Shown here: in pieces, positions 1 through 64,000 of the stretch
How positions within the stretch are numbered: the first letter of the stretch is position 1
Layout of the letters: the number at the start of each line of letters is the position of its first letter
Assembly (NCBI RefSeq): GCF_003627095.1
Contig: NZ_CP032627.1
Location: forward strand, 682,001 to 746,000
DNA: 64,000 nucleotides
Direction of reading: 5' to 3'
From: Lactococcus allomyrinae
GTDB lineage: Bacteria > Bacillota > Bacilli > Lactobacillales > Streptococcaceae
Made by a program: the position numbers and the translations under genes
The notes under the pieces: generated by a model
The model's input: only the letters and a program-made list of their open reading frames with translations
What the model was told of the DNA's origin: nothing
The model's database searches: none

Positions 1-1353
1 TCAGTGCTTTCAGTGCTTTGTTTTAACTACTTTTTTACTGCTCCTTATTTCACTTTTGTGGCATTTAGTCCGAATTATCCAGTAACTTTTTTTATCATGC
101 TTGCTGCAGGGTTAATTACAGCAACATTGATTAAGAGGATTCAGGAGCAAGTGAGAGCTTCTGCTGAGAAGTCTTATCGTACGGAAATTTTACTTCAAAC
201 CAATAAGGAATTGGCACAATCTGATTCGGTAGTAGATATTTTAGAGGCTACAGCTTATCAAGTTGAAAAATTGTTGGAGCGTGATATTGTTGTCTATCCT
301 GTTGAAGAAGGCGTACTTAGCGAACCACATTATTTTGCTACGGGACAGTCTAATCGTACATTAGCCACTTATGAATCCTATAAGGAAAAAGGCGTAGCTG
401 AGTGGGTGATGCATAATAACAAGCGAGCGGGAGCAACAACGAGTACTTTATCTGCTTCAAAATATTTGTATCTTTCTATTCGAGGTAAAAATCAGGTTTT
501 TGCTGTGATTGGAATATTAATGACTGAAAAATCTGAACTGGAAGTTTTTGAAAAATCAGTCGTTTTTGCGATTTTAGGTGAGGCTGCACTAGCTTTGGAG
601 AAAGAAATTTTACGTGAGGAGCAGCAGAAAACGGAGCTTAAGATGCAACAAGAGCAGCTTCGCGCTAACCTACTTCGTGCGATTTCTCATGATTTGCGGA
701 CACCACTGACAAGTATTTCAGGTCATGCAAAATTACTGATGGAATCTGGTCAAAGTCTGGACGAGCTTCAGAAAAATGAGCTTTCAGCGTATATCTATGA
801 TGATGCGATGTGGCTGATTAACTTAGTCGAAAATCTGCTCTCTATCACAAAATTGGATGGTGATGTGGAGTTGCAGCTAACAACAAATATCATTGACGAA
901 GTGATTGAGGAGGCTTTGAAACATGTGGATAGGCATTTGAGTCAACATCAATTTAGTTTGGAACTATCATCTGAGGTGTTGACTGCGAAAATGGATGCTT
1001 CTTTAATGATTCAAGTATTAATCAATATTATTAATAATGCTGTAAAATACACGCCTGTTGGCTCAATGATTGTGCTAAGCACACAGCGTTTGGACGGAAA
1101 AATGGTGGTAGAAGTTGCTGATGATGGGGTTGGGATTAGAGATGAAGCAAAGTTGAAAATTTTTGATTTATTTTATACAACAGGAAATCGTCAAGTGGAT
1201 TCAAAACGTGGTTTAGGTCTTGGTCTATCCTTGTGTAAGAGTATTATCGTGGCGCACGGTGGTGAGATTTATGCACGAGATAATTATCCAAAAGGTGCAA
1301 TTATTGGTTTTACATTACCTTTAGTGGAGGTTGTTTTAGCAGATGGAGAATGA
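1..1353 (+). CDS. kdpD: KdpD sensor histidine kinase, 3' part (cut by window start)
   Basis: C-terminal half of the potassium-sensing kinase; the frame is open to base 1, so the N-terminal KdpD/Usp domains lie outside the window. Counting from base 4, about 40 residues of membrane segment are followed by a GAF-like region (about 65-195), a HisKA helix with the phospho-acceptor His229 in AISHDLRTP, an N-box (INIINNAVKYTP), G1 (DDGVGI) and G2 (GLGLGLSLCKSI). The protein autophosphorylates when potassium is limiting and passes phosphate to KdpE. The 3' end overlaps kdpE by 11 bases, so the two are co-translated. The family assignment is certain; only the start is missing. Confidence 0.95.
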   Translation, partial: SVLSVLCFNYFFTAPYFTFVAFSPNYPVTFFIMLAAGLITATLIKRIQEQVRASAEKSYRTEILLQTNKELAQSDSVVDILEATAYQVEKLLERDIVVYPVEEGVLSEPHYFATGQSNRTLATYESYKEKGVAEWVMHNNKRAGATTSTLSASKYLYLSIRGKNQVFAVIGILMTEKSELEVFEKSVVFAILGEAALALEKEILREEQQKTELKMQQEQLRANLLRAISHDLRTPLTSISGHAKLLMESGQSLDELQKNELSAYIYDDAMWLINLVENLLSITKLDGDVELQLTTNIIDEVIEEALKHVDRHLSQHQFSLELSSEVLTAKMDASLMIQVLINIINNAVKYTPVGSMIVLSTQRLDGKMVVEVADDGVGIRDEAKLKIFDLFYTTGNRQVDSKRGLGLGLSLCKSIIVAHGGEIYARDNYPKGAIIGFTLPLVEVVLADGE

Positions 1354-2059
1354 TGTGATTAAAATTTTGATTTGTGAGGATGATCCGTCAGTCAATAAAT
1401 TATTGTCTTTAACGATGGAAGTTGAAGAATATGATTATACGGCGGTTCAGACGGGTAAAGATGCTTTACGTGAGTTAGTAACGCACCGCCCTGATGTATT
1501 GATTTTGGATTTGGGACTGCCTGATATGGATGGTCGTGAAATCATTGAAAAAGTGCGCGGTTTCTCACAACTACCGATTATTGTGGTGAGTGCGCGCGGT
1601 GAAGAGACGGATAAAATCGGTGCGTTAGATGCGGGTGCAGATGACTATTTGACGAAACCTTTTAGCACTGATGAGTTGTTAGCGCGTCTGCGTGTGAGCT
1701 TACGACGAGCAAAATTTGCTGACAAGAATCTGTCAGCACTGACAGAAAAAACAGAATTTATCAACGGCTGGCTGCGAATAGATTTTTTGTCAAAATGTGT
1801 ATTTGTCAATGGTGAAGAGATCCACCTGACTCCAATTGAATACAAATTACTTTGTCTTTTGTCTGAAAATATTGATCGTGTTTTGACTTATCATTTCATT
1901 GTCAAGGAAATTTGGGGTTATTATGAGGAGGATTTTTCGGCTTTGCGTGTCTTCGCTAATACATTGCGCAAGAAAATTGAACTTAATCCAGCACATCCTA
2001 AAATTATCCAAACGCATATTGGCGTAGGTTATCGAATGGTTAAAATTGATGAAAAATGA
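1343..2059 (+). CDS. kdpE: KdpE response regulator
   Basis: OmpR/PhoB-type regulator of 238 residues: receiver domain with acidic pocket EDD (residues 11-13), phospho-acceptor Asp56 in LILDLGLPD, and the conserved KPF; then a winged-helix DNA-binding domain ending in GVGYRMVK. It is expected to switch on kdpFABC, which follows after a tandem terminator. The linker between the domains contains NLSALTEK, encoded by a copy of the dispersed TGTCAG palindrome (1730-1745), an insertion-like feature not usual for the family. The start overlaps kdpD and sits behind AGTGGAGG. Confidence 0.95.
   Translation: MENDVIKILICEDDPSVNKLLSLTMEVEEYDYTAVQTGKDALRELVTHRPDVLILDLGLPDMDGREIIEKVRGFSQLPIIVVSARGEETDKIGALDAGADDYLTKPFSTDELLARLRVSLRRAKFADKNLSALTEKTEFINGWLRIDFLSKCVFVNGEEIHLTPIEYKLLCLLSENIDRVLTYHFIVKEIWGYYEEDFSALRVFANTLRKKIELNPAHPKIIQTHIGVGYRMVKIDEK
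1730..1745. repeat. TGTCAG-CA-CTGACA palindrome in kdpE
   Basis: Perfect copy followed by GAAAA; read as LSALTEK in the linker of KdpE. An additional single CTGACA lies 11 bases upstream. Confidence 0.85.
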
Positions 2060-2192
2060 AGCCAAGGCGGAATGCGAAATTTGTCATTCCGACTAAGTGC
2101 TTTAGTGATGGAGCGAGGAGCATGAGAGGACGGAGATTGTGCTACTTTATCCGCAGAGATCGAGAATTAGTACGTACCTGCTTTGATAAGAT
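2060..2192. other. Non-coding stretch after kdpE with one hairpin
   Basis: No gene seen. It contains a 7-bp perfect inverted repeat CGGAATG/CATTCCG (2068-2091) and a purine-rich segment of higher GC than the surroundings. Function unknown. Confidence 0.5.
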
Positions 2193-2231
2193 AAAAACTT
2201 ACTGACAGATTTTTTGTCAGTAAGTTTTTTT
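2193..2231 (+). terminator. Intrinsic terminator of kdpDE
   Basis: 14-bp stem AAAACTTACTGACA pairing with TGTCAGTAAGTTTT around a 7-base loop, then a T run. The core of the stem is an inverted pair of the dispersed CTGACA motif. Confidence 0.9.
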
Positions 2232-2259
2232 AGCCCGTCAGTGCTGACAGGCTTTTTTA
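2232..2259 (+). terminator. Second, adjacent terminator built on the palindrome
   Basis: AGCC-GTCAG-tg-CTGAC-GGCT stem followed immediately by TTTTTT; starts directly after the first terminator. The stem centre is a one-mismatch copy of the dispersed palindrome. Confidence 0.8.
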
Positions 2260-2272
2260 TCTCAAAAATAAA

Positions 2273-2312
2273 ATCTTTATATCATCTTTATATGACTTGG
2301 CTAATCTTTATA
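2273..2312 (+). promoter_or_regulatory. Three ATCTTTATA direct repeats, probable KdpE operator
   Basis: Exact ATCTTTATA at 2273-2281, 2284-2292 and 2304-2312 (starts 11 and 20 bases apart). They lie just upstream of a -10-like TAGAAT (2334-2339), with no good -35. Phased T-rich direct repeats replacing a -35 are what is known of KdpE-activated promoters, so this is the likely activation site for kdpFABC (inference). Confidence 0.6.
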
Positions 2313-2372
2313 CCAGCTTAATTTTTAAAATGTTAGAATGATTTCGATATCAAAGAGGAGGATAATGTTTTG

Positions 2373-2465
2373 ATGGATTTATTGATGCTTATAATATTTG
2401 TGGTGCTTTTTGCACTAATTTTTGGTTTGATTACTTGGTGTAATCATCAGATGAAGAGAAATTAG
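2373..2465 (+). CDS. Small membrane peptide (30 aa) preceding kdpF
   Basis: ATG with GAGGAGG 11 bases upstream, reading a single hydrophobic helix (about residues 2-21) followed by a basic tail ending HQMKRN. It lies between the putative KdpE operator and kdpF and reads in the operon direction. The good ribosome site, the operon position and the single-span topology suggest a real gene, perhaps a Kdp accessory peptide. I do not recognise a named family, and its function is not known from sequence. Confidence 0.6.
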   Translation: MDLLMLIIFVVLFALIFGLITWCNHQMKRN

Positions 2466-2479
2466 AAAGAGGTGTTGAA

Positions 2480-2560
2480 GTGTTTATTGTTTTGGGGATT
2501 ATTATTATTTTATTGGCCTTTTATCTCTTTTATGCGCTGATTCATCCAGAGCGGTTTTAG
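2480..2560 (+). CDS. kdpF: KdpF, small stabilising subunit of the Kdp ATPase
   Basis: 26-residue single-span peptide (GTG start, GAAAGAGG seven bases upstream). The C-terminal YALIHPERF matches the YALI..E.F ending typical of KdpF. In known systems KdpF sits at the KdpA-KdpB interface and stabilises the complex. It ends 12 bases before kdpA. Missed by ordinary gene callers because of its length. Confidence 0.85.
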   Translation: MFIVLGIIIILLAFYLFYALIHPERF

Positions 2561-2572
2561 GAGGAAAATGAG

Positions 2573-4318
2573 ATGCTACAAAGTGTTTTTGTTTTAGTAA
2601 TTGGGGTTTGTTTAATGCTCCCTACAGGAAAATATCTTTATCATATTGCAACGGGACAACGCACCTTTGCTGATTCAGTGATGAATCGTGTGGATGCGCT
2701 GATTTATAAGTGCATCGGGGTAAAAAAACAAGGGATGACTTGGAAAAAATATGCAATTGCATTAGTTTTGACCAATGCGGTAATGGCTTTTTGGGGTTAC
2801 TTGATTTTACGGGTGCAGGCTTTGCCTATTTTTAATCCAAATGGAATTTCGGCGATGGAGCAAAGTTTGAGCTTTAATACTGTAATTTCTTTTATCACCA
2901 ATACTAACTTGCAAGACTATGCTGGAGAGTCAGCTTTGTCTTATTTAAGCCAGATGGTTGTGATTACTTTTATGATGTTTACATCAGCTGCATCAGGTTT
3001 TGCGGCTGCAATGGCATTTATTCGTGGTTTGTCGGGCAAATTTCAAGATATGGGAAATTTCTATGTTGATTTTGTTCGGATTATTACGCGCGTTCTTTTA
3101 CCTTTTTCAATCATCGGCGCATTGATTCTTATCTCACAAGGAGTTCCTCAAACGCTCATGCACACTTTGACAGTGACAACTTTGGAAGGAAAATTTCAAG
3201 ATATTGCGATGGGGCCTGTTGCAGCGCTTGAAATTATCAAGCATTTGGGAACGAATGGTGGTGGATTCTTCGGGGCAAATTCAGCTATGCCTTTTGAAAA
3301 TCCAAATGTGCTTACTAATCTTGTTGAAATGCTGTCAATGATGCTTTTACCTGGTTCAATCCTTGTTGCTTTCGGACATATGGTTGCGGATAATCAATCT
3401 GTGCTGACAGAACGTTCTGAAAAGCTGTCAGTAAATGACAAAACTCAAAAAATTAAAAAAGTTTGGCTCGGAAGACAAGCACGCCCGATTTTTATTGTCA
3501 TGAGTGTATTGTTTATCGCTGGTCTTATTGTTATTCTCTGGGTAGAGTCTAAAGGAAATCCTATTTTACAGCATATTGGTCTTAGTCAGTCTATGGGCAA
3601 TATGGAGGGAAAAGAAACACGATTTGGTGTGACAATGTCGGGACTTTTTACTGAAATTACAACAGCATTTACAACAGGCTCAGTCAATAATATGCATGAT
3701 ACATTGATGCCATTGAGTGGTGGTGTTGCTCTAGTAAATATGATGTTTAATGTCATTTTCGGAGGTAAAGGTGTTGGATTGATGAACATGATTTTATACG
3801 TTATCTTGGCTGTCTTTATCTGCGGTTTGATGATTGGGCGCACACCTGTATATCTTGGGAAAAAAATTGAGGGAACAGAGATGAAGCTGACTGCAATGGG
3901 AATCATTGTGCATCCGTTTCTCATTTTAAGTTTTTCGGCACTGGCTGTTTCACTTGCCGCAGGTGTTGCGGGAGTGAGCAATCCGGGCTTTCACGGTTTG
4001 TCACAAATTATCTATCAATATACTTCATCATCAGCTAATAATGGGTCAGGTTTTGAAGGTCTGAAGGATAATACTGCATTTTGGAATATCACAACAGGAT
4101 TTGCCATGTTCTTTGGACGGTATGTGACTATGATTATTCAACTTGCAATCGCTGGTTCATTGATGATGAAAAAACCAGTCAATGAATCACAAGGAACGCT
4201 AAAAACAGACACAGGCACTTTTACCATTGTGCTATTTGTCATTGTCATTGTGATTTCAGCTTTAACTTTTTTACCAACTTTAGTTTTAGGGCCGATTGCT
4301 GAATCTTTAACTTTGTGA
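2573..4318 (+). CDS. kdpA: KdpA, potassium-binding and translocating subunit
   Basis: 581-residue polytopic membrane protein, about ten helices, of normal family length. The potassium selectivity-filter loops are visible as TNTNLQDYAGES, LGTNGGGFFGANSAMPFENP, FTTGSVNNMHDTL and SSSANNGSGFEGL. The ribosome site is GGAGGA just after kdpF. A cytoplasmic loop carries SVLTERSEKLSV, encoded by two half-copies of the dispersed CTGACAG motif. Translation is probably coupled to kdpB, which begins seven bases after the stop. Confidence 0.96.
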   Translation: MLQSVFVLVIGVCLMLPTGKYLYHIATGQRTFADSVMNRVDALIYKCIGVKKQGMTWKKYAIALVLTNAVMAFWGYLILRVQALPIFNPNGISAMEQSLSFNTVISFITNTNLQDYAGESALSYLSQMVVITFMMFTSAASGFAAAMAFIRGLSGKFQDMGNFYVDFVRIITRVLLPFSIIGALILISQGVPQTLMHTLTVTTLEGKFQDIAMGPVAALEIIKHLGTNGGGFFGANSAMPFENPNVLTNLVEMLSMMLLPGSILVAFGHMVADNQSVLTERSEKLSVNDKTQKIKKVWLGRQARPIFIVMSVLFIAGLIVILWVESKGNPILQHIGLSQSMGNMEGKETRFGVTMSGLFTEITTAFTTGSVNNMHDTLMPLSGGVALVNMMFNVIFGGKGVGLMNMILYVILAVFICGLMIGRTPVYLGKKIEGTEMKLTAMGIIVHPFLILSFSALAVSLAAGVAGVSNPGFHGLSQIIYQYTSSSANNGSGFEGLKDNTAFWNITTGFAMFFGRYVTMIIQLAIAGSLMMKKPVNESQGTLKTDTGTFTIVLFVIVIVISALTFLPTLVLGPIAESLTL

Positions 4319-4324
4319 GGTGTT

Positions 4325-6393
4325 ATGATGGTTTCAAAAAATAAAAAATTATTAAATCGGGAAATACTGACAAGCTCTATCAAAGGAGCGTTTATCAAAC
4401 TCAACCCAATGTATATGATAAAAAATCCAGTGATGTTTGTGGTTGAAATTGGTTTTGCGATTACGTTGATTTTATCTATTTTTCCTGATTTGTTTGGCCC
4501 AGTGAGTCGTTCAACACAGATTTACAATAGTATCGTAGCCCTGATTTTGCTACTGACAATTCTCTTTGCAAATTTTGCTGAATCCGTTGCCGAAGGGCGA
4601 GGCAAAGCACAGGCTGAGAGTCTGAAAAAAACGCAAGAAAATATGAAAGCACGACTTGTTGGTACTGACAGAAATTCTGTCAGTACTGACGAGAAAATAA
4701 TTGATGCTTCTGAACTGAAAAAAGGCAATATTATTCTTGTCAAAGCAGGCGAGCTTATTGCAAATGATGGCGAAGTCATTGAAGGGATAGCTTCTGTTGA
4801 TGAGTCGGCCATTACGGGTGAATCAGCACCTGTCGTCAAAGAATCAGGAGGAGACTTTGCTTCTGTCACAGGAGGAACAACGGTTTCAAGTGACTGGCTT
4901 AAAATCGAAATTACATCAAATGCTGGTGAATCCTTTATTGATAAAATGATTGCTTTAGTCGAAGGAGCATCGCGCAAAAAGACCCCCAATGAAATTGCTT
5001 TGAACACGCTTCTTGTCAGCTTAACAATCATTTTCTTGATTGTCATTGTGACACTTTATCCTATTGCAAATTTTGTCCATGTGAAGCTTGCTGTACCTAC
5101 TCTAATTGCATTGACCGTTTGTTTGATTCCAACAACGATTGGTGGCTTGTTATCTGCCATCGGAATTGCTGGTATGGATCGTGTGACACGTTTCAATGTG
5201 ATTGCTATGTCAGGAAAAGCTGTTGAAGCGAGTGGAGATGTTGATACCATGATTTTGGATAAGACAGGAACAATTACTTTTGGTAATCGAATGGCATCTA
5301 AATTTATACCTGTTACTGGAGTAACGTTGTCAGCACTGACAGAGAGTGCGGTGCTGACATCATTACAGGATGAAACACCAGAAGGAAAATCCATTGTCAA
5401 ACTGGCTGAGGAGCAAGAAGATAAAGAATTTATGACACCTGCTGATATGACTTTTGTAGCATTTACAGCTCAAACTCGAATGAGTGGGGTGGATTTTCTG
5501 ACAGGACGGACGATTAGAAAAGGTGCGACAGATGCGATTACCGCTTTTGTCACAAAACGTGGGGAAGAATCCCCTCAGACTTGAAAATAATCACTGACGA
5601 AATTTCATCAGCAGGCGGCACACCATTGACCGTTGCCGAAAATGATAAAATTCTGGGTGTTATTTATCTAAAAGATACCATCAAACCAGGTCTAGTTGAA
5701 CGATTCGCGCGTTTGCGTAAAATGGGTATAAAAACAATTATGTGCACAGGCGATAATCCATTGACTGCCGCAACCATTGCCCAAGAAGCAGGTGTAGATA
5801 GCTTCATCGCCGAATGTAAACCAGAGGATAAAATAGAAGCTATCAAAGCAGAGCAAAATAAAGGAAAAGTCGTTGCGATGACAGGGGATGGGACAAATGA
5901 CGCGCCAGCATTGGCTCAAGCCGATGTAGGAATCGCTATGAATTCAGGAACGAGTGCTGCCAAAGAAGCAGCAAATATGGTTGACCTTGATAGCGATCCC
6001 ACCAAAATTCTTGATATTGTTGAAATCGGAAAACAATTACTGATTACACGCGGAGCATTGACCACTTTCTCCATTGCCAACGATATTGCCAAATATTTCG
6101 CCATCATTCCAGCGATGTTTATGCTAGCGATTCCAGAGATGCGCGTGCTCAATGTCATGGGACTTGCGACTCCGTCAAGTGCAATTTTATCGGCTCTGAT
6201 TTTTAATGCCATCATTATTCCTATTCTGATTCCACTTGCGATGAAAGGGGTCAAGTACAAACCCCAACGTTCCGAAAAAATGTTGACACACAATATGCTC
6301 ATTTATGGATTAGGCGGAGTAATCGCACCATTTATCGGCATCAAAATCATTGATTTTATTATTGCGCCACTTTTGCATATGATTGGACTTTAA
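4325..6393 (+). CDS. kdpB: KdpB, P-type ATPase subunit, interrupted by a -1 frameshift
   Basis: Catalytic subunit that hydrolyses ATP to drive K+ through KdpA. Frame 1 (4325-5584) holds the actuator TGES and the phosphorylation site Asp312 in [11 protein letters not shown]; frame 2 (5581-6393) holds [19 protein letters not shown] and the last membrane helices. The break falls at a G4 run (5561-5564): adding one G gives [12 protein letters not shown], the expected family sequence, and a 689-residue protein. No other damage is seen, so this is either a sequencing undercall or a very recent mutation. It carries two palindrome copies (4677-4690, 5327-5342). Confidence 0.93.
4664..4690. repeat. 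Motif cluster CTGACAG...CTGTCAG-TA-CTGAC in kdpB
   Basis: Inverted pair followed by a one-mismatch palindrome; read in another frame than most copies as [10 protein letters not shown]. The first 21 bases are identical to 46093-46113. Confidence 0.85.
5327..5342. repeat. TGTCAG-CA-CTGACA palindrome in kdpB
   Basis: Perfect copy read as LSALTE in the nucleotide-binding domain, with another CTGACA 13 bases on. Confidence 0.85.
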
Positions 6394-6403
6394 AAAATAC
6401 TGA

Positions 6404-6419
6404 TTGTCAGTGCTGACAA
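6404..6419. repeat. TGTCAG-TG-CTGACA palindrome between kdpB and kdpC
   Basis: Perfect copy in the 38-base gap; it is followed by the kdpC ribosome site AAAAAGGAG. Confidence 0.85.
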
Positions 6420-6431
6420 AAAGGAGAAAAT

Positions 6432-7058
6432 ATGAAAAAATCACTTACAGAAATAAAAACACCATTCTTAACTACATTCGTGTTCATTGTTATTTGCGGT
6501 CTATTCTATCCATTGCTTATGACAGGATTAGGTCAAACACTCTTTCCCCATCAAGCTAATGGCAGTCAAGTTATTGCTGACGGAAAAGTTATAGGTTCGT
6601 CATTAATCGGACAGGAATTCACAGCGCCACAATATATGAAAGGACGCCCTTCTGCTGTAAATTACAATACCTATACCGCCAAAGAAAAAGAAAAAGGAAT
6701 CTACACAGGAGTGTCATCAGGTTCTCAAAATCTTGCTCCAAGCAATCCAGCACTTCAATACCGTGTTGAAAAAGATCAAGCTGCGTTTCTCAAGGCAAAT
6801 CCGACAATAACAAAATCACAAATTCCGACGGATTTACTGACCGCTTCTGGTTCAGGCTTAGACCCAGACATTAGTCCAGAAAGCGCGCTTGTTCAAGTAC
6901 CAGAGCTATCGAAAACAACAGGATTAAGTGAAAGTAAATTAAAAGAAATTGTCAGAAAAAATACTCAAAATAAATTACTCGGATTTCTTGGAGAAAAAAC
7001 AGTAAATGTTCTATCTGTCAACATTGATATAGCGAAGCTCTTATCCCAAAATCAATAA
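6432..7058 (+). CDS. kdpC: KdpC subunit of the potassium-transporting ATPase
   Basis: 208 residues: short cytoplasmic start, one membrane helix (about 13-35) with GLFYPLLMTG, then an extracytoplasmic domain with the family motifs IGQEFTAPQYMKGRPSA, ASGSGLDPDISPESA and a C-terminal VNVLSVNIDIAKL. It is the last gene of kdpFABC and is needed for assembly and ATP affinity in known systems. Strong ribosome site AAGGAG. The operon ends at the palindromic terminator that follows. Confidence 0.95.
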   Translation: MKKSLTEIKTPFLTTFVFIVICGLFYPLLMTGLGQTLFPHQANGSQVIADGKVIGSSLIGQEFTAPQYMKGRPSAVNYNTYTAKEKEKGIYTGVSSGSQNLAPSNPALQYRVEKDQAAFLKANPTITKSQIPTDLLTASGSGLDPDISPESALVQVPELSKTTGLSESKLKEIVRKNTQNKLLGFLGEKTVNVLSVNIDIAKLLSQNQ

Positions 7059-7065
7059 AATATAA

Positions 7066-7094
7066 AAAATCACTAAGAATTCTTAGTGATTTTA
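7066..7094. terminator. Bidirectional terminator after kdpC
   Basis: Perfect self-complementary hairpin (AAAATCACTAAG paired with CTTAGTGATTTT) with A and T runs on either side, so it can serve both kdpC and the convergent surface-protein gene. Confidence 0.85.
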
Positions 7095-7158
7095 TCTCGT
7101 CGTATTCTCCAAAGAGAAAAACAGAAATTCAACTTATTGCATATCAGCTTTACTTAGT

Positions 7159-8717
7159 TTATTTATTAATAAATCGTGCTTGTATTTTTCTAAATAACAG
7201 TACCCCCAAACTAATAACTATCAAAGTACCACCAAGGACCAAAAGAAATTCAGAAGGAGAATCTCCAGTAGTAGGTAATTTTTTATTTTCAACTTTTTTA
7301 TCTATACTCTTGTTTTTATGAGTATCCTTTTTTGAGGGAGAGGTAGGGATAGATGGCTTTGGATCAGATGGCAAAACAGCATCTTTTTTATAAATATAAG
7401 TTATGTTTTGAGTTTGATGAGTGAATTGTCCATCAGGATTTCCGTGAATTTCTTTAAAAGTGTAGCCATCAATATGTTTTTGTTCTGAAGAGTAGTTTTC
7501 ACCAACATCACCAGATAAGATTATAGATTTTGAGAGAGTATTTCCAGCTTCATCCACATAGTTAATGATGACATTTCCCTTATCTGGCAATTTATCACTA
7601 ACTTTTATCGTAGCCACAGCACTATATATCCCATGATTTTCCGAATTCGAAAAGAAATTAGGAACGCCTCTTGTATAGCTCACCTTATATATTCCCGCTT
7701 TGCTAGTATCTACATCACCACTAACAATAATATTTGAAAAATCTACAGGATTCCCCAATAATCTGTTGCAGAATCAAAATTATCTTGAGCGCACCAATAC
7801 TCTCCGACGATCAAGTTTGAATCATGAACAATAATACTAGAAAAATCTTGATTCATACGATAAACATAAATTACTGTCTGGGCTTGGTCAGTAAAAGTTC
7901 CATTTGTATTTCCTTGCACCTCTTTAAAAGTATAACCAGAAATATTCTTTTGTTCAGTTGTATAAGTATCTCCAATATTTCCGTTTAAAGTTTCAGGAGT
8001 TGCAATTTCCTTGCCATTCTCATCTTGGTACAAAACAGTAATATCTTTACCAGATAAAGCAGGATTTAAAAATTGAAATCGTCCCATGATCATTGATGGA
8101 TTTAGCTCATAAAACCAGTCTTGAATACTCCAATCATAAAAAATAGAATATTGGCCCATAACAGGGAACATCGGTTGATTTAACATATTATTGTTTATAA
8201 TATCATCCTTTTTAGGAATCAATGGAGCAGTAATACTAACAAATGGATTGGTACCGTCAGACTCAGGACTGGTGAGTGTTCCATTTAGAGTCGCCTTAAC
8301 ACCTTTCAATTCACTTAGTGGAGGCTTTGTATCTGTATAGTTAATGCCATCAGTCGTATAAGTCATCTTTACTAAAGGTAAAAAATTGCTACTTCCAGAC
8401 AAGGTAGGGTAATCTGCAAATGTAAACCATTCATTTCCAGATGCATCAGCATTAGTGAAGCTACTCCATAGTTTATTAGTCAGTGCTCCATTACTTGTTG
8501 CAATGAGTTGCTCCTGAATATAAACGGTAGAAGTTGTTCTGAGATTAATATCAGAAACTTGATTCCAAGAGATATTTCGATAATTATTACCATCAAAAGA
8601 ATAATAAAGAGCAGCACCGAAATTTGGTGTATTCGCCTGTACTTTTGGACTTCTCCAACCGGTGAATGCTACAAATAGAAGCAATACAGCTAAAGACAAA
8701 ATGTGTTTTCTTTTCAA
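7159..8717 (-). CDS. LPTTG-anchored MucBP-domain surface protein, frameshifted
   Basis: Read as one 519-residue protein: TTG start with GGAG ten bases upstream, signal peptide (LAVLLLFVAFTGW..VQA), a unique N-terminal region, two MucBP-like repeats (TVLYQDENGKEIATPETL.. and INYVDEAGNTLSKSI..) each ending GYTFKE-(V/I)-G/H-..T-YVY/YIY, an Ig-like stretch between them, a charged linker, LPTTGDSPSE, membrane helix and basic tail. The reading frame breaks at a C4 run on the plus strand (7753-7756); one extra base restores DYWGNPVDFSN. Probably a mucus- or glycan-binding protein linked to the wall by sortase. Isolated transcription unit convergent with kdpC. Confidence 0.85.
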
Positions 8718-9087
8718 TTTTATAAGACTCCTTTATTTAACTTGTTGGTCTTTTTCATGACTAACATTAATACATGATTAAATTTTATCATTTGAAGTAA
8801 ATTAAAAGATATCTTTTTGTTAAAGTTGGTTTTATTTAATTAACTTTTATTATGTATTTTATTGATTGCATTATTTTGTTTTTATATTGAAATATTTTTT
8901 TAAAACATAAGCTCACAAAAAGAAATATAAATGATTTGTACTATTTCAAATAAAAATATCAAGATTCTATAAAAAACTTATAAAATAAAAATCACTGAAG
9001 TCGTTAAAGTATCACTTTAAGAACAAGTAATATAGGCTTTTATAGTAAAAATAGCTTAGATTCTATCAGAAACAACATCTAAAAAAC
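8718..9087. other. AT-rich intergenic region
   Basis: No open frame of note. It holds the upstream region of the minus-strand surface protein. Very AT-rich with short A tracts; no conserved element recognised. Confidence 0.5.
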
Positions 9088-9116
9088 TTGCAAAAACGAT
9101 AAGAAATATGTAAAAT
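9088..9116 (+). promoter_or_regulatory. Promoter of the Spx-like gene
   Basis: TTGCAA, 17 bases, TAAAAT; about 75 bases upstream of the start codon at 9192. Confidence 0.65.
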
Positions 9117-9191
9117 TAACGTAATCATAAGATAACGTATTGTTAAAAATGGAGAATATGAATCACCTATAGAAGAGTGAGTAGTTAATAT

Positions 9192-9602
9192 ATGAGCGAC
9201 GAAGTGATAAAAGTCTATTATTCAGTAGGAAGAAAAAGTGCCACTGTCAGAAAATTAGAAAAGTGGTTTCAGATGCATCAAATGGAATATCAGCTATTAA
9301 CCTTTGGCTCTCTGACCCAAAAAGAATTGCTTAATATTTTATATTTAACAGATCAAGGATTTTCAGATATCATAAGATCAAAAATAAAAAATCCAAGCCT
9401 TAATAAACTTTTGAATCAAGCAATTGATAAATATACTGTGCCGGAAATGCTTGACTTTTTGTTGGAACATCATTATTTATTAAAAAGTCCAATTGCAATT
9501 AAAGACCACAAACTCCAAATAGGATATAACGAAGAAGAATTGCGCCAATTCATTCATCGAGAGCGTAGAATAGTAGAACAACGCTATCATTTCAGTCAGT
9601 AA
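9192..9602 (+). CDS. Spx/ArsC-family protein lacking the CXXC
   Basis: 136 residues with the Spx fold pattern: VIKVYYSVG at the start, the central LTQKELLNILYLTDQGFSDII, LLKSPIAIKDHKLQIGYNEEELRQFI near the end, matching the Spx SLKDLI..S..GF.DI and RRPI..D...L.IGYN signatures. Where Spx has a redox CXXC, this protein has RKSA, so disulphide switching is lost. Spx proteins bind the RNA polymerase alpha C-terminal domain; this one may be a constitutive or differently gated member. A canonical paralog lies at 22599-22991. It precedes a small membrane protein and the pilus operon. Confidence 0.75.
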   Translation: MSDEVIKVYYSVGRKSATVRKLEKWFQMHQMEYQLLTFGSLTQKELLNILYLTDQGFSDIIRSKIKNPSLNKLLNQAIDKYTVPEMLDFLLEHHYLLKSPIAIKDHKLQIGYNEEELRQFIHRERRIVEQRYHFSQ

Positions 9603-9651
9603 ATGAATGATCTAGCTTTTGCTGAGTTAAGTCACTAATTGTGGAGAAAAT

Positions 9652-10098
9652 ATGGAAACAACACCCAAGCAACGGTACAAAACACAAATTGCTCCTTATC
9701 AGTCATGGATAAATAGTATTATCCTCCCTTCAACATTAATCATACTCTATCTCTTTACTCTGGTAGGAATTAAGATAAATGTTGTTGGAACATTTATATT
9801 TATTTTTGCGGTAATCACACATCTTAACTATAAGCGAGCAGAAGTACCAAAAATCTGTTACACTGCACCTATTTTATATTATGTCTATAATGTTGTATCT
9901 ATTCCACTCATGATTTTACTTTTTATATCTCCAAATGAAATTATTTTATCTGCGCTTTTATCTTTGATAACCATCATTTTATTGATTTTGGTTATCGTTT
10001 TCTATTATATTTCTGCAAGCGTGATTAAAAAGCAGTACCCAAATCTAAAAAATGACTTTAGAAAAGCCAATATTGAGTACAAATCAAGTAAAAAATAA
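9652..10098 (+). CDS. Small polytopic membrane protein, unknown function
   Basis: 148 residues, about four hydrophobic segments (roughly 22-42, 45-60, 75-95, 98-125) with a cytoplasmic basic tail ending YKSSKK. Good ribosome site GGAG. It follows the Spx-like gene by 49 bases with no terminator between, so the two are probably one transcript, and a strong terminator follows. I do not recognise the family. Confidence 0.7.
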   Translation: METTPKQRYKTQIAPYQSWINSIILPSTLIILYLFTLVGIKINVVGTFIFIFAVITHLNYKRAEVPKICYTAPILYYVYNVVSIPLMILLFISPNEIILSALLSLITIILLILVIVFYYISASVIKKQYPNLKNDFRKANIEYKSSKK

Positions 10099-10113
10099 AA
10101 ATAAAGCACAATA

Positions 10114-10146
10114 AAAAACCTCTCGTATCTTCGAGAGGTTTTTTTA
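10114..10146 (+). terminator. Terminator after the Spx-like/membrane pair
   Basis: AACCTCTCG / CGAGAGGTT stem with a 6-base loop, A run before and T run after. Confidence 0.9.
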
Positions 10147-10676
10147 TTAACAAAATAAAACTTATTTAGCGTATGAAAATAGCAAAAAGGCTAATTTAAT
10201 TAGAGTTTTATATCAAATATTTATACGAAAAGCCATAATTTTTCTGAAAGAAAATATAAAAACATAAGATAAAAACAGTAATGCTTATTACTACCTTACA
10301 AATACATTATATAACAATTTATAAATATGTCAACAGTTTTGCAAAAGATATATAAGAAATCAATAATTAAAATTGTGAAAAAATTAGAATTCATAGATTC
10401 GGAATTTGTGACGATTATTTATTTTTAAATGGTTTTTAAGACTAACTCTATTATACCCTAGAGTTTTTGCTTTCAGAAAAATTATGGTTTTCTTGAAAGA
10501 GTAATAAAAAAAGAAGAAGAAAGGCGAATGTCTACTACACAAGGAATAGAAAGGAGAAATAGGCAGAGAAAGAAACAACATACAAGATGAGTGAAAAAAT
10601 TATTTCACAAAAACAATTCATTGCTAAAATCAAATTTTGATTAAATTTTGATTAATTATTTATTGGAGAAAATTAA
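10147..10676 (+). promoter_or_regulatory. 530-base AT-rich region upstream of the pilus operon
   Basis: No gene supported. Near the 3' end lie a dyad GTGAAA-N6-TTTCAC (10591-10608) and direct repeats of ATTTTGATTAA (10634-10656), just before the ribosome site TTGGAG of the first pilin. A clear -35/-10 pair was not found. A long untranslated leader or a regulator-dependent promoter is likely. Confidence 0.4.
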
Positions 10677-12620
10677 ATGAAAAAAACACTTAAGCAAGCA
10701 ATTTTTTCAAGAATGATGGCTAGTTCTACAATTCTTATTCTTGCGAGCGGAGCTGCAGTACCAGCATTTCAGGCATATGCTACGACGGACAGTGCCTCAA
10801 ATCTTTCCACTAATCCCGTCGCAGATTCTACAAGCGACCGTTCATTGACTATTACCAAATATCAAATTACGGAAGCTAACCAATCTGGCATTAATGGAGA
10901 TGGAACTGGCGGTACAGTAAATCTTCCATTACTTCAAGGAGTTGAGTTTAAAATTCAACGTGTTTTGCCAGTAAAAGACGGTGCACAATTAGTTAATCCT
11001 GCACTTCAACATGAAGGAACAGACTATACGATTGATTCTAGCTTTACAGCACAAACAGGAACAACAGGTTCAGACGGTAAAGTCAAATTTGATTTAGGAA
11101 CAGGCACTGACAATGATGGAATCTATCTTGTGACAGAGGTTGATGATTCAGGAGCTATTGATCCTACAACAGGGAAACCTGTTACAGTTGTGAGTCCAGC
11201 TGCACCTTTCTTTGCTTATATTCCACAAACAAATCGCGGAACACAATCAGGACTTATTTATGATGTCCAAGCTCAACCTAAAAACCAAATTATTGACGAT
11301 ATTCATCCCGTCAAAAATGTTGGAACAGAGGATGGTAAAACAGATTCATTAGTAGCAGGAAATAACTTTAACTGGTATCTAAAAACAGATATTCCTGCAG
11401 GTCTTTATTCAACAGCAACGAAAGATACTTCTTTGCAAGTACGAGATAAAGCTGGAAATGCTGTTTACTACGCGGATGGTACTCCTGTAACGGTTGCAAT
11501 CAAAGCAGGAGATCCACTTTATTATTCAGCATCAGATGCTTTTGCAGCAGCAGGTGGTGTGCCTATTTACTCGAATGGTTCAAGCACGGCTCTTACAGTA
11601 GCTGATTTAGCTCCTTCAAGCCTATATACAATTACTGACCAGATGTCTAATCAACTAACGGTCAACTCACAAAAAATGCAATATCAAGATGCCTCTGGTG
11701 CATGGGTTGATTTAGAATCTAGCGACTATACTTATGCAACTACGGGTAAAACAACCCTTACATTCGAATTAACAGAATCAGGACTTGCTAAAGTAGCAGC
11801 TTCAAAAACAGCAGGCGGCACACCTCAAATTCGTGCGGTTGTTAACACTAAGGTTGATGCAAATTGGGATGGGGTCATTGAAAATAACTTCACAGCAACT
11901 TATCAAACCCCTACAGAAGCAGCAACTCCAACAACCCCTCCAGTTAATCCCCCAGTAACACCACCGGTTACCCCTCCAGTTACCCCTCCAGTCCCACCTA
12001 CTGATGTTACTCCACCACCAGGAGAAACGCCTAAATATTTTGATGGCGGTTTTGATATTGTAAAAGAAGATGCTTCCACTAAAGCTGAACTTGCTGGTGC
12101 TGAATTCATGATTGCCACGAGTGAAGATAATGCAAATGCAGGAAAATATCTTGCATCTGATGGTAATTCTTATACAACAGCAGATACATTACCAAGTGGT
12201 GTAAGTTTCTTGACCTCTACATCTGATAGTAATGGACACGCAGCTTTTGATGGATTACCTTTGGTCTTTAATGACGGCAACGGCAATGGTATTCTTGACT
12301 GGACAGACAGCAACAGTAATGGAATCATTGACCCAGGAGAACTTTCAGATGGAGACACTGTTCAATCTGATTACTGGGTTGTTGAAACAAAAGCTCCAAC
12401 AGGATATGAACTTTTAAAAACTCCGCAAAAAGTGACAGTTAATGACACAACATCGAATGATTCAACAATAGAATTAACAGTCGCAGACCAAAAATCAACA
12501 GATTTACCATTTACAGGTGGAGCAGGACAAGTATTACTCGTAACTCTTGCACTTGGTTCAATTGGTATTGGTACAGCGATTATTGTAGCGCGTAAAAAAC
12601 GTCAATCAAAGGAAGCATAA
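10677..12620 (+). CDS. Major pilin (SpaA/FimA-type backbone subunit), LPFTG
   Basis: 647 residues: signal peptide (residues 1-37, ending AYA), SLTITKYQI start of the mature domain, pilin-type D1-D2 regions, a P/V/T linker with PVTPP repeats (about 417-445), a CnaB-type domain, E-box in YWVVETKAPTGYELL, LPFTG at about 610, membrane helix and basic tail. The polymerising lysine is probably the one in VQAQPKN, which replaces the usual YPKN. An insert in the C-terminal CnaB domain (531-556, NDGNGNGILDW..NSNGIIDPGEL) has two calcium-loop-like D-N-G repeats. First gene of the pilus operon. Confidence 0.88.
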   Translation: MKKTLKQAIFSRMMASSTILILASGAAVPAFQAYATTDSASNLSTNPVADSTSDRSLTITKYQITEANQSGINGDGTGGTVNLPLLQGVEFKIQRVLPVKDGAQLVNPALQHEGTDYTIDSSFTAQTGTTGSDGKVKFDLGTGTDNDGIYLVTEVDDSGAIDPTTGKPVTVVSPAAPFFAYIPQTNRGTQSGLIYDVQAQPKNQIIDDIHPVKNVGTEDGKTDSLVAGNNFNWYLKTDIPAGLYSTATKDTSLQVRDKAGNAVYYADGTPVTVAIKAGDPLYYSASDAFAAAGGVPIYSNGSSTALTVADLAPSSLYTITDQMSNQLTVNSQKMQYQDASGAWVDLESSDYTYATTGKTTLTFELTESGLAKVAASKTAGGTPQIRAVVNTKVDANWDGVIENNFTATYQTPTEAATPTTPPVNPPVTPPVTPPVTPPVPPTDVTPPPGETPKYFDGGFDIVKEDASTKAELAGAEFMIATSEDNANAGKYLASDGNSYTTADTLPSGVSFLTSTSDSNGHAAFDGLPLVFNDGNGNGILDWTDSNSNGIIDPGELSDGDTVQSDYWVVETKAPTGYELLKTPQKVTVNDTTSNDSTIELTVADQKSTDLPFTGGAGQVLLVTLALGSIGIGTAIIVARKKRQSKEA

Positions 12621-12645
12621 TTTTTAGAGAAAGGAGACAGCAGAA

Positions 12646-15600
12646 GTGAAGAAAAAAGTAGGTACTTTTGTAGGAATGTTGATACTTCTTTTTACAGCAC
12701 TGTTTCCAGCCGCTAATGTATTTGCTGTAGGAACATTGAACGTAGATGTTAATGTCTCGAGTATGATGAGTTCTACATTATCTGGGCAAGATGCCCTATA
12801 TCGTATGGATTTCAAAGTAACAGGGATTAATACGACGTATAATAATGCTAAATTAACAGTCAATGTTCCAACAGGTTTTAGTTTAGATACTACCAATATG
12901 CCTTTAAATAGTATTGCGATTAATGGAGTAACACCTGTTTATGATACTACAACTAATACTTTAACCTATAATTTAGGGACGGTTAGTTCTGGATTAGATT
13001 ATTCTTTGGTCTTAAAAGTAGCAACGACTAATGGTTCTACTCCGAATGGAACGTCACTAACATTAGCTGCTAAGTTTACTGCAGATAATTTTGATGGAAA
13101 TGCAACCGACAATGCATCAGTGACAGTTACTGCATCTAATACAATCAGTACATCTAAAACAGCGGCTTCAATTACAGATTCAAGTGGTAAAACTATCTCA
13201 CGTCCTCCTGCAACCAATGACCTCATTAATTGGCAGATTAAAGTTGCAGATATTAATAAAACAACGGGTTTATTGTATCTTAAAGAAGGATCTAATATTG
13301 TAGTGGTAGACACTCTTCCAGATGGATTGACTTATGTTAGTGATGATTCTGGTGGTGTGTATAATGCTTCGAATAATACAGTTACTTGGACTTTTGGAGC
13401 ACCAACCATTGCTCAACAACAAGCAGCAACAGGAGATTTATATAATAAGACAATCAATGTAAAAACGATGATATCTAGCACAACTAATTTCTCAAAACTG
13501 ACTAATAGTGTGAAAGCAACTGCGACAGACCTGAATGGAACCCCCGTAACAAATACTTCATCAGCATCGGTTAGTATGGGATTAAGCGATCCGTCTGCTC
13601 CAGAAGTACCTTCAGGAAATATTTGGGCGTTGCAACATGGTGCAAATGCAGCTGCTGGTTTTTATCAAACACAGTGGACTCAAGGATCAAATCCAGATCC
13701 AACGCTTTATAATGATCAAACTTGGGCGACAGCTTTTAATATTCGAGATAATGCGGCTAATAGTCAAACTAAAGATATGACTTCATATGTGGCTTACTAT
13801 TCAATCGACCCACATTTGAACTTAAGTTCTTTGTATGTTCCAAGTTATGTCTTAGCTTACGATGCAGCTAACAACCCGAGCACGGCTATGGTTGGTGCGC
13901 AGCATCCTAATATGGATATTTATATTACAGTAAATGGGACAGAATACAAAGCAGTCACTAATGCGACAGATTTAACAACTTACCAGATGAGTGCAATCTT
14001 TACTCAATTGGGATTACCTCAAGATAGCCATGTTTCTAATGTGAGATATAACTACAATTATGCTCCCGCAGGAATGTATGCGAGTAATATGGCATTAAAT
14101 TTCACGATACAAAGTGGTTATGTGGGGAAAGTCACAAATACTGTGGTTTATAAAATATCGGGTTATAACGCTGCAGGTCAACCAGTAACCATTGATACTA
14201 CATCTAATTCTACAAACCCTAGTAATGCTGTTGGAGCAAGAACAGCAGAAATAGTTGCTCGTCCAGTGCCGAGTCCTCCAGTGGCAACTTCCAAGATTAG
14301 TTTCGACACAAATAATAATGGGGTGGTAAATCTAGGGGCTAATCGTGTGACAGGTAATTTTGGAAATATCAACACATCAACTTCAAATATGAACGGCCCA
14401 TTTACAGCAGTGGTTATCTTACCTAAGGGTGTAACAATTAACACGGCAAATCCTAGCTATCAGCTAAAGAGTGCGATTGGTAACTCATGGGATAGCGCAA
14501 CGACAGATGGAAATAATGCTAATGGTACTGTTAAAATACTTTCTACAAATTATAACAGTACAGGGCAGGAACAAATTTTAATTAGTTGGACAAGTGATAG
14601 TATTTTACAACCAGGCCAAGCTCTATGGTACGGCTTTAATGTAAACATAGACAGTACAGCCTCCTCCCCTATCCAACTCTATACTTTTGGGTCATCAAGT
14701 GATACAAACCTTACAGTTCCTACTGCTCCAAGCAAAATAACGGATTCGTTCTTGTTGATAGATAACGGTTCAGATGATATTGCAAAAACAGCAGATATCA
14801 ATAATAATGGTAGCAGTACAGATAAGTTGGTTAAATCAGGCAATCAATATACGGTATTGAGTAACTATGGTTTAAATGTTCAAAAGCAAGTACAGGGGAA
14901 TTTGGATTCAGGATATTCTACCTTTGGTCATGTTTCACCTGGTGGGATAATTAATTATAAAATAGCATTAACTACACGTAATCCAAATCAGACACTTACG
15001 AACTTTGTCTTTGTAGATGTACTTCCATCTGTGGGAGATTTAGGGATTACGGACAATGCTGCTCGAGGTTCTCAATTTACTCCTATTTTGACGGGACCTA
15101 TTAGTTTACCTAGTTCTTGGAATAGTCATGTTACAGTTTATTATTCTACAGCTAAGAATCCATCTCGTTCAGATTTAACGGCTAATGTGGTCTATCCTGA
15201 TACAACGACTCAATTGACAGATCCGAGTGGAGTTCAGACAGCTAATTGGCAAACTGCTAGTCAAGTAACGGATTGGTCTCAAATTCATAGCTATATGATT
15301 AAACAAAACACTGGGGATACGTGGAGTAATATTTCTAATTTGATTTATACTTTCACGATGCAAGCTCCAACAGTGGCTCAACTTATCTCAGCAGGAGAAA
15401 CAAATGCTCTTGCAACTAATGTGTCAGGAGACCCTACAAGCAATCCAACAAATCGGGCAGCTTGGAATTCCTTTGCTTATCAAGAAAATACTTCCCAAGT
15501 TATTGAACCAATCAAAGTTGGGGTTGCAATGGAAAACTATACAGGTGATGTATACTTGCTTAAATTTGAAACAGGTACAACTGTGGATACAGATAGTGAT

Positions 15601-16029
15601 GGAAAACCAGATATTGACTCTAATTATCATTTGACTAAGGGAAATCCTTTGGCTGGTGCAGTCTTTGATTTGGTTGATGCGAGCGGAAAAACAGTAGGAA
15701 CTGCAACAACAGACCAATACGGTCAAATTCATTTTAGTAATGTTTGGTATGGAGATTATACTCTTGTAGAAACAAAAGCTCCTGCAGGATATGAACTTTT
15801 GAAAAAACCAATTCCTGTTACGGTTTCATCATCAAATAATGGTGTTACAGTAGCATTTGCAGGTGATAGTCCACAAACCATTCTTCCTAGCACAGGAGGT
15901 GATGGTTCAAATCAAGTGCCATTAATCGTAGCAAGTAGTTTAGGACTTGTAGGACTGATTACGGTAGGTGCAGGATACCTCATCCAAAACAAGAGAAAGA
16001 AAGGAGAGGAAAATGATGTTATTGAATAA
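12646..16029 (+). CDS. Large pilus adhesin (probable tip subunit), LPSTG
   Basis: 1127 residues: GTG start behind AAAGGAG, signal peptide ending VFA, several beta-sandwich domains of the isopeptide/DUF11-type (for example KTAASITDSSGKTISRPPATNDLINWQI), a calcium-loop-like DTDSDGKPDIDS (981-992), a C-terminal CnaB domain (LAGAVFDL..YTLVETKAPAGYELL), LPSTG at 1080 and a membrane helix. The size, the single CnaB at the end and the position after the backbone pilin suggest the tip adhesin. It ends 17 bases after the next start, an overlap that couples translation. Confidence 0.85.
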   Translation: MKKKVGTFVGMLILLFTALFPAANVFAVGTLNVDVNVSSMMSSTLSGQDALYRMDFKVTGINTTYNNAKLTVNVPTGFSLDTTNMPLNSIAINGVTPVYDTTTNTLTYNLGTVSSGLDYSLVLKVATTNGSTPNGTSLTLAAKFTADNFDGNATDNASVTVTASNTISTSKTAASITDSSGKTISRPPATNDLINWQIKVADINKTTGLLYLKEGSNIVVVDTLPDGLTYVSDDSGGVYNASNNTVTWTFGAPTIAQQQAATGDLYNKTINVKTMISSTTNFSKLTNSVKATATDLNGTPVTNTSSASVSMGLSDPSAPEVPSGNIWALQHGANAAAGFYQTQWTQGSNPDPTLYNDQTWATAFNIRDNAANSQTKDMTSYVAYYSIDPHLNLSSLYVPSYVLAYDAANNPSTAMVGAQHPNMDIYITVNGTEYKAVTNATDLTTYQMSAIFTQLGLPQDSHVSNVRYNYNYAPAGMYASNMALNFTIQSGYVGKVTNTVVYKISGYNAAGQPVTIDTTSNSTNPSNAVGARTAEIVARPVPSPPVATSKISFDTNNNGVVNLGANRVTGNFGNINTSTSNMNGPFTAVVILPKGVTINTANPSYQLKSAIGNSWDSATTDGNNANGTVKILSTNYNSTGQEQILISWTSDSILQPGQALWYGFNVNIDSTASSPIQLYTFGSSSDTNLTVPTAPSKITDSFLLIDNGSDDIAKTADINNNGSSTDKLVKSGNQYTVLSNYGLNVQKQVQGNLDSGYSTFGHVSPGGIINYKIALTTRNPNQTLTNFVFVDVLPSVGDLGITDNAARGSQFTPILTGPISLPSSWNSHVTVYYSTAKNPSRSDLTANVVYPDTTTQLTDPSGVQTANWQTASQVTDWSQIHSYMIKQNTGDTWSNISNLIYTFTMQAPTVAQLISAGETNALATNVSGDPTSNPTNRAAWNSFAYQENTSQVIEPIKVGVAMENYTGDVYLLKFETGTTVDTDSDGKPDIDSNYHLTKGNPLAGAVFDLVDASGKTVGTATTDQYGQIHFSNVWYGDYTLVETKAPAGYELLKKPIPVTVSSSNNGVTVAFAGDSPQTILPSTGGDGSNQVPLIVASSLGLVGLITVGAGYLIQNKRKKGEENDVIE

Positions 16030-16708
16030 AATAAAAATTTCAACTGCTTTTAAAATATTCCTATTCATTTCGTTTCTCTTTTTCAGTTTTGTCTCTAAAA
16101 ACTTGACCTTTGCAGACACATCAATTCCTGATACGTCATTGACAATTGTGAAATATAAACTTTCTGAATCACAGCTTCAAAATTCTAATTTGCCGAAACA
16201 GCCAACAGGTTCGATTTTGGGAGCTAATGAAGCTAAAGATTCATCGGGAAATGATTTAACAATAATGTCAGGGGTTCAGTATCAGATTGATGAAGTCATC
16301 CCAAGTAATGATGAGAATGTACCGTTTGAAATTGCTCCTAACAATCATTCTCAAGTGATTACTACAGATGATGAGGGACAAGCAACGATTACGCTTCCAG
16401 CAGGAATCTATAGAGTAACAGAACTTCAAGGAGCAGGGGTTCAGAATCCTGCAGCTCCTGTTATCGTTCAACTTCCAATGACTCTACAAAATGGTCAGTT
16501 TTTGAATCACGTTTATCTCTATCCAAAATCTAGTGTCATATCTGCTCAAAAAGAAACAACACCTTTAAGAAATAAAGAGATAAGTAACATTCCGCAAACT
16601 TCTGGAAGTGAAAGTTCTTTATATCCTATTTATATTGCTTTAGTCATAGTGATTTGTGCAGGATTATATGGTGTATTTATAATCAAATCTGAACATTACA
16701 CTAAATAA
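16013..16708 (+). CDS. Minor pilin (probable basal subunit), IPQTSG sorting motif
   Basis: 232 residues: signal peptide (LFISFLFFSFV..TFA), SLTIVKYKLSE similar to the major pilin, one pilin domain with GIYRVTELQG (short E-box), NIPQTSGSESS as sorting motif, helix and short tail EHYTK. The start was placed at 16013 (or 16016) because AAAGGAG lies just upstream; a longer frame from 15968 has no ribosome site. The small size and variant sorting motif fit a base pilin that is handed to the wall. Overlaps the previous gene by 17 bases. Confidence 0.8.
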   Translation: MMLLNKIKISTAFKIFLFISFLFFSFVSKNLTFADTSIPDTSLTIVKYKLSESQLQNSNLPKQPTGSILGANEAKDSSGNDLTIMSGVQYQIDEVIPSNDENVPFEIAPNNHSQVITTDDEGQATITLPAGIYRVTELQGAGVQNPAAPVIVQLPMTLQNGQFLNHVYLYPKSSVISAQKETTPLRNKEISNIPQTSGSESSLYPIYIALVIVICAGLYGVFIIKSEHYTK

Positions 16709-16836
16709 TGATAAAAAGGAGGAAGAGTAGGACAAGTGTCATGATTAATTTTAAAAATTTGCGTGCTCTGATGATAATACTCTTACTATTTCTTTCTCCT
16801 TTTTATCTATCTTTTTTAACAAGTTTTTATTGTTGA
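16708..16836 (+). CDS. Small membrane peptide (42 aa) in the pilus operon
   Basis: ATG overlaps the stop of the minor pilin as TAATG, so it could be re-initiated. It reads a basic start (MIKRRKSRTS), one hydrophobic helix and a terminal Cys. An internal ATG at 16741 would give 31 residues and has AAGGAGG rather far (about 18 bases) upstream. No family recognised. It may be real, or a leader peptide for the hairpin downstream. Confidence 0.4.
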   Translation: MIKRRKSRTSVMINFKNLRALMIILLLFLSPFYLSFLTSFYC

Positions 16837-16872
16837 ATTCTATATTAACGGTTATCACAGGAAGAAATTCTT

Positions 16873-16925
16873 CTTGTGGTAATGAATGAGATAATATTTG
16901 TAATTATTTTATTCATTACCACAAG
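16873..16925 (+). promoter_or_regulatory. Long hairpin immediately upstream of the sortase
   Basis: 15-bp perfect arms CTTGTGGTAATGAAT and ATTCATTACCACAAG, extendable inward by about eight further pairs including G-T pairs. The right arm ends where the sortase ribosome site (AGAAAGAGGGG) begins. There is no T run after it, so it is not a standard terminator. Possible roles: RNase processing site, mRNA stabiliser or translation control. Confidence 0.65.
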
Positions 16926-16938
16926 AAAGAGGGGAACG

Positions 16939-18711
16939 ATGAGAAAGAAAAAAATTCCAGTATTGTTAATTGCCGCAATTGTCTTTATTTTTGTTGGTAT
17001 TGGTGCATTAGTGTATCCTATTGTAGGAGATTATTTTGCGAATCAACAGCGTTCAACAGCTGTTGCTCATTATGATAATCGATTAGAAAAAATTTCTAAA
17101 TCAGATATTGAACAGAAATTAAAGGATGCTCAAGAATATAATGATAATATTTTTGCTCAGCAGCAAGGTGAAATCGCACCTTATCCTAATATTAAGTATA
17201 AAAACACAATTAATCTTGATGGAGTTATGGCAACACTAGATATTCCAGCGATTGATATTAAAAATATGCCTGTTTTTCATGGTACGAATGAGTTGACTTT
17301 GAATGATGGATTGGGGCATTTTCAGCCTTCATCAGTTCCGATTGGAGGAAAGAATACCCGTGCTGTTATTGCAGGACACTCTGGGTTACAAAATCAGGTA
17401 TTATTCACAAATGTACGAAATCTTCAGGTAGGAGATATTTTTTATATTAATGTTTTAAAGAAAAAATTGGCCTATCAGATTCAATCTATGGATGAAGTTC
17501 TCCCTTCTCAGGTAGATAAAGTCAAGATTATTCCTGGTAAAGATATGGTTACTTTGGTTACTTGTACTCCGCCAGGAATCAATACTTATCGTCTTTTGGT
17601 AAATGGAGTTCGTATCCCATATAGTAAAGCCCAAAAAGCAAAAGTAACTCATAGAGATTTGTTCAGCTATACTAAGGTGGTTATTGCTTCACTGAGTCTT
17701 TGTGCCCTTTTATTTATTGTTATTTTGATTTTATACCGTGTATTAAAAGGTCAATATAACCAAGCAGTTAAGATGATGAATCATGGGAATATAGAAACTT
17801 CAGAAAAAAGGTTGCGTAGATTATTTAAAGCAGTCAAAATCCTTTTTATCACGCTAATTATCGTGATGGTTGGAGTTTTGGGATTTGCCATTTATGGTTA
17901 CACACAGATTCAACATCAGAGGCAGATGAATAGTATTGATGTAGGAAAAACAGAACAGCTCTCGAATTATAATTTGGATAAGATTAATCGTGCTAATTAT
18001 ACAGAGTCAGATGTCACATCTGTTGGGATCGGAAATTATGCTGAGGCTAAGATAAATTTTAATCAGACGGTCAATGATTGGGGTGTAGGGAAAATAGTGA
18101 TTCCTAGTCAACAAATTAATCTTCCAATATTGGCTGGGATGAATAATGATAATTTATTAAATGGTGCAGCTACGTATAGTGTTCAGCAACAGTTGGGAAA
18201 GGGAAATTATGTTTTGCTTGCACATAATATTCCTAATAACAAGGGAGAGTCAAGTCCAGTTCTTTTGGGAAAAATCAATAAATTAAAAAAGGGAGATGTG
18301 ATTTATGCCTCAGATTTCAAAAATGTTTATGTTTATAAAGTTACAACAAATCAGGTCGTTAAGGAGACAGAAACACAATATATTGAACAGCCACAAGATA
18401 GGGGAGGTGAGGCGGTGATTACTCTCATTCGTTGTGAAGGTGGAATGGGCACTCAATTTCGTCGTGTTGTTCAGGGAGATTTGGTGAAAAAAGAGTCAAT
18501 AAGTCAACTAAATAATCAAGACTTAAAGGCTTTGGGTATGAGTAGGATGGCATCTAAGTTATCTAGTGAAATATATACTGGTCCTAGTTATTCGTCAATT
18601 ACTGTTTTAGGGATGAAGATTGCAGCGGCTATTATTAATAATCCGATGCAAACTCTTATTCCTATTGTGTTACTTTTAATGGTTCCTATTCTTTTTTTAA
18701 ATTTACTTTGA
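16939..18711 (+). CDS. Two-domain sortase: class C-like plus class A-like in one chain
   Basis: 590 residues; the start at 16939 is chosen because AGAAAGAGGGG lies upstream and the longer frame only translates the hairpin. Domain 1 (about 70-225) is a class C pilus sortase with His147 (AGHSG), Cys209 (TLVTCTPPG) and Arg218. Two membrane helices follow (about 238-262 and 295-320). Domain 2 (about 360-520) has its own triad: His429 (LLAHN), Cys499 (LIRCEGG) and Arg508/509. It resembles class A in GKIVIPSQQINLPI. A C-terminal helix ends the protein. One protein could both polymerise pilins and anchor them. Length is about twice that of normal sortases, and no stop or frameshift is involved. Confidence 0.88.
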   Translation: MRKKKIPVLLIAAIVFIFVGIGALVYPIVGDYFANQQRSTAVAHYDNRLEKISKSDIEQKLKDAQEYNDNIFAQQQGEIAPYPNIKYKNTINLDGVMATLDIPAIDIKNMPVFHGTNELTLNDGLGHFQPSSVPIGGKNTRAVIAGHSGLQNQVLFTNVRNLQVGDIFYINVLKKKLAYQIQSMDEVLPSQVDKVKIIPGKDMVTLVTCTPPGINTYRLLVNGVRIPYSKAQKAKVTHRDLFSYTKVVIASLSLCALLFIVILILYRVLKGQYNQAVKMMNHGNIETSEKRLRRLFKAVKILFITLIIVMVGVLGFAIYGYTQIQHQRQMNSIDVGKTEQLSNYNLDKINRANYTESDVTSVGIGNYAEAKINFNQTVNDWGVGKIVIPSQQINLPILAGMNNDNLLNGAATYSVQQQLGKGNYVLLAHNIPNNKGESSPVLLGKINKLKKGDVIYASDFKNVYVYKVTTNQVVKETETQYIEQPQDRGGEAVITLIRCEGGMGTQFRRVVQGDLVKKESISQLNNQDLKALGMSRMASKLSSEIYTGPSYSSITVLGMKIAAAIINNPMQTLIPIVLLLMVPILFLNLL

Positions 18712-18761
18712 GTTTTGTGTTAGAAAAGAAGTGATAGGAGTGATAAAGGAGTCAGAGATTT

Positions 18762-19268
18762 ATGGGCAATCTGGAAAAACAAAAAGAAATCAATGAACGA
18801 ATAAAAGCGATTAAGAAAGTCATCCAGCGTTATAGAATTCCAATTTTAAAGCTTTCAGAAAAAATAGATTATCCAGGAACGATAGTGGCTGACGTTTTGT
18901 TTTTTAGAAAAAAAGCTGGGGATGATTTTTTGGAAAAAGTTGAAAAAGCATTGGAGGGGATTGTTAGAGAAAACAGAAGCTTGAATACGATGGCAAAGCA
19001 ACATGATAGAGAAGAAAGAACTAAGAATTCATTTGAAGACTTAGGATTTTTAGACTCAAAAGTTCCAGTAAAGTTTGGCGTAAAAATAAGACGTATTCGC
19101 TATACTTTGAAATACTCAAAAGAAGAATTTGGTGAAAAACTTTCTCCAAGTCTATCAGTTTATACTATTGATGAAATGGAAAACAATCAATTTGTTCCAT
19201 CACTAAGTTATCTTATCCAAATTGCAGATATGGGAAATGTGACATTAGACTGGCTCTTAAGGGATTAA
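18762..19268 (+). CDS. XRE-family regulator with duplicated helix-turn-helix region
   Basis: 168 residues. The C-terminal half (about 105-165, FGVKIRRIRYTLKYSKEEFGEKLSPSLSVYTIDEMENNQ) is a clear XRE/Cro-type HTH. The N-terminal half (about 15-65) has a similar helical spacing and looks like a second, degenerate copy. It follows the sortase by 50 bases with no terminator, ahead of a terminator of its own, so it probably belongs to the pilus transcript and may control it (inference). Confidence 0.7.
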   Translation: MGNLEKQKEINERIKAIKKVIQRYRIPILKLSEKIDYPGTIVADVLFFRKKAGDDFLEKVEKALEGIVRENRSLNTMAKQHDREERTKNSFEDLGFLDSKVPVKFGVKIRRIRYTLKYSKEEFGEKLSPSLSVYTIDEMENNQFVPSLSYLIQIADMGNVTLDWLLRD

Positions 19269-19333
19269 TAGGCTCTTGGTAGCTATTTGAGGAGTAGGAG
19301 AGAATGATTGATTTCTGTCAACAGTTTTAAGTT

Positions 19334-19362
19334 AAAAAACAGTTCAATAGAGCTGTTTTTTT
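19334..19362 (+). terminator. Terminator of the pilus/regulator unit
   Basis: AAACAGTTC / GAGCTGTTT stem with one G-T pair and a T run after. Confidence 0.85.
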
Positions 19363-19674
19363 ATCATTTACGGAAATTATGGAACTTAGACATTTGTGTG
19401 ATTTTTAGATAGAATGAGTGTGCGATGTAGATGCATACTCTAAAAGCAATCTAATTTATGCAAATGTATTCAAGATTGATTATATTTCGTTTCAAAATGG
19501 AGGAGTTGCAAATAGTACTAAAACTAAGATTAACGAGTTTAGGGCTAATCCTGATGGAAATATTGAAGGGATAAATAAGAATGATAACTCAAAAGTTGAA
19601 TAGTTAATCAAGGTTCAAAGTTTAAAAATGGACATTTGTTAGCTTTATGTCTATATTTTTTAATTGGTTTAACA
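19363..19674 (+). other. Short unassigned frame between two terminators
   Basis: A 61-codon frame (GTG, 19418-19603) has no ribosome site and no family signature; its second half is Asn/Lys rich (NGGVANSTKTKINEF). It may be a remnant of a surface-protein gene or chance. No other structure was seen. Confidence 0.25.
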
Positions 19675-19707
19675 AAAAAGAATCACTCTATTGGTGATTC
19701 TTTTTTA
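19675..19707. terminator. Bidirectional terminator before rex
   Basis: AAAAGAATCAC / GTGATTCTTTT stem with 6-base loop; serves the convergent rex gene. Confidence 0.88.
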
Positions 19708-19721
19708 CAGTTTGTCTATTT

Positions 19722-20369
19722 TTATTTATTGTCATTCATGAAGAAAAGCAAAGTTTGAAGTTCTTTAGTGAGATCAATAGATTGAACGACAACATCTGAT
19801 GGGACGCGAAGGCGAATAGGAGCGAAATTTAGGATTCCTTTGATACCAGCTTTAATCAAAATATCAACGACTTCCTGAGCGTCTTCTTTTCTAACAGAAA
19901 GAATGGCAGTTTTGATATCTGATTTTTTTACATTTCTCTCTAAATCGGAAATATTAAAGACTGGAATACCATCATCTGTCTGTGTACCCACTAATGGATT
20001 TCCAGAAATGTCATAGGCCTGAGTAATTCTCATTTTATTGCGTTCTTGGAAGTGGTAGTGGAGCAATGCTCGTCCGAGATTTCCCACTCCAATCAGTGCT
20101 AGATGTGTTTCTTGATCTTGCCCAAGTAATTCGCCGAAAAAGTCACGTAATACTTGTGTTTCATAGCCATAACCACGGCGCCCAAGTTCACCGAAAAGAG
20201 AGAAGTCTCGGCGAATTGTTGCAGCATCCACACCAATTTTTTCAGAAATCAACTGCGAATTAGTCCGTGTGATGTTTTCTTCAACCAAATTTTTAAATAA
20301 ACGATAGTATTGAGGAAGACGTTTTGCGGTTGCTTTTGGCAAAGTTTTACTAAATTTAGTGTCAGTCAT
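19722..20369 (-). CDS. rex: Rex, NADH/NAD+-sensing repressor
   Basis: 215 residues from the start at 20369, chosen because GGAG lies eight bases upstream; a longer frame to 20402 adds residues unlike the family. N-terminal winged helix (ATAKRLPQYYRLFKNL..ISEKIGVDAATIRRDFSLFGELGRRGYGY), then a Rossmann domain with IGVGNLGRALLHY and AYDISGNPLVG. Rex releases DNA when NADH rises and controls fermentation genes. A TTGTGAAAT half-site lies upstream (20468-20476), hinting at autoregulation. Confidence 0.95.
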   Translation of the reverse strand: MTDTKFSKTLPKATAKRLPQYYRLFKNLVEENITRTNSQLISEKIGVDAATIRRDFSLFGELGRRGYGYETQVLRDFFGELLGQDQETHLALIGVGNLGRALLHYHFQERNKMRITQAYDISGNPLVGTQTDDGIPVFNISDLERNVKKSDIKTAILSVRKEDAQEVVDILIKAGIKGILNFAPIRLRVPSDVVVQSIDLTKELQTLLFFMNDNK

Positions 20370-20514
20370 TTTTTTCTCCGTATAAAATGTGTATTTTGAC
20401 ACATTTCATCTTAAATTTTTGTTTCAAAAGTTAAATCTGTTTCTTTTGTGATAATTTTACCAAAAGTTTGTGAAATTATCAACCAAAAATAACAGAAGTG
20501 AATTATGACCGATA

Positions 20515-20530
20515 TTGTCAGCGCTGACAA
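20515..20530. repeat. TGTCAG-CG-CTGACA palindrome
   Basis: Perfect intergenic copy between rex and the DUF4097 gene, followed by a lone TTGTCAG. Confidence 0.85.
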
Positions 20531-20566
20531 TGTGTTGTCAGAAGAATAAATAATATAAATGAAGTA

Positions 20567-20600
20567 TAAAAAAGCTGTCAGCATACTGACAACTTTTTCT
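20567..20600. terminator. Terminator of the PadR operon, built on the palindrome
   Basis: TGTCAG-CATA-CTGACA core (20575-20590) extended by A and T runs on both sides. It lies directly downstream of the minus-strand DUF4097 gene. Confidence 0.75.
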
Positions 20601-20608
20601 GTAATTAA

Positions 20609-21505
20609 TTAGTGATTCAAATTAATCTGACTATCACTGACAGAAATTTTAAGGGACTGATTCAAATTACCATCAGTAAAGGGAAAACTTTGGCGCTGAT
20701 GATTCACATGGAGACTGCTATCTTGTCCGTCAATCATCAGACCAGCTACTTTAGGATAATTTAATGTGAGCCTGCTGTCATTAAGTGTCCATGTGCCAGC
20801 TCTTTTGACAGTAAGTGCACTTGTATCAAAAGCAGAATCATTGGCACTGACATTAAAGATGTCAGTCTGTAAGTCGGTCAGTACGAGCTGAGAGTCTCTC
20901 CCTTTGGAAGTAAGGGTTGAAAATTGACTGTCTGAAATCTCAAGATGACTATCTGAGAAGTTAAGTGCTGCAGGAGAAGCTACTGACAAATGACGAGCAG
21001 TCAGCTTAGTATCACGAAACTGACCTGAAAAATTTTTCAAAGAAAAATGTTCTAGTGTTATTGTTGTATCAGAAAGTTGTAATTGTAAAGATTTAATCTG
21101 ATTTTTGTCGGGAAGTGTGATGATTAACGTTTCTTTCTGAGCAGAACCAAAAGACAAAGTTGGAGCCCTAAATAAAGTTGAACCTTCAGAGCTAGTTGAT
21201 TTTGTCTGAATGACCGCACTTTTTCCTTGAGAAGTAATCACTGTATTACGTTCAAGAAGGTGTGACTCAACTTTAAATTCAGAACCTTCTCTAAATGACA
21301 CATTGACATCTGATGCATTAATTTTAAGATTTTCTACAGAAGAATTGAGAGCTTGATGAGTGACTACCATCTTACTAAGTTGTGGATGACCATTTTTCCA
21401 GACAATACTTCTAGACGCTCCCATCCCGAATCCGATAAGTCCGAGTGCACAACCTAAAACCAAAAGTACAGCACCAGCTATCATAAGATTTTTAAATTTC
21501 ATCAA
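20609..21505 (-). CDS. DUF4097-type protein, membrane-anchored beta-helix
   Basis: 298 residues: one N-terminal membrane helix (LMIAGAVLLVLGCALGLIGFG), then a repetitive beta-rich domain with alternating S/D/T motifs (LQLSDTTITLEHFSLKNF, LSVASPAALNFSDSHLEISDSQF) typical of DUF4097/LiaX-like proteins, which respond to envelope damage. It overlaps the upstream HAAS-domain gene by four bases. Third gene of a PadR-HAAS-DUF4097 operon, a common envelope-stress arrangement in Firmicutes. Confidence 0.82.
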   Translation of the reverse strand: MMKFKNLMIAGAVLLVLGCALGLIGFGMGASRSIVWKNGHPQLSKMVVTHQALNSSVENLKINASDVNVSFREGSEFKVESHLLERNTVITSQGKSAVIQTKSTSSEGSTLFRAPTLSFGSAQKETLIITLPDKNQIKSLQLQLSDTTITLEHFSLKNFSGQFRDTKLTARHLSVASPAALNFSDSHLEISDSQFSTLTSKGRDSQLVLTDLQTDIFNVSANDSAFDTSALTVKRAGTWTLNDSRLTLNYPKVAGLMIDGQDSSLHVNHQRQSFPFTDGNLNQSLKISVSDSQINLNH

Positions 21506-22119
21506 ATTGCTCCCCTCATCTTAATATTCGATTTTCTTGTTAATTTGTACCCAATCCATTTGATAAGTTTCATGAATAAATTAAACAAAACATGGGTAAG
21601 TTTGAGTGTCAATGGAGCAAAAATAAATCCAAGACCGATAGCAACAAAAGCAATCCCTGTGAAGAAGATGAAAGTTACCAAACTTTGTGCGAGAATTCCA
21701 AAGGCAGAAATCAGAGTAAAAAATCCACTTAAAATCAGGGCAATTACTGCAATATAGTAAGAGAATAATAAGGCGATAAGCACAATGCAGCAAGCGAATA
21801 AAACAAGAAAAAGACTTAAAGCGACAGGAAGCAACAGCGGTGAAGCGAAGAGTCCGAGAACAATCAACCAAACCAATTGCAATCTATGTTTGGTGTTTTG
21901 AGGCTGAACAGATGTACTATTTTCAGCATCCTGTTCTAGGAAATAGGTCATTTTAAGTGCTTGAGCGAATTTCTTTGGTGTTCCATATTTTGCTGAGACT
22001 TGTTCTAAAGTGAGGTTTGCATCAAGAAAATATTCTTCATAGTACTCCAAAAGTTCAATAGATTCTTTTTGAGGAATACCCGTAAGGTGCTTTTGAACCT
22101 CATTAAGATAGTTATTCAT
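21502..22119 (-). CDS. DUF1700/HAAS-domain membrane protein
   Basis: 205 residues: a HAAS-type N-terminal helical domain (NNYLNEVQKHLTGIPQKESIELLEYYEEYFLDA..YGTPKKFAQAL), followed by four or five membrane helices and a basic tail. It overlaps padR by eight bases and the DUF4097 gene by four. HAAS proteins are nearly always paired with PadR regulators and their own small operon; the exact activity is unknown. Confidence 0.85.
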   Translation of the reverse strand: MNNYLNEVQKHLTGIPQKESIELLEYYEEYFLDANLTLEQVSAKYGTPKKFAQALKMTYFLEQDAENSTSVQPQNTKHRLQLVWLIVLGLFASPLLLPVALSLFLVLFACCIVLIALLFSYYIAVIALILSGFFTLISAFGILAQSLVTFIFFTGIAFVAIGLGFIFAPLTLKLTHVLFNLFMKLIKWIGYKLTRKSNIKMRGAI

Positions 22120-22426
22120 CTTTTTCTCCTAACATTTCATCAATAATTTGTCGAAAGTTCTTCCAATCTTCTGTAATTTTTTTGAGTTCATCTTTTCCAT
22201 CGGAAGTGATTCTGTAATAACGTCTCATTCTTCCTTCAAAAGGGATATCATAGGTTTCAAGTAATTCATTTTTCCTGAGACGGCGGAGTACAGGATACAT
22301 TGTTGATTCGCTTATAGGAAGCCGTTCTTGGACATTTTTAGTGATAATGTAACCATAAAGGTCTTCTTGATTAAGTAAGGCTAAAACGGTGCCGTCAAGT
22401 AAAAGACTTGGGATTTGAATTTCCAT
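22112..22426 (-). CDS. PadR-family transcriptional regulator
   Basis: 104 residues with the PadR winged helix: DGTVLALLNQEDLYGYIITKNVQE, ISESTMYPVLRRLRKNELLETYDIPFEGRMRRYYRITSDGKDEL, and a short C-terminal helix for dimerisation. First gene of a three-gene overlapping operon on the minus strand and probably its repressor, since a strong AT dyad lies upstream. Confidence 0.93.
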   Translation of the reverse strand: MEIQIPSLLLDGTVLALLNQEDLYGYIITKNVQERLPISESTMYPVLRRLRKNELLETYDIPFEGRMRRYYRITSDGKDELKKITEDWKNFRQIIDEMLGEKDE

Positions 22427-22451
22427 AGATTTCCTTTCTATATCGTTTATA

Positions 22452-22477
22452 ATACTATATTATATGAAATATAGTAT
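22452..22477 (-). promoter_or_regulatory. Dyad ATACTATAT-N8-ATATAGTAT, probable PadR operator
   Basis: Perfect 9-bp arms 26-52 bases upstream of padR. Its AT-rich ATAC/GTAT dyad is like operators of other PadR proteins, so autoregulation is likely. Confidence 0.65.
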
Positions 22478-22500
22478 AAAGTCAAATCATCCTGTGATAT

Positions 22501-22537
22501 TTAAAACGTTTTCAAATGTATTCTTTTAATGATAAAA
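22501..22537 (+). promoter_or_regulatory. Promoter region of spx with cre-like site
   Basis: A near-match to a CcpA cre site (TTGAAAACGTTTTAA on the minus strand, one mismatch, 22501-22515) precedes an extended -10 (TGATAAAAT) about 60 bases before the start codon. Confidence 0.4.
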
Positions 22538-22598
22538 TGGAATTATGATAGAAACAAAGGCTTTCAGGGCTTGGCGAGTATTTAGTTAAGGAGAAAAT

Positions 22599-22991
22599 AT
22601 GATTAAACTTTATCTCAGTAATTCTTGCACATCGTGTAGAAAAGCAAGAAAATGGTTACAAAGTCATGGTATCAAGTTTAGAGAAATTAAATTATCACCA
22701 AATTTGCTGAGTAAGGAGGATTTAATCAAGATGTTATCCTTATCAGAAAATGGTTTTGAAGATATTATTTCTAGTCGAAGCAAGAAATACTTGGAAGTTG
22801 TTTATGATTTTGGAAATTTGCACTTAGATGAAGCTATCGCTTTAATCCAAAGAGAGCCAAGATTTTTGAGAAGACCACTCATTTTGGATGAAAGACGATT
22901 GCTGATAGGCTATAATAAAGAAAAAATTCGTAGCTTTATTCCTACGGAAGTACGTAGAGTTGCCTTGAAATCAAGAATGGTTCTAGCCTGA
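22599..22991 (+). CDS. spx: Spx-family redox regulator with CXXC
   Basis: 130 residues. MIKLYLSNSCTSCRKARKWL carries the redox CXXC at positions 10-13; LLSKEDLIKMLSLSENGFEDIISSRSK and FLRRPLILDERRLLIGYNKEKIRSF are typical. It binds the RNA polymerase alpha subunit and redirects transcription under oxidative stress. Lactococci have several paralogs, so which one this is cannot be told. It is a single-gene unit ended by the terminator at 23012. Confidence 0.88.
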   Translation: MIKLYLSNSCTSCRKARKWLQSHGIKFREIKLSPNLLSKEDLIKMLSLSENGFEDIISSRSKKYLEVVYDFGNLHLDEAIALIQREPRFLRRPLILDERRLLIGYNKEKIRSFIPTEVRRVALKSRMVLA

Positions 22992-23011
22992 GCATGAGGA
23001 AATGAGTAAAG

Positions 23012-23041
23012 TAGACTTACCAATACGAGTAAGTCTATTTC
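23012..23041 (+). terminator. Terminator of spx
   Basis: TAGACTTAC / GTAAGTCTA stem with an eight-base loop and a short T run. Confidence 0.8.
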
Positions 23042-23347
23042 AATTTTGCAAAAGTCTAGCTTTGCCTTTGTTCATATCTCAATATTGAAAAGAAGGAGAA
23101 TTGTAATTATTGATGAAGTAATCGCTTCTTCAATGATGAGTTAGAAAAAGAGTACCAAAAGCCGATTTGAAATGATATAATAAACATGAATGCCTAACAG
23201 CTAAAAATAGAAGTAGAGCTAATCCGTCGTGAATAAACGACAATAAATGAACAATGGTGATATAAAATCCTACTGGATTTTAAAATGAAATTCGCATACT
23301 TCAAAAAGTTAAAGGACATCGTTTTATGAAGAGGTTTAAATAGAATT
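23042..23347 (+). other. Region upstream of the ABC-F gene
   Basis: 306 bases without a recognisable gene; probable 5' leader. ABC-F genes are often controlled by upstream leader ORFs, but no convincing one with a ribosome site was seen. Confidence 0.35.
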
Positions 23348-25256
23348 ATGATTTTACTACAAGGAAATGGCATCGCTCGTACTTTTGGTGGCGATGTTTT
23401 ATTTAAAGATATTAATTTTAGTTTGCAAGATAAGTCGCGTATGGCTTTGGTTGGACGAAATGGTGCTGGAAAATCTACTTTATTAAAAATTATTGCTGGA
23501 GTTGAGGAGCCGAGTTCAGGAATGATTTCAAAAGTTAGAGATTTGTCGATGAACTATCTTGCACAGGATACGGGACTAAACTCGGATTTAACTATTTTTG
23601 ATGAGATGCTGACAGTTTTTGAAAAAATACGTCAGATGGAAAAACAGCTTCGTCAGATGGAAATGCAGATGGGAGAACTAGAGTCTGACGATTTAGCAGT
23701 TCTTATGGCACGATATGACCATCTCTCAGAAGAATTTCGAGTTTTAAATGGTTTTACCTATGAGGCAGAGATAAAGGCAGTATTGAATGGTTTTCGCTTT
23801 GATGAATCAATGTGGGATAGAAAAATTTCAAGCTTATCTGGGGACAAAAAACACGCCTTGCTTTAGCAAAAATGCTTTTGGAAAAGCCGCAGTTGTTAAT
23901 TTTAGATGAACCAACGAACCATTTGGATATTGAAACGCTGGCTTGGTTGGAAAATTATTTAAAAAATTATGACGGAAGTCTTTTGATTGTTAGTCACGAT
24001 CGATATTTTTTGGATAAAGTCGTGAATGAAGTTTTAGAACTATCCAGAGGTGAGTTGACTCGTTTTGTTGGAAATTATTCAAAATATGTTGAACTTCGTG
24101 AAGAAAAGTTACTTTCTGAACTTAAAAATTTTGAAAAACAACAAAAAGAAATTGCGAAGTTAGAGGATTACGTAGCACGCAATCTTGCACGTGCTTCAAC
24201 GACAAAAATGGCGCAATCTCGTCGGAAAAGATTGGAAAAAATGGAGCGTCTGGACTCTCCTTCTGGAGATGAAAAGTCTGCACACGTTACTTTTATTCCC
24301 GAAAAATCTTCAGGTAATGTGGTTCTGACAGTGACAAATGCCACGATTGGTTATCCTGATAAGGTACTTTCAAAGTCAATTAACCTTGATGAACGTAAAG
24401 GAGAAGCGATTGCTATTGTTGGCCCAAATGGGATTGGGAAAACAACACTTATTAAATCCATTATTGGTCAAATTCCTTTTATTTCGGGTGAGTCCAAACT
24501 TGGTGCAAATGTGCTACTGGGCTACTACGATCAAGAGCAAGGACGTTTAACTTCATCTAATACGGTGCTTGACGAGTTGTGGAATGAACATCGTCTTCTT
24601 AATGAGGTCGAGATTCGCAATATGTTAGGAAATTTTTTATTCTCTGGTGAAGACGTGAAAAAGACGGTAGGAATGCTGTCTGGAGGTGAAAAAGCACGTT
24701 TATTATTAGCAAAATTGGCGATGAACCATGATAATTTTTTGATTTTGGATGAACCAACAAACCACTTGGATATTGATTCGCGTGAGGTGCTTGAAAATGC
24801 TTTGATTGACTTTGCAGGCACGATTTTATTTGTCTCGCATGACCGTTATTTCATTAATCGTGTAGCAACAAAAGTGATTGAACTCTCAGCCGAGGGGAGT
24901 ATGGAGTTTTTGGGCGACTATGATTATTACTTGGAAAAGAAAGAAGAAATTGAGTTTGCAAGGGAAGCGTTAGGGGGCGAGAGTTTGTTGAATCAGCGAG
25001 TCAGCAAGACTTTGCAGCACAAAAAGAAGCGCAAAAAAACCGACGCAAAATTGAACGAGATGTTGCAAATGCGGAAGAAACTTTAGAAAGAATAGAGTTT
25101 ACGATAAAAGAGTTACTGGTGCAGATGCATGAAAATTCGGAAGACTTTGTAAAGCTTGGAGAACTTCAGGCAAGTATTGATACATTGACTGAGCAAAAAG
25201 ATGAAGCTGAGCTTATGCTTCTTGAAGCGATGGAACTACTAGAAGAGTTAGAATAA
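23348..25256 (+). CDS. ABC-F ATPase (YdiF/Uup-like), two -1 frameshifts
   Basis: Ribosome-associated ABC-F protein; restored length 636 residues. ABC1 has GRNGAGKST and, after the first break, LLILDEPTNHLD; ABC2 has GPNGIGKTT, LSGGEKARLLLAKL and LILDEPTNHLD; between them is the arm/linker (KRLEKMERLDSP). Break 1 is at a G4 run (23840-23843), where one more G gives LSGGQKTRLALAKM. Break 2 is at a G5 run (24973-24977), where one more G gives LGGREFVESA and opens a frame to 25256 coding a C-terminal coiled coil (AEETLERIEFTIKELL..LLEELE). Both point to undercalled G tracts or slippage; otherwise intact. Confidence 0.85.
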
Positions 25257-25259
25257 GAC

Positions 25260-25288
25260 TTGCAAATTTGTCTGATCTTTGATAGAAT
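25260..25288 (+). promoter_or_regulatory. Promoter of the pyrEC leader
   Basis: TTGCAA, exactly 17 bases, TAGAAT; just after the ABC-F stop. Confidence 0.75.
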
Positions 25289-25419
25289 CGTTCTAATAAA
25301 ACTTTTAATTTAGGGTTGGTTTTTGCAGCTTGCTGTGAGATTGCCCTGTTCTAGTGACGGGAAGTCCTAGGATAGTCCAGAGAGACTAGCAAGGTTGAGA
25401 ACAGGTGTAGAATAATCAT

Positions 25420-25435
25420 CTGTCAGTACTGACAA
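25420..25435. repeat. TGTCAG-TA-CTGACA palindrome in the pyr leader
   Basis: Perfect copy just 3' of the PyrR hairpin. Confidence 0.85.
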
Positions 25436-25500
25436 AAAGTCTGTCCGTTCAATATGGCTTGATTTGTATTGAACGAGCGCTTTATCGGCTTATACAATAA

Positions 25501-25520
25501 GCTGTCAGTATACTGACAGA
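25501..25520. repeat. TGTCAG-TATA-CTGACA palindrome in the pyr leader
   Basis: Variant with a four-base centre, followed by AAAACTTTT, 20 bases before the attenuator terminator. Confidence 0.8.
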
Positions 25521-25726
25521 AAACTTTTACAAAATTTTTCAAAACTTGCAGTGTTTCTGCAAGTTTTTTTGTTATAACACTACACAATTAATTGAGTTCA
25601 TTTTTTTATTCGTTATGCTTTAAACACCAACTTTTATGCATTGTGTCAAGCGCAAGTTGTATTAACGCAAAATAAGTATAACAGTATTAAATATTCTCAT
25701 CTCTTACTAAAAGGAGTTAATTTTCT

Positions 25727-26365
25727 ATGTCATTGTCAAAGAATATTGCAGCTGATTTATTAAAAATCAAGGCCGTTAGTTTGTCACCAAGTCAACCTTT
25801 TACTTGGGCTTCTGGTATTCAATCGCCAATTTATACGGACAATCGTGTTACACTTGCTTATCCAGAGGTACGGACACAGATTGAAAAAGGCTTTGCAGAC
25901 TTGATCAAGTCAGAATTTCCAGAAGTTGAAGTCATTGCAGGTACGGCGACAGCTGGCATTCCGCATGGGGCAATTATTGCGGATTATTTGAAACTTCCTT
26001 TTGCTTATATTCGGAGCAAACCCAAAGACCACGGCGCAGGTCATCAAGTTGAAGGACGTGTAGCTAGGGGGCAAAAAATGGTTGTTGTTGAAGATTTAAT
26101 TTCTACGGGAGGCTCAGTCTTGGAAGCAGTTGCTGCAGCTGAACGAGAAGGGGCAGATGTCCTCGGAGTAGTTGCAATTTTTACCTACGAATTGGAAAAA
26201 GCAAGTATAAAATTTGCCGAAGCTGGTGTTAAATTGGCGACACTTACCAACTACTCTGAATTGATTGAAATTGCTCAAGAAACGGGCTATGTTACTTCCC
26301 ATGAACTTGCCTTGCTCAAGAAATTTAAAGAAAATCAAGAAACTTGGTTGGACGTGAGCGAATAA
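25727..26365 (+). CDS. pyrE: Orotate phosphoribosyltransferase
   Basis: 212 residues. PRPP-binding signature [17 protein letters not shown], substrate region [16 protein letters not shown] and [16 protein letters not shown]. It converts orotate and PRPP to OMP in pyrimidine synthesis. Ribosome site AAAGGAG. First gene after the attenuator and probably co-transcribed with pyrC, the same pairing known in Lactococcus. Confidence 0.97.
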
Positions 26366-26490
26366 TCGCTTTGCGGACTTATTTTTAATTTTTGTTAGAA
26401 AAGTATTAGATTAACTATAAGAGATTGATTTACCTTTGAGTAAAGAAGTAGCTGCGTAAAGTCAAACGGGATGAGATGACGCAAAAAATA

Positions 26491-26518
26491 CTGACAGTAT
26501 TTCTGTCAGTACTGACAG
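26491..26518. repeat. Motif cluster CTGACAG...CTGTCAG-TA-CTGACAG
   Basis: Inverted pair plus perfect palindrome sharing the middle arm, in the pyrE-pyrC gap 22 bases before the pyrC start. Confidence 0.85.
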
Positions 26519-26539
26519 AAAAGAGTAAGAGGAGAAGTC

Positions 26540-27820
26540 ATGTATTTGTTGATTAAAAACGGGCGTGTCATTGACCCAAAAACTAGACTAGATTGTGTTT
26601 GTGATGTTTTAATTCAAGATAAAAAAATTGTAAAAATCGGGAAGAGTTTGTCAGTTGAAGGGATTAAAATTGATGAGATTATTGATGCAACAGGATTGGT
26701 TGTATCGCCGGGGCTGATTGATATTCACGTTCATTTTAGAGAACCTGGACAAACGCATAAGGAAACAATTCATACAGGTGCCAAATCCGCTGCGGCTGGA
26801 GGTTTTACCACGGTTGTCATGATGGCAAATACAAAACCTGTGCTGTCAACGGCTGAAATTCTCCGTGAAACCTTAGAAATTGCTAGTCAGGAATCCATTC
26901 ATATAAGAGCTGTTGCATCGATTACACAGGATTTTGATGGTCAGCAACTGACAGACTTCGACCAACTTCTGTCAGTAGGTGCTGTTGGTTTTTCTGATGA
27001 CGGTATCCCTTTGACAAACGCTGGTGTATTACGGTCAGCACTGACAAAAGCTTTAGAAACTGACAGTTTAATTTCCATTCATGAAGAAGATCCAAATCTT
27101 ATCGGAACTCTGGGAGTAAACGATGGTGCGGTCGCTCATCAATGCGGTTTTACGGGTGCACCTGCAGTTTCTGAATACAGTATGGTGGCGCGTGATGTCA
27201 TGATTGCTTATGATACTAATGCTCGCCTTCATGTTCAACATTTATCAACAGCCGAATCTGTCGAAGTTGTTCGTTTTGCTAAAAAGTTGGGGGCGAAAGT
27301 GACTGCAGAAGTGACACCACAGCACTTCTCAATCACAGAGCAGGCGGTATTGGAGCAAGGAACAAATGCTAAGCTCAATCCACCTCTGCGTCGTAACGAG
27401 GATATTGCAAAAATCATTGAAGGTTTGCGAGACGGGACTATTGATGTCATTGCAACCGATCATGCGCCACATACCCATGAAGAAAAAGCTGTTGAGCTAG
27501 CAAAAGCGCCAAGTGGAATGATTGGTTTGGAAACTTCGTTGCAGCTTGGTTTGACTCATCTAGTAGCACCTGGTCATCTTAGCTTATCAGATTTACTTGC
27601 AAAAATGACAATCAATCCAGCGCAACTTTATCATTTTGATGCAGGTTATCTGGCAGAAAATGCTTCAGCTGACCTGACAATTTTTGATGCTCATCATGAC
27701 TTCACGGTGCCAGAATACTTTGATTCTAAAGCGACAAACTCACCTTTCAGCCATCAAAAAGTTAAAGGGCAAGTAAAATTTACGATTTGCTCAGGAAAAG
27801 TTGTCTATCAACAACACTAA
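26540..27820 (+). CDS. pyrC: Dihydroorotase
   Basis: 426 residues, amidohydrolase fold. Metal ligands [15 protein letters not shown], the HVQHLST and the ATDHAPH motif are present, and KLNPPLR is typical of class I dihydroorotases. It cyclises carbamoyl aspartate. Ribosome site AGAGGAG. A one-mismatch palindrome lies at 27033-27046 (read as RSALTKA) and several single CTGACAG sites are scattered through the gene. A terminator follows directly. Confidence 0.97.
27033..27046. repeat. GGTCAG-CA-CTGACA palindrome copy in pyrC
   Basis: One mismatch to the consensus; followed by AAAAG and, 15 bases on, CTGACAG. Confidence 0.7.
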
Positions 27821-27849
27821 AGCATCAGAAACCTCTGATGTTTTTTATT
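27821..27849 (+). terminator. Terminator of pyrEC
   Basis: CATCAGA / TCTGATG stem and T6. Confidence 0.85.
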
Positions 27850-27880
27850 ATATTATGAAGTACAAAAAAATCCTCTGAAA

Positions 27881-28045
27881 TGCTATAATAGAGTTGTTCC
27901 AAAACTTAATTAATTGATTTGTATCCCAGTAGGATAACAAACAACAGGTTGGTATATGCCAAAGTTTATCAAATAAAGGTAAAAGATTGGGATATACCAG
28001 GTGATTAAAGTAACTTATGAGCAAAGAGGAGCATAACAATATAAA
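27881..28045 (+). promoter_or_regulatory. Extended -10 promoter and leader of dnaD
   Basis: TGCTATAAT at 27881-27889 gives a transcript with about 150 bases of leader. The leader contains arms GGTATAT (27952 onward) and ATATACC (around 27991) that can pair. The start codon at 28046 has AGAGGAG upstream. Confidence 0.55.
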
Positions 28046-28702
28046 ATGAATTATTATGAAGAATATAGCAAAGGACACTTGGTTTTGCCGAGCGCACTCT
28101 TGACACATTTCAATAAGCTTTTTCCTTCTAGCTCTGATTTTTTGGTTTGGCTTTATTTTTTTGAAAATAGTGACGTTGCTCCAAGCGAAATTGCTTCAAA
28201 AATTGGGAGTACACCTGCGGAAATTAATCACGCGATTGACCGTTTGGCGAAATTTGGAGCTATGAAAGTAACTTTGATAGAGATTGACGGTGAAATGGAG
28301 ACTTTTTTTGATGTCAGTCCAGCTTTTAAACATTTGGATGAACTCCTTAACTCAGATAGTAGTACAAATGCGAATGAAGAAATTGAAGGGACACTCAAAG
28401 AGCTAATCAGTCTATTTGAAGCTGAAATGGGGGTGATTTCTCCAGTCCAGATGGAAGAATTACGGGCATGGCTATTTGAGGATAATTATGAATTTGCTTT
28501 AATTAAACAAGCACTTCGTGAGGCAGTCTTAAATCGGAAAGTTTCGTTAAACTACATCAAGGCGATTCTGCGAAATTGGAAAAATGAGGGGATTCACTCT
28601 GTTCAAGCAGTAGAAAATCGTCAGATTGAACGTCAAGAATCTAGAAAAATGACGCCACAGAAAGATTTTTATATTCCAATGGATGGTCCTTGGAATAACT
28701 GA
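28046..28702 (+). CDS. dnaD: DnaD replication-initiation protein
   Basis: 218 residues: N-terminal winged-helix-like domain (LVLPSALLTHFNKLFP..VAPSEIASKIGSTPAEINHAIDRL) and C-terminal DnaD/DnaB2 domain (LISLFEAEMGVISPVQMEELRAWL..ALREAVLNRKVSLNYIKAILRNW, then the conserved YIPMDGPWNN end). Primosome component that loads the helicase with DnaB/DnaI. First gene of a dnaD-nth-trmK-nif3 cluster with close or overlapping ends. Confidence 0.94.
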   Translation: MNYYEEYSKGHLVLPSALLTHFNKLFPSSSDFLVWLYFFENSDVAPSEIASKIGSTPAEINHAIDRLAKFGAMKVTLIEIDGEMETFFDVSPAFKHLDELLNSDSSTNANEEIEGTLKELISLFEAEMGVISPVQMEELRAWLFEDNYEFALIKQALREAVLNRKVSLNYIKAILRNWKNEGIHSVQAVENRQIERQESRKMTPQKDFYIPMDGPWNN

Positions 28703-28718
28703 TTACGGAATAAAAATT

Positions 28719-29375
28719 ATGTTAAGTAAGAAAAAATATTTAGAAGCCTTAGAAATCATTGAAAATATGTTTCCAGATGCACATGGAGAGTTAGTTTGGG
28801 AAACCCCTTTTCAATTGCTTATTGCAACAATCCTATCTGCCCAAGCGACAGATAAAGGAGTGAACAAGGCTACTCCTGCACTTTTTGCAGCTTATCCAGA
28901 TGCTCAAACAATGGCACAAGCGGATATTTCTGATATTGAGTCATATATCAGAACCATCGGCCTTTATAAAACAAAGGCTAAAAATATCTTAAAAACTGCT
29001 CAGATATTGACAGAAGAGTTTGGTGACTTATTACCAAATCTTCCAAAAGATAAAAAAATTCTGCAAACTTTGCCTGGTGTCGGGCGTAAGACTGCTAATG
29101 TTGTCCTCGCAGAAGCTTATGGTGTACCTGGGATTGCAGTTGATACTCATGTTGAGCGCGTATCTAAAAGATTAGATATTGTTCCCCAAAAAGCGACAGT
29201 AGTAGAAGTTGAAGAAAAGTTAATGAAGTTTATCCCAGAGGAGAAGTGGGTTCAAGCACATCATCATCTTATATTTTTTGGTCGTTATCACTGCACAGCT
29301 AAAAAACCGAAGTGTTCAGAATGTCCAGTGTTAGAGTATTGTAAGTTTGGAAAGAAGTATTTAGAGAATGAATGA
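28719..29375 (+). CDS. nth: Endonuclease III
   Basis: 218 residues from ATG at 28719; a longer frame runs back into dnaD. HhH motif LPGVGRKTANVVL with the catalytic Lys, catalytic Asp in VDTHVERVSKRL, and a C-terminal 4Fe-4S cluster, C-x6-C-x2-C-x5-C (CTAKKPKCSECPVLEYC). It removes oxidised pyrimidines. Overlaps trmK by eight bases. Confidence 0.96.
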   Translation: MLSKKKYLEALEIIENMFPDAHGELVWETPFQLLIATILSAQATDKGVNKATPALFAAYPDAQTMAQADISDIESYIRTIGLYKTKAKNILKTAQILTEEFGDLLPNLPKDKKILQTLPGVGRKTANVVLAEAYGVPGIAVDTHVERVSKRLDIVPQKATVVEVEEKLMKFIPEEKWVQAHHHLIFFGRYHCTAKKPKCSECPVLEYCKFGKKYLENE

Positions 29376-30078
29376 AATTAGATTATCACAGCGACTTCAA
29401 TCAGTCGCTGATTTTGTGTCAAAAGGGGCAAGAGTTGCAGATATTGGTTCTGACCATGCCTATCTACCGGCTTATTTGGTACAAGAGGGAACGATTGATT
29501 TTGCAGTCGCTGGAGAAGTTGTTGAGGGTCCGTTTAATATCGCCAAGAATCACATTAATGATATAAATTTACATAATAAAATAGATGTAAGATTAGCAAA
29601 TGGACTTGCTGCAATAGAAAAAGATGACCAAATTGATAATATTGTCATCGCAGGGATGGGGGGGATTTTAATTTCTGAAATTTTGGGTGCTGACATAAAA
29701 AAGTTAAAACAAGTAAAACGATTGATTTTACAACCTAATAATCATGAAGATACCTTACGCCAATGGCTTGATAATCAGGGATTTAAGATAGTTGATGAAA
29801 AAATTCTGCTAGAAGCGGGTAAATTTTATGAAATTATTGTAGCAGAGTCTACTGATTGTTTTACTGAAAATTCTGTCAGTACTGACGGAAGACTGTCAGT
29901 GAAGGAATTGATTTTTGGTCCTAAATTACTACTTGAGAAATCAGACATTTTTTGTAAAAAATGGGAAAAAGAACGAGATACTTTAAATAAAATACTGAAA
30001 AGATTGCCTGAAGAACAAGTTATAAAACGTGTTGAACTCCAAGAACAAAAACAAAAAATTGAGGAGATACTCAAATGA
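29368..30078 (+). CDS. trmK: TrmK, tRNA m1A22 methyltransferase
   Basis: 236 residues: SAM motif VADIGSDHAYLPAYLV, VIAGMGGILI (catalytic region), ILQPNNHEDTLRQWL, and a C-terminal coiled coil. It methylates N1 of A22 in tRNA. A G7 run (29658-29664) is read without frameshift. The segment NSVSTDGRLSVKE is encoded by a palindrome copy in a frame different from most. Overlaps the next gene by four bases. Confidence 0.93.
   Translation: MNEIRLSQRLQSVADFVSKGARVADIGSDHAYLPAYLVQEGTIDFAVAGEVVEGPFNIAKNHINDINLHNKIDVRLANGLAAIEKDDQIDNIVIAGMGGILISEILGADIKKLKQVKRLILQPNNHEDTLRQWLDNQGFKIVDEKILLEAGKFYEIIVAESTDCFTENSVSTDGRLSVKELIFGPKLLLEKSDIFCKKWEKERDTLNKILKRLPEEQVIKRVELQEQKQKIEEILK
29873..29888. repeat. TGTCAG-TA-CTGACG palindrome copy in trmK
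   Basis: One mismatch; read as SVSTD, with CTGTCAGT a few bases later. Confidence 0.8.
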
Positions 30079-30848
30079 AATTAGCAGATTTTATAGCAAA
30101 ATATGAGTTGTTTTGTCCAAAAGAACTTGCAGTAGAGGGTGATCCTGTAGGATTACAAGTGGGTAATCCTGATAAAGAGGTTAAAAAAGTTCTTGTGACA
30201 CTAGATATTAGAGAGCAAACGGTTCAAGAGGCGATTGATTTAGGAGTCGATGTAATTTTTGCGAAGCATCCGTTGATTTTTAGAGCTTTGGAAGCTTTGA
30301 CTACGCTTGATGAGCAGCAGAAACTTGTTTTAGATTTGGTAAGTTCAGGGATTGCAGTCTATACAAGTCACACTAATATTGATGTCGTTAAAGGTGGATT
30401 GAACGATTATTTTTGTGAACTTTTAGGGATGACAGATATTGAAGTTCTAGATGATGATGAAGGTGTTGGACGCATTGGGAATCTTCCGCTGACAACTCTG
30501 TCAGCACTGACAGAAAAAGTGAAAACGGTCTTCAATCTTGAACGGCTGAGGATAGTAACTTATCATCATGATATGCTGGAAAAAATTACTCGACTTGCGC
30601 TATGTGGTGGCTCTGGCGGTAAATTTTGGCCAATTGCAAAAGAAAAGGGAGCTGATGTGTATTTAACAGGGGATATTTATTATCATGCAGGTCATGATAT
30701 GCTTTCTAGAGGACTTCTAGGTATTGATCCCGGTCATTATATTGAAAAAGCTTTTATTCCATTAGTTGCGGAAAAAATGCGTAGTTTTGAGACAGATGTT
30801 GAAATAATTGAAAGTAAAGTGAATACCAATCCCTTTTATGATATATAA
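30075..30848 (+). CDS. Nif3-like dinuclear metal-centre protein
   Basis: 257 residues, short form of the YqfO/Nif3 family. Metal ligands are seen in AKHPLIF, SHTNIDVV and the C-terminal GHYIEKAF; CGGSGG lines the site. Function is debated (possible GTP cyclohydrolase-like or metal-handling role). The conserved trmK-nif3 order is common in Firmicutes. TLSALTEK in the middle comes from a perfect palindrome. Confidence 0.9.
   Translation: MKLADFIAKYELFCPKELAVEGDPVGLQVGNPDKEVKKVLVTLDIREQTVQEAIDLGVDVIFAKHPLIFRALEALTTLDEQQKLVLDLVSSGIAVYTSHTNIDVVKGGLNDYFCELLGMTDIEVLDDDEGVGRIGNLPLTTLSALTEKVKTVFNLERLRIVTYHHDMLEKITRLALCGGSGGKFWPIAKEKGADVYLTGDIYYHAGHDMLSRGLLGIDPGHYIEKAFIPLVAEKMRSFETDVEIIESKVNTNPFYDI
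30498..30513. repeat. TGTCAG-CA-CTGACA palindrome in the nif3-like gene
   Basis: Perfect copy followed by AAAAAG; read as LSALTEK. Confidence 0.85.
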
Positions 30849-30853
30849 GATAT

Positions 30854-30879
30854 AAAAAAAGACCGTAAGGTCTTTTTTA
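30854..30879. terminator. Bidirectional terminator
   Basis: AAAAAAGACC / GGTCTTTTTT with GTAA loop, between convergent genes. Confidence 0.9.
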
Positions 30880-31245
30880 ATAAGTAACACTTGTTTTACC
30901 ACGAAAATCAACAATCAGAAGATTGGGACTAAGTAGTTCTGCAGGGCTTTTAAGTTCAATAAGATTATAAGAAGTGTTGATACTCGTTGTCATATTATCG
31001 TGAAAGAAGTAAGAACCATATCCTTTATAGTAGATAGGACCAAACTCTGAATCAATATGTGCATCAAATTCTTTAGGGACATTTCCTTTTTCAACGGCAA
31101 CAATCCGATAGCGTGAAATACCACCGGCACAAGCATCAACTTCCGTATTTTTTTCACTCAGAGTATGGTCGAAATCAAAAACAAGTTCAACATCTCCGAG
31201 TGCTCTGATTTTATCAGCTGTCTTTTCATCAAATGTAATTTTCAT
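30877..31245 (-). CDS. HesB-like iron-sulfur biosynthesis family protein
   Basis: 122 residues of the Fe-S_biosyn/HesB-like fold found in lactic acid bacteria (MKITFDEKTADKIRALGDVELVFDFDHTLSEKN..). The scaffold cysteines of true IscA/SufA are not all present; only one Cys (DACAGG) is seen, so a role in cluster assembly is doubtful. Single-gene unit. Confidence 0.75.
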   Translation of the reverse strand: MKITFDEKTADKIRALGDVELVFDFDHTLSEKNTEVDACAGGISRYRIVAVEKGNVPKEFDAHIDSEFGPIYYKGYGSYFFHDNMTTSINTSYNLIELKSPAELLSPNLLIVDFRGKTSVTY

Positions 31246-31345
31246 TTTACACCTCCAAATTTATATGTATCAGATTATCCTGTATATCCCTATTGTAAAA
31301 TTTTTTGAGAGAAAGGTCATGCTTTTGGTTTACAAATGTTTACGA

Positions 31346-32158
31346 TTAGTTATAATCTTTAAGCACCCATTCATTGATAGCGTGAGCTACCCCAGATTCT
31401 GCATTTGACTTAGTGATATGTTTTGCAATTTTTTTGAGTTCAGCTTTACCATTTTCCATGACTACTGGATGTCCAGCAACTTCAAGCATAGAACGGTCAT
31501 TTTCTTCATCACCAATTGCCATAATTTCATCCAAATCAAGATAAAGTTTCTCAGCTAAATGCTTTACAGCAGAGCCTTTACTTGCTTTTTTATTCATAAA
31601 TTCAAGGTAATAAGGCGTCGACTTTACCATGTTGTATCGTTCAAAAAATTCAAATGGGAGGTAGGCGATACCATCATCCAGAGCTTCGGGTTCATCAACC
31701 ATCATAACTTTTGCAATTTCTAGTGCCGCGATTTCTTCTGGTTGACGGAAATAAAGAGGCATATTAACCATTTGAGCTTCATGAACAGTGTATTTTCCGA
31801 GGTCTCTATTAGGTGTATAAATTCCCTTTCGGGTGATGGCATGAATTGGTAATCCAATTTTTCTAGCAGCAGCATCAAGGTCAAGCCAATCCTCAGCAGC
31901 CAATGTTTCTTTGATAAACTCCTCACCAGTTGCTCTTTGAACTAGAGCGCCATTATATGTGATAACATAGTCACTTTGTTCAGTCAAGCCTAAAGTTTTG
32001 AGAATATCAGTAACACCAGGTAGAGGACGTCCAGTTGTAATAACAATTTTGACACCGACTTCTTTTGCTTTAGCGACAGCTAATTTCACTTCATCAGTAA
32101 TTTGCCGATTAGGATTGAGGAGAGTTCCGTCAAGGTCAATTGCTACAAGTTTAATCAT
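31346..32158 (-). CDS. Cof-type HAD phosphatase
   Basis: 270 residues. HAD motif I DLDGTLLNPN near the start, motif II TTGRP, motif III Lys in KASKGSAVKHL, and motif IV GDEENDRSML. The C2-type cap fits sugar-phosphate or FMN phosphatases such as YidA; the substrate cannot be told from sequence. Confidence 0.92.
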   Translation of the reverse strand: MIKLVAIDLDGTLLNPNRQITDEVKLAVAKAKEVGVKIVITTGRPLPGVTDILKTLGLTEQSDYVITYNGALVQRATGEEFIKETLAAEDWLDLDAAARKIGLPIHAITRKGIYTPNRDLGKYTVHEAQMVNMPLYFRQPEEIAALEIAKVMMVDEPEALDDGIAYLPFEFFERYNMVKSTPYYLEFMNKKASKGSAVKHLAEKLYLDLDEIMAIGDEENDRSMLEVAGHPVVMENGKAELKKIAKHITKSNAESGVAHAINEWVLKDYN

Positions 32159-32203
32159 AAATTTATCTCTTTCTATATTTTACATAATTTTAATGATGTA
32201 TTT

Positions 32204-33508
32204 TTAATCTAAAATAGTACTGATGACACCATTAGTGCTAACAAAAGTATCGTTTTTGATATGTTTTGTGAATTCGGGATTTTCCAACATGACTTTTGGG
32301 AAGTAGAAGCGACTATTACCATGGATTGTTCCAGTTAAACTTTGAATTAATGGAGAAAGCATGGAAAGTTCCGTTAATTCTCCATCCTTTTGCAAAATCT
32401 CAATTTGGGTGCGAGGTTTGCTTGAACTTGGACGATAAAAATCATAAGGTAAATCATAATTACTATGGATACCCGTATAGTAAGCTGGATCAAAACCTGC
32501 TTCATTGACAAGTTGACTTAGAACATCAAGCTCATTTTCTTTAATAGAATTGCGATCGAATTTGATAGATTTAAGTAGATGACGATTGATATAAGCTGTT
32601 GCTAAATCTGATAAAATCTTATCTTCGTGCTCCATCCAAGTTTGAAAATAAGTATTCATCACGCCATCATCAAGACGAAGATAGTTTTTCAGGTTATGAT
32701 TTTTTTCAAAGAAAGGAACAAGGCAAGGACTACTTGTTGCAAAATAATCGGGACATTGCGCATACAAAAATTTTGCTCGTGCTAACATTTTTTGGAGTAG
32801 AACTTCCATTGAGCGCGAAGCAGCGTGAAAATAAACTTGCATATACATTTGATAGCGACTGACAATGTAGTCCTCCACAGCGTGCATTCCAGAATACTTA
32901 AAGGCAATACCATTTTCGGTAGGTACCATAACTCGTAGAATTCGGGTTAAGTCAAATTGTCCATAAACCGCACCAGTATAATAAGCATCGCGTAGAAGAT
33001 AGTCCATCCGGTCAGCATCAATCTGACTGGAAATAAGCTGAACAACTTGAGGATTAGCATACTCGTGAGAGATTACAGAAGCTACTTTTTCAGGAAAGTC
33101 AGGTGAAACTTGTCGTAAGATAGCATTGACTTCCGTTTCTTCAGAGGTAATAATCTCACGTGTTACAGCTTCATGGTCAGTTCCAAACAAACCTTCAAAA
33201 GTATGAGAATATGCACCATGACCTACATCATGTAAAAGTGCAGCACACTGAGTCAACAAATTTTCATCAGGATTCCATTCAAGAGGAAAATTCATACTGA
33301 AATAATCAGTGATTTTTTTAGCAATGTGGTAAACGCCTAAACAATGGGAAAAGCGAGTATGTTCAGCACCATGAAACGTGAAACTCGATGTACCAAGTTG
33401 TTTAATTCGACGTAACCGTTGAAATTCTGCAGTATCAATTAAAGCAGAAATAATCGGACTATTTACATTAATATAATTATGTACTGGGTCACGAAAAACC
33501 TTTTCCAA
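32204..33508 (-). CDS. HD-domain phosphohydrolase (YwfO/SamHD1-like)
   Basis: 434 residues. HD metal ligands HTRFSHCLGVYH, LLHDVGHGAYSHTFE and DRMDYLLRDAYYTG are in order, as in dNTP triphosphohydrolases and B. subtilis YwfO. Probably hydrolyses dNTPs or a nucleotide signal. It is separated by 45 bases from the HAD gene and probably co-transcribed. Confidence 0.9.
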   Translation of the reverse strand: MEKVFRDPVHNYINVNSPIISALIDTAEFQRLRRIKQLGTSSFTFHGAEHTRFSHCLGVYHIAKKITDYFSMNFPLEWNPDENLLTQCAALLHDVGHGAYSHTFEGLFGTDHEAVTREIITSEETEVNAILRQVSPDFPEKVASVISHEYANPQVVQLISSQIDADRMDYLLRDAYYTGAVYGQFDLTRILRVMVPTENGIAFKYSGMHAVEDYIVSRYQMYMQVYFHAASRSMEVLLQKMLARAKFLYAQCPDYFATSSPCLVPFFEKNHNLKNYLRLDDGVMNTYFQTWMEHEDKILSDLATAYINRHLLKSIKFDRNSIKENELDVLSQLVNEAGFDPAYYTGIHSNYDLPYDFYRPSSSKPRTQIEILQKDGELTELSMLSPLIQSLTGTIHGNSRFYFPKVMLENPEFTKHIKNDTFVSTNGVISTILD

Positions 33509-33771
33509 AACGGACCTCCTATTTATTGTGATGAGTTGAGTTGCTTATAATTATCACTAATCAAAAATTTGAAATAGAGTCAAGAGAAACAAATTTTATA
33601 ATCTGCCAATACGAAAATTTACTGACAGAAAGCTAATCTCTTTGACAGCTCATTTTCTCTAATTATAACCCATTTTAAATTAAAATACCATTTCTTACAG
33701 ACACATCAAAAACATCCTAAGTAAAAATGAACAGCTATGATTATGGGGTAAATTATAGTAAAATATAAGTT
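33509..33771. other. Divergent intergenic region
   Basis: 263 AT-rich bases between the HD gene and the DUF1934 gene. It contains a single ACTGACAG half-motif (about 33620) and a TTTTAAATTAAAA dyad; no gene. Confidence 0.4.
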
Positions 33772-34176
33772 ATGAAAATCACAATAAGAAATCAGATAAA
33801 AATTGATAAGCACGAAGAAATAATCAAAGAAACTTACAATGGCGAACTAAAAAGAATTGCAGGAAAAACAGTATTAATTTACAAGAATGAAGCAGAAGAA
33901 AAGGTACTTCTCAAATTTGATGAACAAGAACTTACAATGACAAGATTTACTGACAAGCCTGTAACTATGCGTTTTCATGAAGATTTTCCTAGTGAAATGA
34001 CTTACGAAGGCTTGGGAAGTCTGTCAGTGCTGACAGAAAATTTGTCAGTTAATATTCAAGAAAAATTAGTAAAAATCAACTATCAACTTGCACAAAATGA
34101 CTTAAAAATCGGAGATTATAGACTTCACATCACCTGGTTAGATGAAGAAGAACAAGAGAAAGAAGGAGTAAAATAA
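33772..34176 (+). CDS. DUF1934 family beta-barrel protein
   Basis: 134 residues, small lipocalin-like family common in Firmicutes: IRNQIKIDKHEEIIKETYNGEL, VLLKFDEQELTMTRF, MTYEGLGSLSV and DYRLHITW. Function unknown. LSVLTENLSV comes from a palindrome plus a half-motif. The next gene begins two bases after its stop. Confidence 0.82.
   Translation: MKITIRNQIKIDKHEEIIKETYNGELKRIAGKTVLIYKNEAEEKVLLKFDEQELTMTRFTDKPVTMRFHEDFPSEMTYEGLGSLSVLTENLSVNIQEKLVKINYQLAQNDLKIGDYRLHITWLDEEEQEKEGVK
34021..34036. repeat. TGTCAG-TG-CTGACA palindrome in the DUF1934 gene
   Basis: Perfect copy followed by GAAAATTTGTCAG; read as LSVLTENLS. Confidence 0.85.
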
Positions 34177-34177
34177 A

Positions 34178-35347
34178 TTGATGAAAAAAATTCATCTTCC
34201 ACAAGAACTTTATGACAAACTTGATTTATCAATTGACGAGGAAATTGAAGTGATTGATATAGCAGCAGACAGTTTCACCGTCCGGCGATTAACTAGTAAA
34301 AAATCAGACTATGCACCTACTTGGTTTATTGTACCTACGATTTTTGCAACATTGATTTTTATTGCGCTTGCTTTCTTTTTTAACCATCCTCATGTGATTC
34401 CTTTGTCTGGAAATGAATCTATTGCGACAGCAGTGATTGTAATAGCGAATGCCCTAGCGATTTTTACTTTTATCTCTGCCTATTTCAGTCGTAGAAAAAG
34501 TTTTTATCGTCAAATGACCAAACGGATTTATTGGAGGACTTTTGTCACAGTGACAGTATCAATATTAATCATCGTAACACTAGCTCTGATGGCATTATTT
34601 TGGTTTTTAGGACAAATTTTTTACGGTGTAAATTTTGGTTTATTTACTTCAACACTAATCTTTGCTATTTTTTCAGGAATTCTTAACTATGTGATGATTT
34701 TTGTTGTTGACACTTTTTCAATTAATATGATGGTTAATATGTTATTGATGGTTTCCGTGGGCGGTTTAGTGTCAAGCATGGCAACAAATGGTAATCAATA
34801 CTGGTGGCAGCGGAATTTTAGTCTATTAGGAACAGAAGCCTCACACTCTAGTTGGCAATTTAACTTGACATTGATTGTGTCTGCTGCGCTGTTCATTGCG
34901 CTGGTAGATTATATTTTTGTTTCTATTCGAGAAAAATACGGCACACATCTTAGACAAACAATACTTCAGGTGTTACTTACTTTATGTGCATTTTCGATTG
35001 CATTAGTTGGATTGATACCGAATAATGCAGGATGGATGCACATCGCTCATGATGTGGCTGCTCAACTTATTGTATTTTTTATGGCATTGTCTATTTTAGG
35101 GATTCAATGGTTTTTGCCTAAAGCTGGAAAGAGTCTTTATCAAATGTCTTATATTATCGTCGGACTTATCTTGTTTTCATATTTTCTTTGGCATCCTGTT
35201 CACTATTTAACACTAACAGCTTTTGAAATTCTTTCATTCAGTCTAAGTTTTGCTTGGCTCCTCCTTTTAGTGAATACATTGATTAATATGTTATGGAATG
35301 ACCGAAAAATATACAAAGTTACCGTTTCTAAAGAAAATGAAGAATAA
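34178..35347 (+). CDS. Membrane protein: AbrB-like N-terminus plus DUF998-type helices
   Basis: 389 residues. The first 45 (KIHLPQELYDKLDLSIDEEIEVIDIAADSFTVRRL) have the swapped-hairpin AbrB/MazE look, then about ten membrane helices of DUF998/Frag1 type with GTEASHSSW and PNNAGWMHIAHD. The fusion of an AbrB-like domain, usually DNA binding, to a membrane body is notable; it may be a structural domain rather than a DNA binder. Two bases separate it from the DUF1934 gene, and SD is poor. Confidence 0.75.
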   Translation: MMKKIHLPQELYDKLDLSIDEEIEVIDIAADSFTVRRLTSKKSDYAPTWFIVPTIFATLIFIALAFFFNHPHVIPLSGNESIATAVIVIANALAIFTFISAYFSRRKSFYRQMTKRIYWRTFVTVTVSILIIVTLALMALFWFLGQIFYGVNFGLFTSTLIFAIFSGILNYVMIFVVDTFSINMMVNMLLMVSVGGLVSSMATNGNQYWWQRNFSLLGTEASHSSWQFNLTLIVSAALFIALVDYIFVSIREKYGTHLRQTILQVLLTLCAFSIALVGLIPNNAGWMHIAHDVAAQLIVFFMALSILGIQWFLPKAGKSLYQMSYIIVGLILFSYFLWHPVHYLTLTAFEILSFSLSFAWLLLLVNTLINMLWNDRKIYKVTVSKENEE

Positions 35348-35371
35348 ATTCAAATTTTTTGAAAAAAATTC

Positions 35372-35400
35372 TTGAAAAACAATATAAGAAGTAGTATAAT
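35372..35400 (+). promoter_or_regulatory. Promoter of rplU
   Basis: TTGAAA, 17 bases, TATAAT. Confidence 0.85.
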
Positions 35401-35539
35401 GATATAGTTGTCTTTGTGGAATCTCATGAAGTACAACCGCACGAAGTTTCGTTTAAAGTGGCAAAAAGCCCACGAACAAAGGCGAGTCTGACAGTCGCTT
35501 GACTAAAAAAGCGACCAAATCTAATAAGGAGGAATCACA
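35401..35539 (+). ncRNA. L21 leader (ribosomal-protein autoregulatory leader)
   Basis: The 5' leader between a strong promoter and rplU has several paired segments (GCACGAAGTTTCGT, GGCAAAAAGCC, and GTCTGACAGTCGCTTGAC..AAAAGCGAC) and the position typical of Firmicutes L21 leaders, which bind L21 to repress the operon. Confidence 0.65.
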
Positions 35540-35854
35540 ATGTCAAACTATGCAATCATCAAAACTGGTGGTAAACAAGTTAAAGTTGAAGAAGGTTCAG
35601 TGATCTACGTTGAAAAACTTAACGTTGAAGCTGGTCAAAACGTAACTTTCGATGAAGTTATCTTTGTCGGAGGAGACACAACTAAAGTTGGTGCACCACT
35701 CGTTGAAGGTGCTACTGTTGTTGGTGAAGTTGAAAAACATGGTAAACAAAAGAAAGTTGTCACTTTCCAATACAAACCTAAAAAACACTCACACCGCAAA
35801 CAAGGTCACCGTCAACCTTACACTAAAGTTGTTATCAAATCAGTTAACGCTTAA
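35540..35854 (+). CDS. rplU: 50S ribosomal protein L21
   Basis: 104 residues, normal length: [19 protein letters not shown] at the start and [19 protein letters not shown] near the end are L21 hallmarks. First gene of the conserved rplU-prp-rpmA operon; ribosome site AAGGAGG. Confidence 0.99.
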
Positions 35855-35856
35855 TT

Positions 35857-36192
35857 ATGATTGAAGCTTGTATCAGGACAAAAAGAGATAAGATTGTCTC
35901 TTATGAAATCTCAGGACATGCTGAGTCTGGTGAATACGGTCATGATGTGGTCTGTTCCGCAGTCAGCGTTCTATCGATTACTACTGCAAATAATATCTAT
36001 GATATGGCTCACATTAAACCTGTGACCAAGATGGAAGATGGTTATTTGTATGTTGAAATCCCATTGAGCACACCTGAAAAACAAGGAGTATTGGCTCAAA
36101 CTTTGCTTGAAGCTTTTGCGAATGCAATGAAAGCTGTAGAGAAAAATTACGGTCAATACATTACACTTAAATTTGAAAATGGAGGGCAATAA
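35857..36192 (+). CDS. prp: Prp, protease that trims ribosomal protein L27
   Basis: 111 residues. Cysteine protease with His21 (SGHAESG) and Cys33 ([11 protein letters not shown]) as in staphylococcal Prp. It removes the N-terminal peptide of L27, which here is present (next gene). It begins two bases after rplU, with a start overlapping the end of the L21 coding region closely, so coupled translation is likely. Confidence 0.95.
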
Positions 36193-36193
36193 C

Positions 36194-36478
36194 ATGCTTG
36201 AACTTAATCTGCAACTCTTCGCCCACAAAAAAGGTGGAGGTTCTACTTCCAATGGACGTGACTCACAATCAAAACGTCTCGGTGCTAAAGCATCTGACGG
36301 TGAACTTGTAAGTGGCGGTTCAATCCTTTTCCGTCAACGTGGTACACATATCCATCCAGGTACTAATGTTGGCCGTGGTGGCGATGATACTCTCTTCGCT
36401 AAAATCGAAGGAACTGTTAAATTCGAAATGAAACGTGGTAAAAAACACGTATCAGTTTATCCAGTGGTTGCTAAATAA
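36194..36478 (+). CDS. rpmA: 50S ribosomal protein L27 with cleavable N-terminus
   Basis: 94 residues from ATG at 36194 (GGAGGG just upstream; a longer frame from 36173 lies in prp). The N-terminal [10 protein letters not shown] precedes [14 protein letters not shown] and matches the Prp cleavage motif LxLQxFA. The body and [12 protein letters not shown] are typical. Ends with the terminator at 36502. Confidence 0.98.
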
Positions 36479-36501
36479 TCACTAATAAATATTGAAATTT
36501 T

Positions 36502-36529
36502 AAACTCTGCCGTGGGGCAGAGTTTTTTT
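36502..36529 (+). terminator. Terminator of rplU-prp-rpmA
   Basis: AACTCTGCC / GGGCAGAGTT stem and T7. Confidence 0.92.
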
Positions 36530-36849
36530 GTAGACTTTTAATATTACATAAAAATTACAATGATTCAGTTAATATATAACCATAAATTAGCAAAAACAGT
36601 AATATATAAAAGACATTCGCAGAGTAAATTCTTTAAATTAAAAACATAATTAAAGAAATAAAAGATATGAAATTGTAATTATAAACATAAAGTGATAAAA
36701 TAGTTTTAGATTTAGTGTATAAATAGGAAAACCTACAAAATCTAAAGATATTTAACTCAAGAAACATAAATAACAAAGACTATAAGTTATCTATGCAAAA
36801 GTCCAAATATTAAAGATTTTTTGGTATAAAAACAAAAAAGAGTAGTGTT
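36530..36849 (+). other. AT-rich region upstream of the giant adhesin
   Basis: 320 bases with no gene; low complexity, no clear dyad and no standard promoter pair. Confidence 0.4.
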
Positions 36850-39800
36850 ATGCGACAAAATAAAAAGAAACAATCATCTATCAAACTTTCCCAGCATCCA
36901 AAAGTATTTCGCTTTAGTGCCTCATTTATCATGCTTTGCGCGCTAACGGGGTGGTTAGTTTATCAGGCAAATCAAAATACTTTAAAAGTCTATGCCGTTT
37001 CTGGTAATGATGGTACTGGTACGTTGAATACTGTCGGAGCAAATGATTTTCTGTACTACTTTACAGACTTAGGATTCGTAACCTCAGGAGACGCAAGTAC
37101 AATGCCTGCACAACGACTTGAGACGGCTGGAGATTTGACAGACAGTACAAGCTATACAAATGGTATTTCCAATGATTTAATCAATGGTACAGGAAACTTT
37201 ACCATTAATCCTAAAGGTTCGCTGGGTACAGGGACAGGCTTGCCCTTGATAAACTCTTTCTTCTCAGAATGGCCACAAAATACTTATGGTATTCCTTATC
37301 TTTATACTCTAGGAAATAAATCAGGAGCAACAAATAATAGCACGCAGCCGACAACACCAACAACTGGAACTTATACCACCCCACAAACCTCTAATGTGAC
37401 AAGTACCACAGCTCCAGCTAATGCAGGTAAATCAGTAACATCTACAGCAGGTTCATTTGTCTATACTCCGGGTAGTGTTGATGGTACAAATCAAATCGCG
37501 ACTGTTTATACAATGAAACCTGCGGATGGTAGCAGTATCGTGCTTGGACCCGATCCTAAAGATAGTACAGTTCTTGCTGGAAACTCAGGAAAACAATATA
37601 CCAAGACTTCCTCCGCGACAACAATCACATTGGACAATCCAGATGGAACAAAGACAGGAGGAACAGGTGGTACACCAGGGACGATTGTAGGTTCAACAAC
37701 AGGTGCGACTTCCTTTAATCCTCCTGTAGGATTTACAACAAAAATCCTTTACCAAAGTGACCTAAGTTCAGCTAAAACAGGCTATATCCAACCAGACCAA
37801 GACCCGAATACACAAGCAACTTACCCGATTCAAGCAGTCAATCCAGGGGATAACGCTATTGCAACGCAAGTAGAAGATGTTTCTTACTTTGATGCTTACA
37901 ATGGTTCATCCTTTGCAGGTTCAGGTTCAATCACGAGCGTAATCACTTATGTTGGTGCTACAGTGTCGGGTAAAGATGCCAATGGAAACACTGTGACAGG
38001 AACAACGGTTACTTATTCGGGACAACAAGACCCTAACGGCACAACCTATTCAGGAGATTACGCAGAAATCTCGAATGGTAAAGGAACAACATTAACCCCA
38101 GTAGTAGCAGGAAAGATGATTGCCAATGATTCAAAAGGAAACCCTATCCAACTTTCTGGAATTACTGTTACAGGTGGTAAAGAAACGGGTGTGACTTGTA
38201 CCATTACCTACTCAGAAGATGCTTCAAAAAATATGACAATTGTCTGGGATGGTGCAGCAACCACGATCACAGAACCAGTTATTAATCAAACCTCTACAGA
38301 TAGCTCAGGAACAAACGCTATTAGTGCTACAGGAACACCAAATAAATCAGGGAGTTTCTACTCAAACTTTGCAAACGATCAAGAAGTGATTTCGATAGGA
38401 CCCAATCTAACAACAGCTTCAAAAGGTATCCTCACACTTACACCAGCCTCAGGTAATCAAATCGGTGCAGCTGAATTGACTTCCTATAAACTTGACATGA
38501 CAAAGACTTGGAATTTTGGGGGCAAGTAGCAATTGGTGGTACTGGAGGAGCTGATGGTGTTGGTTTTGCACTCTATCCAGGTAATGTCGGACAAATCGGT
38601 AAAAAAGGATTAGACCTCGGTGTAGGAGGCTTGTCTGGTGCTTTTGGATGGACAGCGGATACTTATGCCAATGGGGCAGGAGCCACAACAGACCCAGCGT
38701 ATCTGCTACAAGGTTCAGATAGTACATCAACAGGAACTAATGGAACATATAAAGGTTCAGATGGACCATCGAATTATACTTTACCAACTTCTGGTGCTAC
38801 AGTATCAAATAGTGGGACGAATACCACAACGCAAAATTTAGCGCTTAACTTCACTACAGGCGGGGGAACAAATACTGCAAGAGGAGGTTGGGCATTTTCA
38901 AGACCTTCAGGTGGTTCGGCAGCAAATGCATATTCTGTCTTTGACTTAACAGACTGTCCTACAGCTGATATTTCAGGTTTCTTGGATAATAGCTTTCATG
39001 ACTTTACGCTTCAATACACACCAGGAACAAAATCCACCAAAGCTTCTGACCTTGCTCAAGGGACAATCGCAGTAGAGTATGGAGCAGATTTAGCCGCTGC
39101 TTCAGCTCCGAGTGTTACAACTTCTGGAAATGCGACAACAAGTGGCACAACAACAATACTTCCCAATGGTTCAACTTGGGCAATTCAAGGCAATGGTAAC
39201 TCTACAAATGCAGTTGCTTTTAGCTCAGAAAGTAGCGCAAGTAGCAATTCAAACTATAAAATTACAATAGCTAGTAATATGGCGGCCTCTACAGCACCAA
39301 CAGTAACTTATGGTTCAGCTTTGACTGGGATGAAAATAGCTCTAAAGAGTTTTAGTTACAAAGGTACACCATACCCAATTGGTACCACATTCTCATATAC
39401 TCAACAAGGAACTTCATCATCATTTACAAGTGGTTATGGTACTGTTTCTTATTCAACACCAACAATCACGTATTCTAATGTGATTGTAGCGAAATCGAGT
39501 ACCACGACAAGTACAAGCACATCAGTAACTTACTGGTATGCAAGCTTTGCTACATATTCTGCGAACTCTGTTGATGGAAGTAGTGATTTCAAATGGTCTA
39601 TTCCTGTTGCAGAATTAGAATATAATGCTGGTGGTGCTTCAGAAGTTGGAACAACTTCAATGTCTTTTGCCTTTCTTGGATCAACTGGTGGTTCAATGAA
39701 TCTGCAACAGGTAGAATTTCAAGGAGATGCAACAGCTAATGCAATGCAGTCTAATCAAGGCTTTGGCTTTTCTCCTTCACCAGGTTATGTGACAGTAGGT

Positions 39801-42119
39801 TATGTTGACTTTACCAAAAATACTGTAGTTAACTTGTCGGGACAACAACTTGTCAATAATGCTGGGAATCCAATCTCACAAATCAAATCTAAAAATGCAT
39901 CAGGAGTGGATGTTTCACCCCCAACAGCGAAGTCAGTGACGACAATGATTACACCTGATGGAAAAACTCAAAACAATATTGGAAATGAATTTACAGACCA
40001 AGTTAGTCGGATGTATCAAACTCTTGCTCCCGATGTAGGCGGAAGTGGAGGAAGTTTTGACCCAGGAGATGGAACAGCGGTTCCGGCTGAAATATTCAAT
40101 AAGAGTACAACACCTTTTAGTCCAACAAATCCATTTAGTGTATCGCCTGATTATACTTATGCGGGAATTTATGGTACGGCATCGGGTAGTATCACTTCAC
40201 TATCTGGGGATAGTTCAGGAAATATTTATATTAATGGAAGTACGACAGCAGCAGTAAACTTAGATACAACAACAGGAAGTTATGATGGCACATCAATGTC
40301 TGGAAAATATACAGGAACTTTCTCTGCGAATAATACCTATTTGTACTATATCTACAAGCCTGCAACAGAATATGCTAATGTCACTTATGTTGATTTGAAT
40401 GGTGGGAGCGATGGCAAAACCCCAACTTATGTTGATCCAAGTATTACAGGTTCTAATAAGGATACACCTACACAAATTTCAATTGCTTATAAAGGTACAG
40501 TCGGAGCAACTTTGTCAGCCGTTAGTTATGCTGCCAGCAATTATACGAACGCTAAAACGACAGGAACAAATCTTGTGACAACAAATGCCAGTAGTAATTT
40601 TGCTATTCCAGCGGGCTATCAGTTAAGTTATGCAGTCAACACGACAGGTCAGTCTGGGGCTGGTACAAATAAGATTATGACTGGCTCGTCCCCAAGTAGC
40701 TCATCAACACCAACAATCCCTAATTCTTCAGGAACAAACTCGGCAACAGATGTATCAACAAGTGGTTTAACATTTGACTGGTCACTGGCAGAAAATACCC
40801 CTGAGACAATTACGATTTATTTGACGCATATGGCTACTTCTAGTATCAATGGTACGGCTTTGACTCCTATACTACAAGCTGAGACGATAAATTATTATAC
40901 TAATACTGGTTCGGCTACTGCACCAGCTGGTACTGCAACTGTGGCGACCGCGGTAACAAATTATATTGGCTTTAGTAATGTGTATGATCAAGTCAATGGA
41001 AATCTTCTTTATACTGACTGGTATAATTATGGGACAAGTAAACCTACTCTAACATCAAGTAGTGCTCCAGCACTTAACAATGATGGAAGTTTGGCATCTT
41101 CAGCGACAGGATGGAGTACTTATAATTCAAGTAGTCCACCTCAGTTTTTATCTTCTTCATTTCCTACGGTTTCTGGGAAATATATCAATGCAGTAACTAA
41201 TGCTGGAGTAGTGATTACGCCTGTACCAACGCAAGTGCCAGCAGTAACAGCAACTGGCGGCACACAGTTTGCTGGATACACGACATCAAGCAGTTACCCA
41301 ACAACTAATAGCTATACTCCTACAATTTCTAGTATTACTCTGAATGTTTATTATAATACGTCCACGAGTATTGCGATGTCTAATAGTCCTACTTATACGA
41401 CAGAGCATGTGAACTATGTTGCTCAAACTGATACAACGCATCAGGTGGCGACAACATCTCAGCAGACGATTACCTTTATCACTGTGAATGCAATGAGTGG
41501 AACGAATGGTTCAGGAACAACAACAGGTGTTTATGCCACTTACTGGTATGATGGTATCCCTACAACTTATCCTACAGTATCTTACACGTCATCCAATACG
41601 GTTGGGACAGTAAGTGCACCTACTGGCTGGACATTACTTTCTACGGATCCTAGCTTTGACTCAATTACAAATATTGCAGGTAAAATCGCAGCACCCCCAC
41701 TCTCCGAGTATGATATTGTGACAACTGCTGTTGAAAATGACTATACAACGGGTGGTACCAATAAGTCAATCTCACTAACTCCAACAACTGGAAACTCCAA
41801 TACTTATACGTTGAAGGGACAGGTGGCAAAAGCTGGTTCAAATACGGTAATACCTACATCAACCACTACAAGTTTAAGCTCTAGTGCAACTATCGGTGCT
41901 CTAAGTAAATTATTTGAAACGGGTGTTTCTGCAGATACAACAACAACTGGAAACACGGATTTGAGTTTTACAATTTACTATACGAAAACGACATGGTCGT
42001 TGCCATATACTGGTGGAATTGGTATCTTGCTCATAGTTATCCTAGGGGCTGGAATCAGTAGCCTTGCAGTTATTCTACGAAAACGTAAAAAACGGCAAGC
42101 TGAAGAAGGCCAAAGTTAA
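36850..42119 (+). CDS. Giant LPYTG adhesin with lectin-like domain, frameshifted
   Basis: Read as one protein of 1756 residues: N-terminal signal/anchor (SASFIMLCALTGWLV..YA), a Thr/Ser-rich region, an L-type lectin-like domain crossing the break (TKTWNFGGQVAIGGTGGADGVGFALYPG..GLSGAFGWTADTY), further beta domains, a MucBP-like unit (NVTYVDLNGGSDGKTPTYVDPS), long Ser/Thr-rich repeats, then LPYTG, helix and RKRKKR tail. The frame changes at a G5 run (38518-38522); one extra G restores the lectin motif. Codons favour Ser/Thr/Asn, and the dispersed palindrome is absent, consistent with an acquired or fast-changing gene. Confidence 0.85.
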
Positions 42120-42121
42120 CA

Positions 42122-42160
42122 AAAAACTCCGAGATTGATATGTTATCTCGGGGTTTTTTG
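42122..42160 (+). terminator. Terminator of the adhesin gene
   Basis: ACTCCGAGAT / ATCTCGGGGT stem, nine-base loop, T6. Confidence 0.9.
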
Positions 42161-42193
42161 GATAAATTGAAATTTATATTAAAAAATGAAATA

Positions 42194-42202
42194 TGCTATA
42201 AT
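42194..42202 (+). promoter_or_regulatory. Extended -10 promoter of phoH
   Basis: TGCTATAAT preceded by AT-rich sequence; no good -35 at 17 bases. Its place within the longer phoH frame shows that the longer start is wrong. Confidence 0.7.
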
Positions 42203-42232
42203 ATAAGAAAACGATTAAATGGAGATTGTTTA

Positions 42233-43186
42233 TTGAATAAAAATTCTATTGAATTTAAGCTTAAAAATCCAGAAGATGCAAGTTTGATTTTTGGTGTGCA
42301 AGATAAGTATTTGAAATTAATTGAGACTCAACTAGGTGTTGAGGTAAATTATCGTGGCGAGATGGTTCAAATTTTGTCTGATGATGAGGCAACAGGTGAG
42401 CGAGCGCGAAAGGCACTTCAAGCTCTTCAGGTCTTGGTTTCAAGAGGACTTCCCGTGCACACGTCAGACGTGGTTATCGCTGTAAAAATGGTTTTGAATG
42501 ATGATATTGAGAACTTTACAACGCTCTATGAAGTTGAGCTAACTAAAGATGCAAATAATAAACCAATTAGGCTCAAAAATCTGGGGCAGAAAACCTATGT
42601 GGACTCGGTCAAACATCATGATATTGTTTTTGGAATTGGACCTGCCGGAACAGGGAAAACATTTCTTGCCGTGGTAATGTCCGTCCAAGCCTTACGTAAT
42701 GGTGCTGTGAAGCGTATTATATTGACAAGACCTGCGGTTGAAGCTGGCGAAAGTTTAGGATTTTTACCTGGAGATTTACAGGAAAAAGTTGATCCTTACC
42801 TTCGTCCCGTGTACGATGCTTTATTTACTATTTTGGGGAAAACCGCCACTGAGCGTATGATGGAGCGTGGTATTATTGAGATTGCACCGCTTGCTTATAT
42901 GCGTGGTCGGACATTAGACGATGCGTTTGTTATCTTAGATGAAGCACAAAATACAACGACAATGCAGATGAAGATGTTTTTGACGCGTCTCGGTTTTAAT
43001 TCGAAGATGATTGTCAACGGAGATACTTCACAAATTGATTTGCCTCTAAAAGTAAAGTCGGGCTTGATTGATGCTAAGGATAAGTTGAATCATGTTGATG
43101 CGATTGATTTTGTATATTTTACTTCAAAAGATGTTGTGCGACATCCGGTAGTGGCTGAAATCATCAAAGCTTACGGCGATGAGTGA
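42233..43186 (+). CDS. PhoH-like ATPase
   Basis: 317 residues from TTG at 42233, chosen for GGAG eight bases upstream and because the longer frame crosses a promoter and a terminator. Walker A GPAGTGKT, Walker B VILDEAQNTT, and the family markers RPAVEAGESLGFLPGD, YLRPVYDAL and NGDTSQIDLP are present. PhoH-like proteins are thought to act in RNA or ribosome metabolism and commonly precede ybeY, as here (within 1.4 kb). Confidence 0.92.
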   Translation: MNKNSIEFKLKNPEDASLIFGVQDKYLKLIETQLGVEVNYRGEMVQILSDDEATGERARKALQALQVLVSRGLPVHTSDVVIAVKMVLNDDIENFTTLYEVELTKDANNKPIRLKNLGQKTYVDSVKHHDIVFGIGPAGTGKTFLAVVMSVQALRNGAVKRIILTRPAVEAGESLGFLPGDLQEKVDPYLRPVYDALFTILGKTATERMMERGIIEIAPLAYMRGRTLDDAFVILDEAQNTTTMQMKMFLTRLGFNSKMIVNGDTSQIDLPLKVKSGLIDAKDKLNHVDAIDFVYFTSKDVVRHPVVAEIIKAYGDE

Positions 43187-43238
43187 TTTTGATGAGAAGT
43201 TTAACTTAAAGCTTAAAAGGAGAAAAGACAAAAGATTG

Positions 43239-43256
43239 CTGACAGTTTTCTGTCAG
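43239..43256. repeat. Inverted pair CTGACAG-tttt-CTGTCAG
   Basis: Divergent arrangement of the dispersed motif in the phoH-Nudix gap, able to form a hairpin. Confidence 0.75.
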
Positions 43257-43299
43257 TGATTTAGTGGTCTAATATTGAATAATGGCTGAAGGATATATC

Positions 43300-43752
43300 A
43301 TGGATTTGCGCGAGAAAATCGGGCATATTCCGATGGTAATTGCATGTGCGAGTGTGATTATCTATGATGAAACACGGGGCATTCTTTTGCAAAAACGCAA
43401 GGATAATGGTCAGTGGTGTTATCATGGAGGTTCTGTGGAACCTGACGAAACAGTGGAAGAAGCAGCAAAGCGCGAGCTTTTTGAAGAAACAGGGCTTTCT
43501 GCTTTGAAGATGGAGCTTTATACAGTAGCATCAGGGAAAGAGCAACATTTCTTTTATCCTAATGGTGACGAGGTTCACATTGTGGATACTGTTTTTATTT
43601 GCAAAAATTTTTCGGGTGATATTGTCATGGAAGAGTCAGAAGTGACAGATTGTAGGTGGTTCGCTTTTAATCAACTTCCAGATGATATTACACGATCTAC
43701 AAAAACTCCGATTTTGCATTTTGCAAAAGAAATGCTCACAAGGAGTTTTTGA
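43300..43752 (+). CDS. Nudix hydrolase
   Basis: 150 residues from ATG at 43300 (GAAGGA six bases upstream; an earlier ATG at 43282 lacks a ribosome site). The Nudix box G-x5-E-x7-REUXEExGU is complete: GGSVEPDETVEEAAKRELFEETG. Substrate unknown; the family includes 8-oxo-dGTP and ADP-ribose hydrolases. Confidence 0.93.
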   Translation: MDLREKIGHIPMVIACASVIIYDETRGILLQKRKDNGQWCYHGGSVEPDETVEEAAKRELFEETGLSALKMELYTVASGKEQHFFYPNGDEVHIVDTVFICKNFSGDIVMEESEVTDCRWFAFNQLPDDITRSTKTPILHFAKEMLTRSF

Positions 43753-43802
43753 GCACTTTGTCAGAAATGACAGAAATAAAAAATGAATAAAAAGAGGACA
43801 AA

Positions 43803-44540
43803 ATGTTTTTTCAAATCGATGATTTTAAGCTGCATTATGAAGTAATGGGTGAAGGAAAGCCGATATTGATTTTGCATGGCTGGGCAGCTCATTTAGCAAC
43901 GATGACCGAAGTTTTTGAACCAATTTTCAATGAGAAAATAGGGTATAAACGGATTTACGTTGATTTACCAGGAATGGGAGATTCATCTGTTCATGATGTT
44001 TTTTCCTCGTCGGACATGATTTTATCTACTTTGATGAGCTTTGCAAAAGAAGTTATTGATGAGCCTTTTTTGTTAGCTGGTTATTCATATGGCGGATATT
44101 TGGCAAGAGCAATGGTAGCAAAAAGTGCTCAGGTATCAGGTTTGTTGCTCCTCGAACCTATGGTCATTCCAGATACAGATGCTAGAATTTTGCCTGATGT
44201 CGAATGGTTTTATGACACCGAAATTTGCCAACAAGCAAGTGTCCGCTCAGACAAGCTTTGGCGAGATGCTAATTCAGAATTTTTGGCACGTTTGCGTGGG
44301 TCTTATGCGCTTAGTTTTGATACGACTCATGTCAAAGTTTTCAATGCTCCGACTTTGATTTTATTGGGGCATCAAGATGGAACGGTAGGATTTGTTGACC
44401 AAATTAGTTTGTTAAAAGATTATCCACGTACCACTTTTGCGATTTTGGATTTAGCAGGACACAATTTGCAAATGGAGCAGTCAGAAGTGTTTGAATTCTT
44501 GGTAAAAAATTGGCTCTTACGAATCGAGAATGGTGTTTGA
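43803..44540 (+). CDS. Alpha/beta hydrolase
   Basis: 245 residues. Nucleophile elbow GYSYGG with Ser95, oxyanion HGW, acid Asp192 in GHQDGTV and His220 in LAGHNLQ make a complete triad. Substrate unknown. Good ribosome site AAAGAGG. Confidence 0.9.
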   Translation: MFFQIDDFKLHYEVMGEGKPILILHGWAAHLATMTEVFEPIFNEKIGYKRIYVDLPGMGDSSVHDVFSSSDMILSTLMSFAKEVIDEPFLLAGYSYGGYLARAMVAKSAQVSGLLLLEPMVIPDTDARILPDVEWFYDTEICQQASVRSDKLWRDANSEFLARLRGSYALSFDTTHVKVFNAPTLILLGHQDGTVGFVDQISLLKDYPRTTFAILDLAGHNLQMEQSEVFEFLVKNWLLRIENGV

Positions 44541-44585
44541 TAATATTATAAAGCTTGTCAGTAACAAAAAATAAGGAAATATAAA

Positions 44586-45074
44586 ATGTACGTAGAAATG
44601 ACGGATGAAACAGGAAAGGTTCCTGAAAACATCATTGAGCAAACTGAAAAAATCTTGGCATTTGCTGCTGAAAAATTGAAGTTGAAAGATGCAACGGAGA
44701 TGGCAGTCACATTTGTTGACAACGCTCGCTCTCATGAATTGAATTTGGAATATCGTGATACAGACCGTTCAACAGATGTAATTTCGTTAGAGTACAAACC
44801 TGATGAAAGTGAAATCTTCTTTGATGAAGAAATGGAAATCCCTGAAGAATTGCTCAATGAGATGGATCCTTTTATTGGCGAATTATTTATTTCGATTGAT
44901 AAAGCAGTTGAGCAAGCAGCAGATTATGGACATTCGATTGAACGTGAATATGGCTGGCTTGCAGTACATGGTTTCTTACATATCAATGGCTATGACCACT
45001 ATACGCCTGAGGAAGAGGCAGAGATGTTTGGACTTCAAGAGGAGATTTTGACTGCCTATGGACTCACACGATAA
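44586..45074 (+). CDS. ybeY: YbeY, endoribonuclease in rRNA maturation
   Basis: 162 residues with the zinc signature [11 protein letters not shown] (His128, His132, His138). Essential or near-essential in many bacteria for 16S rRNA 3' processing and quality control. Overlaps dgkA by 17 bases, the usual ybeY-dgkA order. Confidence 0.97.
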
Positions 45075-45516
45075 AGATTTTAAAGTTTATGACAAGAAGG
45101 ATTTCAAAAATCCGAATGACAAAAATGCTAATTCACGCGATAAGTGGAAAAATAGAGATGTTTTTTCAAGTTTGAATTTTGCTTTGACAGGGATTTTGAC
45201 TGCTTTTCGTTATGAGCGAAATATGAGAAAGCATGCTCTGTCAGCGATTATAGCAATTGCTTTCGGGATATTTTTCAAAATTTCAGAGTTTGAGTGGTTA
45301 TTTCTGCTTTTATCTATTTTTCTTGTTTTTATGGCGGAACTTTTTAATTCGGCGATTGAAAATGTGGTCGATTTAGCCTCTGATTATCAGTTTCATATGC
45401 GGGCAAAACGTGCAAAAGATATGGCAGCTGGAGCAGTCCTTGTGATTTCAGGGTTTGCGATTGTGGTTGGCTTGATTGTCTTCCTCCCTAAAATTTGGAG
45501 CTTAATTTTTAAATGA
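45058..45516 (+). CDS. dgkA: Undecaprenol/diacylglycerol kinase with charged N-terminal extension
   Basis: 152 residues. The catalytic core [11 protein letters not shown] and three membrane helices match Gram-positive DgkA, which phosphorylates undecaprenol. The first 38 residues ([20 protein letters not shown]..) form a hydrophilic, repetitive, charged extension not usual for the family and encoded in the overlap with ybeY. An internal start cannot be excluded. Overlaps the next gene by four bases. Confidence 0.9.
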
Positions 45517-46088
45517 TGGATAAAGAAACAGAATTTTTAAATATTTTGCAGCAAAATACAGAACTGATGATGATTGTTGAGGAAGTATCAAAACTAAATT
45601 TACCTCATTGGTACATTGCTGCCGGAAGTGTTTTTCAAACGGTATGGAATGCTCAGGAGGGCAAGCCATTGATGAATGGTGTTCATGATATAGATCTTGT
45701 TTATTTTGATTCGCATTTGTCAGCTGATGAATCTAAAATTGCTGACAAAGCTTTGGAAAGTTGTTTGTCAGTAAAATTTGGTTATCAGTTTGACGTACAC
45801 AATGAAGCTCAAATGCATCTTTGGCATGGTACTGACAGATTACCCTATACGAGCTGTGAAAATGCAATTGAACGCTGGATTGCAACGGTTCATGCTATCG
45901 GTATTACTCAGACACAGGCAGGGATTCGTTATTTTGCACCCTATGGTTTAGATGATATTTTTTCAAGAACAATTCGTCCATTGGTGCATGATGATATCAC
46001 ACGTGAGATGTATCTTGCTAAGGCAAAAAAATGGCAAGAAAGATTTCAAGGATTGACTGTACTTTCTTGGCCTGATGATAAACACTAA
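45513..46088 (+). CDS. Nucleotidyltransferase family protein (NTP_transf_6 type)
   Basis: 191 residues: [23 protein letters not shown] (metal-binding DxD) and [27 protein letters not shown] match the YiaG/DUF925-type nucleotidyltransferase family. Substrate unknown. Overlaps dgkA by four bases and lies before palindromic terminators. Confidence 0.82.
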
Positions 46089-46092
46089 AATT

Positions 46093-46113
46093 ACTGACAG
46101 AAATTCTGTCAGT
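46093..46113. repeat. Inverted pair CTGACAG-aaatt-CTGTCAG
   Basis: 21 bases identical to the kdpB cluster at 4664-4684; no T run follows. Confidence 0.75.
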
Positions 46114-46134
46114 ATTCTCAACAAATCTATCATT

Positions 46135-46174
46135 AAAAAAGTGTACTGACAACTTTCTATCAGTACGCTTTTTT
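46135..46174. terminator. Bidirectional terminator with motif half-sites
   Basis: GTGTACTGA / TCAGTACGC stem flanked by A6 and T6; serves the nucleotidyltransferase gene and the convergent rgg. Confidence 0.88.
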
Positions 46175-46194
46175 ATCAAATTTAATAAAATTTC

Positions 46195-47067
46195 TCAAAT
46201 ATGCGATTCTTTTTTGTAACGTTCAAGTTCTTCAGCTGCTAAATTTGCAAGTCCAAAACACTCCAAAACTTTAAAAGCATCGATACAACGTTCAACATCT
46301 GCTAAATGTTCAGAATTAGATTGCTTACGAAACTTGTAAAGTGCTTTAAAATAAGCAAACATAGCTCGCTCATACATATTATAATCTGGCAAGACATGAG
46401 CTTCCAAGTAATTAAAAATTTCACGCAGAGGTCCAAAGTGTTTATTTGCAATGAAAATACGAATTACAGAAAGTAGTGCGGCATCAATCTTTCCTTGTAA
46501 AATCTCCCAATTTCTCACTTGAACTTTAGGTGAAATCATTTGATTAGTCAAATCAGCCAACTGTTTATCTGAAAATAAAACCGCACAATTCATGAGTATT
46601 TCGCACTCAACATACCACCACTGACTAATATTAAGGAGATGGGAGACGAGATGGTCAACATCTGTTTGGCTAACATGATACCTGGGATTGAGCTGCTTCA
46701 AAAAAGCCTCTGCTTGCATTTTATAGAGAAAGACAGCAGTATCATCAGGATTTTTCAATAATTCTTGATTTTGTTGCTCAATGAGAATTTCTAATTTCGC
46801 AATATTTCGTTGCCAAAAACTCTGCCAGATTTGCCAACTCGTAGAGTTTTTATTTTCCTCTAGTTCATGATAAGCATATTCAAAATCCATCAAGGTTGTT
46901 CCAATCCCATTGAGCGCAACCATAAGTTTGTCAATCGTCAGAGTGGTTTTCCCTGCTTCAAATTTCATGAGTTGAGAATAAGAAAGATTTTCACAGGCGA
47001 TTGATTTTGCCTCGATATTTCTCATTAAACGTAAGCTTTTATAAGCTTTTCCTAAATTATCGTTCAT
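46195..47067 (-). CDS. Rgg/GadR/MutR-type transcriptional regulator
   Basis: 290 residues from ATG at 47067 (a longer frame to 47145 is not family-like). N-terminal XRE HTH (GKAYKSLRLMRNIEAKSIACENLSYSQLMKFEAGK) followed by a helical TPR-like peptide-binding domain, as in Rgg proteins, which often sense short peptides. It is divergent from an ABC-2 exporter operon with a dyad between them, so it probably regulates that operon. No adjacent short-peptide gene was identified. Confidence 0.85.
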   Translation of the reverse strand: MNDNLGKAYKSLRLMRNIEAKSIACENLSYSQLMKFEAGKTTLTIDKLMVALNGIGTTLMDFEYAYHELEENKNSTSWQIWQSFWQRNIAKLEILIEQQNQELLKNPDDTAVFLYKMQAEAFLKQLNPRYHVSQTDVDHLVSHLLNISQWWYVECEILMNCAVLFSDKQLADLTNQMISPKVQVRNWEILQGKIDAALLSVIRIFIANKHFGPLREIFNYLEAHVLPDYNMYERAMFAYFKALYKFRKQSNSEHLADVERCIDAFKVLECFGLANLAAEELERYKKESHI

Positions 47068-47146
47068 TTTTTCACTCTCATATCTGCGAAATTTTACTCT
47101 AAAAAATATTGATTTCGCTTTCAAGTCATTATACAATAAAAACATA

Positions 47147-47198
47147 AAATTTGATAGCGCCGTTTCCTCCTAAAATATTTGAAACTGCTATCAAATTT
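47147..47198. promoter_or_regulatory. Inverted repeat AAATTTGATAGC / GCTATCAAATTT, probable Rgg operator
   Basis: Perfect 12-bp arms 28 bases apart (47147-47158, 47187-47198), with a third half-copy TTTGATA at 47210. Placed between divergent rgg and ABC genes. Confidence 0.7.
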
Positions 47199-47230
47199 TT
47201 TGTGCGAAGTTTGATATACTACGTATGTCA

Positions 47231-47254
47231 GGTTTTGACAGGACTGTCAAAACC
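47231..47254. promoter_or_regulatory. 11-bp palindrome GGTTTTGACAG / CTGTCAAAACC
   Basis: Perfect arms with a two-base centre, in the 5' region of the ABC operon. It could be a second operator or a leader hairpin. It contains TGTCA/TGACA but differs from the dispersed palindrome. Confidence 0.6.
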
Positions 47255-47282
47255 CTTATTATCAGCAGAAATCAGGAAAATT

Positions 47283-48278
47283 ATGGAAAAAATGATAGAG
47301 GTTAATGAACTCAGTAAAAGCTTCAAAAAAACAATTAAACAATCTGGTTTAAAAGGAGCCGTTAAATCTCTTTTCAATCCAGAGTATGAAACCTTTGAAG
47401 CAGTAAAAAATCTAACTTTTGATGTAAAAAAAGGGGAGATTCTTGGCTTTATTGGTGCAAATGGTGCGGGTAAATCTACAACAATTAAGATGTTAACAGG
47501 GATTCTAACTCCGACGAGCGGAACTTGCACGATTAATGGAAAAATCCCGCAAGAAAATCGTACCGAATATGTTAAAGAAATCGGTGTTGTATTTGGTCAA
47601 CGTACGCAACTTTGGTGGGATTTGGCACTACAAGAAACTTATAGTGTGCTTAAAGAAATTTATGAAGTACCCGACAAACAATTTGAAAAACGCATGGATT
47701 TTCTCAATGAAGTGCTTGAATTGCAAGAGTTTATCAAGGACCCTGTCCGTACACTTTCACTTGGTCAACGGATGCGAGCAGATATTGCAGCAAGTCTTCT
47801 ACATAGTCCCAAAGTATTGTTTTTAGATGAGCCAACCATAGGACTCGATGTCGCGGTCAAGGATAATATTAGAAAAGCGATTATGCAAATTAATCAAGAA
47901 GAACAAACAACGATTATCCTAACGACACATGACCTTGCGGACATTGAACTACTTTGCAATCGAATTTATATGATTGATAAAGGAGAAGCAATGTTTGATG
48001 GTTCTGTCAGCCAATTAAAATCGACATTTGGAAAGATTCACGAGGTTGATTTTGAATTGTTCAGCGAAGAAGAGGTAAAAAAGGTTAATTTTACTAGCTT
48101 TTCAGAAGTTGAAGTCGAACAAATGGGGCGACAGATAAAAGTTCGATTTGATGCGACAAAAATTACAGTGCCACAGCTTTTGCACTCTGTGATGAGTCAA
48201 GCTCAAGTGGTGGATGTTTCAGTTAAAGATGCTGATATTGAGGAAATTATTCGTAGATTTTTTAGAAAGGAGATTTAG
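47283..48278 (+). CDS. ABC-2 type transporter ATP-binding protein
   Basis: 331 residues from ATG at 47283 (AGGA six bases upstream; earlier codons lie in the operator region). Walker A GANGAGKSTT, signature LSLGQRMRAD, Walker B VLFLDEPTIGLD, H-loop TTHDLAD. The Q-loop VFGQRTQLWWDL is typical of NatA/YhaQ-like exporters with two distinct membrane subunits, as follow here. Substrate unknown. Confidence 0.92.
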   Translation: MEKMIEVNELSKSFKKTIKQSGLKGAVKSLFNPEYETFEAVKNLTFDVKKGEILGFIGANGAGKSTTIKMLTGILTPTSGTCTINGKIPQENRTEYVKEIGVVFGQRTQLWWDLALQETYSVLKEIYEVPDKQFEKRMDFLNEVLELQEFIKDPVRTLSLGQRMRADIAASLLHSPKVLFLDEPTIGLDVAVKDNIRKAIMQINQEEQTTIILTTHDLADIELLCNRIYMIDKGEAMFDGSVSQLKSTFGKIHEVDFELFSEEEVKKVNFTSFSEVEVEQMGRQIKVRFDATKITVPQLLHSVMSQAQVVDVSVKDADIEEIIRRFFRKEI

Positions 48279-48279
48279 A

Positions 48280-49107
48280 GTGAGAGGATTTTATTATAAC
48301 TTTAGAAAATATCGTCCATTCCTACGTGCGGGAGTTCAAGGTCTGATGGCATATCGGATGGATTTTTTGATTTACAGGTTGGGCGATATTATGGGAGCCG
48401 TTGTTACTTTCTTTCTATGGCAAGCTGTTTTTCTGAGTTCATCACGTACCAATCTGAACGGTTTTACCGTCCAAGAAATGACACTTTATGTTTTTTTGAG
48501 TTTTTTTACCTCTCAACTTTCATATTCAGACGGAGCTTGGGCGCTTGGGGATGAAGTGAAAGATGGATCAGTTGCGATGCGCCTTTTGAAACCTGTTAAT
48601 TTTAATGCAACTTTTTTGTTCAACGAATTGGGCGGAAAATCTGTTGCGATTGGAATGCTTAGTGTACCGATTTTTGGTGGTGTTTTACTCTATCAATTTT
48701 TGCATCCTACAACGGTAAGTTTTAGTTTCGTTAATTTTGCTTTATTTCTTTTGAGTTCAATATTTGCTTATTTTATCAATTTTTATTTTAATCTATGCTA
48801 TGGTTTCACAGCGTTTGTGTTCCAAAATTTGTGGGGAGCCAATGTTTTGAAAAGTGCAGTCGTTGCTTTTATGTCGGGTTCGTTGATTCCGTTGAGCTTT
48901 TTTCCACCAGCTATTGGACATATATTGGGCTTATTACCTTTTTCTAGTTTGATTTACACACCAGTGATGATTTATTTAGGGAAAGAAAATACGAGCCAAA
49001 TTTTAATCGCTTTTGCTATTCAAGTCGTTTGGCTTTTAATTTTCATGGGATTATCAAAGTTAATTTGGCGCAGTACCATAAAGCGTCTCAATGTGCAAGG
49101 GGGTTAA
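48280..49107 (+). CDS. ABC-2 type transporter permease (first subunit)
   Basis: 275 residues from GTG at 48280 (AAAGGAG eight bases upstream). Six membrane helices; RAGVQGLMAYRMDFLIYRLGDIMGA and DGAWALGDEVKDGSVAMRLLKPVNF are hallmarks of the paired ABC-2 permease family PF06182. A G5 run near its end (GGGGGTTAA) is read without frameshift. Begins one base after the ATPase stop. Confidence 0.88.
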   Translation: MRGFYYNFRKYRPFLRAGVQGLMAYRMDFLIYRLGDIMGAVVTFFLWQAVFLSSSRTNLNGFTVQEMTLYVFLSFFTSQLSYSDGAWALGDEVKDGSVAMRLLKPVNFNATFLFNELGGKSVAIGMLSVPIFGGVLLYQFLHPTTVSFSFVNFALFLLSSIFAYFINFYFNLCYGFTAFVFQNLWGANVLKSAVVAFMSGSLIPLSFFPPAIGHILGLLPFSSLIYTPVMIYLGKENTSQILIAFAIQVVWLLIFMGLSKLIWRSTIKRLNVQGG

Positions 49108-49154
49108 AGTAAGTTGGAACGACGATTTAAGCAGAGTAAAACATTGGAGGAACT

Positions 49155-49939
49155 ATGAAAAGAATTTTAAGATTAGAAAAAATCTTTGCCGCACAATATC
49201 TCAAACAATTGATGGAGTACAAAGCAGATTTTTTGGTGGGAATTATTGGTGTTTTCTTGACACAAGGGCTAAATATTTTGCTGATTGGAATTATTTTTAC
49301 GCAGATTCCAAGTTTACGTGGCTGGAGTTTACCTGAGATTATTTTTATTTATGGCTATGGCTCGCTTCCCAAAGGGATTGACCATGTGCTAACAGATAAT
49401 CTTTGGGCGGTTGGACAGCGACTGGTCCGTAGGGGAGATTTTGATAAATATATGACGCGTCCGATTAGTCCATTGATTTACTGTGCGCTTGAAATGTTTC
49501 AAGTTGATGGTTTTGGTGAGATGTTAATTGGGATATTATTAATGGCAAGTACATGGCAGACTGTTGCTTGGACTCCACTCAAAGCATTTGCTTTTATTGT
49601 AAGCATTCCTTTTGCGACATTGATTTATACAGCACTGAAAATAATACTTTCAAGTTTGGCATTTTGGATGAAGCAAAGCGGAAGTTTGCTCTATGTTTTT
49701 TACCAGATCAATGGATTTTCAAAATATCCTGTCACGATTTATAGTTTTCCAGTTCGATTTTTAGTTAGCTTTATCGTACCGTTTGCCTTTACAGCTTATT
49801 ATCCAGCGAGTTTCTTACTGAAAGGGCAAAATTTTGTTTTAAATATTGGGGGACAATACTTGTTTCTGTCATGTTCATGACTTTTGCACTCTGGATTTGG
49901 AATAAGGGAATTGCGGCATACGAGTCAGCAGGGTCTTGA
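49155..49939 (+). CDS. ABC-2 type transporter permease (second subunit), frameshifted
   Basis: Family like the first subunit (LKQLMEYKADFLVGIIGVFLTQG, VGQRLVRRGDFDKYMTRPISP), about six helices. The frame ends early at a G5 run (49848-49852). With one more G it continues as NIGGTILVSVMFMTFALWIWNKGIAAYESAGS to a stop at 49939, giving 261 residues, the expected length. Good ribosome site GGAGG. Confidence 0.85.
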
Positions 49940-50254
49940 GATAAGGGTTGAAAAAACTTTGATAAACGATACTTATACTAGTTTACCTCTAATTTTGCGT
50001 AAGCGAATTTGGTAGTTGAACTGCAAATATACTGTCTTTTGCTCTTGCAAGCTTCGCTTGCTAAGCAAACGAACAGCGTAGTGAGCGAAATGAACGTAGA
50101 CCGTTCTGCGAACGGCGCACAATGCGACGATTGGGAAAAAACTTGCTTTTCTTATCCGCCACCATAACGCGTTGTGTTAAGCGCAAGAAATGGTTGGAAT
50201 TTACGCAAACTTTAATTTTTAAAGGGAAATTTTAGAAATTAAACAGTATTAAAT
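49940..50254. other. GC-richer intergenic region with hairpins
   Basis: No gene. It contains perfect hairpins GCAAGC-ttc-GCTTGC (50047-50061) and CCGTTC-tgc-GAACGG (50101-50115). Near the 3' end are three blocks shared in order with 25641-25692 (TTGTGT-Y-AAGCGCAAG, TTWACGCAAA, ACAGTATTAAAT). It may be a degenerate repeat element. Confidence 0.45.
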
Positions 50255-50902
50255 TTAGCGACATAACGAAAAAGTCTTGATTTCTCTAACACCTGAATCT
50301 TTAAGAAGATGAGCAGCGTGCTGTAAGGTTGCTCCTGTGGTGTAAATATCATCGACTAAGAGGACTTTTTTAGGAAGGATTGCGTTTTCTATAATAGAAA
50401 ACGTATTTTTTGAGTTTAAGCGGGATTTTCTATTGAGAGAACTTTGAGCTAGGGTATCAGATTTAACAAGCAATTCTGTAAAAGAAGGCTCCTTTAGAAA
50501 TGCAGAAACTTGGTTAAAACCACGCTTTTGATAACGTTCTGGACTGATTGGGATAGGAACAACCGTAAAGTTTTTGTCAAATTTTTTGAAAAATGAGCTA
50601 AAAATTTTATGAAGTTGATAATCTCCAAGAAATTTATAACGACTGAAATAGTCGTGCATTGCATTATTGTACTGAAAAATAGCTTGGTGGTTAATCAAGA
50701 TACCTTTACTTTCCCATTCTAGACAATCTTTGCAAATCTGTGAGTTCCCTGACTTATAACAACGTGGGCAGTGTTCTGCTGGGATTTTTATAAAAGCTTG
50801 TTGACAATCTGGACAGATAAATTGCTCAGGGGTTTTGAGAAGAAGCAAATCTGAAAAGCGATAATGAATGTGAAATTTAGTGTGACAGAGTAGACAAGTC
50901 AT
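50255..50902 (-). CDS. comFC: ComFC, competence-associated phosphoribosyltransferase-like protein
   Basis: 215 residues: N-terminal zinc-finger region (CLLC, CPDC, CPRC, CKDC) and a C-terminal PRT domain with VLLVDDIYTTGATLQHAA. Needed for DNA uptake through the competence machinery in relatives. Overlaps comFA by four bases, forming the usual operon. Confidence 0.93.
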   Translation of the reverse strand: MTCLLCHTKFHIHYRFSDLLLLKTPEQFICPDCQQAFIKIPAEHCPRCYKSGNSQICKDCLEWESKGILINHQAIFQYNNAMHDYFSRYKFLGDYQLHKIFSSFFKKFDKNFTVVPIPISPERYQKRGFNQVSAFLKEPSFTELLVKSDTLAQSSLNRKSRLNSKNTFSIIENAILPKKVLLVDDIYTTGATLQHAAHLLKDSGVREIKTFSLCR

Positions 50903-52170
50903 AAAACACCACCTCCACGGTTTGATTTTTTGATTTCCTGAACGGCTTTAAGCATGGCTCTAGTTCGTCCTTCGTGAAAAAAGTAGACTAATCCATCAGG
51001 GCGTGTGCTTGAGCGTCCAACTCGTCCTGCTATTTGGATAAGGGCTGATTTTGTAAAATTAGTGTGATGAGCGAAGAGGACAAATACGTCTATTTCTGGG
51101 AAAGTAACTCCTCGCTCTAAAATACTTGTGGTAACAAGGATAGAGTAGTTTCCTGAACGAAAGTCTTCAACTATATTTAAGCGCTGCTTGCTTTTGGAGG
51201 ATACAAATGCAATTTTTTCTTCTGGAAATTTTTGTTTTAACTTTTTTGTAAATGATTCTCCAAATCTAATCTCAGGTACAAAAATAAGAAGTGGAAAACG
51301 GCTTACTCTCTGCTTTTTTAAACATTGGATAAATTTTGTATGCCATAAAAGTTTTGGAACTGTGAGTTTACCTCCATGAAAACGTTGGGTTAATTCAAGT
51401 TGATGGAGAGCTCCGATTTTGATTTGATGCTCTAAGAAGTCGGTGGTTGTGGCAGTCAGGTAAACCAAACAAGAATCAGGTTTTCTTGCATTTTCTACAG
51501 CGAAATAAAGCATTGGATTATCTGCAAAAGGAAAGGCATCAACTTCGTCAACAATCAATAAATCAAAAGCATCACGAAATCGTAAGAGTTGATGCGTGGT
51601 GGCAATCACAAGCGGTGCACGAAAATAAGGTTGACTTTCGCTATGCAAGAGAGATATTTTACAAGAAAAATCACGAGAAAATCGTTTATGTAGCTCGATA
51701 CAGACATCAATTCGAGGACTGACAACTGCGACACTTTTTCCATCTCTTAAATATTGATTGATGATTGGGTAGACCATCTCTGTCTTTCCTGCACCTGTGA
51801 CAGCTCTGACAAGAATCTGTGAGCGCTGATGGCAATCTGTGATAAGGCTGTCAGCGATTTTTTGCTGTTCTGATGTTAGTTTCCCTGACCAAAGAAGATA
51901 AGGATGTGCAATAAAATTTTGCTGAGGAAAATGATAGAGCGATTCATCAGATTGTACTCTCCCTAAGTTAATACAAGTTGGACAATAAAAACATCCCAGA
52001 GGAAGTTGAACCATAACTTTTTTGTGAACGCTGCCACATCGCAAACATTTAATGCTGTCAGTGCTGACAGCAGTCATGGTAGGAGATTGGTTAAAATCAG
52101 TCTTGCTGACAGAATGTCTGATACGATTAAAATCGGCTGTTAGTAATAATCGTCCATATAAATCTTTCAT
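50899..52170 (-). CDS. comFA: ComFA, DEAD-type helicase/translocase of competence
   Basis: 423 residues. Zinc motif CLRCGSV..CFYCPTC, Walker A VTGAGKTEM, DEVD box LLIVDEVD, and C-terminal motif VI QIAGRVGRSS. It pulls single-stranded DNA into the cell. AVSTDSIKCL is encoded by a palindrome copy. Whether the organism is naturally competent is not shown by this window; the pair is intact. Confidence 0.95.
   Translation of the reverse strand: MKDLYGRLLLTADFNRIRHSVSKTDFNQSPTMTAVSTDSIKCLRCGSVHKKVMVQLPLGCFYCPTCINLGRVQSDESLYHFPQQNFIAHPYLLWSGKLTSEQQKIADSLITDCHQRSQILVRAVTGAGKTEMVYPIINQYLRDGKSVAVVSPRIDVCIELHKRFSRDFSCKISLLHSESQPYFRAPLVIATTHQLLRFRDAFDLLIVDEVDAFPFADNPMLYFAVENARKPDSCLVYLTATTTDFLEHQIKIGALHQLELTQRFHGGKLTVPKLLWHTKFIQCLKKQRVSRFPLLIFVPEIRFGESFTKKLKQKFPEEKIAFVSSKSKQRLNIVEDFRSGNYSILVTTSILERGVTFPEIDVFVLFAHHTNFTKSALIQIAGRVGRSSTRPDGLVYFFHEGRTRAMLKAVQEIKKSNRGGGVL
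52055..52070. repeat. TGTCAG-TG-CTGACA palindrome in comFA
   Basis: Perfect copy; read as VSTDS on the comFA strand. A further CTGACAG lies 34 bases away. Confidence 0.85.
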
Positions 52171-52302
52171 AAATAGTTATACGTAAATTTTTGCTTGATG
52201 TAACGTGTATTTTAAATATTACAAACGTTAAATTATTATGTGTTTTTGTTAAAATTTGTTTAAATAGAGTTAATAGGAAATACTAAAAATGGAGGGAAAG
52301 CT

Positions 52303-54030
52303 ATGAAATCGAATCATATTAAATCTAGAATGCTCAGAATTTTACTCATCGCAACAGGAATAGTTGCAGGTTCTTCTGTTGTCGTGGCGACAGCAACACC
52401 AGTAGAGCTTGCTGCTGCGAAATCTTTCATCAAGTCAGTGATGATTAAAAAAGATACAAAAAGTAAGAAAAAGAAGGGCGACAGTTCAAGCATGGAGGCG
52501 GCAATTGCAGGAATTCTCGGAGCTGCAGGGAGTCCATTTCCGGAAGAAATCCCATCTATTGAGTTTCTCACAACAACCTTGTCCAAGGTATCACCTTTGA
52601 CTGCACGTTTGGCACAAATTTCTCGAAATCTTTCAAAAGAAATAACAGAGGTTGTGCTAGGAGAAACTGCCGCCGCGGAGGAAGTGGATGTTGAAAGTCT
52701 CGCAAAGGTTGATTTCACAAGTTTGTGGGAAAGTGAAGATATTAACTACTTAATCACTCTTTTTGGCGATATTACCAAGATTAAGACTGATGTCAATGTC
52801 AAGGATATTCTTAATCAATTTGGAATTAAGAATTTTACAGGTTATGAATTTGACCGAACGGAAAATGAAGCAACGCTCTTTTTTGGGGTAGATGATTTAT
52901 CTAAAGTTCCAGCTTTTACAGCTGAGGAAAAAGAAAGGTATCATTTTGCAGAAGAATCTGCAAGCATTGAGCACGAGATGGGTCCTGTAGGAAAGCTGCC
53001 TGACGGAGTCATCCCGACGGCATGGGAGTATGTCACAAAAGACGGTAAGACCATATTTGCACATGGGCTTGATGGGGAATTTGCGGACGGCATCTATCAT
53101 GAAGGATTTGATGCGACGATGTTTTTAGCTGGTTCGACGGTTCTTCCGCCAGAGCTTGACTCAATCAATGGCTCAACAGCGACTTTCTTATCGGGAACGC
53201 AGAATTATAACGCGCACAGTTCGGGTACATGGACGACGAGTCCTACGATGGCGATATCGAACTGGGTGCTGAGCTTTGGCTTTAATCAGCAAGTCGTGAG
53301 TCCAGAAGACCATACGATTATTGTCGAAACACTAAACAATGATTCGTTCAAAGCGTTGTTGTATTCTCTTGAGGTTGGACAATCTGTAACTCTGAGAAGT
53401 CCACTTGAAACATATGCCAATCAATCACGAACCCCTGCCCTAATGAGTTTGGTAGGGACAGATCATTATGTGTATATTGTATTGACGAGGACTGCGGATG
53501 GTACAGCGGAGAATCCAGCCTTTCATTGGTTGAAATCTACTTACCATCCAGAAATTCCTGGTGAAAACGAGTGGTATCGAGGACTGAGGTATTATTATAC
53601 AGAGGTTGAAAATCTATATTCGGCAAGCTGGAATACGACGGTTAAATTGGTTTTACCAGAAAATGAACCAGAACCAGAGCCAATTCCGGAACCTATCCCA
53701 GAACCAGAGCCAAAAATCGTAGAAGAGGAGAAAGAAACGGAGCCTCAGATTGAGGAAAAGGTCGCAGAAGAAACCGAGGCAGCTGAGATTGTTCCCGAGC
53801 CAATGATTACTTTGACACCAACTTATAGCTTTACCTCTGATGAGCCAGCACCAGTGCCAATGGATGATGGGTTTGTTGTAGGTGGTGAGGACGTCAATAT
53901 GCCAAAAACAGGCGATAAAACTGATGAGCTTCTAGAAGTAGAAGGTGGCGCTATTGCGCTTGGCGCCGCAGCTGTCGCGCTTGAAGAAGGACTCAAAAAA
54001 CATAAAAAATCCGCTAAAAAAGAAAAATAA
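52303..54030 (+). CDS. Proline/glutamate-rich surface protein with MPKTG-like end
   Basis: 575 residues: signal peptide (RILLIATGIVAGSSVVVATATPV), a Lys-rich segment, a large unique domain, a wall-spanning stretch of E-P repeats (EPEPIPEPIPEPEP), then MPKTGDKTDE and a weak hydrophobic segment broken by Glu (GGAIALGAAAVALEEG) and a Lys tail. The sorting signal is degenerate, so anchoring is uncertain. The gene sits between comFA and yigZ, which are usually divergent neighbours in streptococci, and has no palindromes; it was probably inserted. Function unknown. Confidence 0.75.
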   Translation: MKSNHIKSRMLRILLIATGIVAGSSVVVATATPVELAAAKSFIKSVMIKKDTKSKKKKGDSSSMEAAIAGILGAAGSPFPEEIPSIEFLTTTLSKVSPLTARLAQISRNLSKEITEVVLGETAAAEEVDVESLAKVDFTSLWESEDINYLITLFGDITKIKTDVNVKDILNQFGIKNFTGYEFDRTENEATLFFGVDDLSKVPAFTAEEKERYHFAEESASIEHEMGPVGKLPDGVIPTAWEYVTKDGKTIFAHGLDGEFADGIYHEGFDATMFLAGSTVLPPELDSINGSTATFLSGTQNYNAHSSGTWTTSPTMAISNWVLSFGFNQQVVSPEDHTIIVETLNNDSFKALLYSLEVGQSVTLRSPLETYANQSRTPALMSLVGTDHYVYIVLTRTADGTAENPAFHWLKSTYHPEIPGENEWYRGLRYYYTEVENLYSASWNTTVKLVLPENEPEPEPIPEPIPEPEPKIVEEEKETEPQIEEKVAEETEAAEIVPEPMITLTPTYSFTSDEPAPVPMDDGFVVGGEDVNMPKTGDKTDELLEVEGGAIALGAAAVALEEGLKKHKKSAKKEK

Positions 54031-54042
54031 AAGATGAAATAG

Positions 54043-54074
54043 AGAAATGCAAAGCTGTAGAACTTTGCATTTTC
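54043..54074 (+). terminator. Terminator of the surface-protein gene
   Basis: AAATGCAAAG / CTTTGCATTT stem, eight-base loop. Confidence 0.85.
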
Positions 54075-54086
54075 TATATGTAAAAA

Positions 54087-54095
54087 TGCTATAAT
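54087..54095 (+). promoter_or_regulatory. Extended -10 promoter of yigZ
   Basis: TGCTATAAT 29 bases before the start; no clear -35. Confidence 0.65.
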
Positions 54096-54123
54096 TGTGC
54101 TAAGACTTGCTGAGGAGAAATAG

Positions 54124-54759
54124 ATGACTATCACGATAAAAACCGACTTTACAAACGAAGAAGAAATCAAAAAATCACGTTTCATCTGTCAGCTCGCGCG
54201 TGTTAAATCAGAGGAAGAAGCGCAAAATTTTATTGCACAGGTCAAAAAAGCCAATCCTCGCGCCAATCATAACTGCTGGGTCTATACGATTGGCGAGCGG
54301 CAGGAAATCCAGCGTATGAGTGATGATGGAGAGCCGTCAGGCACTGCGGGCGTTCCCATGCTTGAAATCCTAAAAAAGAAGGAAATTACCAATGTTTGTG
54401 CCGTTGTCACGCGCTATTTTGGCGGTATCAAGCTGGGCGCAGGCGGACTCATTCGTGCGTATGCAGGTGCTGTTAACCACGCGGTTGAAGCTGTTGGACT
54501 GGTAAAGTTGGTTGAACAGCAAGAAATGATATTGTGCCTTGATTACAGTCTTTATGACAGCTTACAGCGTTTTTTGACACAAGAAAATCTCGTCATCGCA
54601 CAGAGTGAATTTTTGACAGAAATCAAAGTGAGCGCATACATTGACGAAAACCGTGCTGACAGCTTTTTGTCAGCACTGACAGAGCATTTTAATAGTAAAA
54701 TCACCGCTGACAAAGGGAAAATCAGACTGACAGAAGTCGATTTTGCACAAATTAAGTAG
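54124..54759 (+). CDS. yigZ: YigZ/IMPACT family protein
   Basis: 211 residues: IKKSRFICQLARV, NHNCWVYTIG, SDDGEPSGTAGVPML and TRYFGGIKLGAGGLIRAYAGAV are IMPACT family motifs; the C-terminal half is the DUF1949 fold. Role unknown (ribosome or nucleic acid related). FLSALTEH is encoded by a palindrome. Ribosome site GAGGAG. Confidence 0.93.
   Translation: MTITIKTDFTNEEEIKKSRFICQLARVKSEEEAQNFIAQVKKANPRANHNCWVYTIGERQEIQRMSDDGEPSGTAGVPMLEILKKKEITNVCAVVTRYFGGIKLGAGGLIRAYAGAVNHAVEAVGLVKLVEQQEMILCLDYSLYDSLQRFLTQENLVIAQSEFLTEIKVSAYIDENRADSFLSALTEHFNSKITADKGKIRLTEVDFAQIK
54667..54682. repeat. TGTCAG-CA-CTGACA palindrome in yigZ
   Basis: Perfect copy with CTGACAG 13 bases upstream; read as FLSALTE. 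Confidence 0.85.
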
Positions 54760-54785
54760 ATTTTATTTGGCCATGAAAGGATTCA

Positions 54786-55277
54786 ATGACTAAAACACTA
54801 GCTAAAATTTTATTTATCATATATAGTCTTATTCTGATTTGGATTATTTTATTTAAACTTTCTTTTCATCCGATTAACTTTTTGGTAAATGTAAACACAA
54901 GAAGTCTCAATTTGGTTCCATTTGCTCTTTCAGGAGGACGGAGAGAAGTTTTACTCAATGTTTTTATTTTTGTTCCTTTTGGTGTATTACTGAATATGGT
55001 AGGAAGAAAAATTCCATTTTTATTAAAATTTTTGATAATCTGTGCAGTCAGTTTTTTATTTGAAAGTTTGCAATATCTGCTGTCCATTGGCGCGAGTGAT
55101 GTGACTGACCTTATCACTAATAGTTTAGGAGGACTTATTGGTTTAAGTCTTTATAGTATTGCTATGAAATTAGGACAAAAGCGCAAAGTTGATAGAAATA
55201 TTGTTGTTTTGGGATGTATTATGATAGTTTTCATCATAATCTGGATTGGTAGACTTTTCTTTAGACGAATGATGTAA
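54786..55277 (+). CDS. VanZ-like membrane protein
   Basis: 163 residues, four or five membrane helices; NLVPFALSGGRREVLLNVFIFVPFGVLL and FESLQYLLSIGASDVTDLITNSLGGLIG are VanZ family marks. Family members affect teicoplanin sensitivity or cell wall in some bacteria; role here unknown. Confidence 0.88.
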   Translation: MTKTLAKILFIIYSLILIWIILFKLSFHPINFLVNVNTRSLNLVPFALSGGRREVLLNVFIFVPFGVLLNMVGRKIPFLLKFLIICAVSFLFESLQYLLSIGASDVTDLITNSLGGLIGLSLYSIAMKLGQKRKVDRNIVVLGCIMIVFIIIWIGRLFFRRMM

Positions 55278-55353
55278 GTAAGTGTGATATTTATGTTAAA
55301 ATGATAAAAGTCGTTTTATTTTAGAAAAGACAAAATATAAGAAAAGGAACCCC

Positions 55354-56379
55354 ATGAAAATTTTCAGAGGCTCAATTATTGTTAGTATCATTGCACTTAT
55401 CGTTGCTTTTATTTACGGTGGCTGGGATGCACTTTTTATCACAGCGATTCTTGCTGTTCTTGAAATCTCTCTTTCGATTGATAATGCGATTGTCAATGCG
55501 AGGATTCTTGAACGCATGAGTCCGACTTGGCAAAAAGTCTTTCTCACCGTCGGGATATTGATTGCCGTAGTAGGAATGCGCTTGATTTTTCCCCTGCTCA
55601 TTGTGAGTGTTTCAGCGCAGCTCAATCCAATCGAGGCTTTGCGTTTAGCGCTTGAAAAAGGTAATCCACATACTGTAGGGACTTATGGATACATTCTCCA
55701 CCACGCACACCCTCAGATTGCGGCTTTCGGCGGTATGTTTTTGCTCATGTTAGCGCTGGCATTTTTCTTCGATAAACGCGCGCACACTTGGCTCAAACTT
55801 CCAGAGAAAGTCCTTCAAAAAATTGGTCACTTTCCTGCCGCAAATGCTATTATTTCACTGGCTTTACTCTTAGTTGCTTCAATGACCTTGACAGAAAATG
55901 CGCAGACGATTCTTTTTGCAGGTCTACTTGGTATTTTGACCTTTATGGTCGTTGACGGCTTTGGTGAGATGATGAGCCATAGCAAAGCAGCTTCAAGCTC
56001 TATGTCAAACTTTGTGATTGCCACAGGAAAAGCAGGACTTGCCCTCTTTCTCTATCTGGAAGTGATTGATGCGTCATTTAGTTTTGACGGCGTGATTGGT
56101 GCCTTTGCGATTACCTCCGACCCCATCATCATCCTTTTAGGACTCGGTGTGATTGGGGCAATGTTTGTGCGCTCGCTGACCCTTTACCTTGTCAAGAAAG
56201 GCACGCTCAACGAACTCGTCTATCTGGAGCACGGCGCGCATTGGGCAATCCTAACCCTTGCTCTTCTCATTTTAGGTAGTATCAAATGGGACATCGGTGA
56301 AGCCATCACAGGCCTCTTAGGTGGTGTGATTATTGTCGTTTCATTTATCTCTAGTGTTTTCTATAATCGGAAACATTGA
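55354..56379 (+). CDS. DUF475/TerC-superfamily membrane protein
   Basis: 341 residues, about nine helices with paired acidic motifs EISLSIDNAIVNA and DASFSFDGVIGAFAI, typical of TerC-like proteins, which are linked to metal (manganese) export in other bacteria. The Asp residues in both motifs are kept. GAGGAG-like AAAAGGA precedes the start. Ends before the terminator upstream of cas9. Confidence 0.87.
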   Translation: MKIFRGSIIVSIIALIVAFIYGGWDALFITAILAVLEISLSIDNAIVNARILERMSPTWQKVFLTVGILIAVVGMRLIFPLLIVSVSAQLNPIEALRLALEKGNPHTVGTYGYILHHAHPQIAAFGGMFLLMLALAFFFDKRAHTWLKLPEKVLQKIGHFPAANAIISLALLLVASMTLTENAQTILFAGLLGILTFMVVDGFGEMMSHSKAASSSMSNFVIATGKAGLALFLYLEVIDASFSFDGVIGAFAITSDPIIILLGLGVIGAMFVRSLTLYLVKKGTLNELVYLEHGAHWAILTLALLILGSIKWDIGEAITGLLGGVIIVVSFISSVFYNRKH

Positions 56380-56414
56380 GGACTAACGGATAGTATTTTA
56401 AAACTGTAAATATT

Positions 56415-56448
56415 TAAAAATCTCAGTGCAAGTTAACTGGGGTTTTTC
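56415..56448 (+). terminator. Terminator between the DUF475 gene and cas9
   Basis: AAAAATCTCAGT / ACTGGGGTTTTT stem with two G-T pairs. Confidence 0.75.
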
Positions 56449-56473
56449 ATTTTAATTTTTTCAAAGCAAAATA

Positions 56474-56482
56474 TGATAAAAT
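56474..56482 (+). promoter_or_regulatory. Extended -10 promoter of cas9
   Basis: TGATAAAAT 28 bases before the cas9 start, with an AT-rich upstream and no good -35. Confidence 0.6.
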
Positions 56483-56509
56483 GAAAGAAAACGTATACAG
56501 GAGAGATTT

Positions 56510-59500
56510 ATGACAAAGTATAGTGTCGGTTTGGACATCGGTATAGCAAGCTGCGGCTGGAGCATTATTGATATTGAGAAAAAAGAGATTATAGATTTAG
56601 GCAGTCGGATTTTTCCATCTGGAAATGCTGCTGGAAATCAAGACAGACGGAGTTTTCGTGGGACGCGGCGACTCATCAGACGGCGAAAAAATCGTTTGTC
56701 AGATTTGACGAAGTTTTTGGCTGAAAATGGCTTTGCTGTCAGTAATGACAAAAATCAAAATCCTTATGCCCTTCGTTCCAAAGGGCTGGCAGAGCAACTA
56801 TCAAAGGAAGAATTGGCAACTGCACTTTATCATATTGTCAATCGGCGTGGGATTTCCTATGATTTGGGCGATTTGGAAGACGACGGGACGAGCGGTGTTA
56901 GTGACTACAAATCTTCGATTAATATCAACCGCCAGCTTTTGCGTGAAAAGACGATTGGGCAAATTCAGCTTGAACGGCTGAATGAATTCGGTCAAGTTCG
57001 TGGTCAGGTCAAAGCAGATGATGAAACAACTTTGCTCAATGTTTTTCCGTCAGCTGCCTATGCGGACGAAGCCAAGCAGATTTTGGAAAAGCAGGCTGAA
57101 TATTATCCTGAAATCACGGACGAATTTATCGCGAAAATCAATGAACTGATTACTCGCAAGCGCGAATATTTTGTCGGTCCAGGCAATGAAAAATCACGTA
57201 CAGATTACGGGATTTACAAAACGGACGGTAGGACGCTGGATAATCTTTTTGACGAACTCATCGGAACGGACAAAATCAACGGCGAAAAACGGGCATCTGC
57301 GTCAAGTTTGACCGCTCAGATTTATAATTTGCTCAATGATTTGAATAACCTGACCGTGCCAAACACCGAAGATGGAAAATTGACGACTGAAACGAAAAAA
57401 GAAATTCTGTCAGCTGCGAAGCGGGCTGAGGGTATTTTTGGGAAAGTTCAGATTTGTAAGCTAATTGGAGTAAAATTTGATGAACTTAAAACCAAAAAAG
57501 GTGGAGAAATTGAATTTAAGCATACACTTTTTGCTTACAGAAAATTCCGCAAAGCGCTTGCAGAAAGCAATATTGAAGCAAATGATTTGTCCACCGAATT
57601 TTTCGATAAAATCGCAGATATTCTCACGTTAAATACTGAAAAAGCTGAAATCCGCAAGCAGTTGGATAAAGCCGATTTTGCCATTTCTGACGAGGTAAAA
57701 GAACTCATTGTCAAAGAAAATAAAAATCTCCTCGTTGACGGACGTGCGACTTGGCACAGTTTTTCTTACAAAACCTTGAATTTGCTCATTCCTGAGCTGC
57801 TCAATACCTCTGATGAACAGATGACGATTTTGACAGGTCTGGGCTTGATGAAGCCTGACAATGAGAAATATCAAGGCTTGAAGAATATTCCAGCAGCTCA
57901 AATCACAGAAGAAATTTACAATCCTGTCGTCGCAAAATCAACGCGCGAAGCCATTAATGTTTTCAATGCGATTGCAAAACGTGTCGGCGCAGAAAATATT
58001 GCGCACGTTGTCATTGAATTGCCGCGCGAAGACAATGAAGACGATGTTAAAAAGCAAAAAATAAAGTTTCAGAAAGCACAAGAAGCCGAGAAAAATGCAG
58101 CTGACGAACTCGTCAAACAACAAATGACAATTCCTGACAGCAGCTTACTTGCTCAATATCGCAAGTTCAAAGGTCTATCACAAAAAGTGCGTTATTGGTA
58201 TCAGCAAGAAACTTTTTGTCCATACTGCGGCGAGAAAATCAAGGTGATTCAGCTCATCAACAATAATGAAAGTTTTGAAATTGACCACATCATCCCGATT
58301 TCAGTCAGTTTTGATGACTCGCAAAATAATAAAGTGCTTGTCCATAGTCAGTGCAATCAAGCGAAGGAAAAGCAAACGCCGCTTGGCTGGATTAACAACG
58401 GCGGCGGATTTGGGCAAACGAAAGCGGAATACATTGCCAGAGTTAAGGCAAATAAAAATTTCAACAAAAATAAAGTTGACAATCTGCTCAACGACGCGGA
58501 TTTGAACGACATTATCACGCGTCGTAGTTTTATTCAGCGAAATCTTAATGACACGCGCTATGCCTCACGCGTGGTGCTGGACGAGTTTTACAGCTTTTTC
58601 AAGTCAAACCATCTGCCCACAAAAGTCAAGGTCGTCCGTGGCAAATGGACTTCACAAATGCGTAAAAAATGGAATAGCGCAGGTGGACTTGCCAAAACGC
58701 GCGACACGCATCATCATCACGCGATTGATGCCAGCATTATCGCCAGTTTTCCATTGCTGAAAGCCTTTGACAAAGCGGTCAAATTGATTGATATTGACAA
58801 GGAAACGGGCGAAATTTTGCAAGATAAAGCAGCGGTCAAAAAAGCGCGTGAAGCCGAATTATTGGCGCAATGGGCGATTCCGAATGAAAAAGAATTTGAA
58901 AAATTAGACAGCGAGATTTTTGATTTTCCGCTTTTCAAGCAAGTTGAATTGGCAAATGACATTGATGACCCAGAAAATCCAGTCAAATTCAGCCACAAAG
59001 TCGATAAAAAAGCCAATCGCGCCGTTGCCAATCAGACGATTTACGGCACGCGCATGAAAGAAACAGAAGTTGTAAAACGTGGAAAAACGGAAATTGTGCA
59101 AGATGAATATATCTTTGGCACGATAAAAAACATCTATAACGTAGATGATTTTGCGAAATTCAAAAAGTTGTACGATGAGGCGCTCAAAAAAGAGGATGTC
59201 AAGTTTTTGATGCAAGAAAAAGACCCAAAAACTTGGGAAAAATTGCTTAAAATTCTGAAAAACACGCCTGATTTTGAAGAAAAAACGCAGACAGATGGAA
59301 AAGTCAAAGTCATCCCTGTTTCTCCATTTGAGCTTTATCGCCGTGAAAATGGTTTTATTACTAAATATGCCAAGCATAATAATGGGCCAAAAGTGGTGAG
59401 CTTGAAATATTACGACTCAAAAATCGGCAGTCATATTGATATTACGCCTGAGAACGCTAGAAATAAAGTCGTGTTGCAAAGCTTGAAGCCTTGGCGGACG

Positions 59501-59974
59501 GACGTTTACTACAATCCTGACACGCAGCAATATGAACTTCTCGGTCTCAAATATGCAGATTTGAAATTCACAAAAGGAGTTTACGGAATCACGGAGGAAG
59601 CCTATGAAAAGCTGAAACATGGGATTGAAGCGGACGGCACGATTTTGTGGAAACCGATTGGGCGGAACAGCGAGTTTCGGTTTAGTTTGTATCGAAATGA
59701 TCGTGTGAAGATTGTGGACGATAAAGGGGAAGAAATTGAGTTGTTGTTTGGGTCTCGTGCTGGAAACAATGAGGGTTATGTTGAGATGAAACCTATCCAC
59801 AAAGCGAGATTTGAAGGTGCAGAGGAGATTGCTTTTTATGGAAAAACATCTTCTGGTAGATTTCTAAAGCCATTAGCTAAAAAGGGCTATAAACTCTACA
59901 AAGTCAACACGGGAATTCTAGGCACACCCTACTACACCGAAAAAGAATCAGATCAACCAAAATTAAATTTATAA
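56510..59974 (+). CDS. cas9: Cas9, type II-A crRNA-guided nuclease
   Basis: 1154 residues, near the size of S. thermophilus CRISPR1 Cas9. RuvC-I Asp9 (SVGLDIGIAS), arginine-rich bridge helix (RRSFRGTRRLIRRRKNRL, about 47-64), RuvC-II Glu503 (VVIELPRED), HNH with Asp592 and His593 (FEIDHIIP) and zinc-like CPYC, RuvC-III His737 and Asp740 (HHHHAIDAS), then the PAM-interacting end. All catalytic residues are present, so it should be active. Ribosome site GGAGAG. It uses the tracrRNA encoded just downstream. Confidence 0.98.
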   Translation: MTKYSVGLDIGIASCGWSIIDIEKKEIIDLGSRIFPSGNAAGNQDRRSFRGTRRLIRRRKNRLSDLTKFLAENGFAVSNDKNQNPYALRSKGLAEQLSKEELATALYHIVNRRGISYDLGDLEDDGTSGVSDYKSSININRQLLREKTIGQIQLERLNEFGQVRGQVKADDETTLLNVFPSAAYADEAKQILEKQAEYYPEITDEFIAKINELITRKREYFVGPGNEKSRTDYGIYKTDGRTLDNLFDELIGTDKINGEKRASASSLTAQIYNLLNDLNNLTVPNTEDGKLTTETKKEILSAAKRAEGIFGKVQICKLIGVKFDELKTKKGGEIEFKHTLFAYRKFRKALAESNIEANDLSTEFFDKIADILTLNTEKAEIRKQLDKADFAISDEVKELIVKENKNLLVDGRATWHSFSYKTLNLLIPELLNTSDEQMTILTGLGLMKPDNEKYQGLKNIPAAQITEEIYNPVVAKSTREAINVFNAIAKRVGAENIAHVVIELPREDNEDDVKKQKIKFQKAQEAEKNAADELVKQQMTIPDSSLLAQYRKFKGLSQKVRYWYQQETFCPYCGEKIKVIQLINNNESFEIDHIIPISVSFDDSQNNKVLVHSQCNQAKEKQTPLGWINNGGGFGQTKAEYIARVKANKNFNKNKVDNLLNDADLNDIITRRSFIQRNLNDTRYASRVVLDEFYSFFKSNHLPTKVKVVRGKWTSQMRKKWNSAGGLAKTRDTHHHHAIDASIIASFPLLKAFDKAVKLIDIDKETGEILQDKAAVKKAREAELLAQWAIPNEKEFEKLDSEIFDFPLFKQVELANDIDDPENPVKFSHKVDKKANRAVANQTIYGTRMKETEVVKRGKTEIVQDEYIFGTIKNIYNVDDFAKFKKLYDEALKKEDVKFLMQEKDPKTWEKLLKILKNTPDFEEKTQTDGKVKVIPVSPFELYRRENGFITKYAKHNNGPKVVSLKYYDSKIGSHIDITPENARNKVVLQSLKPWRTDVYYNPDTQQYELLGLKYADLKFTKGVYGITEEAYEKLKHGIEADGTILWKPIGRNSEFRFSLYRNDRVKIVDDKGEEIELLFGSRAGNNEGYVEMKPIHKARFEGAEEIAFYGKTSSGRFLKPLAKKGYKLYKVNTGILGTPYYTEKESDQPKLNL

Positions 59975-59999
59975 AATTAAGAAAAGGCTTACGTGACGC

Positions 60000-60028
60000 T
60001 TGCAGGAACTCAAAATTTTTGCTAAAAT
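60000..60028 (+). promoter_or_regulatory. Promoter of tracrRNA
   Basis: TTGCAG, 17 bases, TAAAAT; start of transcription expected near 60035. Confidence 0.75.
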
Positions 60029-60034
60029 AAAGGA

Positions 60035-60160
60035 GTAGTTGACGAACTACTGCGCTCGACGGAGCGTATTCAATCTTTTTATTGATAGGAAAATGATTGA
60101 GAATCTACAAGGATAAGGCTTTATGCCGAAATCATTAACTCGCCTTTGGGCGAGTTTTTT
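60035..60160 (+). ncRNA. tracrRNA of the type II-A system
   Basis: Anti-repeat at 60076-60110 (ATTGATAGGAAAATG, TTGAGA and CTACAA match the reverse complement of the array repeat, with one bulge). The nexus hairpin follows (AAGGCTTTATGCC), with GAAATCA, and a terminator hairpin ACTCGCC/GGCGAGT plus T6 (60138-60160). The layout is close to S. thermophilus CRISPR1 tracrRNA. Upstream of the anti-repeat are two small hairpins, GTAGTT-GACG-AACTAC and CGCTC-GACG-GAGCG, that would form part of a longer primary transcript. Transcribed in the same direction as cas9 and the array. Confidence 0.93.
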
Positions 60161-60181
60161 GTTTTTCTTTAGAAAGGAAAA

Positions 60182-60301
60182 TTGAGTTCGACCTCTTTGA
60201 CGGCTGGAAAAAAGATAAATTGGAACCTGACACTTGCGACAGAACTACAAATTCCTATTTTTCAAGCCATCAGAGCAATCGGTCTCACATCTTATTTATG
60301 A
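60182..60301 (+). CDS. Possible 39-aa peptide coupled to cas1
   Basis: TTG start just after AAAGGA (short spacing) and a stop that overlaps the cas1 ATG as ATGA. Reads a helical LATELQIPIFQAIRAIGLTSYL end. Without it cas1 has no ribosome site of its own, so coupled translation would explain cas1 expression. No known family; the coding claim rests on position and overlap only. Confidence 0.35.
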   Translation: MSSTSLTAGKKINWNLTLATELQIPIFQAIRAIGLTSYL

Positions 60302-61212
60302 CTTGGAGAAATGTGATGATTAAGGACGGGGACTATCTTCGTCTAAAATTAGATAACTTAGAAATTGAGAAAGGTGGACAAAAATTTAGTATTCCACTCT
60401 CAGATATTGCGACAATCACTCTAGAAGGCAATATTTTGACGCTAACGACTAAGTTGCTTGCAAAGTTAGCACAACATAATATTGCCGTGATTGTTTGTGA
60501 CAATAAATATGTGCCTTGTGGTATTTTCATGGGCTTTGGGCAGTATCATCGGACGGCCAAGCGCAATCTGGAGCAGGTTGCTTGGAGTGAAAAGCTACGA
60601 AATGAAGTCTGGACAGAAATTATCCGACAAAAGCTGAGCAATCAACGAGCGGTACTCATTGCGCATGATGCAGATGTAGAGCGGATTGACAAGCTTCAGG
60701 AGTTGATTGAACACATCCAACTGGCGGATGCGACGAACCGTGAGGGACATGCGGCAAAGGTTTATTTTAACAGTCTGTACGGCATGAAATTCACGCGGGA
60801 GCAGGATTGTCTGGAAAATGGCGCGATGAATTACGGCTACACCATTATCAGAGCTTATATGGCGCGGCTGGTGACGAGTTTAGGACTCATTCCAACTTTA
60901 GGCGTTTTTCATCGGAATGAATTTAATTCGTTTAACTTGGTGGATGATTTGATGGAACCTTTTCGTCCCTTGATGGATTGGTATATTTTGGAGAAAATTT
61001 TACCGAATTACCCGAAATATCTGACTTGGGAAGCGCGCTGTAAGTTGATTGATTTCTTGAATCAGCCCTATTTTTACAGAGGGAAGAAAACAACGATTGA
61101 TTTGGTAATGTTGGATTATGTCAATTCTTTTATTAAAGTAATGAAAAATGAAAATCTTTCAGAGTTGACAGAAATTACTTTAGGAGGGATTGCGAGGTGT
61201 ATGAGAAATTGA
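60298..61212 (+). CDS. cas1: Cas1 integrase
   Basis: 304 residues from ATG at 60298, where the MTWR start matches Cas1 of type II-A; a frame opening at 60220 is longer but not family-like. Conserved LKLDNLEIEKGGQKFSIPLSDIATITLEG, catalytic Glu in NREGHAAKVYFNSLYG, His in GVFHRNEFNSFNLVDDLMEPFRP. With Cas2 it inserts new spacers. No good ribosome site, so its translation may depend on the ATGA overlap upstream. Overlaps cas2 by 16 bases. Confidence 0.97.
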   Translation: MTWRNVMIKDGDYLRLKLDNLEIEKGGQKFSIPLSDIATITLEGNILTLTTKLLAKLAQHNIAVIVCDNKYVPCGIFMGFGQYHRTAKRNLEQVAWSEKLRNEVWTEIIRQKLSNQRAVLIAHDADVERIDKLQELIEHIQLADATNREGHAAKVYFNSLYGMKFTREQDCLENGAMNYGYTIIRAYMARLVTSLGLIPTLGVFHRNEFNSFNLVDDLMEPFRPLMDWYILEKILPNYPKYLTWEARCKLIDFLNQPYFYRGKKTTIDLVMLDYVNSFIKVMKNENLSELTEITLGGIARCMRN

Positions 61213-61517
61213 GATTGATGTGTTTTTTTGATTTGCCAATGGAAACGAAACAGGAACAGAAATATTATCGCGTTTTCAGAAAAAAACTGATAGAACTTGG
61301 CTTTGTGATGGTACAAGAATCAGTTTATGTCAGAACATTACCCAATCGGAGTCAACTCACAAAATATGAGGAGCAGCTCAAAAGGGTAACTCCTTACAAT
61401 GGCTTGGTTGAGCTGATGTATGTGACGGAGAAACAGTTTAATGACCGACGATTTTTGACGGGTGAAAAAGCACCGCAAGAAGTCGCTGTCGGTAATCACA
61501 AAATGGTAATTATATGA
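61197..61517 (+). CDS. cas2: Cas2
   Basis: 106 residues: RLMCFFDLPMETKQEQKYYRVFRKKLIELGFVMVQESVYVR is the Cas2 fold with the Asp in FFDLP. Structural partner of Cas1 in spacer insertion. Overlaps cas1 by 16 and csn2 by four bases, so the three are translated as a unit. Confidence 0.96.
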   Translation: MYEKLRLMCFFDLPMETKQEQKYYRVFRKKLIELGFVMVQESVYVRTLPNRSQLTKYEEQLKRVTPYNGLVELMYVTEKQFNDRRFLTGEKAPQEVAVGNHKMVII

Positions 61518-62545
61518 GAATAGAAATAGAAAATAATAAGTTTATTGAATTTGACGAAATGCCGCGTTTGTTTTTTTATGGTCAAAATCAAAAAGTTGCG
61601 CAAGAACTTGTTCGCAGCCTGAAAAGATTTGCTAATAAAAAAACTTTGAATGACTTGGAAGAATTGGTTTACGGTGAAAATGGGATTGAAATTTACCGAG
61701 AGAAAGAACGGCTCAACGAAAAAAATATCGACATCCATTTCTTACAGGATAATGCCTCTCTTTACCGAGAAGTCAGCTTTGACAGAAAGAGTTTGATGAC
61801 TGATTTCCTGTCAGCTCTGACGGAAAATATGGCGATCACTACGGAACTTGAAGAAATCAAAAACCACTTATTGAAGATTGAGCTGCTCTTTAATGGACAG
61901 CTTCGTCAAGTTTCGAATAATGTTTCGTCAAATTTGACAGATTTGTCATTTGAAGATTTATTGAAAAACCATCTGTTTTTGTCCTATGCGGCTGATAATC
62001 ATGACTTCCCTTTAGAAATGATGGATGCCAATGAATTTGTGGATGAATATTTGGCACTGCTCGGTCAGAAATTGGAGCATCAGCCTAAAGAAACATGGAT
62101 TATTTTGATTAATCCAGCAAGTTTTTTAATGACAGAAAAGATACAAGACTTGCTAGAGGGTCTGTCAGTGCTGACAGAAAAAACGGAACTTGTCCATACG
62201 TTTGTCATTAGCCAGCAAACGCTTGAACTAGTGTATTTTCCAAATGATGTGCCGAGTACGATTGTTTTGACAGATGATGTTTATCAAATGCCAGATTTTG
62301 ACACTTTTAGAAAAAGTATTGAAAATCATTATCCGATAAGTTTGAAAATGTCAGATGAAGCGCTCTGTCAAAATTTTTATGAAATCGTCTCAAGCATTGG
62401 TAGCAAGGCAAAAGTCGCTGGAAAATCTTATCAAAATATGATATTATTAAAGGTGATAAATGAGATTTTAGGTATTGAAAGTGCATCATTTTCTATCAAT
62501 TTTGATGAACTTTCTGAGCTAGAACGCACTTATCTTAGTTCTTGA
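61514..62545 (+). CDS. csn2: Csn2, long form, type II-A adaptation protein
   Basis: 343 residues, the long type seen with S. thermophilus CRISPR1 (short forms are about 220). Csn2 rings bind linear DNA ends during spacer acquisition. Two copies of the dispersed palindrome are inside the gene: 61808-61823 (FLSALTEN) and 62162-62177 (LSVLTEKTE). Start ATGA overlaps the cas2 stop. Confidence 0.9.
   Translation: MRIEIENNKFIEFDEMPRLFFYGQNQKVAQELVRSLKRFANKKTLNDLEELVYGENGIEIYREKERLNEKNIDIHFLQDNASLYREVSFDRKSLMTDFLSALTENMAITTELEEIKNHLLKIELLFNGQLRQVSNNVSSNLTDLSFEDLLKNHLFLSYAADNHDFPLEMMDANEFVDEYLALLGQKLEHQPKETWIILINPASFLMTEKIQDLLEGLSVLTEKTELVHTFVISQQTLELVYFPNDVPSTIVLTDDVYQMPDFDTFRKSIENHYPISLKMSDEALCQNFYEIVSSIGSKAKVAGKSYQNMILLKVINEILGIESASFSINFDELSELERTYLSS
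61808..61823. repeat. TGTCAG-CT-CTGACG palindrome copy in csn2
   Basis: Near-match to the consensus; read as LSALTE. Confidence 0.75.
62162..62177. repeat. TGTCAG-TG-CTGACA palindrome in csn2
   Basis: Perfect copy followed by GAAAAAAC; read as LSVLTEK. Confidence 0.85.
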
Positions 62546-62612
62546 GGATTGACGAATTTTCAAGAATGTTTGGAAATCGTAGGAGCAAAAACCAAAAAGT
62601 TTTTAATTTGAG
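62546..62612 (+). promoter_or_regulatory. CRISPR leader with ATTTGAG anchor
   Basis: 67 bases between csn2 and repeat 1. Its last seven bases are ATTTGAG (62606-62612), the leader-anchoring sequence reported for type II-A spacer insertion, touching the first repeat. A -35-like TTGACG (62549-62554) is seen but no good -10. Confidence 0.85.
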
Positions 62613-64000
62613 GTTTTTGTACTCTCAACATTTTCCTATCAGTAAAACTATTTGAGGAGGACAACCAATGAAACTTTTGTTTTTGTACTCTCAACATTTT
62701 CCTATCAGTAAAACTGAAGATGATGATGGTAATGCAGCAAGTGGGTTTTTGTACTCTCAACATTTTCCTATCAGTAAAACTGGCAGGGCTTGCTGTTTTA
62801 GCTTGGCTTTGTTTTTGTACTCTCAACATTTTCCTATCAGTAAAACTGAAAAGTAATATAATCAGACAACTAATCTGTTTTTGTACTCTCAACATTTTCC
62901 TATCAGTAAAACAAAGTATACAACCATGTCACCTTCGCTATTGTTTTTGTACTCTCAACATTTTCCTATCAGTAAAACATGCCATTATTGTTCTCCTTAT
63001 TTATAGTATGTTTTTGTACTCTCAACATTTTCCTATCAGTAAAACAGATACATAAGAAGACCAGTCACGGCTCTGGTTTTTGTACTCTCAACATTTTCCT
63101 ATCAGTAAAACTCGGCTATGAAATGGGGCGGGTTACATTATGTTTTTGTACTCTCAACATTTTCCTATCAGTAAAACAAATCCATGCACCGATGACAGTT
63201 GTTGTTCGTTTTTGTACTCTCAACATTTTCCTATCAGTAAAACAGGAAATACAAAAATATCTGAGTGAACTTAGTTTTTGTACTCTCAACATTTTCCTAT
63301 CAGTAAAACGCAAATAATCTGTCCGCTCATGGCGTTTTGGTTTTTGTACTCTCAACATTTTCCTATCAGTAAAACAAAACTCTTTTAGCAGCTTTCTCAG
63401 CTTGTGTTTTTGTACTCTCAACATTTTCCTATCAGTAAAACAAATCTGCCGCTGCTCCTATGGATGCCTTGGTTTTTGTACTCTCAACATTTTCCTATCA
63501 GTAAAACTCGGAAAAGGTGGGGGATTGTCTCAAGCCAGTTTTTGTACTCTCAACATTTTCCTATCAGTAAAACTTATGGTTAATAACAAGCATTACGTTT
63601 TTTGTTTTTGTACTCTCAACATTTTCCTATCAGTAAAACGTGACCCCTGTGTAGATATTCCCATCTAGTGTTTTTGTACTCTCAACATTTTCCTATCAGT
63701 AAAACATGATAATGAATTTCTTGACCCTGATTATGGTTTTTGTACTCTCAACATTTTCCTATCAGTAAAACTTATATCCATCCACCATTTCAGAGAATGC
63801 CGTTTTTGTACTCTCAACATTTTCCTATCAGTAAAACGTGGCTTTTCTGTTAAGTCCGCAAACAATGGTTTTTGTACTCTCAACATTTTCCTATCAGTAA
63901 AACTCAAAATGTACTGCGTAGAACAAAAGCAGAGTTTTTGTACTCTCAACATTTTCCTATCAGTAAAACAGAATTGGCTTTAACCAAATTCATGGTCTGG
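62613..64000 (+). CRISPR. Type II-A CRISPR array, 21 complete repeats, continues past window
   Basis: 36-bp repeats starting GTTTTTGTACTCTCAAC and ending CAGTAAAAC, first at 62613-62648, last complete at 63934-63969; all 21 copies appear identical. Spacers are 30 bases, except spacer 6 (62979-63009), which is 31. The sequence ends in the 30-base spacer 21 plus the first G of a further repeat, so the array is longer than shown. The leader side is at 62613, so newest spacers are at the left; identical repeats indicate no decay in the visible part. Transcription is on the plus strand, as shown by pairing with the tracrRNA. Confidence 0.99.

Follow-up and report, generated by a model that had tools for sequence, protein, structure and literature searches.

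The palindrome TGTCAG-NN-CTGACA recurs throughout the 64,000-nucleotide stretch of the Lactococcus allomyrinae chromosome analysed here (the window), within genes as well as between them, which raises the question of what unit is being maintained, and for what. The eleven exact copies described in the original prediction are all in place, each with a pyrimidine-purine (YR) centre, and their expectation by chance is indeed practically nil (mean 0.00, maximum 0, in 100 dinucleotide-preserving shuffles of the window). With up to two mismatches, 27 matches are found in the window, compared with a mean of 2.2. Both of the copies reported with a 4-base centre (gap 4, as opposed to gap 2) exist, each starting one base away from the position first given (20576 and 25503). 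All five reported one-mismatch copies likewise exist, the first beginning at 2236 rather than 2237, and three more are found at 43759, 51798 and 56737. As for the flank, GAA is common, GAAAA less so. The sites are given below in window coordinates, with no strand assigned.

1719: half-site, tail-to-tail, 12 bp upstream of the palindrome that follows
1731..1744: gap-2 palindrome in a KdpE-like response-regulator gene (1343-2059)
2236..2249: one-mismatch palindrome
4678..4691: one-mismatch palindrome, with half-site 4665 tail-to-tail at 13 bp
5328..5341: gap-2 palindrome in the first piece of a split kdpB gene
6405..6418: gap-2 palindrome, in the spacer that separates kdpB from kdpC
20516..20642: six half-sites forming an array that lies between two genes and at their edge (gap-2 palindrome 20516, half-site 20536, gap-4 palindrome 20576, half-site 20637)
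25421..25434: gap-2 palindrome, intergenic (ABC-F gene/pyrE)
25503..25518: gap-4 palindrome, also in the ABC-F gene/pyrE intergenic region
26491..26517: half-site 26491 with gap-2 palindrome 26504, a short distance upstream of pyrC
27033..27046: one-mismatch palindrome in pyrC
29874..29899: two direct-repeat half-sites 20 bp apart, the first in a one-mismatch palindrome
30489..30512: half-site 30489 and gap-2 palindrome 30499 in a Nif3-like gene
34022..34048: gap-2 palindrome and half-site 34043 in a DUF1934 gene
52056..52069: gap-2 palindrome in a minus-strand helicase gene, probably comFA (Pfam Helicase_C, ResIII, DEAD)
54656..54732: five half-sites, starting within a yigZ gene and reaching close to its end (54656, gap-2 palindrome 54668, and 54707 and 54727 as direct repeats 20 bp apart)
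61809..61822: one-mismatch palindrome
62163..62176: gap-2 palindrome in csn2

The palindrome is, in fact, not the unit. It represents one arrangement of CTGACA, a half-site that is commoner than the palindrome; the original prediction missed it, and the window holds 104 exact copies. The best form of the half-site is YRCTGACAGAA, and RCTGACAGA occurs 1335 times genome-wide, as against 8 occurrences of the reversed control; this over-representation is strong across the chromosome, genes included, a feature shared with the DUS/USS uptake sequences. The genome-wide count that had been proposed as a check returned 349 copies of the 14-mer in 2.758 Mb and none of its reversed control, and the centre is YR in 326 of these 349 gap-2 palindromes. 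Among viral contigs, a 20-base form of the palindrome is present in one. The palindrome is optional in two further genomes, G001 and G016, where RCTGACAGA is found 944 and 746 times, compared with 14 and 13 YR palindromes, respectively. Neither these counts nor the phased direct repeats described below correspond to a HIP-type element, in which the palindrome itself is the unit. Half-sites are clustered: within 704 kb sampled from this genome, 743 of 1086 have a neighbour within 75 bp, and the density of clustered half-sites is 1.06 per kb, while that of isolated half-sites is 0.49 per kb, close to background. Isolated half-sites retain weak flank preferences, which are stronger in G001 and G016, and these two genomes retain single extended motifs.

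Neighbouring half-sites lie on one face of the helix, with a period of about 10.3 bp, and do so in all three possible orders (direct, head-to-head and tail-to-tail), direct-repeat pairs being phased as strongly as inverted ones. In the pair tests, groups less than 15 bp apart were collapsed and each site was used once. With the parameters fixed on one 304-kb sample, the phasing was reproduced in a second sample of this genome and in five other genomes, additional to the sister species and including one from another genus (G011, G001, G016, G045 and G014, the last with few pairs). In this genome, arrays on the same face extend over as much as about 200 bp; at distances above 75 bp, G011 and G014 show no phasing, and that of G001 and G016 is weak. 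The phasing is equally strong within and between genes, on gene maps that are long-ORF approximations (as they are for the frame, location and between-gene counts), and protein helices or heptads were rejected as its cause on that ground. The reading frame nevertheless has some influence, since 87 of 176 in-gene direct pairs are spaced at multiples of 3, where chance would give one third. A CRISPR array was also rejected as the source, the other strongly phased hexamers proving on inspection to be either pieces of a CRISPR repeat or words overlapping CTGACA. Nor does the signal derive from the lactococcal Chi, GCGCGTG, as this appears separately in the hexamer excess, through CGCGTG and GCGCGT.

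Comparison with the sister species places CTGACA first among 978 hexamers in conservation. The claim that pressure acts on DNA rather than protein holds up well: conservation is strongest between genes, where 102 of 111 half-sites are kept as against 881 of 1514 for control words, and the phasing is indifferent to gene boundaries. The use of more than one reading frame is also confirmed, the in-gene palindromes of one 304-kb sample of this genome falling in frame 1 (21 of 27) and frame 2 (6 of 27); frame 0 of the motif introduces an in-frame TGA. Half-sites whose nearest neighbour is in phase are kept in 112 of 122 cases, nearly equal to those with an off-phase neighbour (22 of 26, a small sample). 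Isolated half-sites are kept in 63 of 80 cases (0.787, compared with 0.664 for the pooled control), and this conservation, together with their flank preferences, indicates that single half-sites may matter.

Our preferred reading, held with middling confidence, is that the CTGACA sites are the binding vocabulary of a putative protein, one that would bind DNA chromosome-wide in part of Lactococcus. A nucleoid-type site was among the options first offered, and it is the one to which the phasing and conservation point; the one-face arrangement of cooperative sites expected for nucleoid-associated proteins is present here as sequence phasing only. Each half-site would receive one DNA-binding domain, and the putative protein, which may be multimeric and may serve to organise the nucleoid or to mark the chromosome of its own cell, would contact two or more half-sites on the same face. 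The palindrome would then represent two half-sites at their tightest packing, which overlap in the YR centre of gap-2 copies and abut in gap-4 copies, where the centre is YRYR. Retention of sites where promoters are left undisturbed would accord with their low density between divergent genes and its peak after stop codons, and many of the between-gene gap-4 copies also resemble intrinsic terminators. Lrp and ParB/Noc find no support as candidate readers: none of the Lactococcus genomes searched has Lrp, and ParB bears no relation to motif number across the genomes searched. Half-sites are scarce in a conjugative-element-like block and in sampled plasmid DNA, and two motif-poor 20-kb blocks contain ordinary genes. 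Macrodomain and segregation sites of the MatP, Noc or SlmA type have an origin- or terminus-biased distribution; no such bias is seen in 44 sampled blocks of this genome, and the suggestion of a segregation site is not borne out. The motif has a lineage-specific distribution, with motif-rich and motif-poor species. More broadly, and tentatively, the sites may constitute a lineage-specific code in coding and non-coding DNA, whose same-face arrays would be read either by a putative multimeric protein that organises or marks the DNA of its own cell, or, as a Gram-positive uptake signal, by repeated contacts along the DNA.

A DUS/USS-like uptake signal of natural transformation in a Gram-positive lineage, the word being preferred by the uptake machinery and accumulating by drive and selection, is possible, as first suggested, if rather unlikely. 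The hundreds to thousands of copies, the inverted copies at terminators, the species dialects and the scarcity in the conjugative-element-like block are all traits of DUS/USS genomes as described in PMC12616744. All 26 genomes searched yielded ComEA (25 above the cut-off), 25 of 26 ComGC and 23 of 24 ComEC, and the comG genes of the sister G005 read as open frames. The presence of these three proteins does not track motif number in the genomes searched, and inspection by eye of 24 of 25 alignment rows (that of G022 being empty) revealed no ComEA residue on which motif-rich and motif-poor species divide. The uptake option is weakened further by competence genes that appear disrupted in some motif-rich genomes, although sequencing or assembly error may be responsible: comGD of G016 is in two frames and its comEC in pieces over two contigs, comGB of the present genome is in two frames, and in G011 an unrelated frame precedes comGC near a contig end. 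In motif-poor G003, comEC is likewise in two frames. In one variant, several one-face contacts would strengthen binding to a pilus or to membrane-held ComEA. In addition, a single motif suffices for DUS/USS, according to PMC12616744, whereas lone half-sites here are near background, and helical phasing is not predicted by anything known of uptake; in Streptococcus pneumoniae, DNA binding relies on minor pilins that have been assigned to the tip (PMC12040237).

The expanded regulon of a single transcription factor is improbable. It is hinted at by TGTCAGT direct repeats of variable spacing upstream of six genes of L. lactis MG1363 and by CTGACAGWTCTRTCA upstream of its PyrR regulon (both from PMC3547956), and by the copies upstream of pyrE and pyrC in the window. 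Most half-sites, however, are inside genes, and divergent genes have the fewest between them (1.55 per kb, compared with 4.24 between convergent genes). Half-site density peaks after stop codons, as would suit hairpins of RNA or DNA, for the most part transcription terminators, that spread by selection for a good stem. Gap-4 copies are indeed mostly between genes (43 of 49), and of these 43, with copies as near as 40-60 bases to a stretch end left out, 31 carry at least 4 consecutive T no more than 20 bases away on one side, and in 19 the arms are longer by at least 3 bases. In contrast, 63 of 91 gap-2 copies are in genes, and direct-repeat pairs, in which no hairpin can form, match inverted ones in the strength of their phasing; the hairpin explanation is insufficient for both, is highly improbable as a general account, and survives as no more than an additional role for some copies. 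A mobile mini-palindrome of MITE or REP type, another of the original options, would explain the many dispersed copies and is scarcely credible, for no flank is common to them beyond TTC/GAA, few lie in the conjugative-element-like block, and the copies that can be aligned to the sister species with their flanks (39 of 43 gap-2 and 15 of 23 gap-4, the remaining 4 and 8 being unaligned) include 34 gap-2 copies with identical arms, 5 differing by substitution and none by clean insertion, and 14 identical gap-4 copies.

No bacterial genome is known to us that keeps a specific word under chromosome-wide selection, genes included, for helical phase, and no precedent was found in the open-licence literature and listings. 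If the preferred reading of CTGACA as a chromosome-wide binding site is correct, protein-coding sequence is constrained for a reason at the level of DNA, and a new DNA-binding protein is predicted close to a well-studied dairy genus. Compared with the GATC pairs of E. coli SeqA, the half-site is different (CTGACA), and the phasing extends over more turns and can be seen directly in the genome sequence. The DUS and USS of Neisseriaceae and Pasteurellaceae resemble the present sites in copy number, terminator inverted repeats and dialects (PMC12616744), but one motif is enough there, while here the signal resides in helically phased pairs and arrays in a Gram-positive genus. Cyanobacterial HIP1 is similarly a palindrome over-represented genome-wide that varies between species (PMC4390886), and is tied to methyltransferases for internal sequences; here the half-site is the unit, the palindrome is optional, as in G001 and G016, and phasing is the rule. 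The same half-site, in the same genus and with variable spacing, is seen in the TGTCAGT repeats and motif llmg_m043 described in PMC3547956 for L. lactis MG1363, which concern a handful of promoters, whereas the sites described here number in the thousands, lie mostly in genes and are fewest in divergent promoter regions.

The original prediction of eleven exact TGTCAG-NN-CTGACA palindromes in the window, all with a pyrimidine-purine (YR) centre, is borne out in both positions and centres, against 0.00 in 100 shuffles of the window, and the genome-wide count that it had called for gives 349 copies in Lactococcus allomyrinae (G000) versus 0 for the reversed control, with a YR centre in 326 of them. 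The sequence read amounts to about 31% of this genome and less of its relatives; genome-wide statements are based on pattern counts. A 304 kb sample of G000 holds 448 copies of CTGACA, yet only 43 palindromes with a two-base centre (gap-2) and 23 with a four-base centre (gap-4). The unit is the half-site, CTGACA: because the gap-4 centres are mostly YRYR, each palindrome resembles a pair of overlapping or abutting YRCTGACA units. The most over-represented 8-mer of the same sample is TCTGTCAG/CTGACAGA (173 observed versus 30 expected).

The half-site, counted as RCTGACAGA on both strands of 118 whole genomes with the reversed word as control, is abundant in the sister species (G005) and in several other compared genomes; the remaining 104 have between 2 and 144 matches, with a modest excess in some.

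Matches to RCTGACAGA per genome; reversed control
G005: 1430; 12
G000: 1335; 8
G001: 944; 17
G045: 888; 11
G011: 816; 20
G016: 746; 23
G014: 357; 20
G010: 308; 13
G004: 126; 16
G040: 118; 32
G027: 99; 31
G007: 92; 18
G012: 82; 18
G008: 69; 23
Modest excess, G077: 144; 72
Modest excess, G089: 108; 35
Modest excess, G110: 35; 6

Among 295 genomes of the family, the majority from one genus taken as Streptococcus, clear enrichment of ACTGACAGAA is restricted to members of Lactococcus, a genus that also includes G010 and G004, and to G045 of genus g2 (21+15 versus 0+1). Despite their many half-sites, G001 and G016 contain merely 14 and 13 YR palindromes, respectively, and the dialects therefore differ among species.

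Within G000, the excess lies in clusters: the density of half-sites without a neighbour inside 75 bp is 0.49 per kb, close to the background given by permuted words (median 0.34, 90th percentile 0.66), and that of clustered ones 1.06 per kb. In the 304 kb sample and a second sample of 400 kb, 63 of 91 gap-2 palindromes are in genes and 43 of 49 gap-4 palindromes between them. Half-site density is 4.24 per kb in convergent, 2.98 in tandem and 1.55 in divergent spacers, and past stop codons it peaks at 4.0 per kb within the first 40 bases. A run of at least four T flanks 31/43 between-gene gap-4 copies, but since 24/62 in-gene gap-2 copies also have one, T-runs alone are weak evidence for terminators. 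In G011, one of the half-site-rich relatives, three palindromes fall in an intergenic tandem repeat of near-identical 60-bp units (L147:5250-5383).

No origin or terminus bias of half-sites was seen in the sampled blocks of G000; parB lies at 2.23 Mb and the sign of the GC skew flips at about 786 kb, presumably the terminus, so that the window is close to the switch. Density falls to 0.50 per kb in the block at 178-298 kb, a putative integrated conjugative element to judge by its coupling-protein-like, VirB4-like AAA and partition genes, and to 0.46 per kb in the sampled 28 kb of contigs 2 and 3, which are presumed plasmids. Motif poverty is not confined to foreign DNA, because two further poor blocks (602-622 and 1940-1960 kb) carry ordinary genes, e.g. 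phosphoketolase, xylosidase, ezrA and alcohol dehydrogenase. The conjugative-element-like block also carries a helicase gene with Hint and LAGLIDADG domains, of intein or homing type (L126:8671-12084).

Other features were observed in the window and genome.
Window 4325-6393: kdpB split over overlapping frames (4325-5584 and 5581-6393) that correspond to the two parts of the KdpB profile, by frameshift or sequencing error
Window 12646-18711 and 38508-42119: pilus-like cluster (large SpaA-like surface protein and adjoining class C sortase); LPXTG-anchored protein with a weak match of legume-lectin type
Window 56510-64000: type II CRISPR locus with compact Cas9 (1154 aa), Cas1 and long Csn2, then an array of 21 repeats from 62615 to the window end and 21 more in the adjoining stretch (L117)
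C1:1909900-1911400: comGB in two frames in G000, one open frame in G005

Conservation against G005 (266.6 kb aligned, 93.3% identical) acts on the half-site both inside and outside genes. CTGACA is retained in 343/393 cases, ranking first among the 978 hexamers present in 100 or more copies (pooled same-composition hexamers, 0.664); the values are 102/111 between genes versus 881/1514 for permuted words, and 239/280 in genes versus 10499/15812. In the 39 of 43 gap-2 palindromes that could be aligned, changes affect 6/468 arm, 91/1326 flank and 11/78 centre positions, and despite the latter the centre is still YR in 38. Retention is 110/118 for half-sites with a palindrome partner, 112/122 for those with an in-phase nearest neighbour at up to 75 bp, 63/80 for those without a neighbour inside 200 bp, and 22/26 for those with an off-phase nearest neighbour, a sample too small for an in-phase/off-phase contrast.

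The spacing of half-sites follows the DNA helix. Start-to-start distances peak at 8 and 10, 18-20, 28-31, 38-41 and 59-61 for head-to-head pairs, at 12-13, 20-23 and 31-33 for tail-to-tail pairs, and at 20-21, 30-31, 40-42 and 51 for direct pairs, and a single-offset same-face model with a period of 10.28 bp, fitted on the first (304 kb) sample, accounts for all three classes. The second sample agrees: its direct pairs 15-75 bp apart (n=154) give R=0.58 at 10.5 bp, against a mean of 0.08 under the null. With the fitted parameters held fixed, the other samples were scored by mean cosine for pairs 15-75 bp apart. Sites are reused in this score, as in the distance peaks, direct-pair R and in-gene/between-gene phasing statistics, but not in the independent-pair test, where every site is used once, close groups are collapsed, and about half the pairs would be expected on the same face (within a quarter turn). 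The G000 and G005 results share common ancestry.

Mean cosine, 15-75 bp; same-face independent pairs
First own sample (fitted): 65/78 pairs
Second own sample: 0.53 (n=301); 91/111
Sister G005: 0.61 (n=182, not independent)
G011: 0.40 (n=74); 21/27
G001: 0.46 (n=50); 25/31
G016: 0.56 (n=33); 19/24
G045: 0.42 (n=43); 17/21
G014: 0.46 (n=15); 9/11 (simulated p 0.01)

At 76-140 bp, phasing persists in the two G000 samples as well as in G005 and G045, is weak in G001 and G016, and is absent under the fixed-parameter model in G011 and G014; over 141-200 bp it declines in G000 and G005, and G045 still scores 0.43. Direct pairs are phased equally between genes (R 0.57, n=65) and within them (R 0.59, n=176), and the scarce pairs of the 178-298 kb block likewise tend towards a common face (n=8 and 12). 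By direct-pair score CTGACA is top among 318 hexamers (82.7 versus a median of 0.85); two of seven permuted control words are phased (ACTGAC and TCAGCA), both overlapping the extended motif YRCTGACAGAA, and phasing was not seen in the other five. T-tracts around half-sites in the own samples are also phased to CTGACA (TTTTTT, n=339 versus 262 expected, R 0.23), suggesting that the arrays may contain curved DNA.

The main rival explanation is a DNA-uptake signal; according to PMC12616744, such signals resemble the half-sites in copy number, in having dialects and in the inverted copies found at terminators. The orientation-independent same-face rule, together with the clustered excess, the conservation at DNA level and the avoidance of promoters, points to a putative protein that would contact several half-sites from one side; a function of the half-site arrays is what we infer. 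In L. lactis, the half-site is already known as a promoter motif (PMC3547956), and this is perhaps an ancestral or residual use. For a protein contacting half-sites on the same face, the nearest described mode is that of SeqA with pairs of GATC (PMC5145175).
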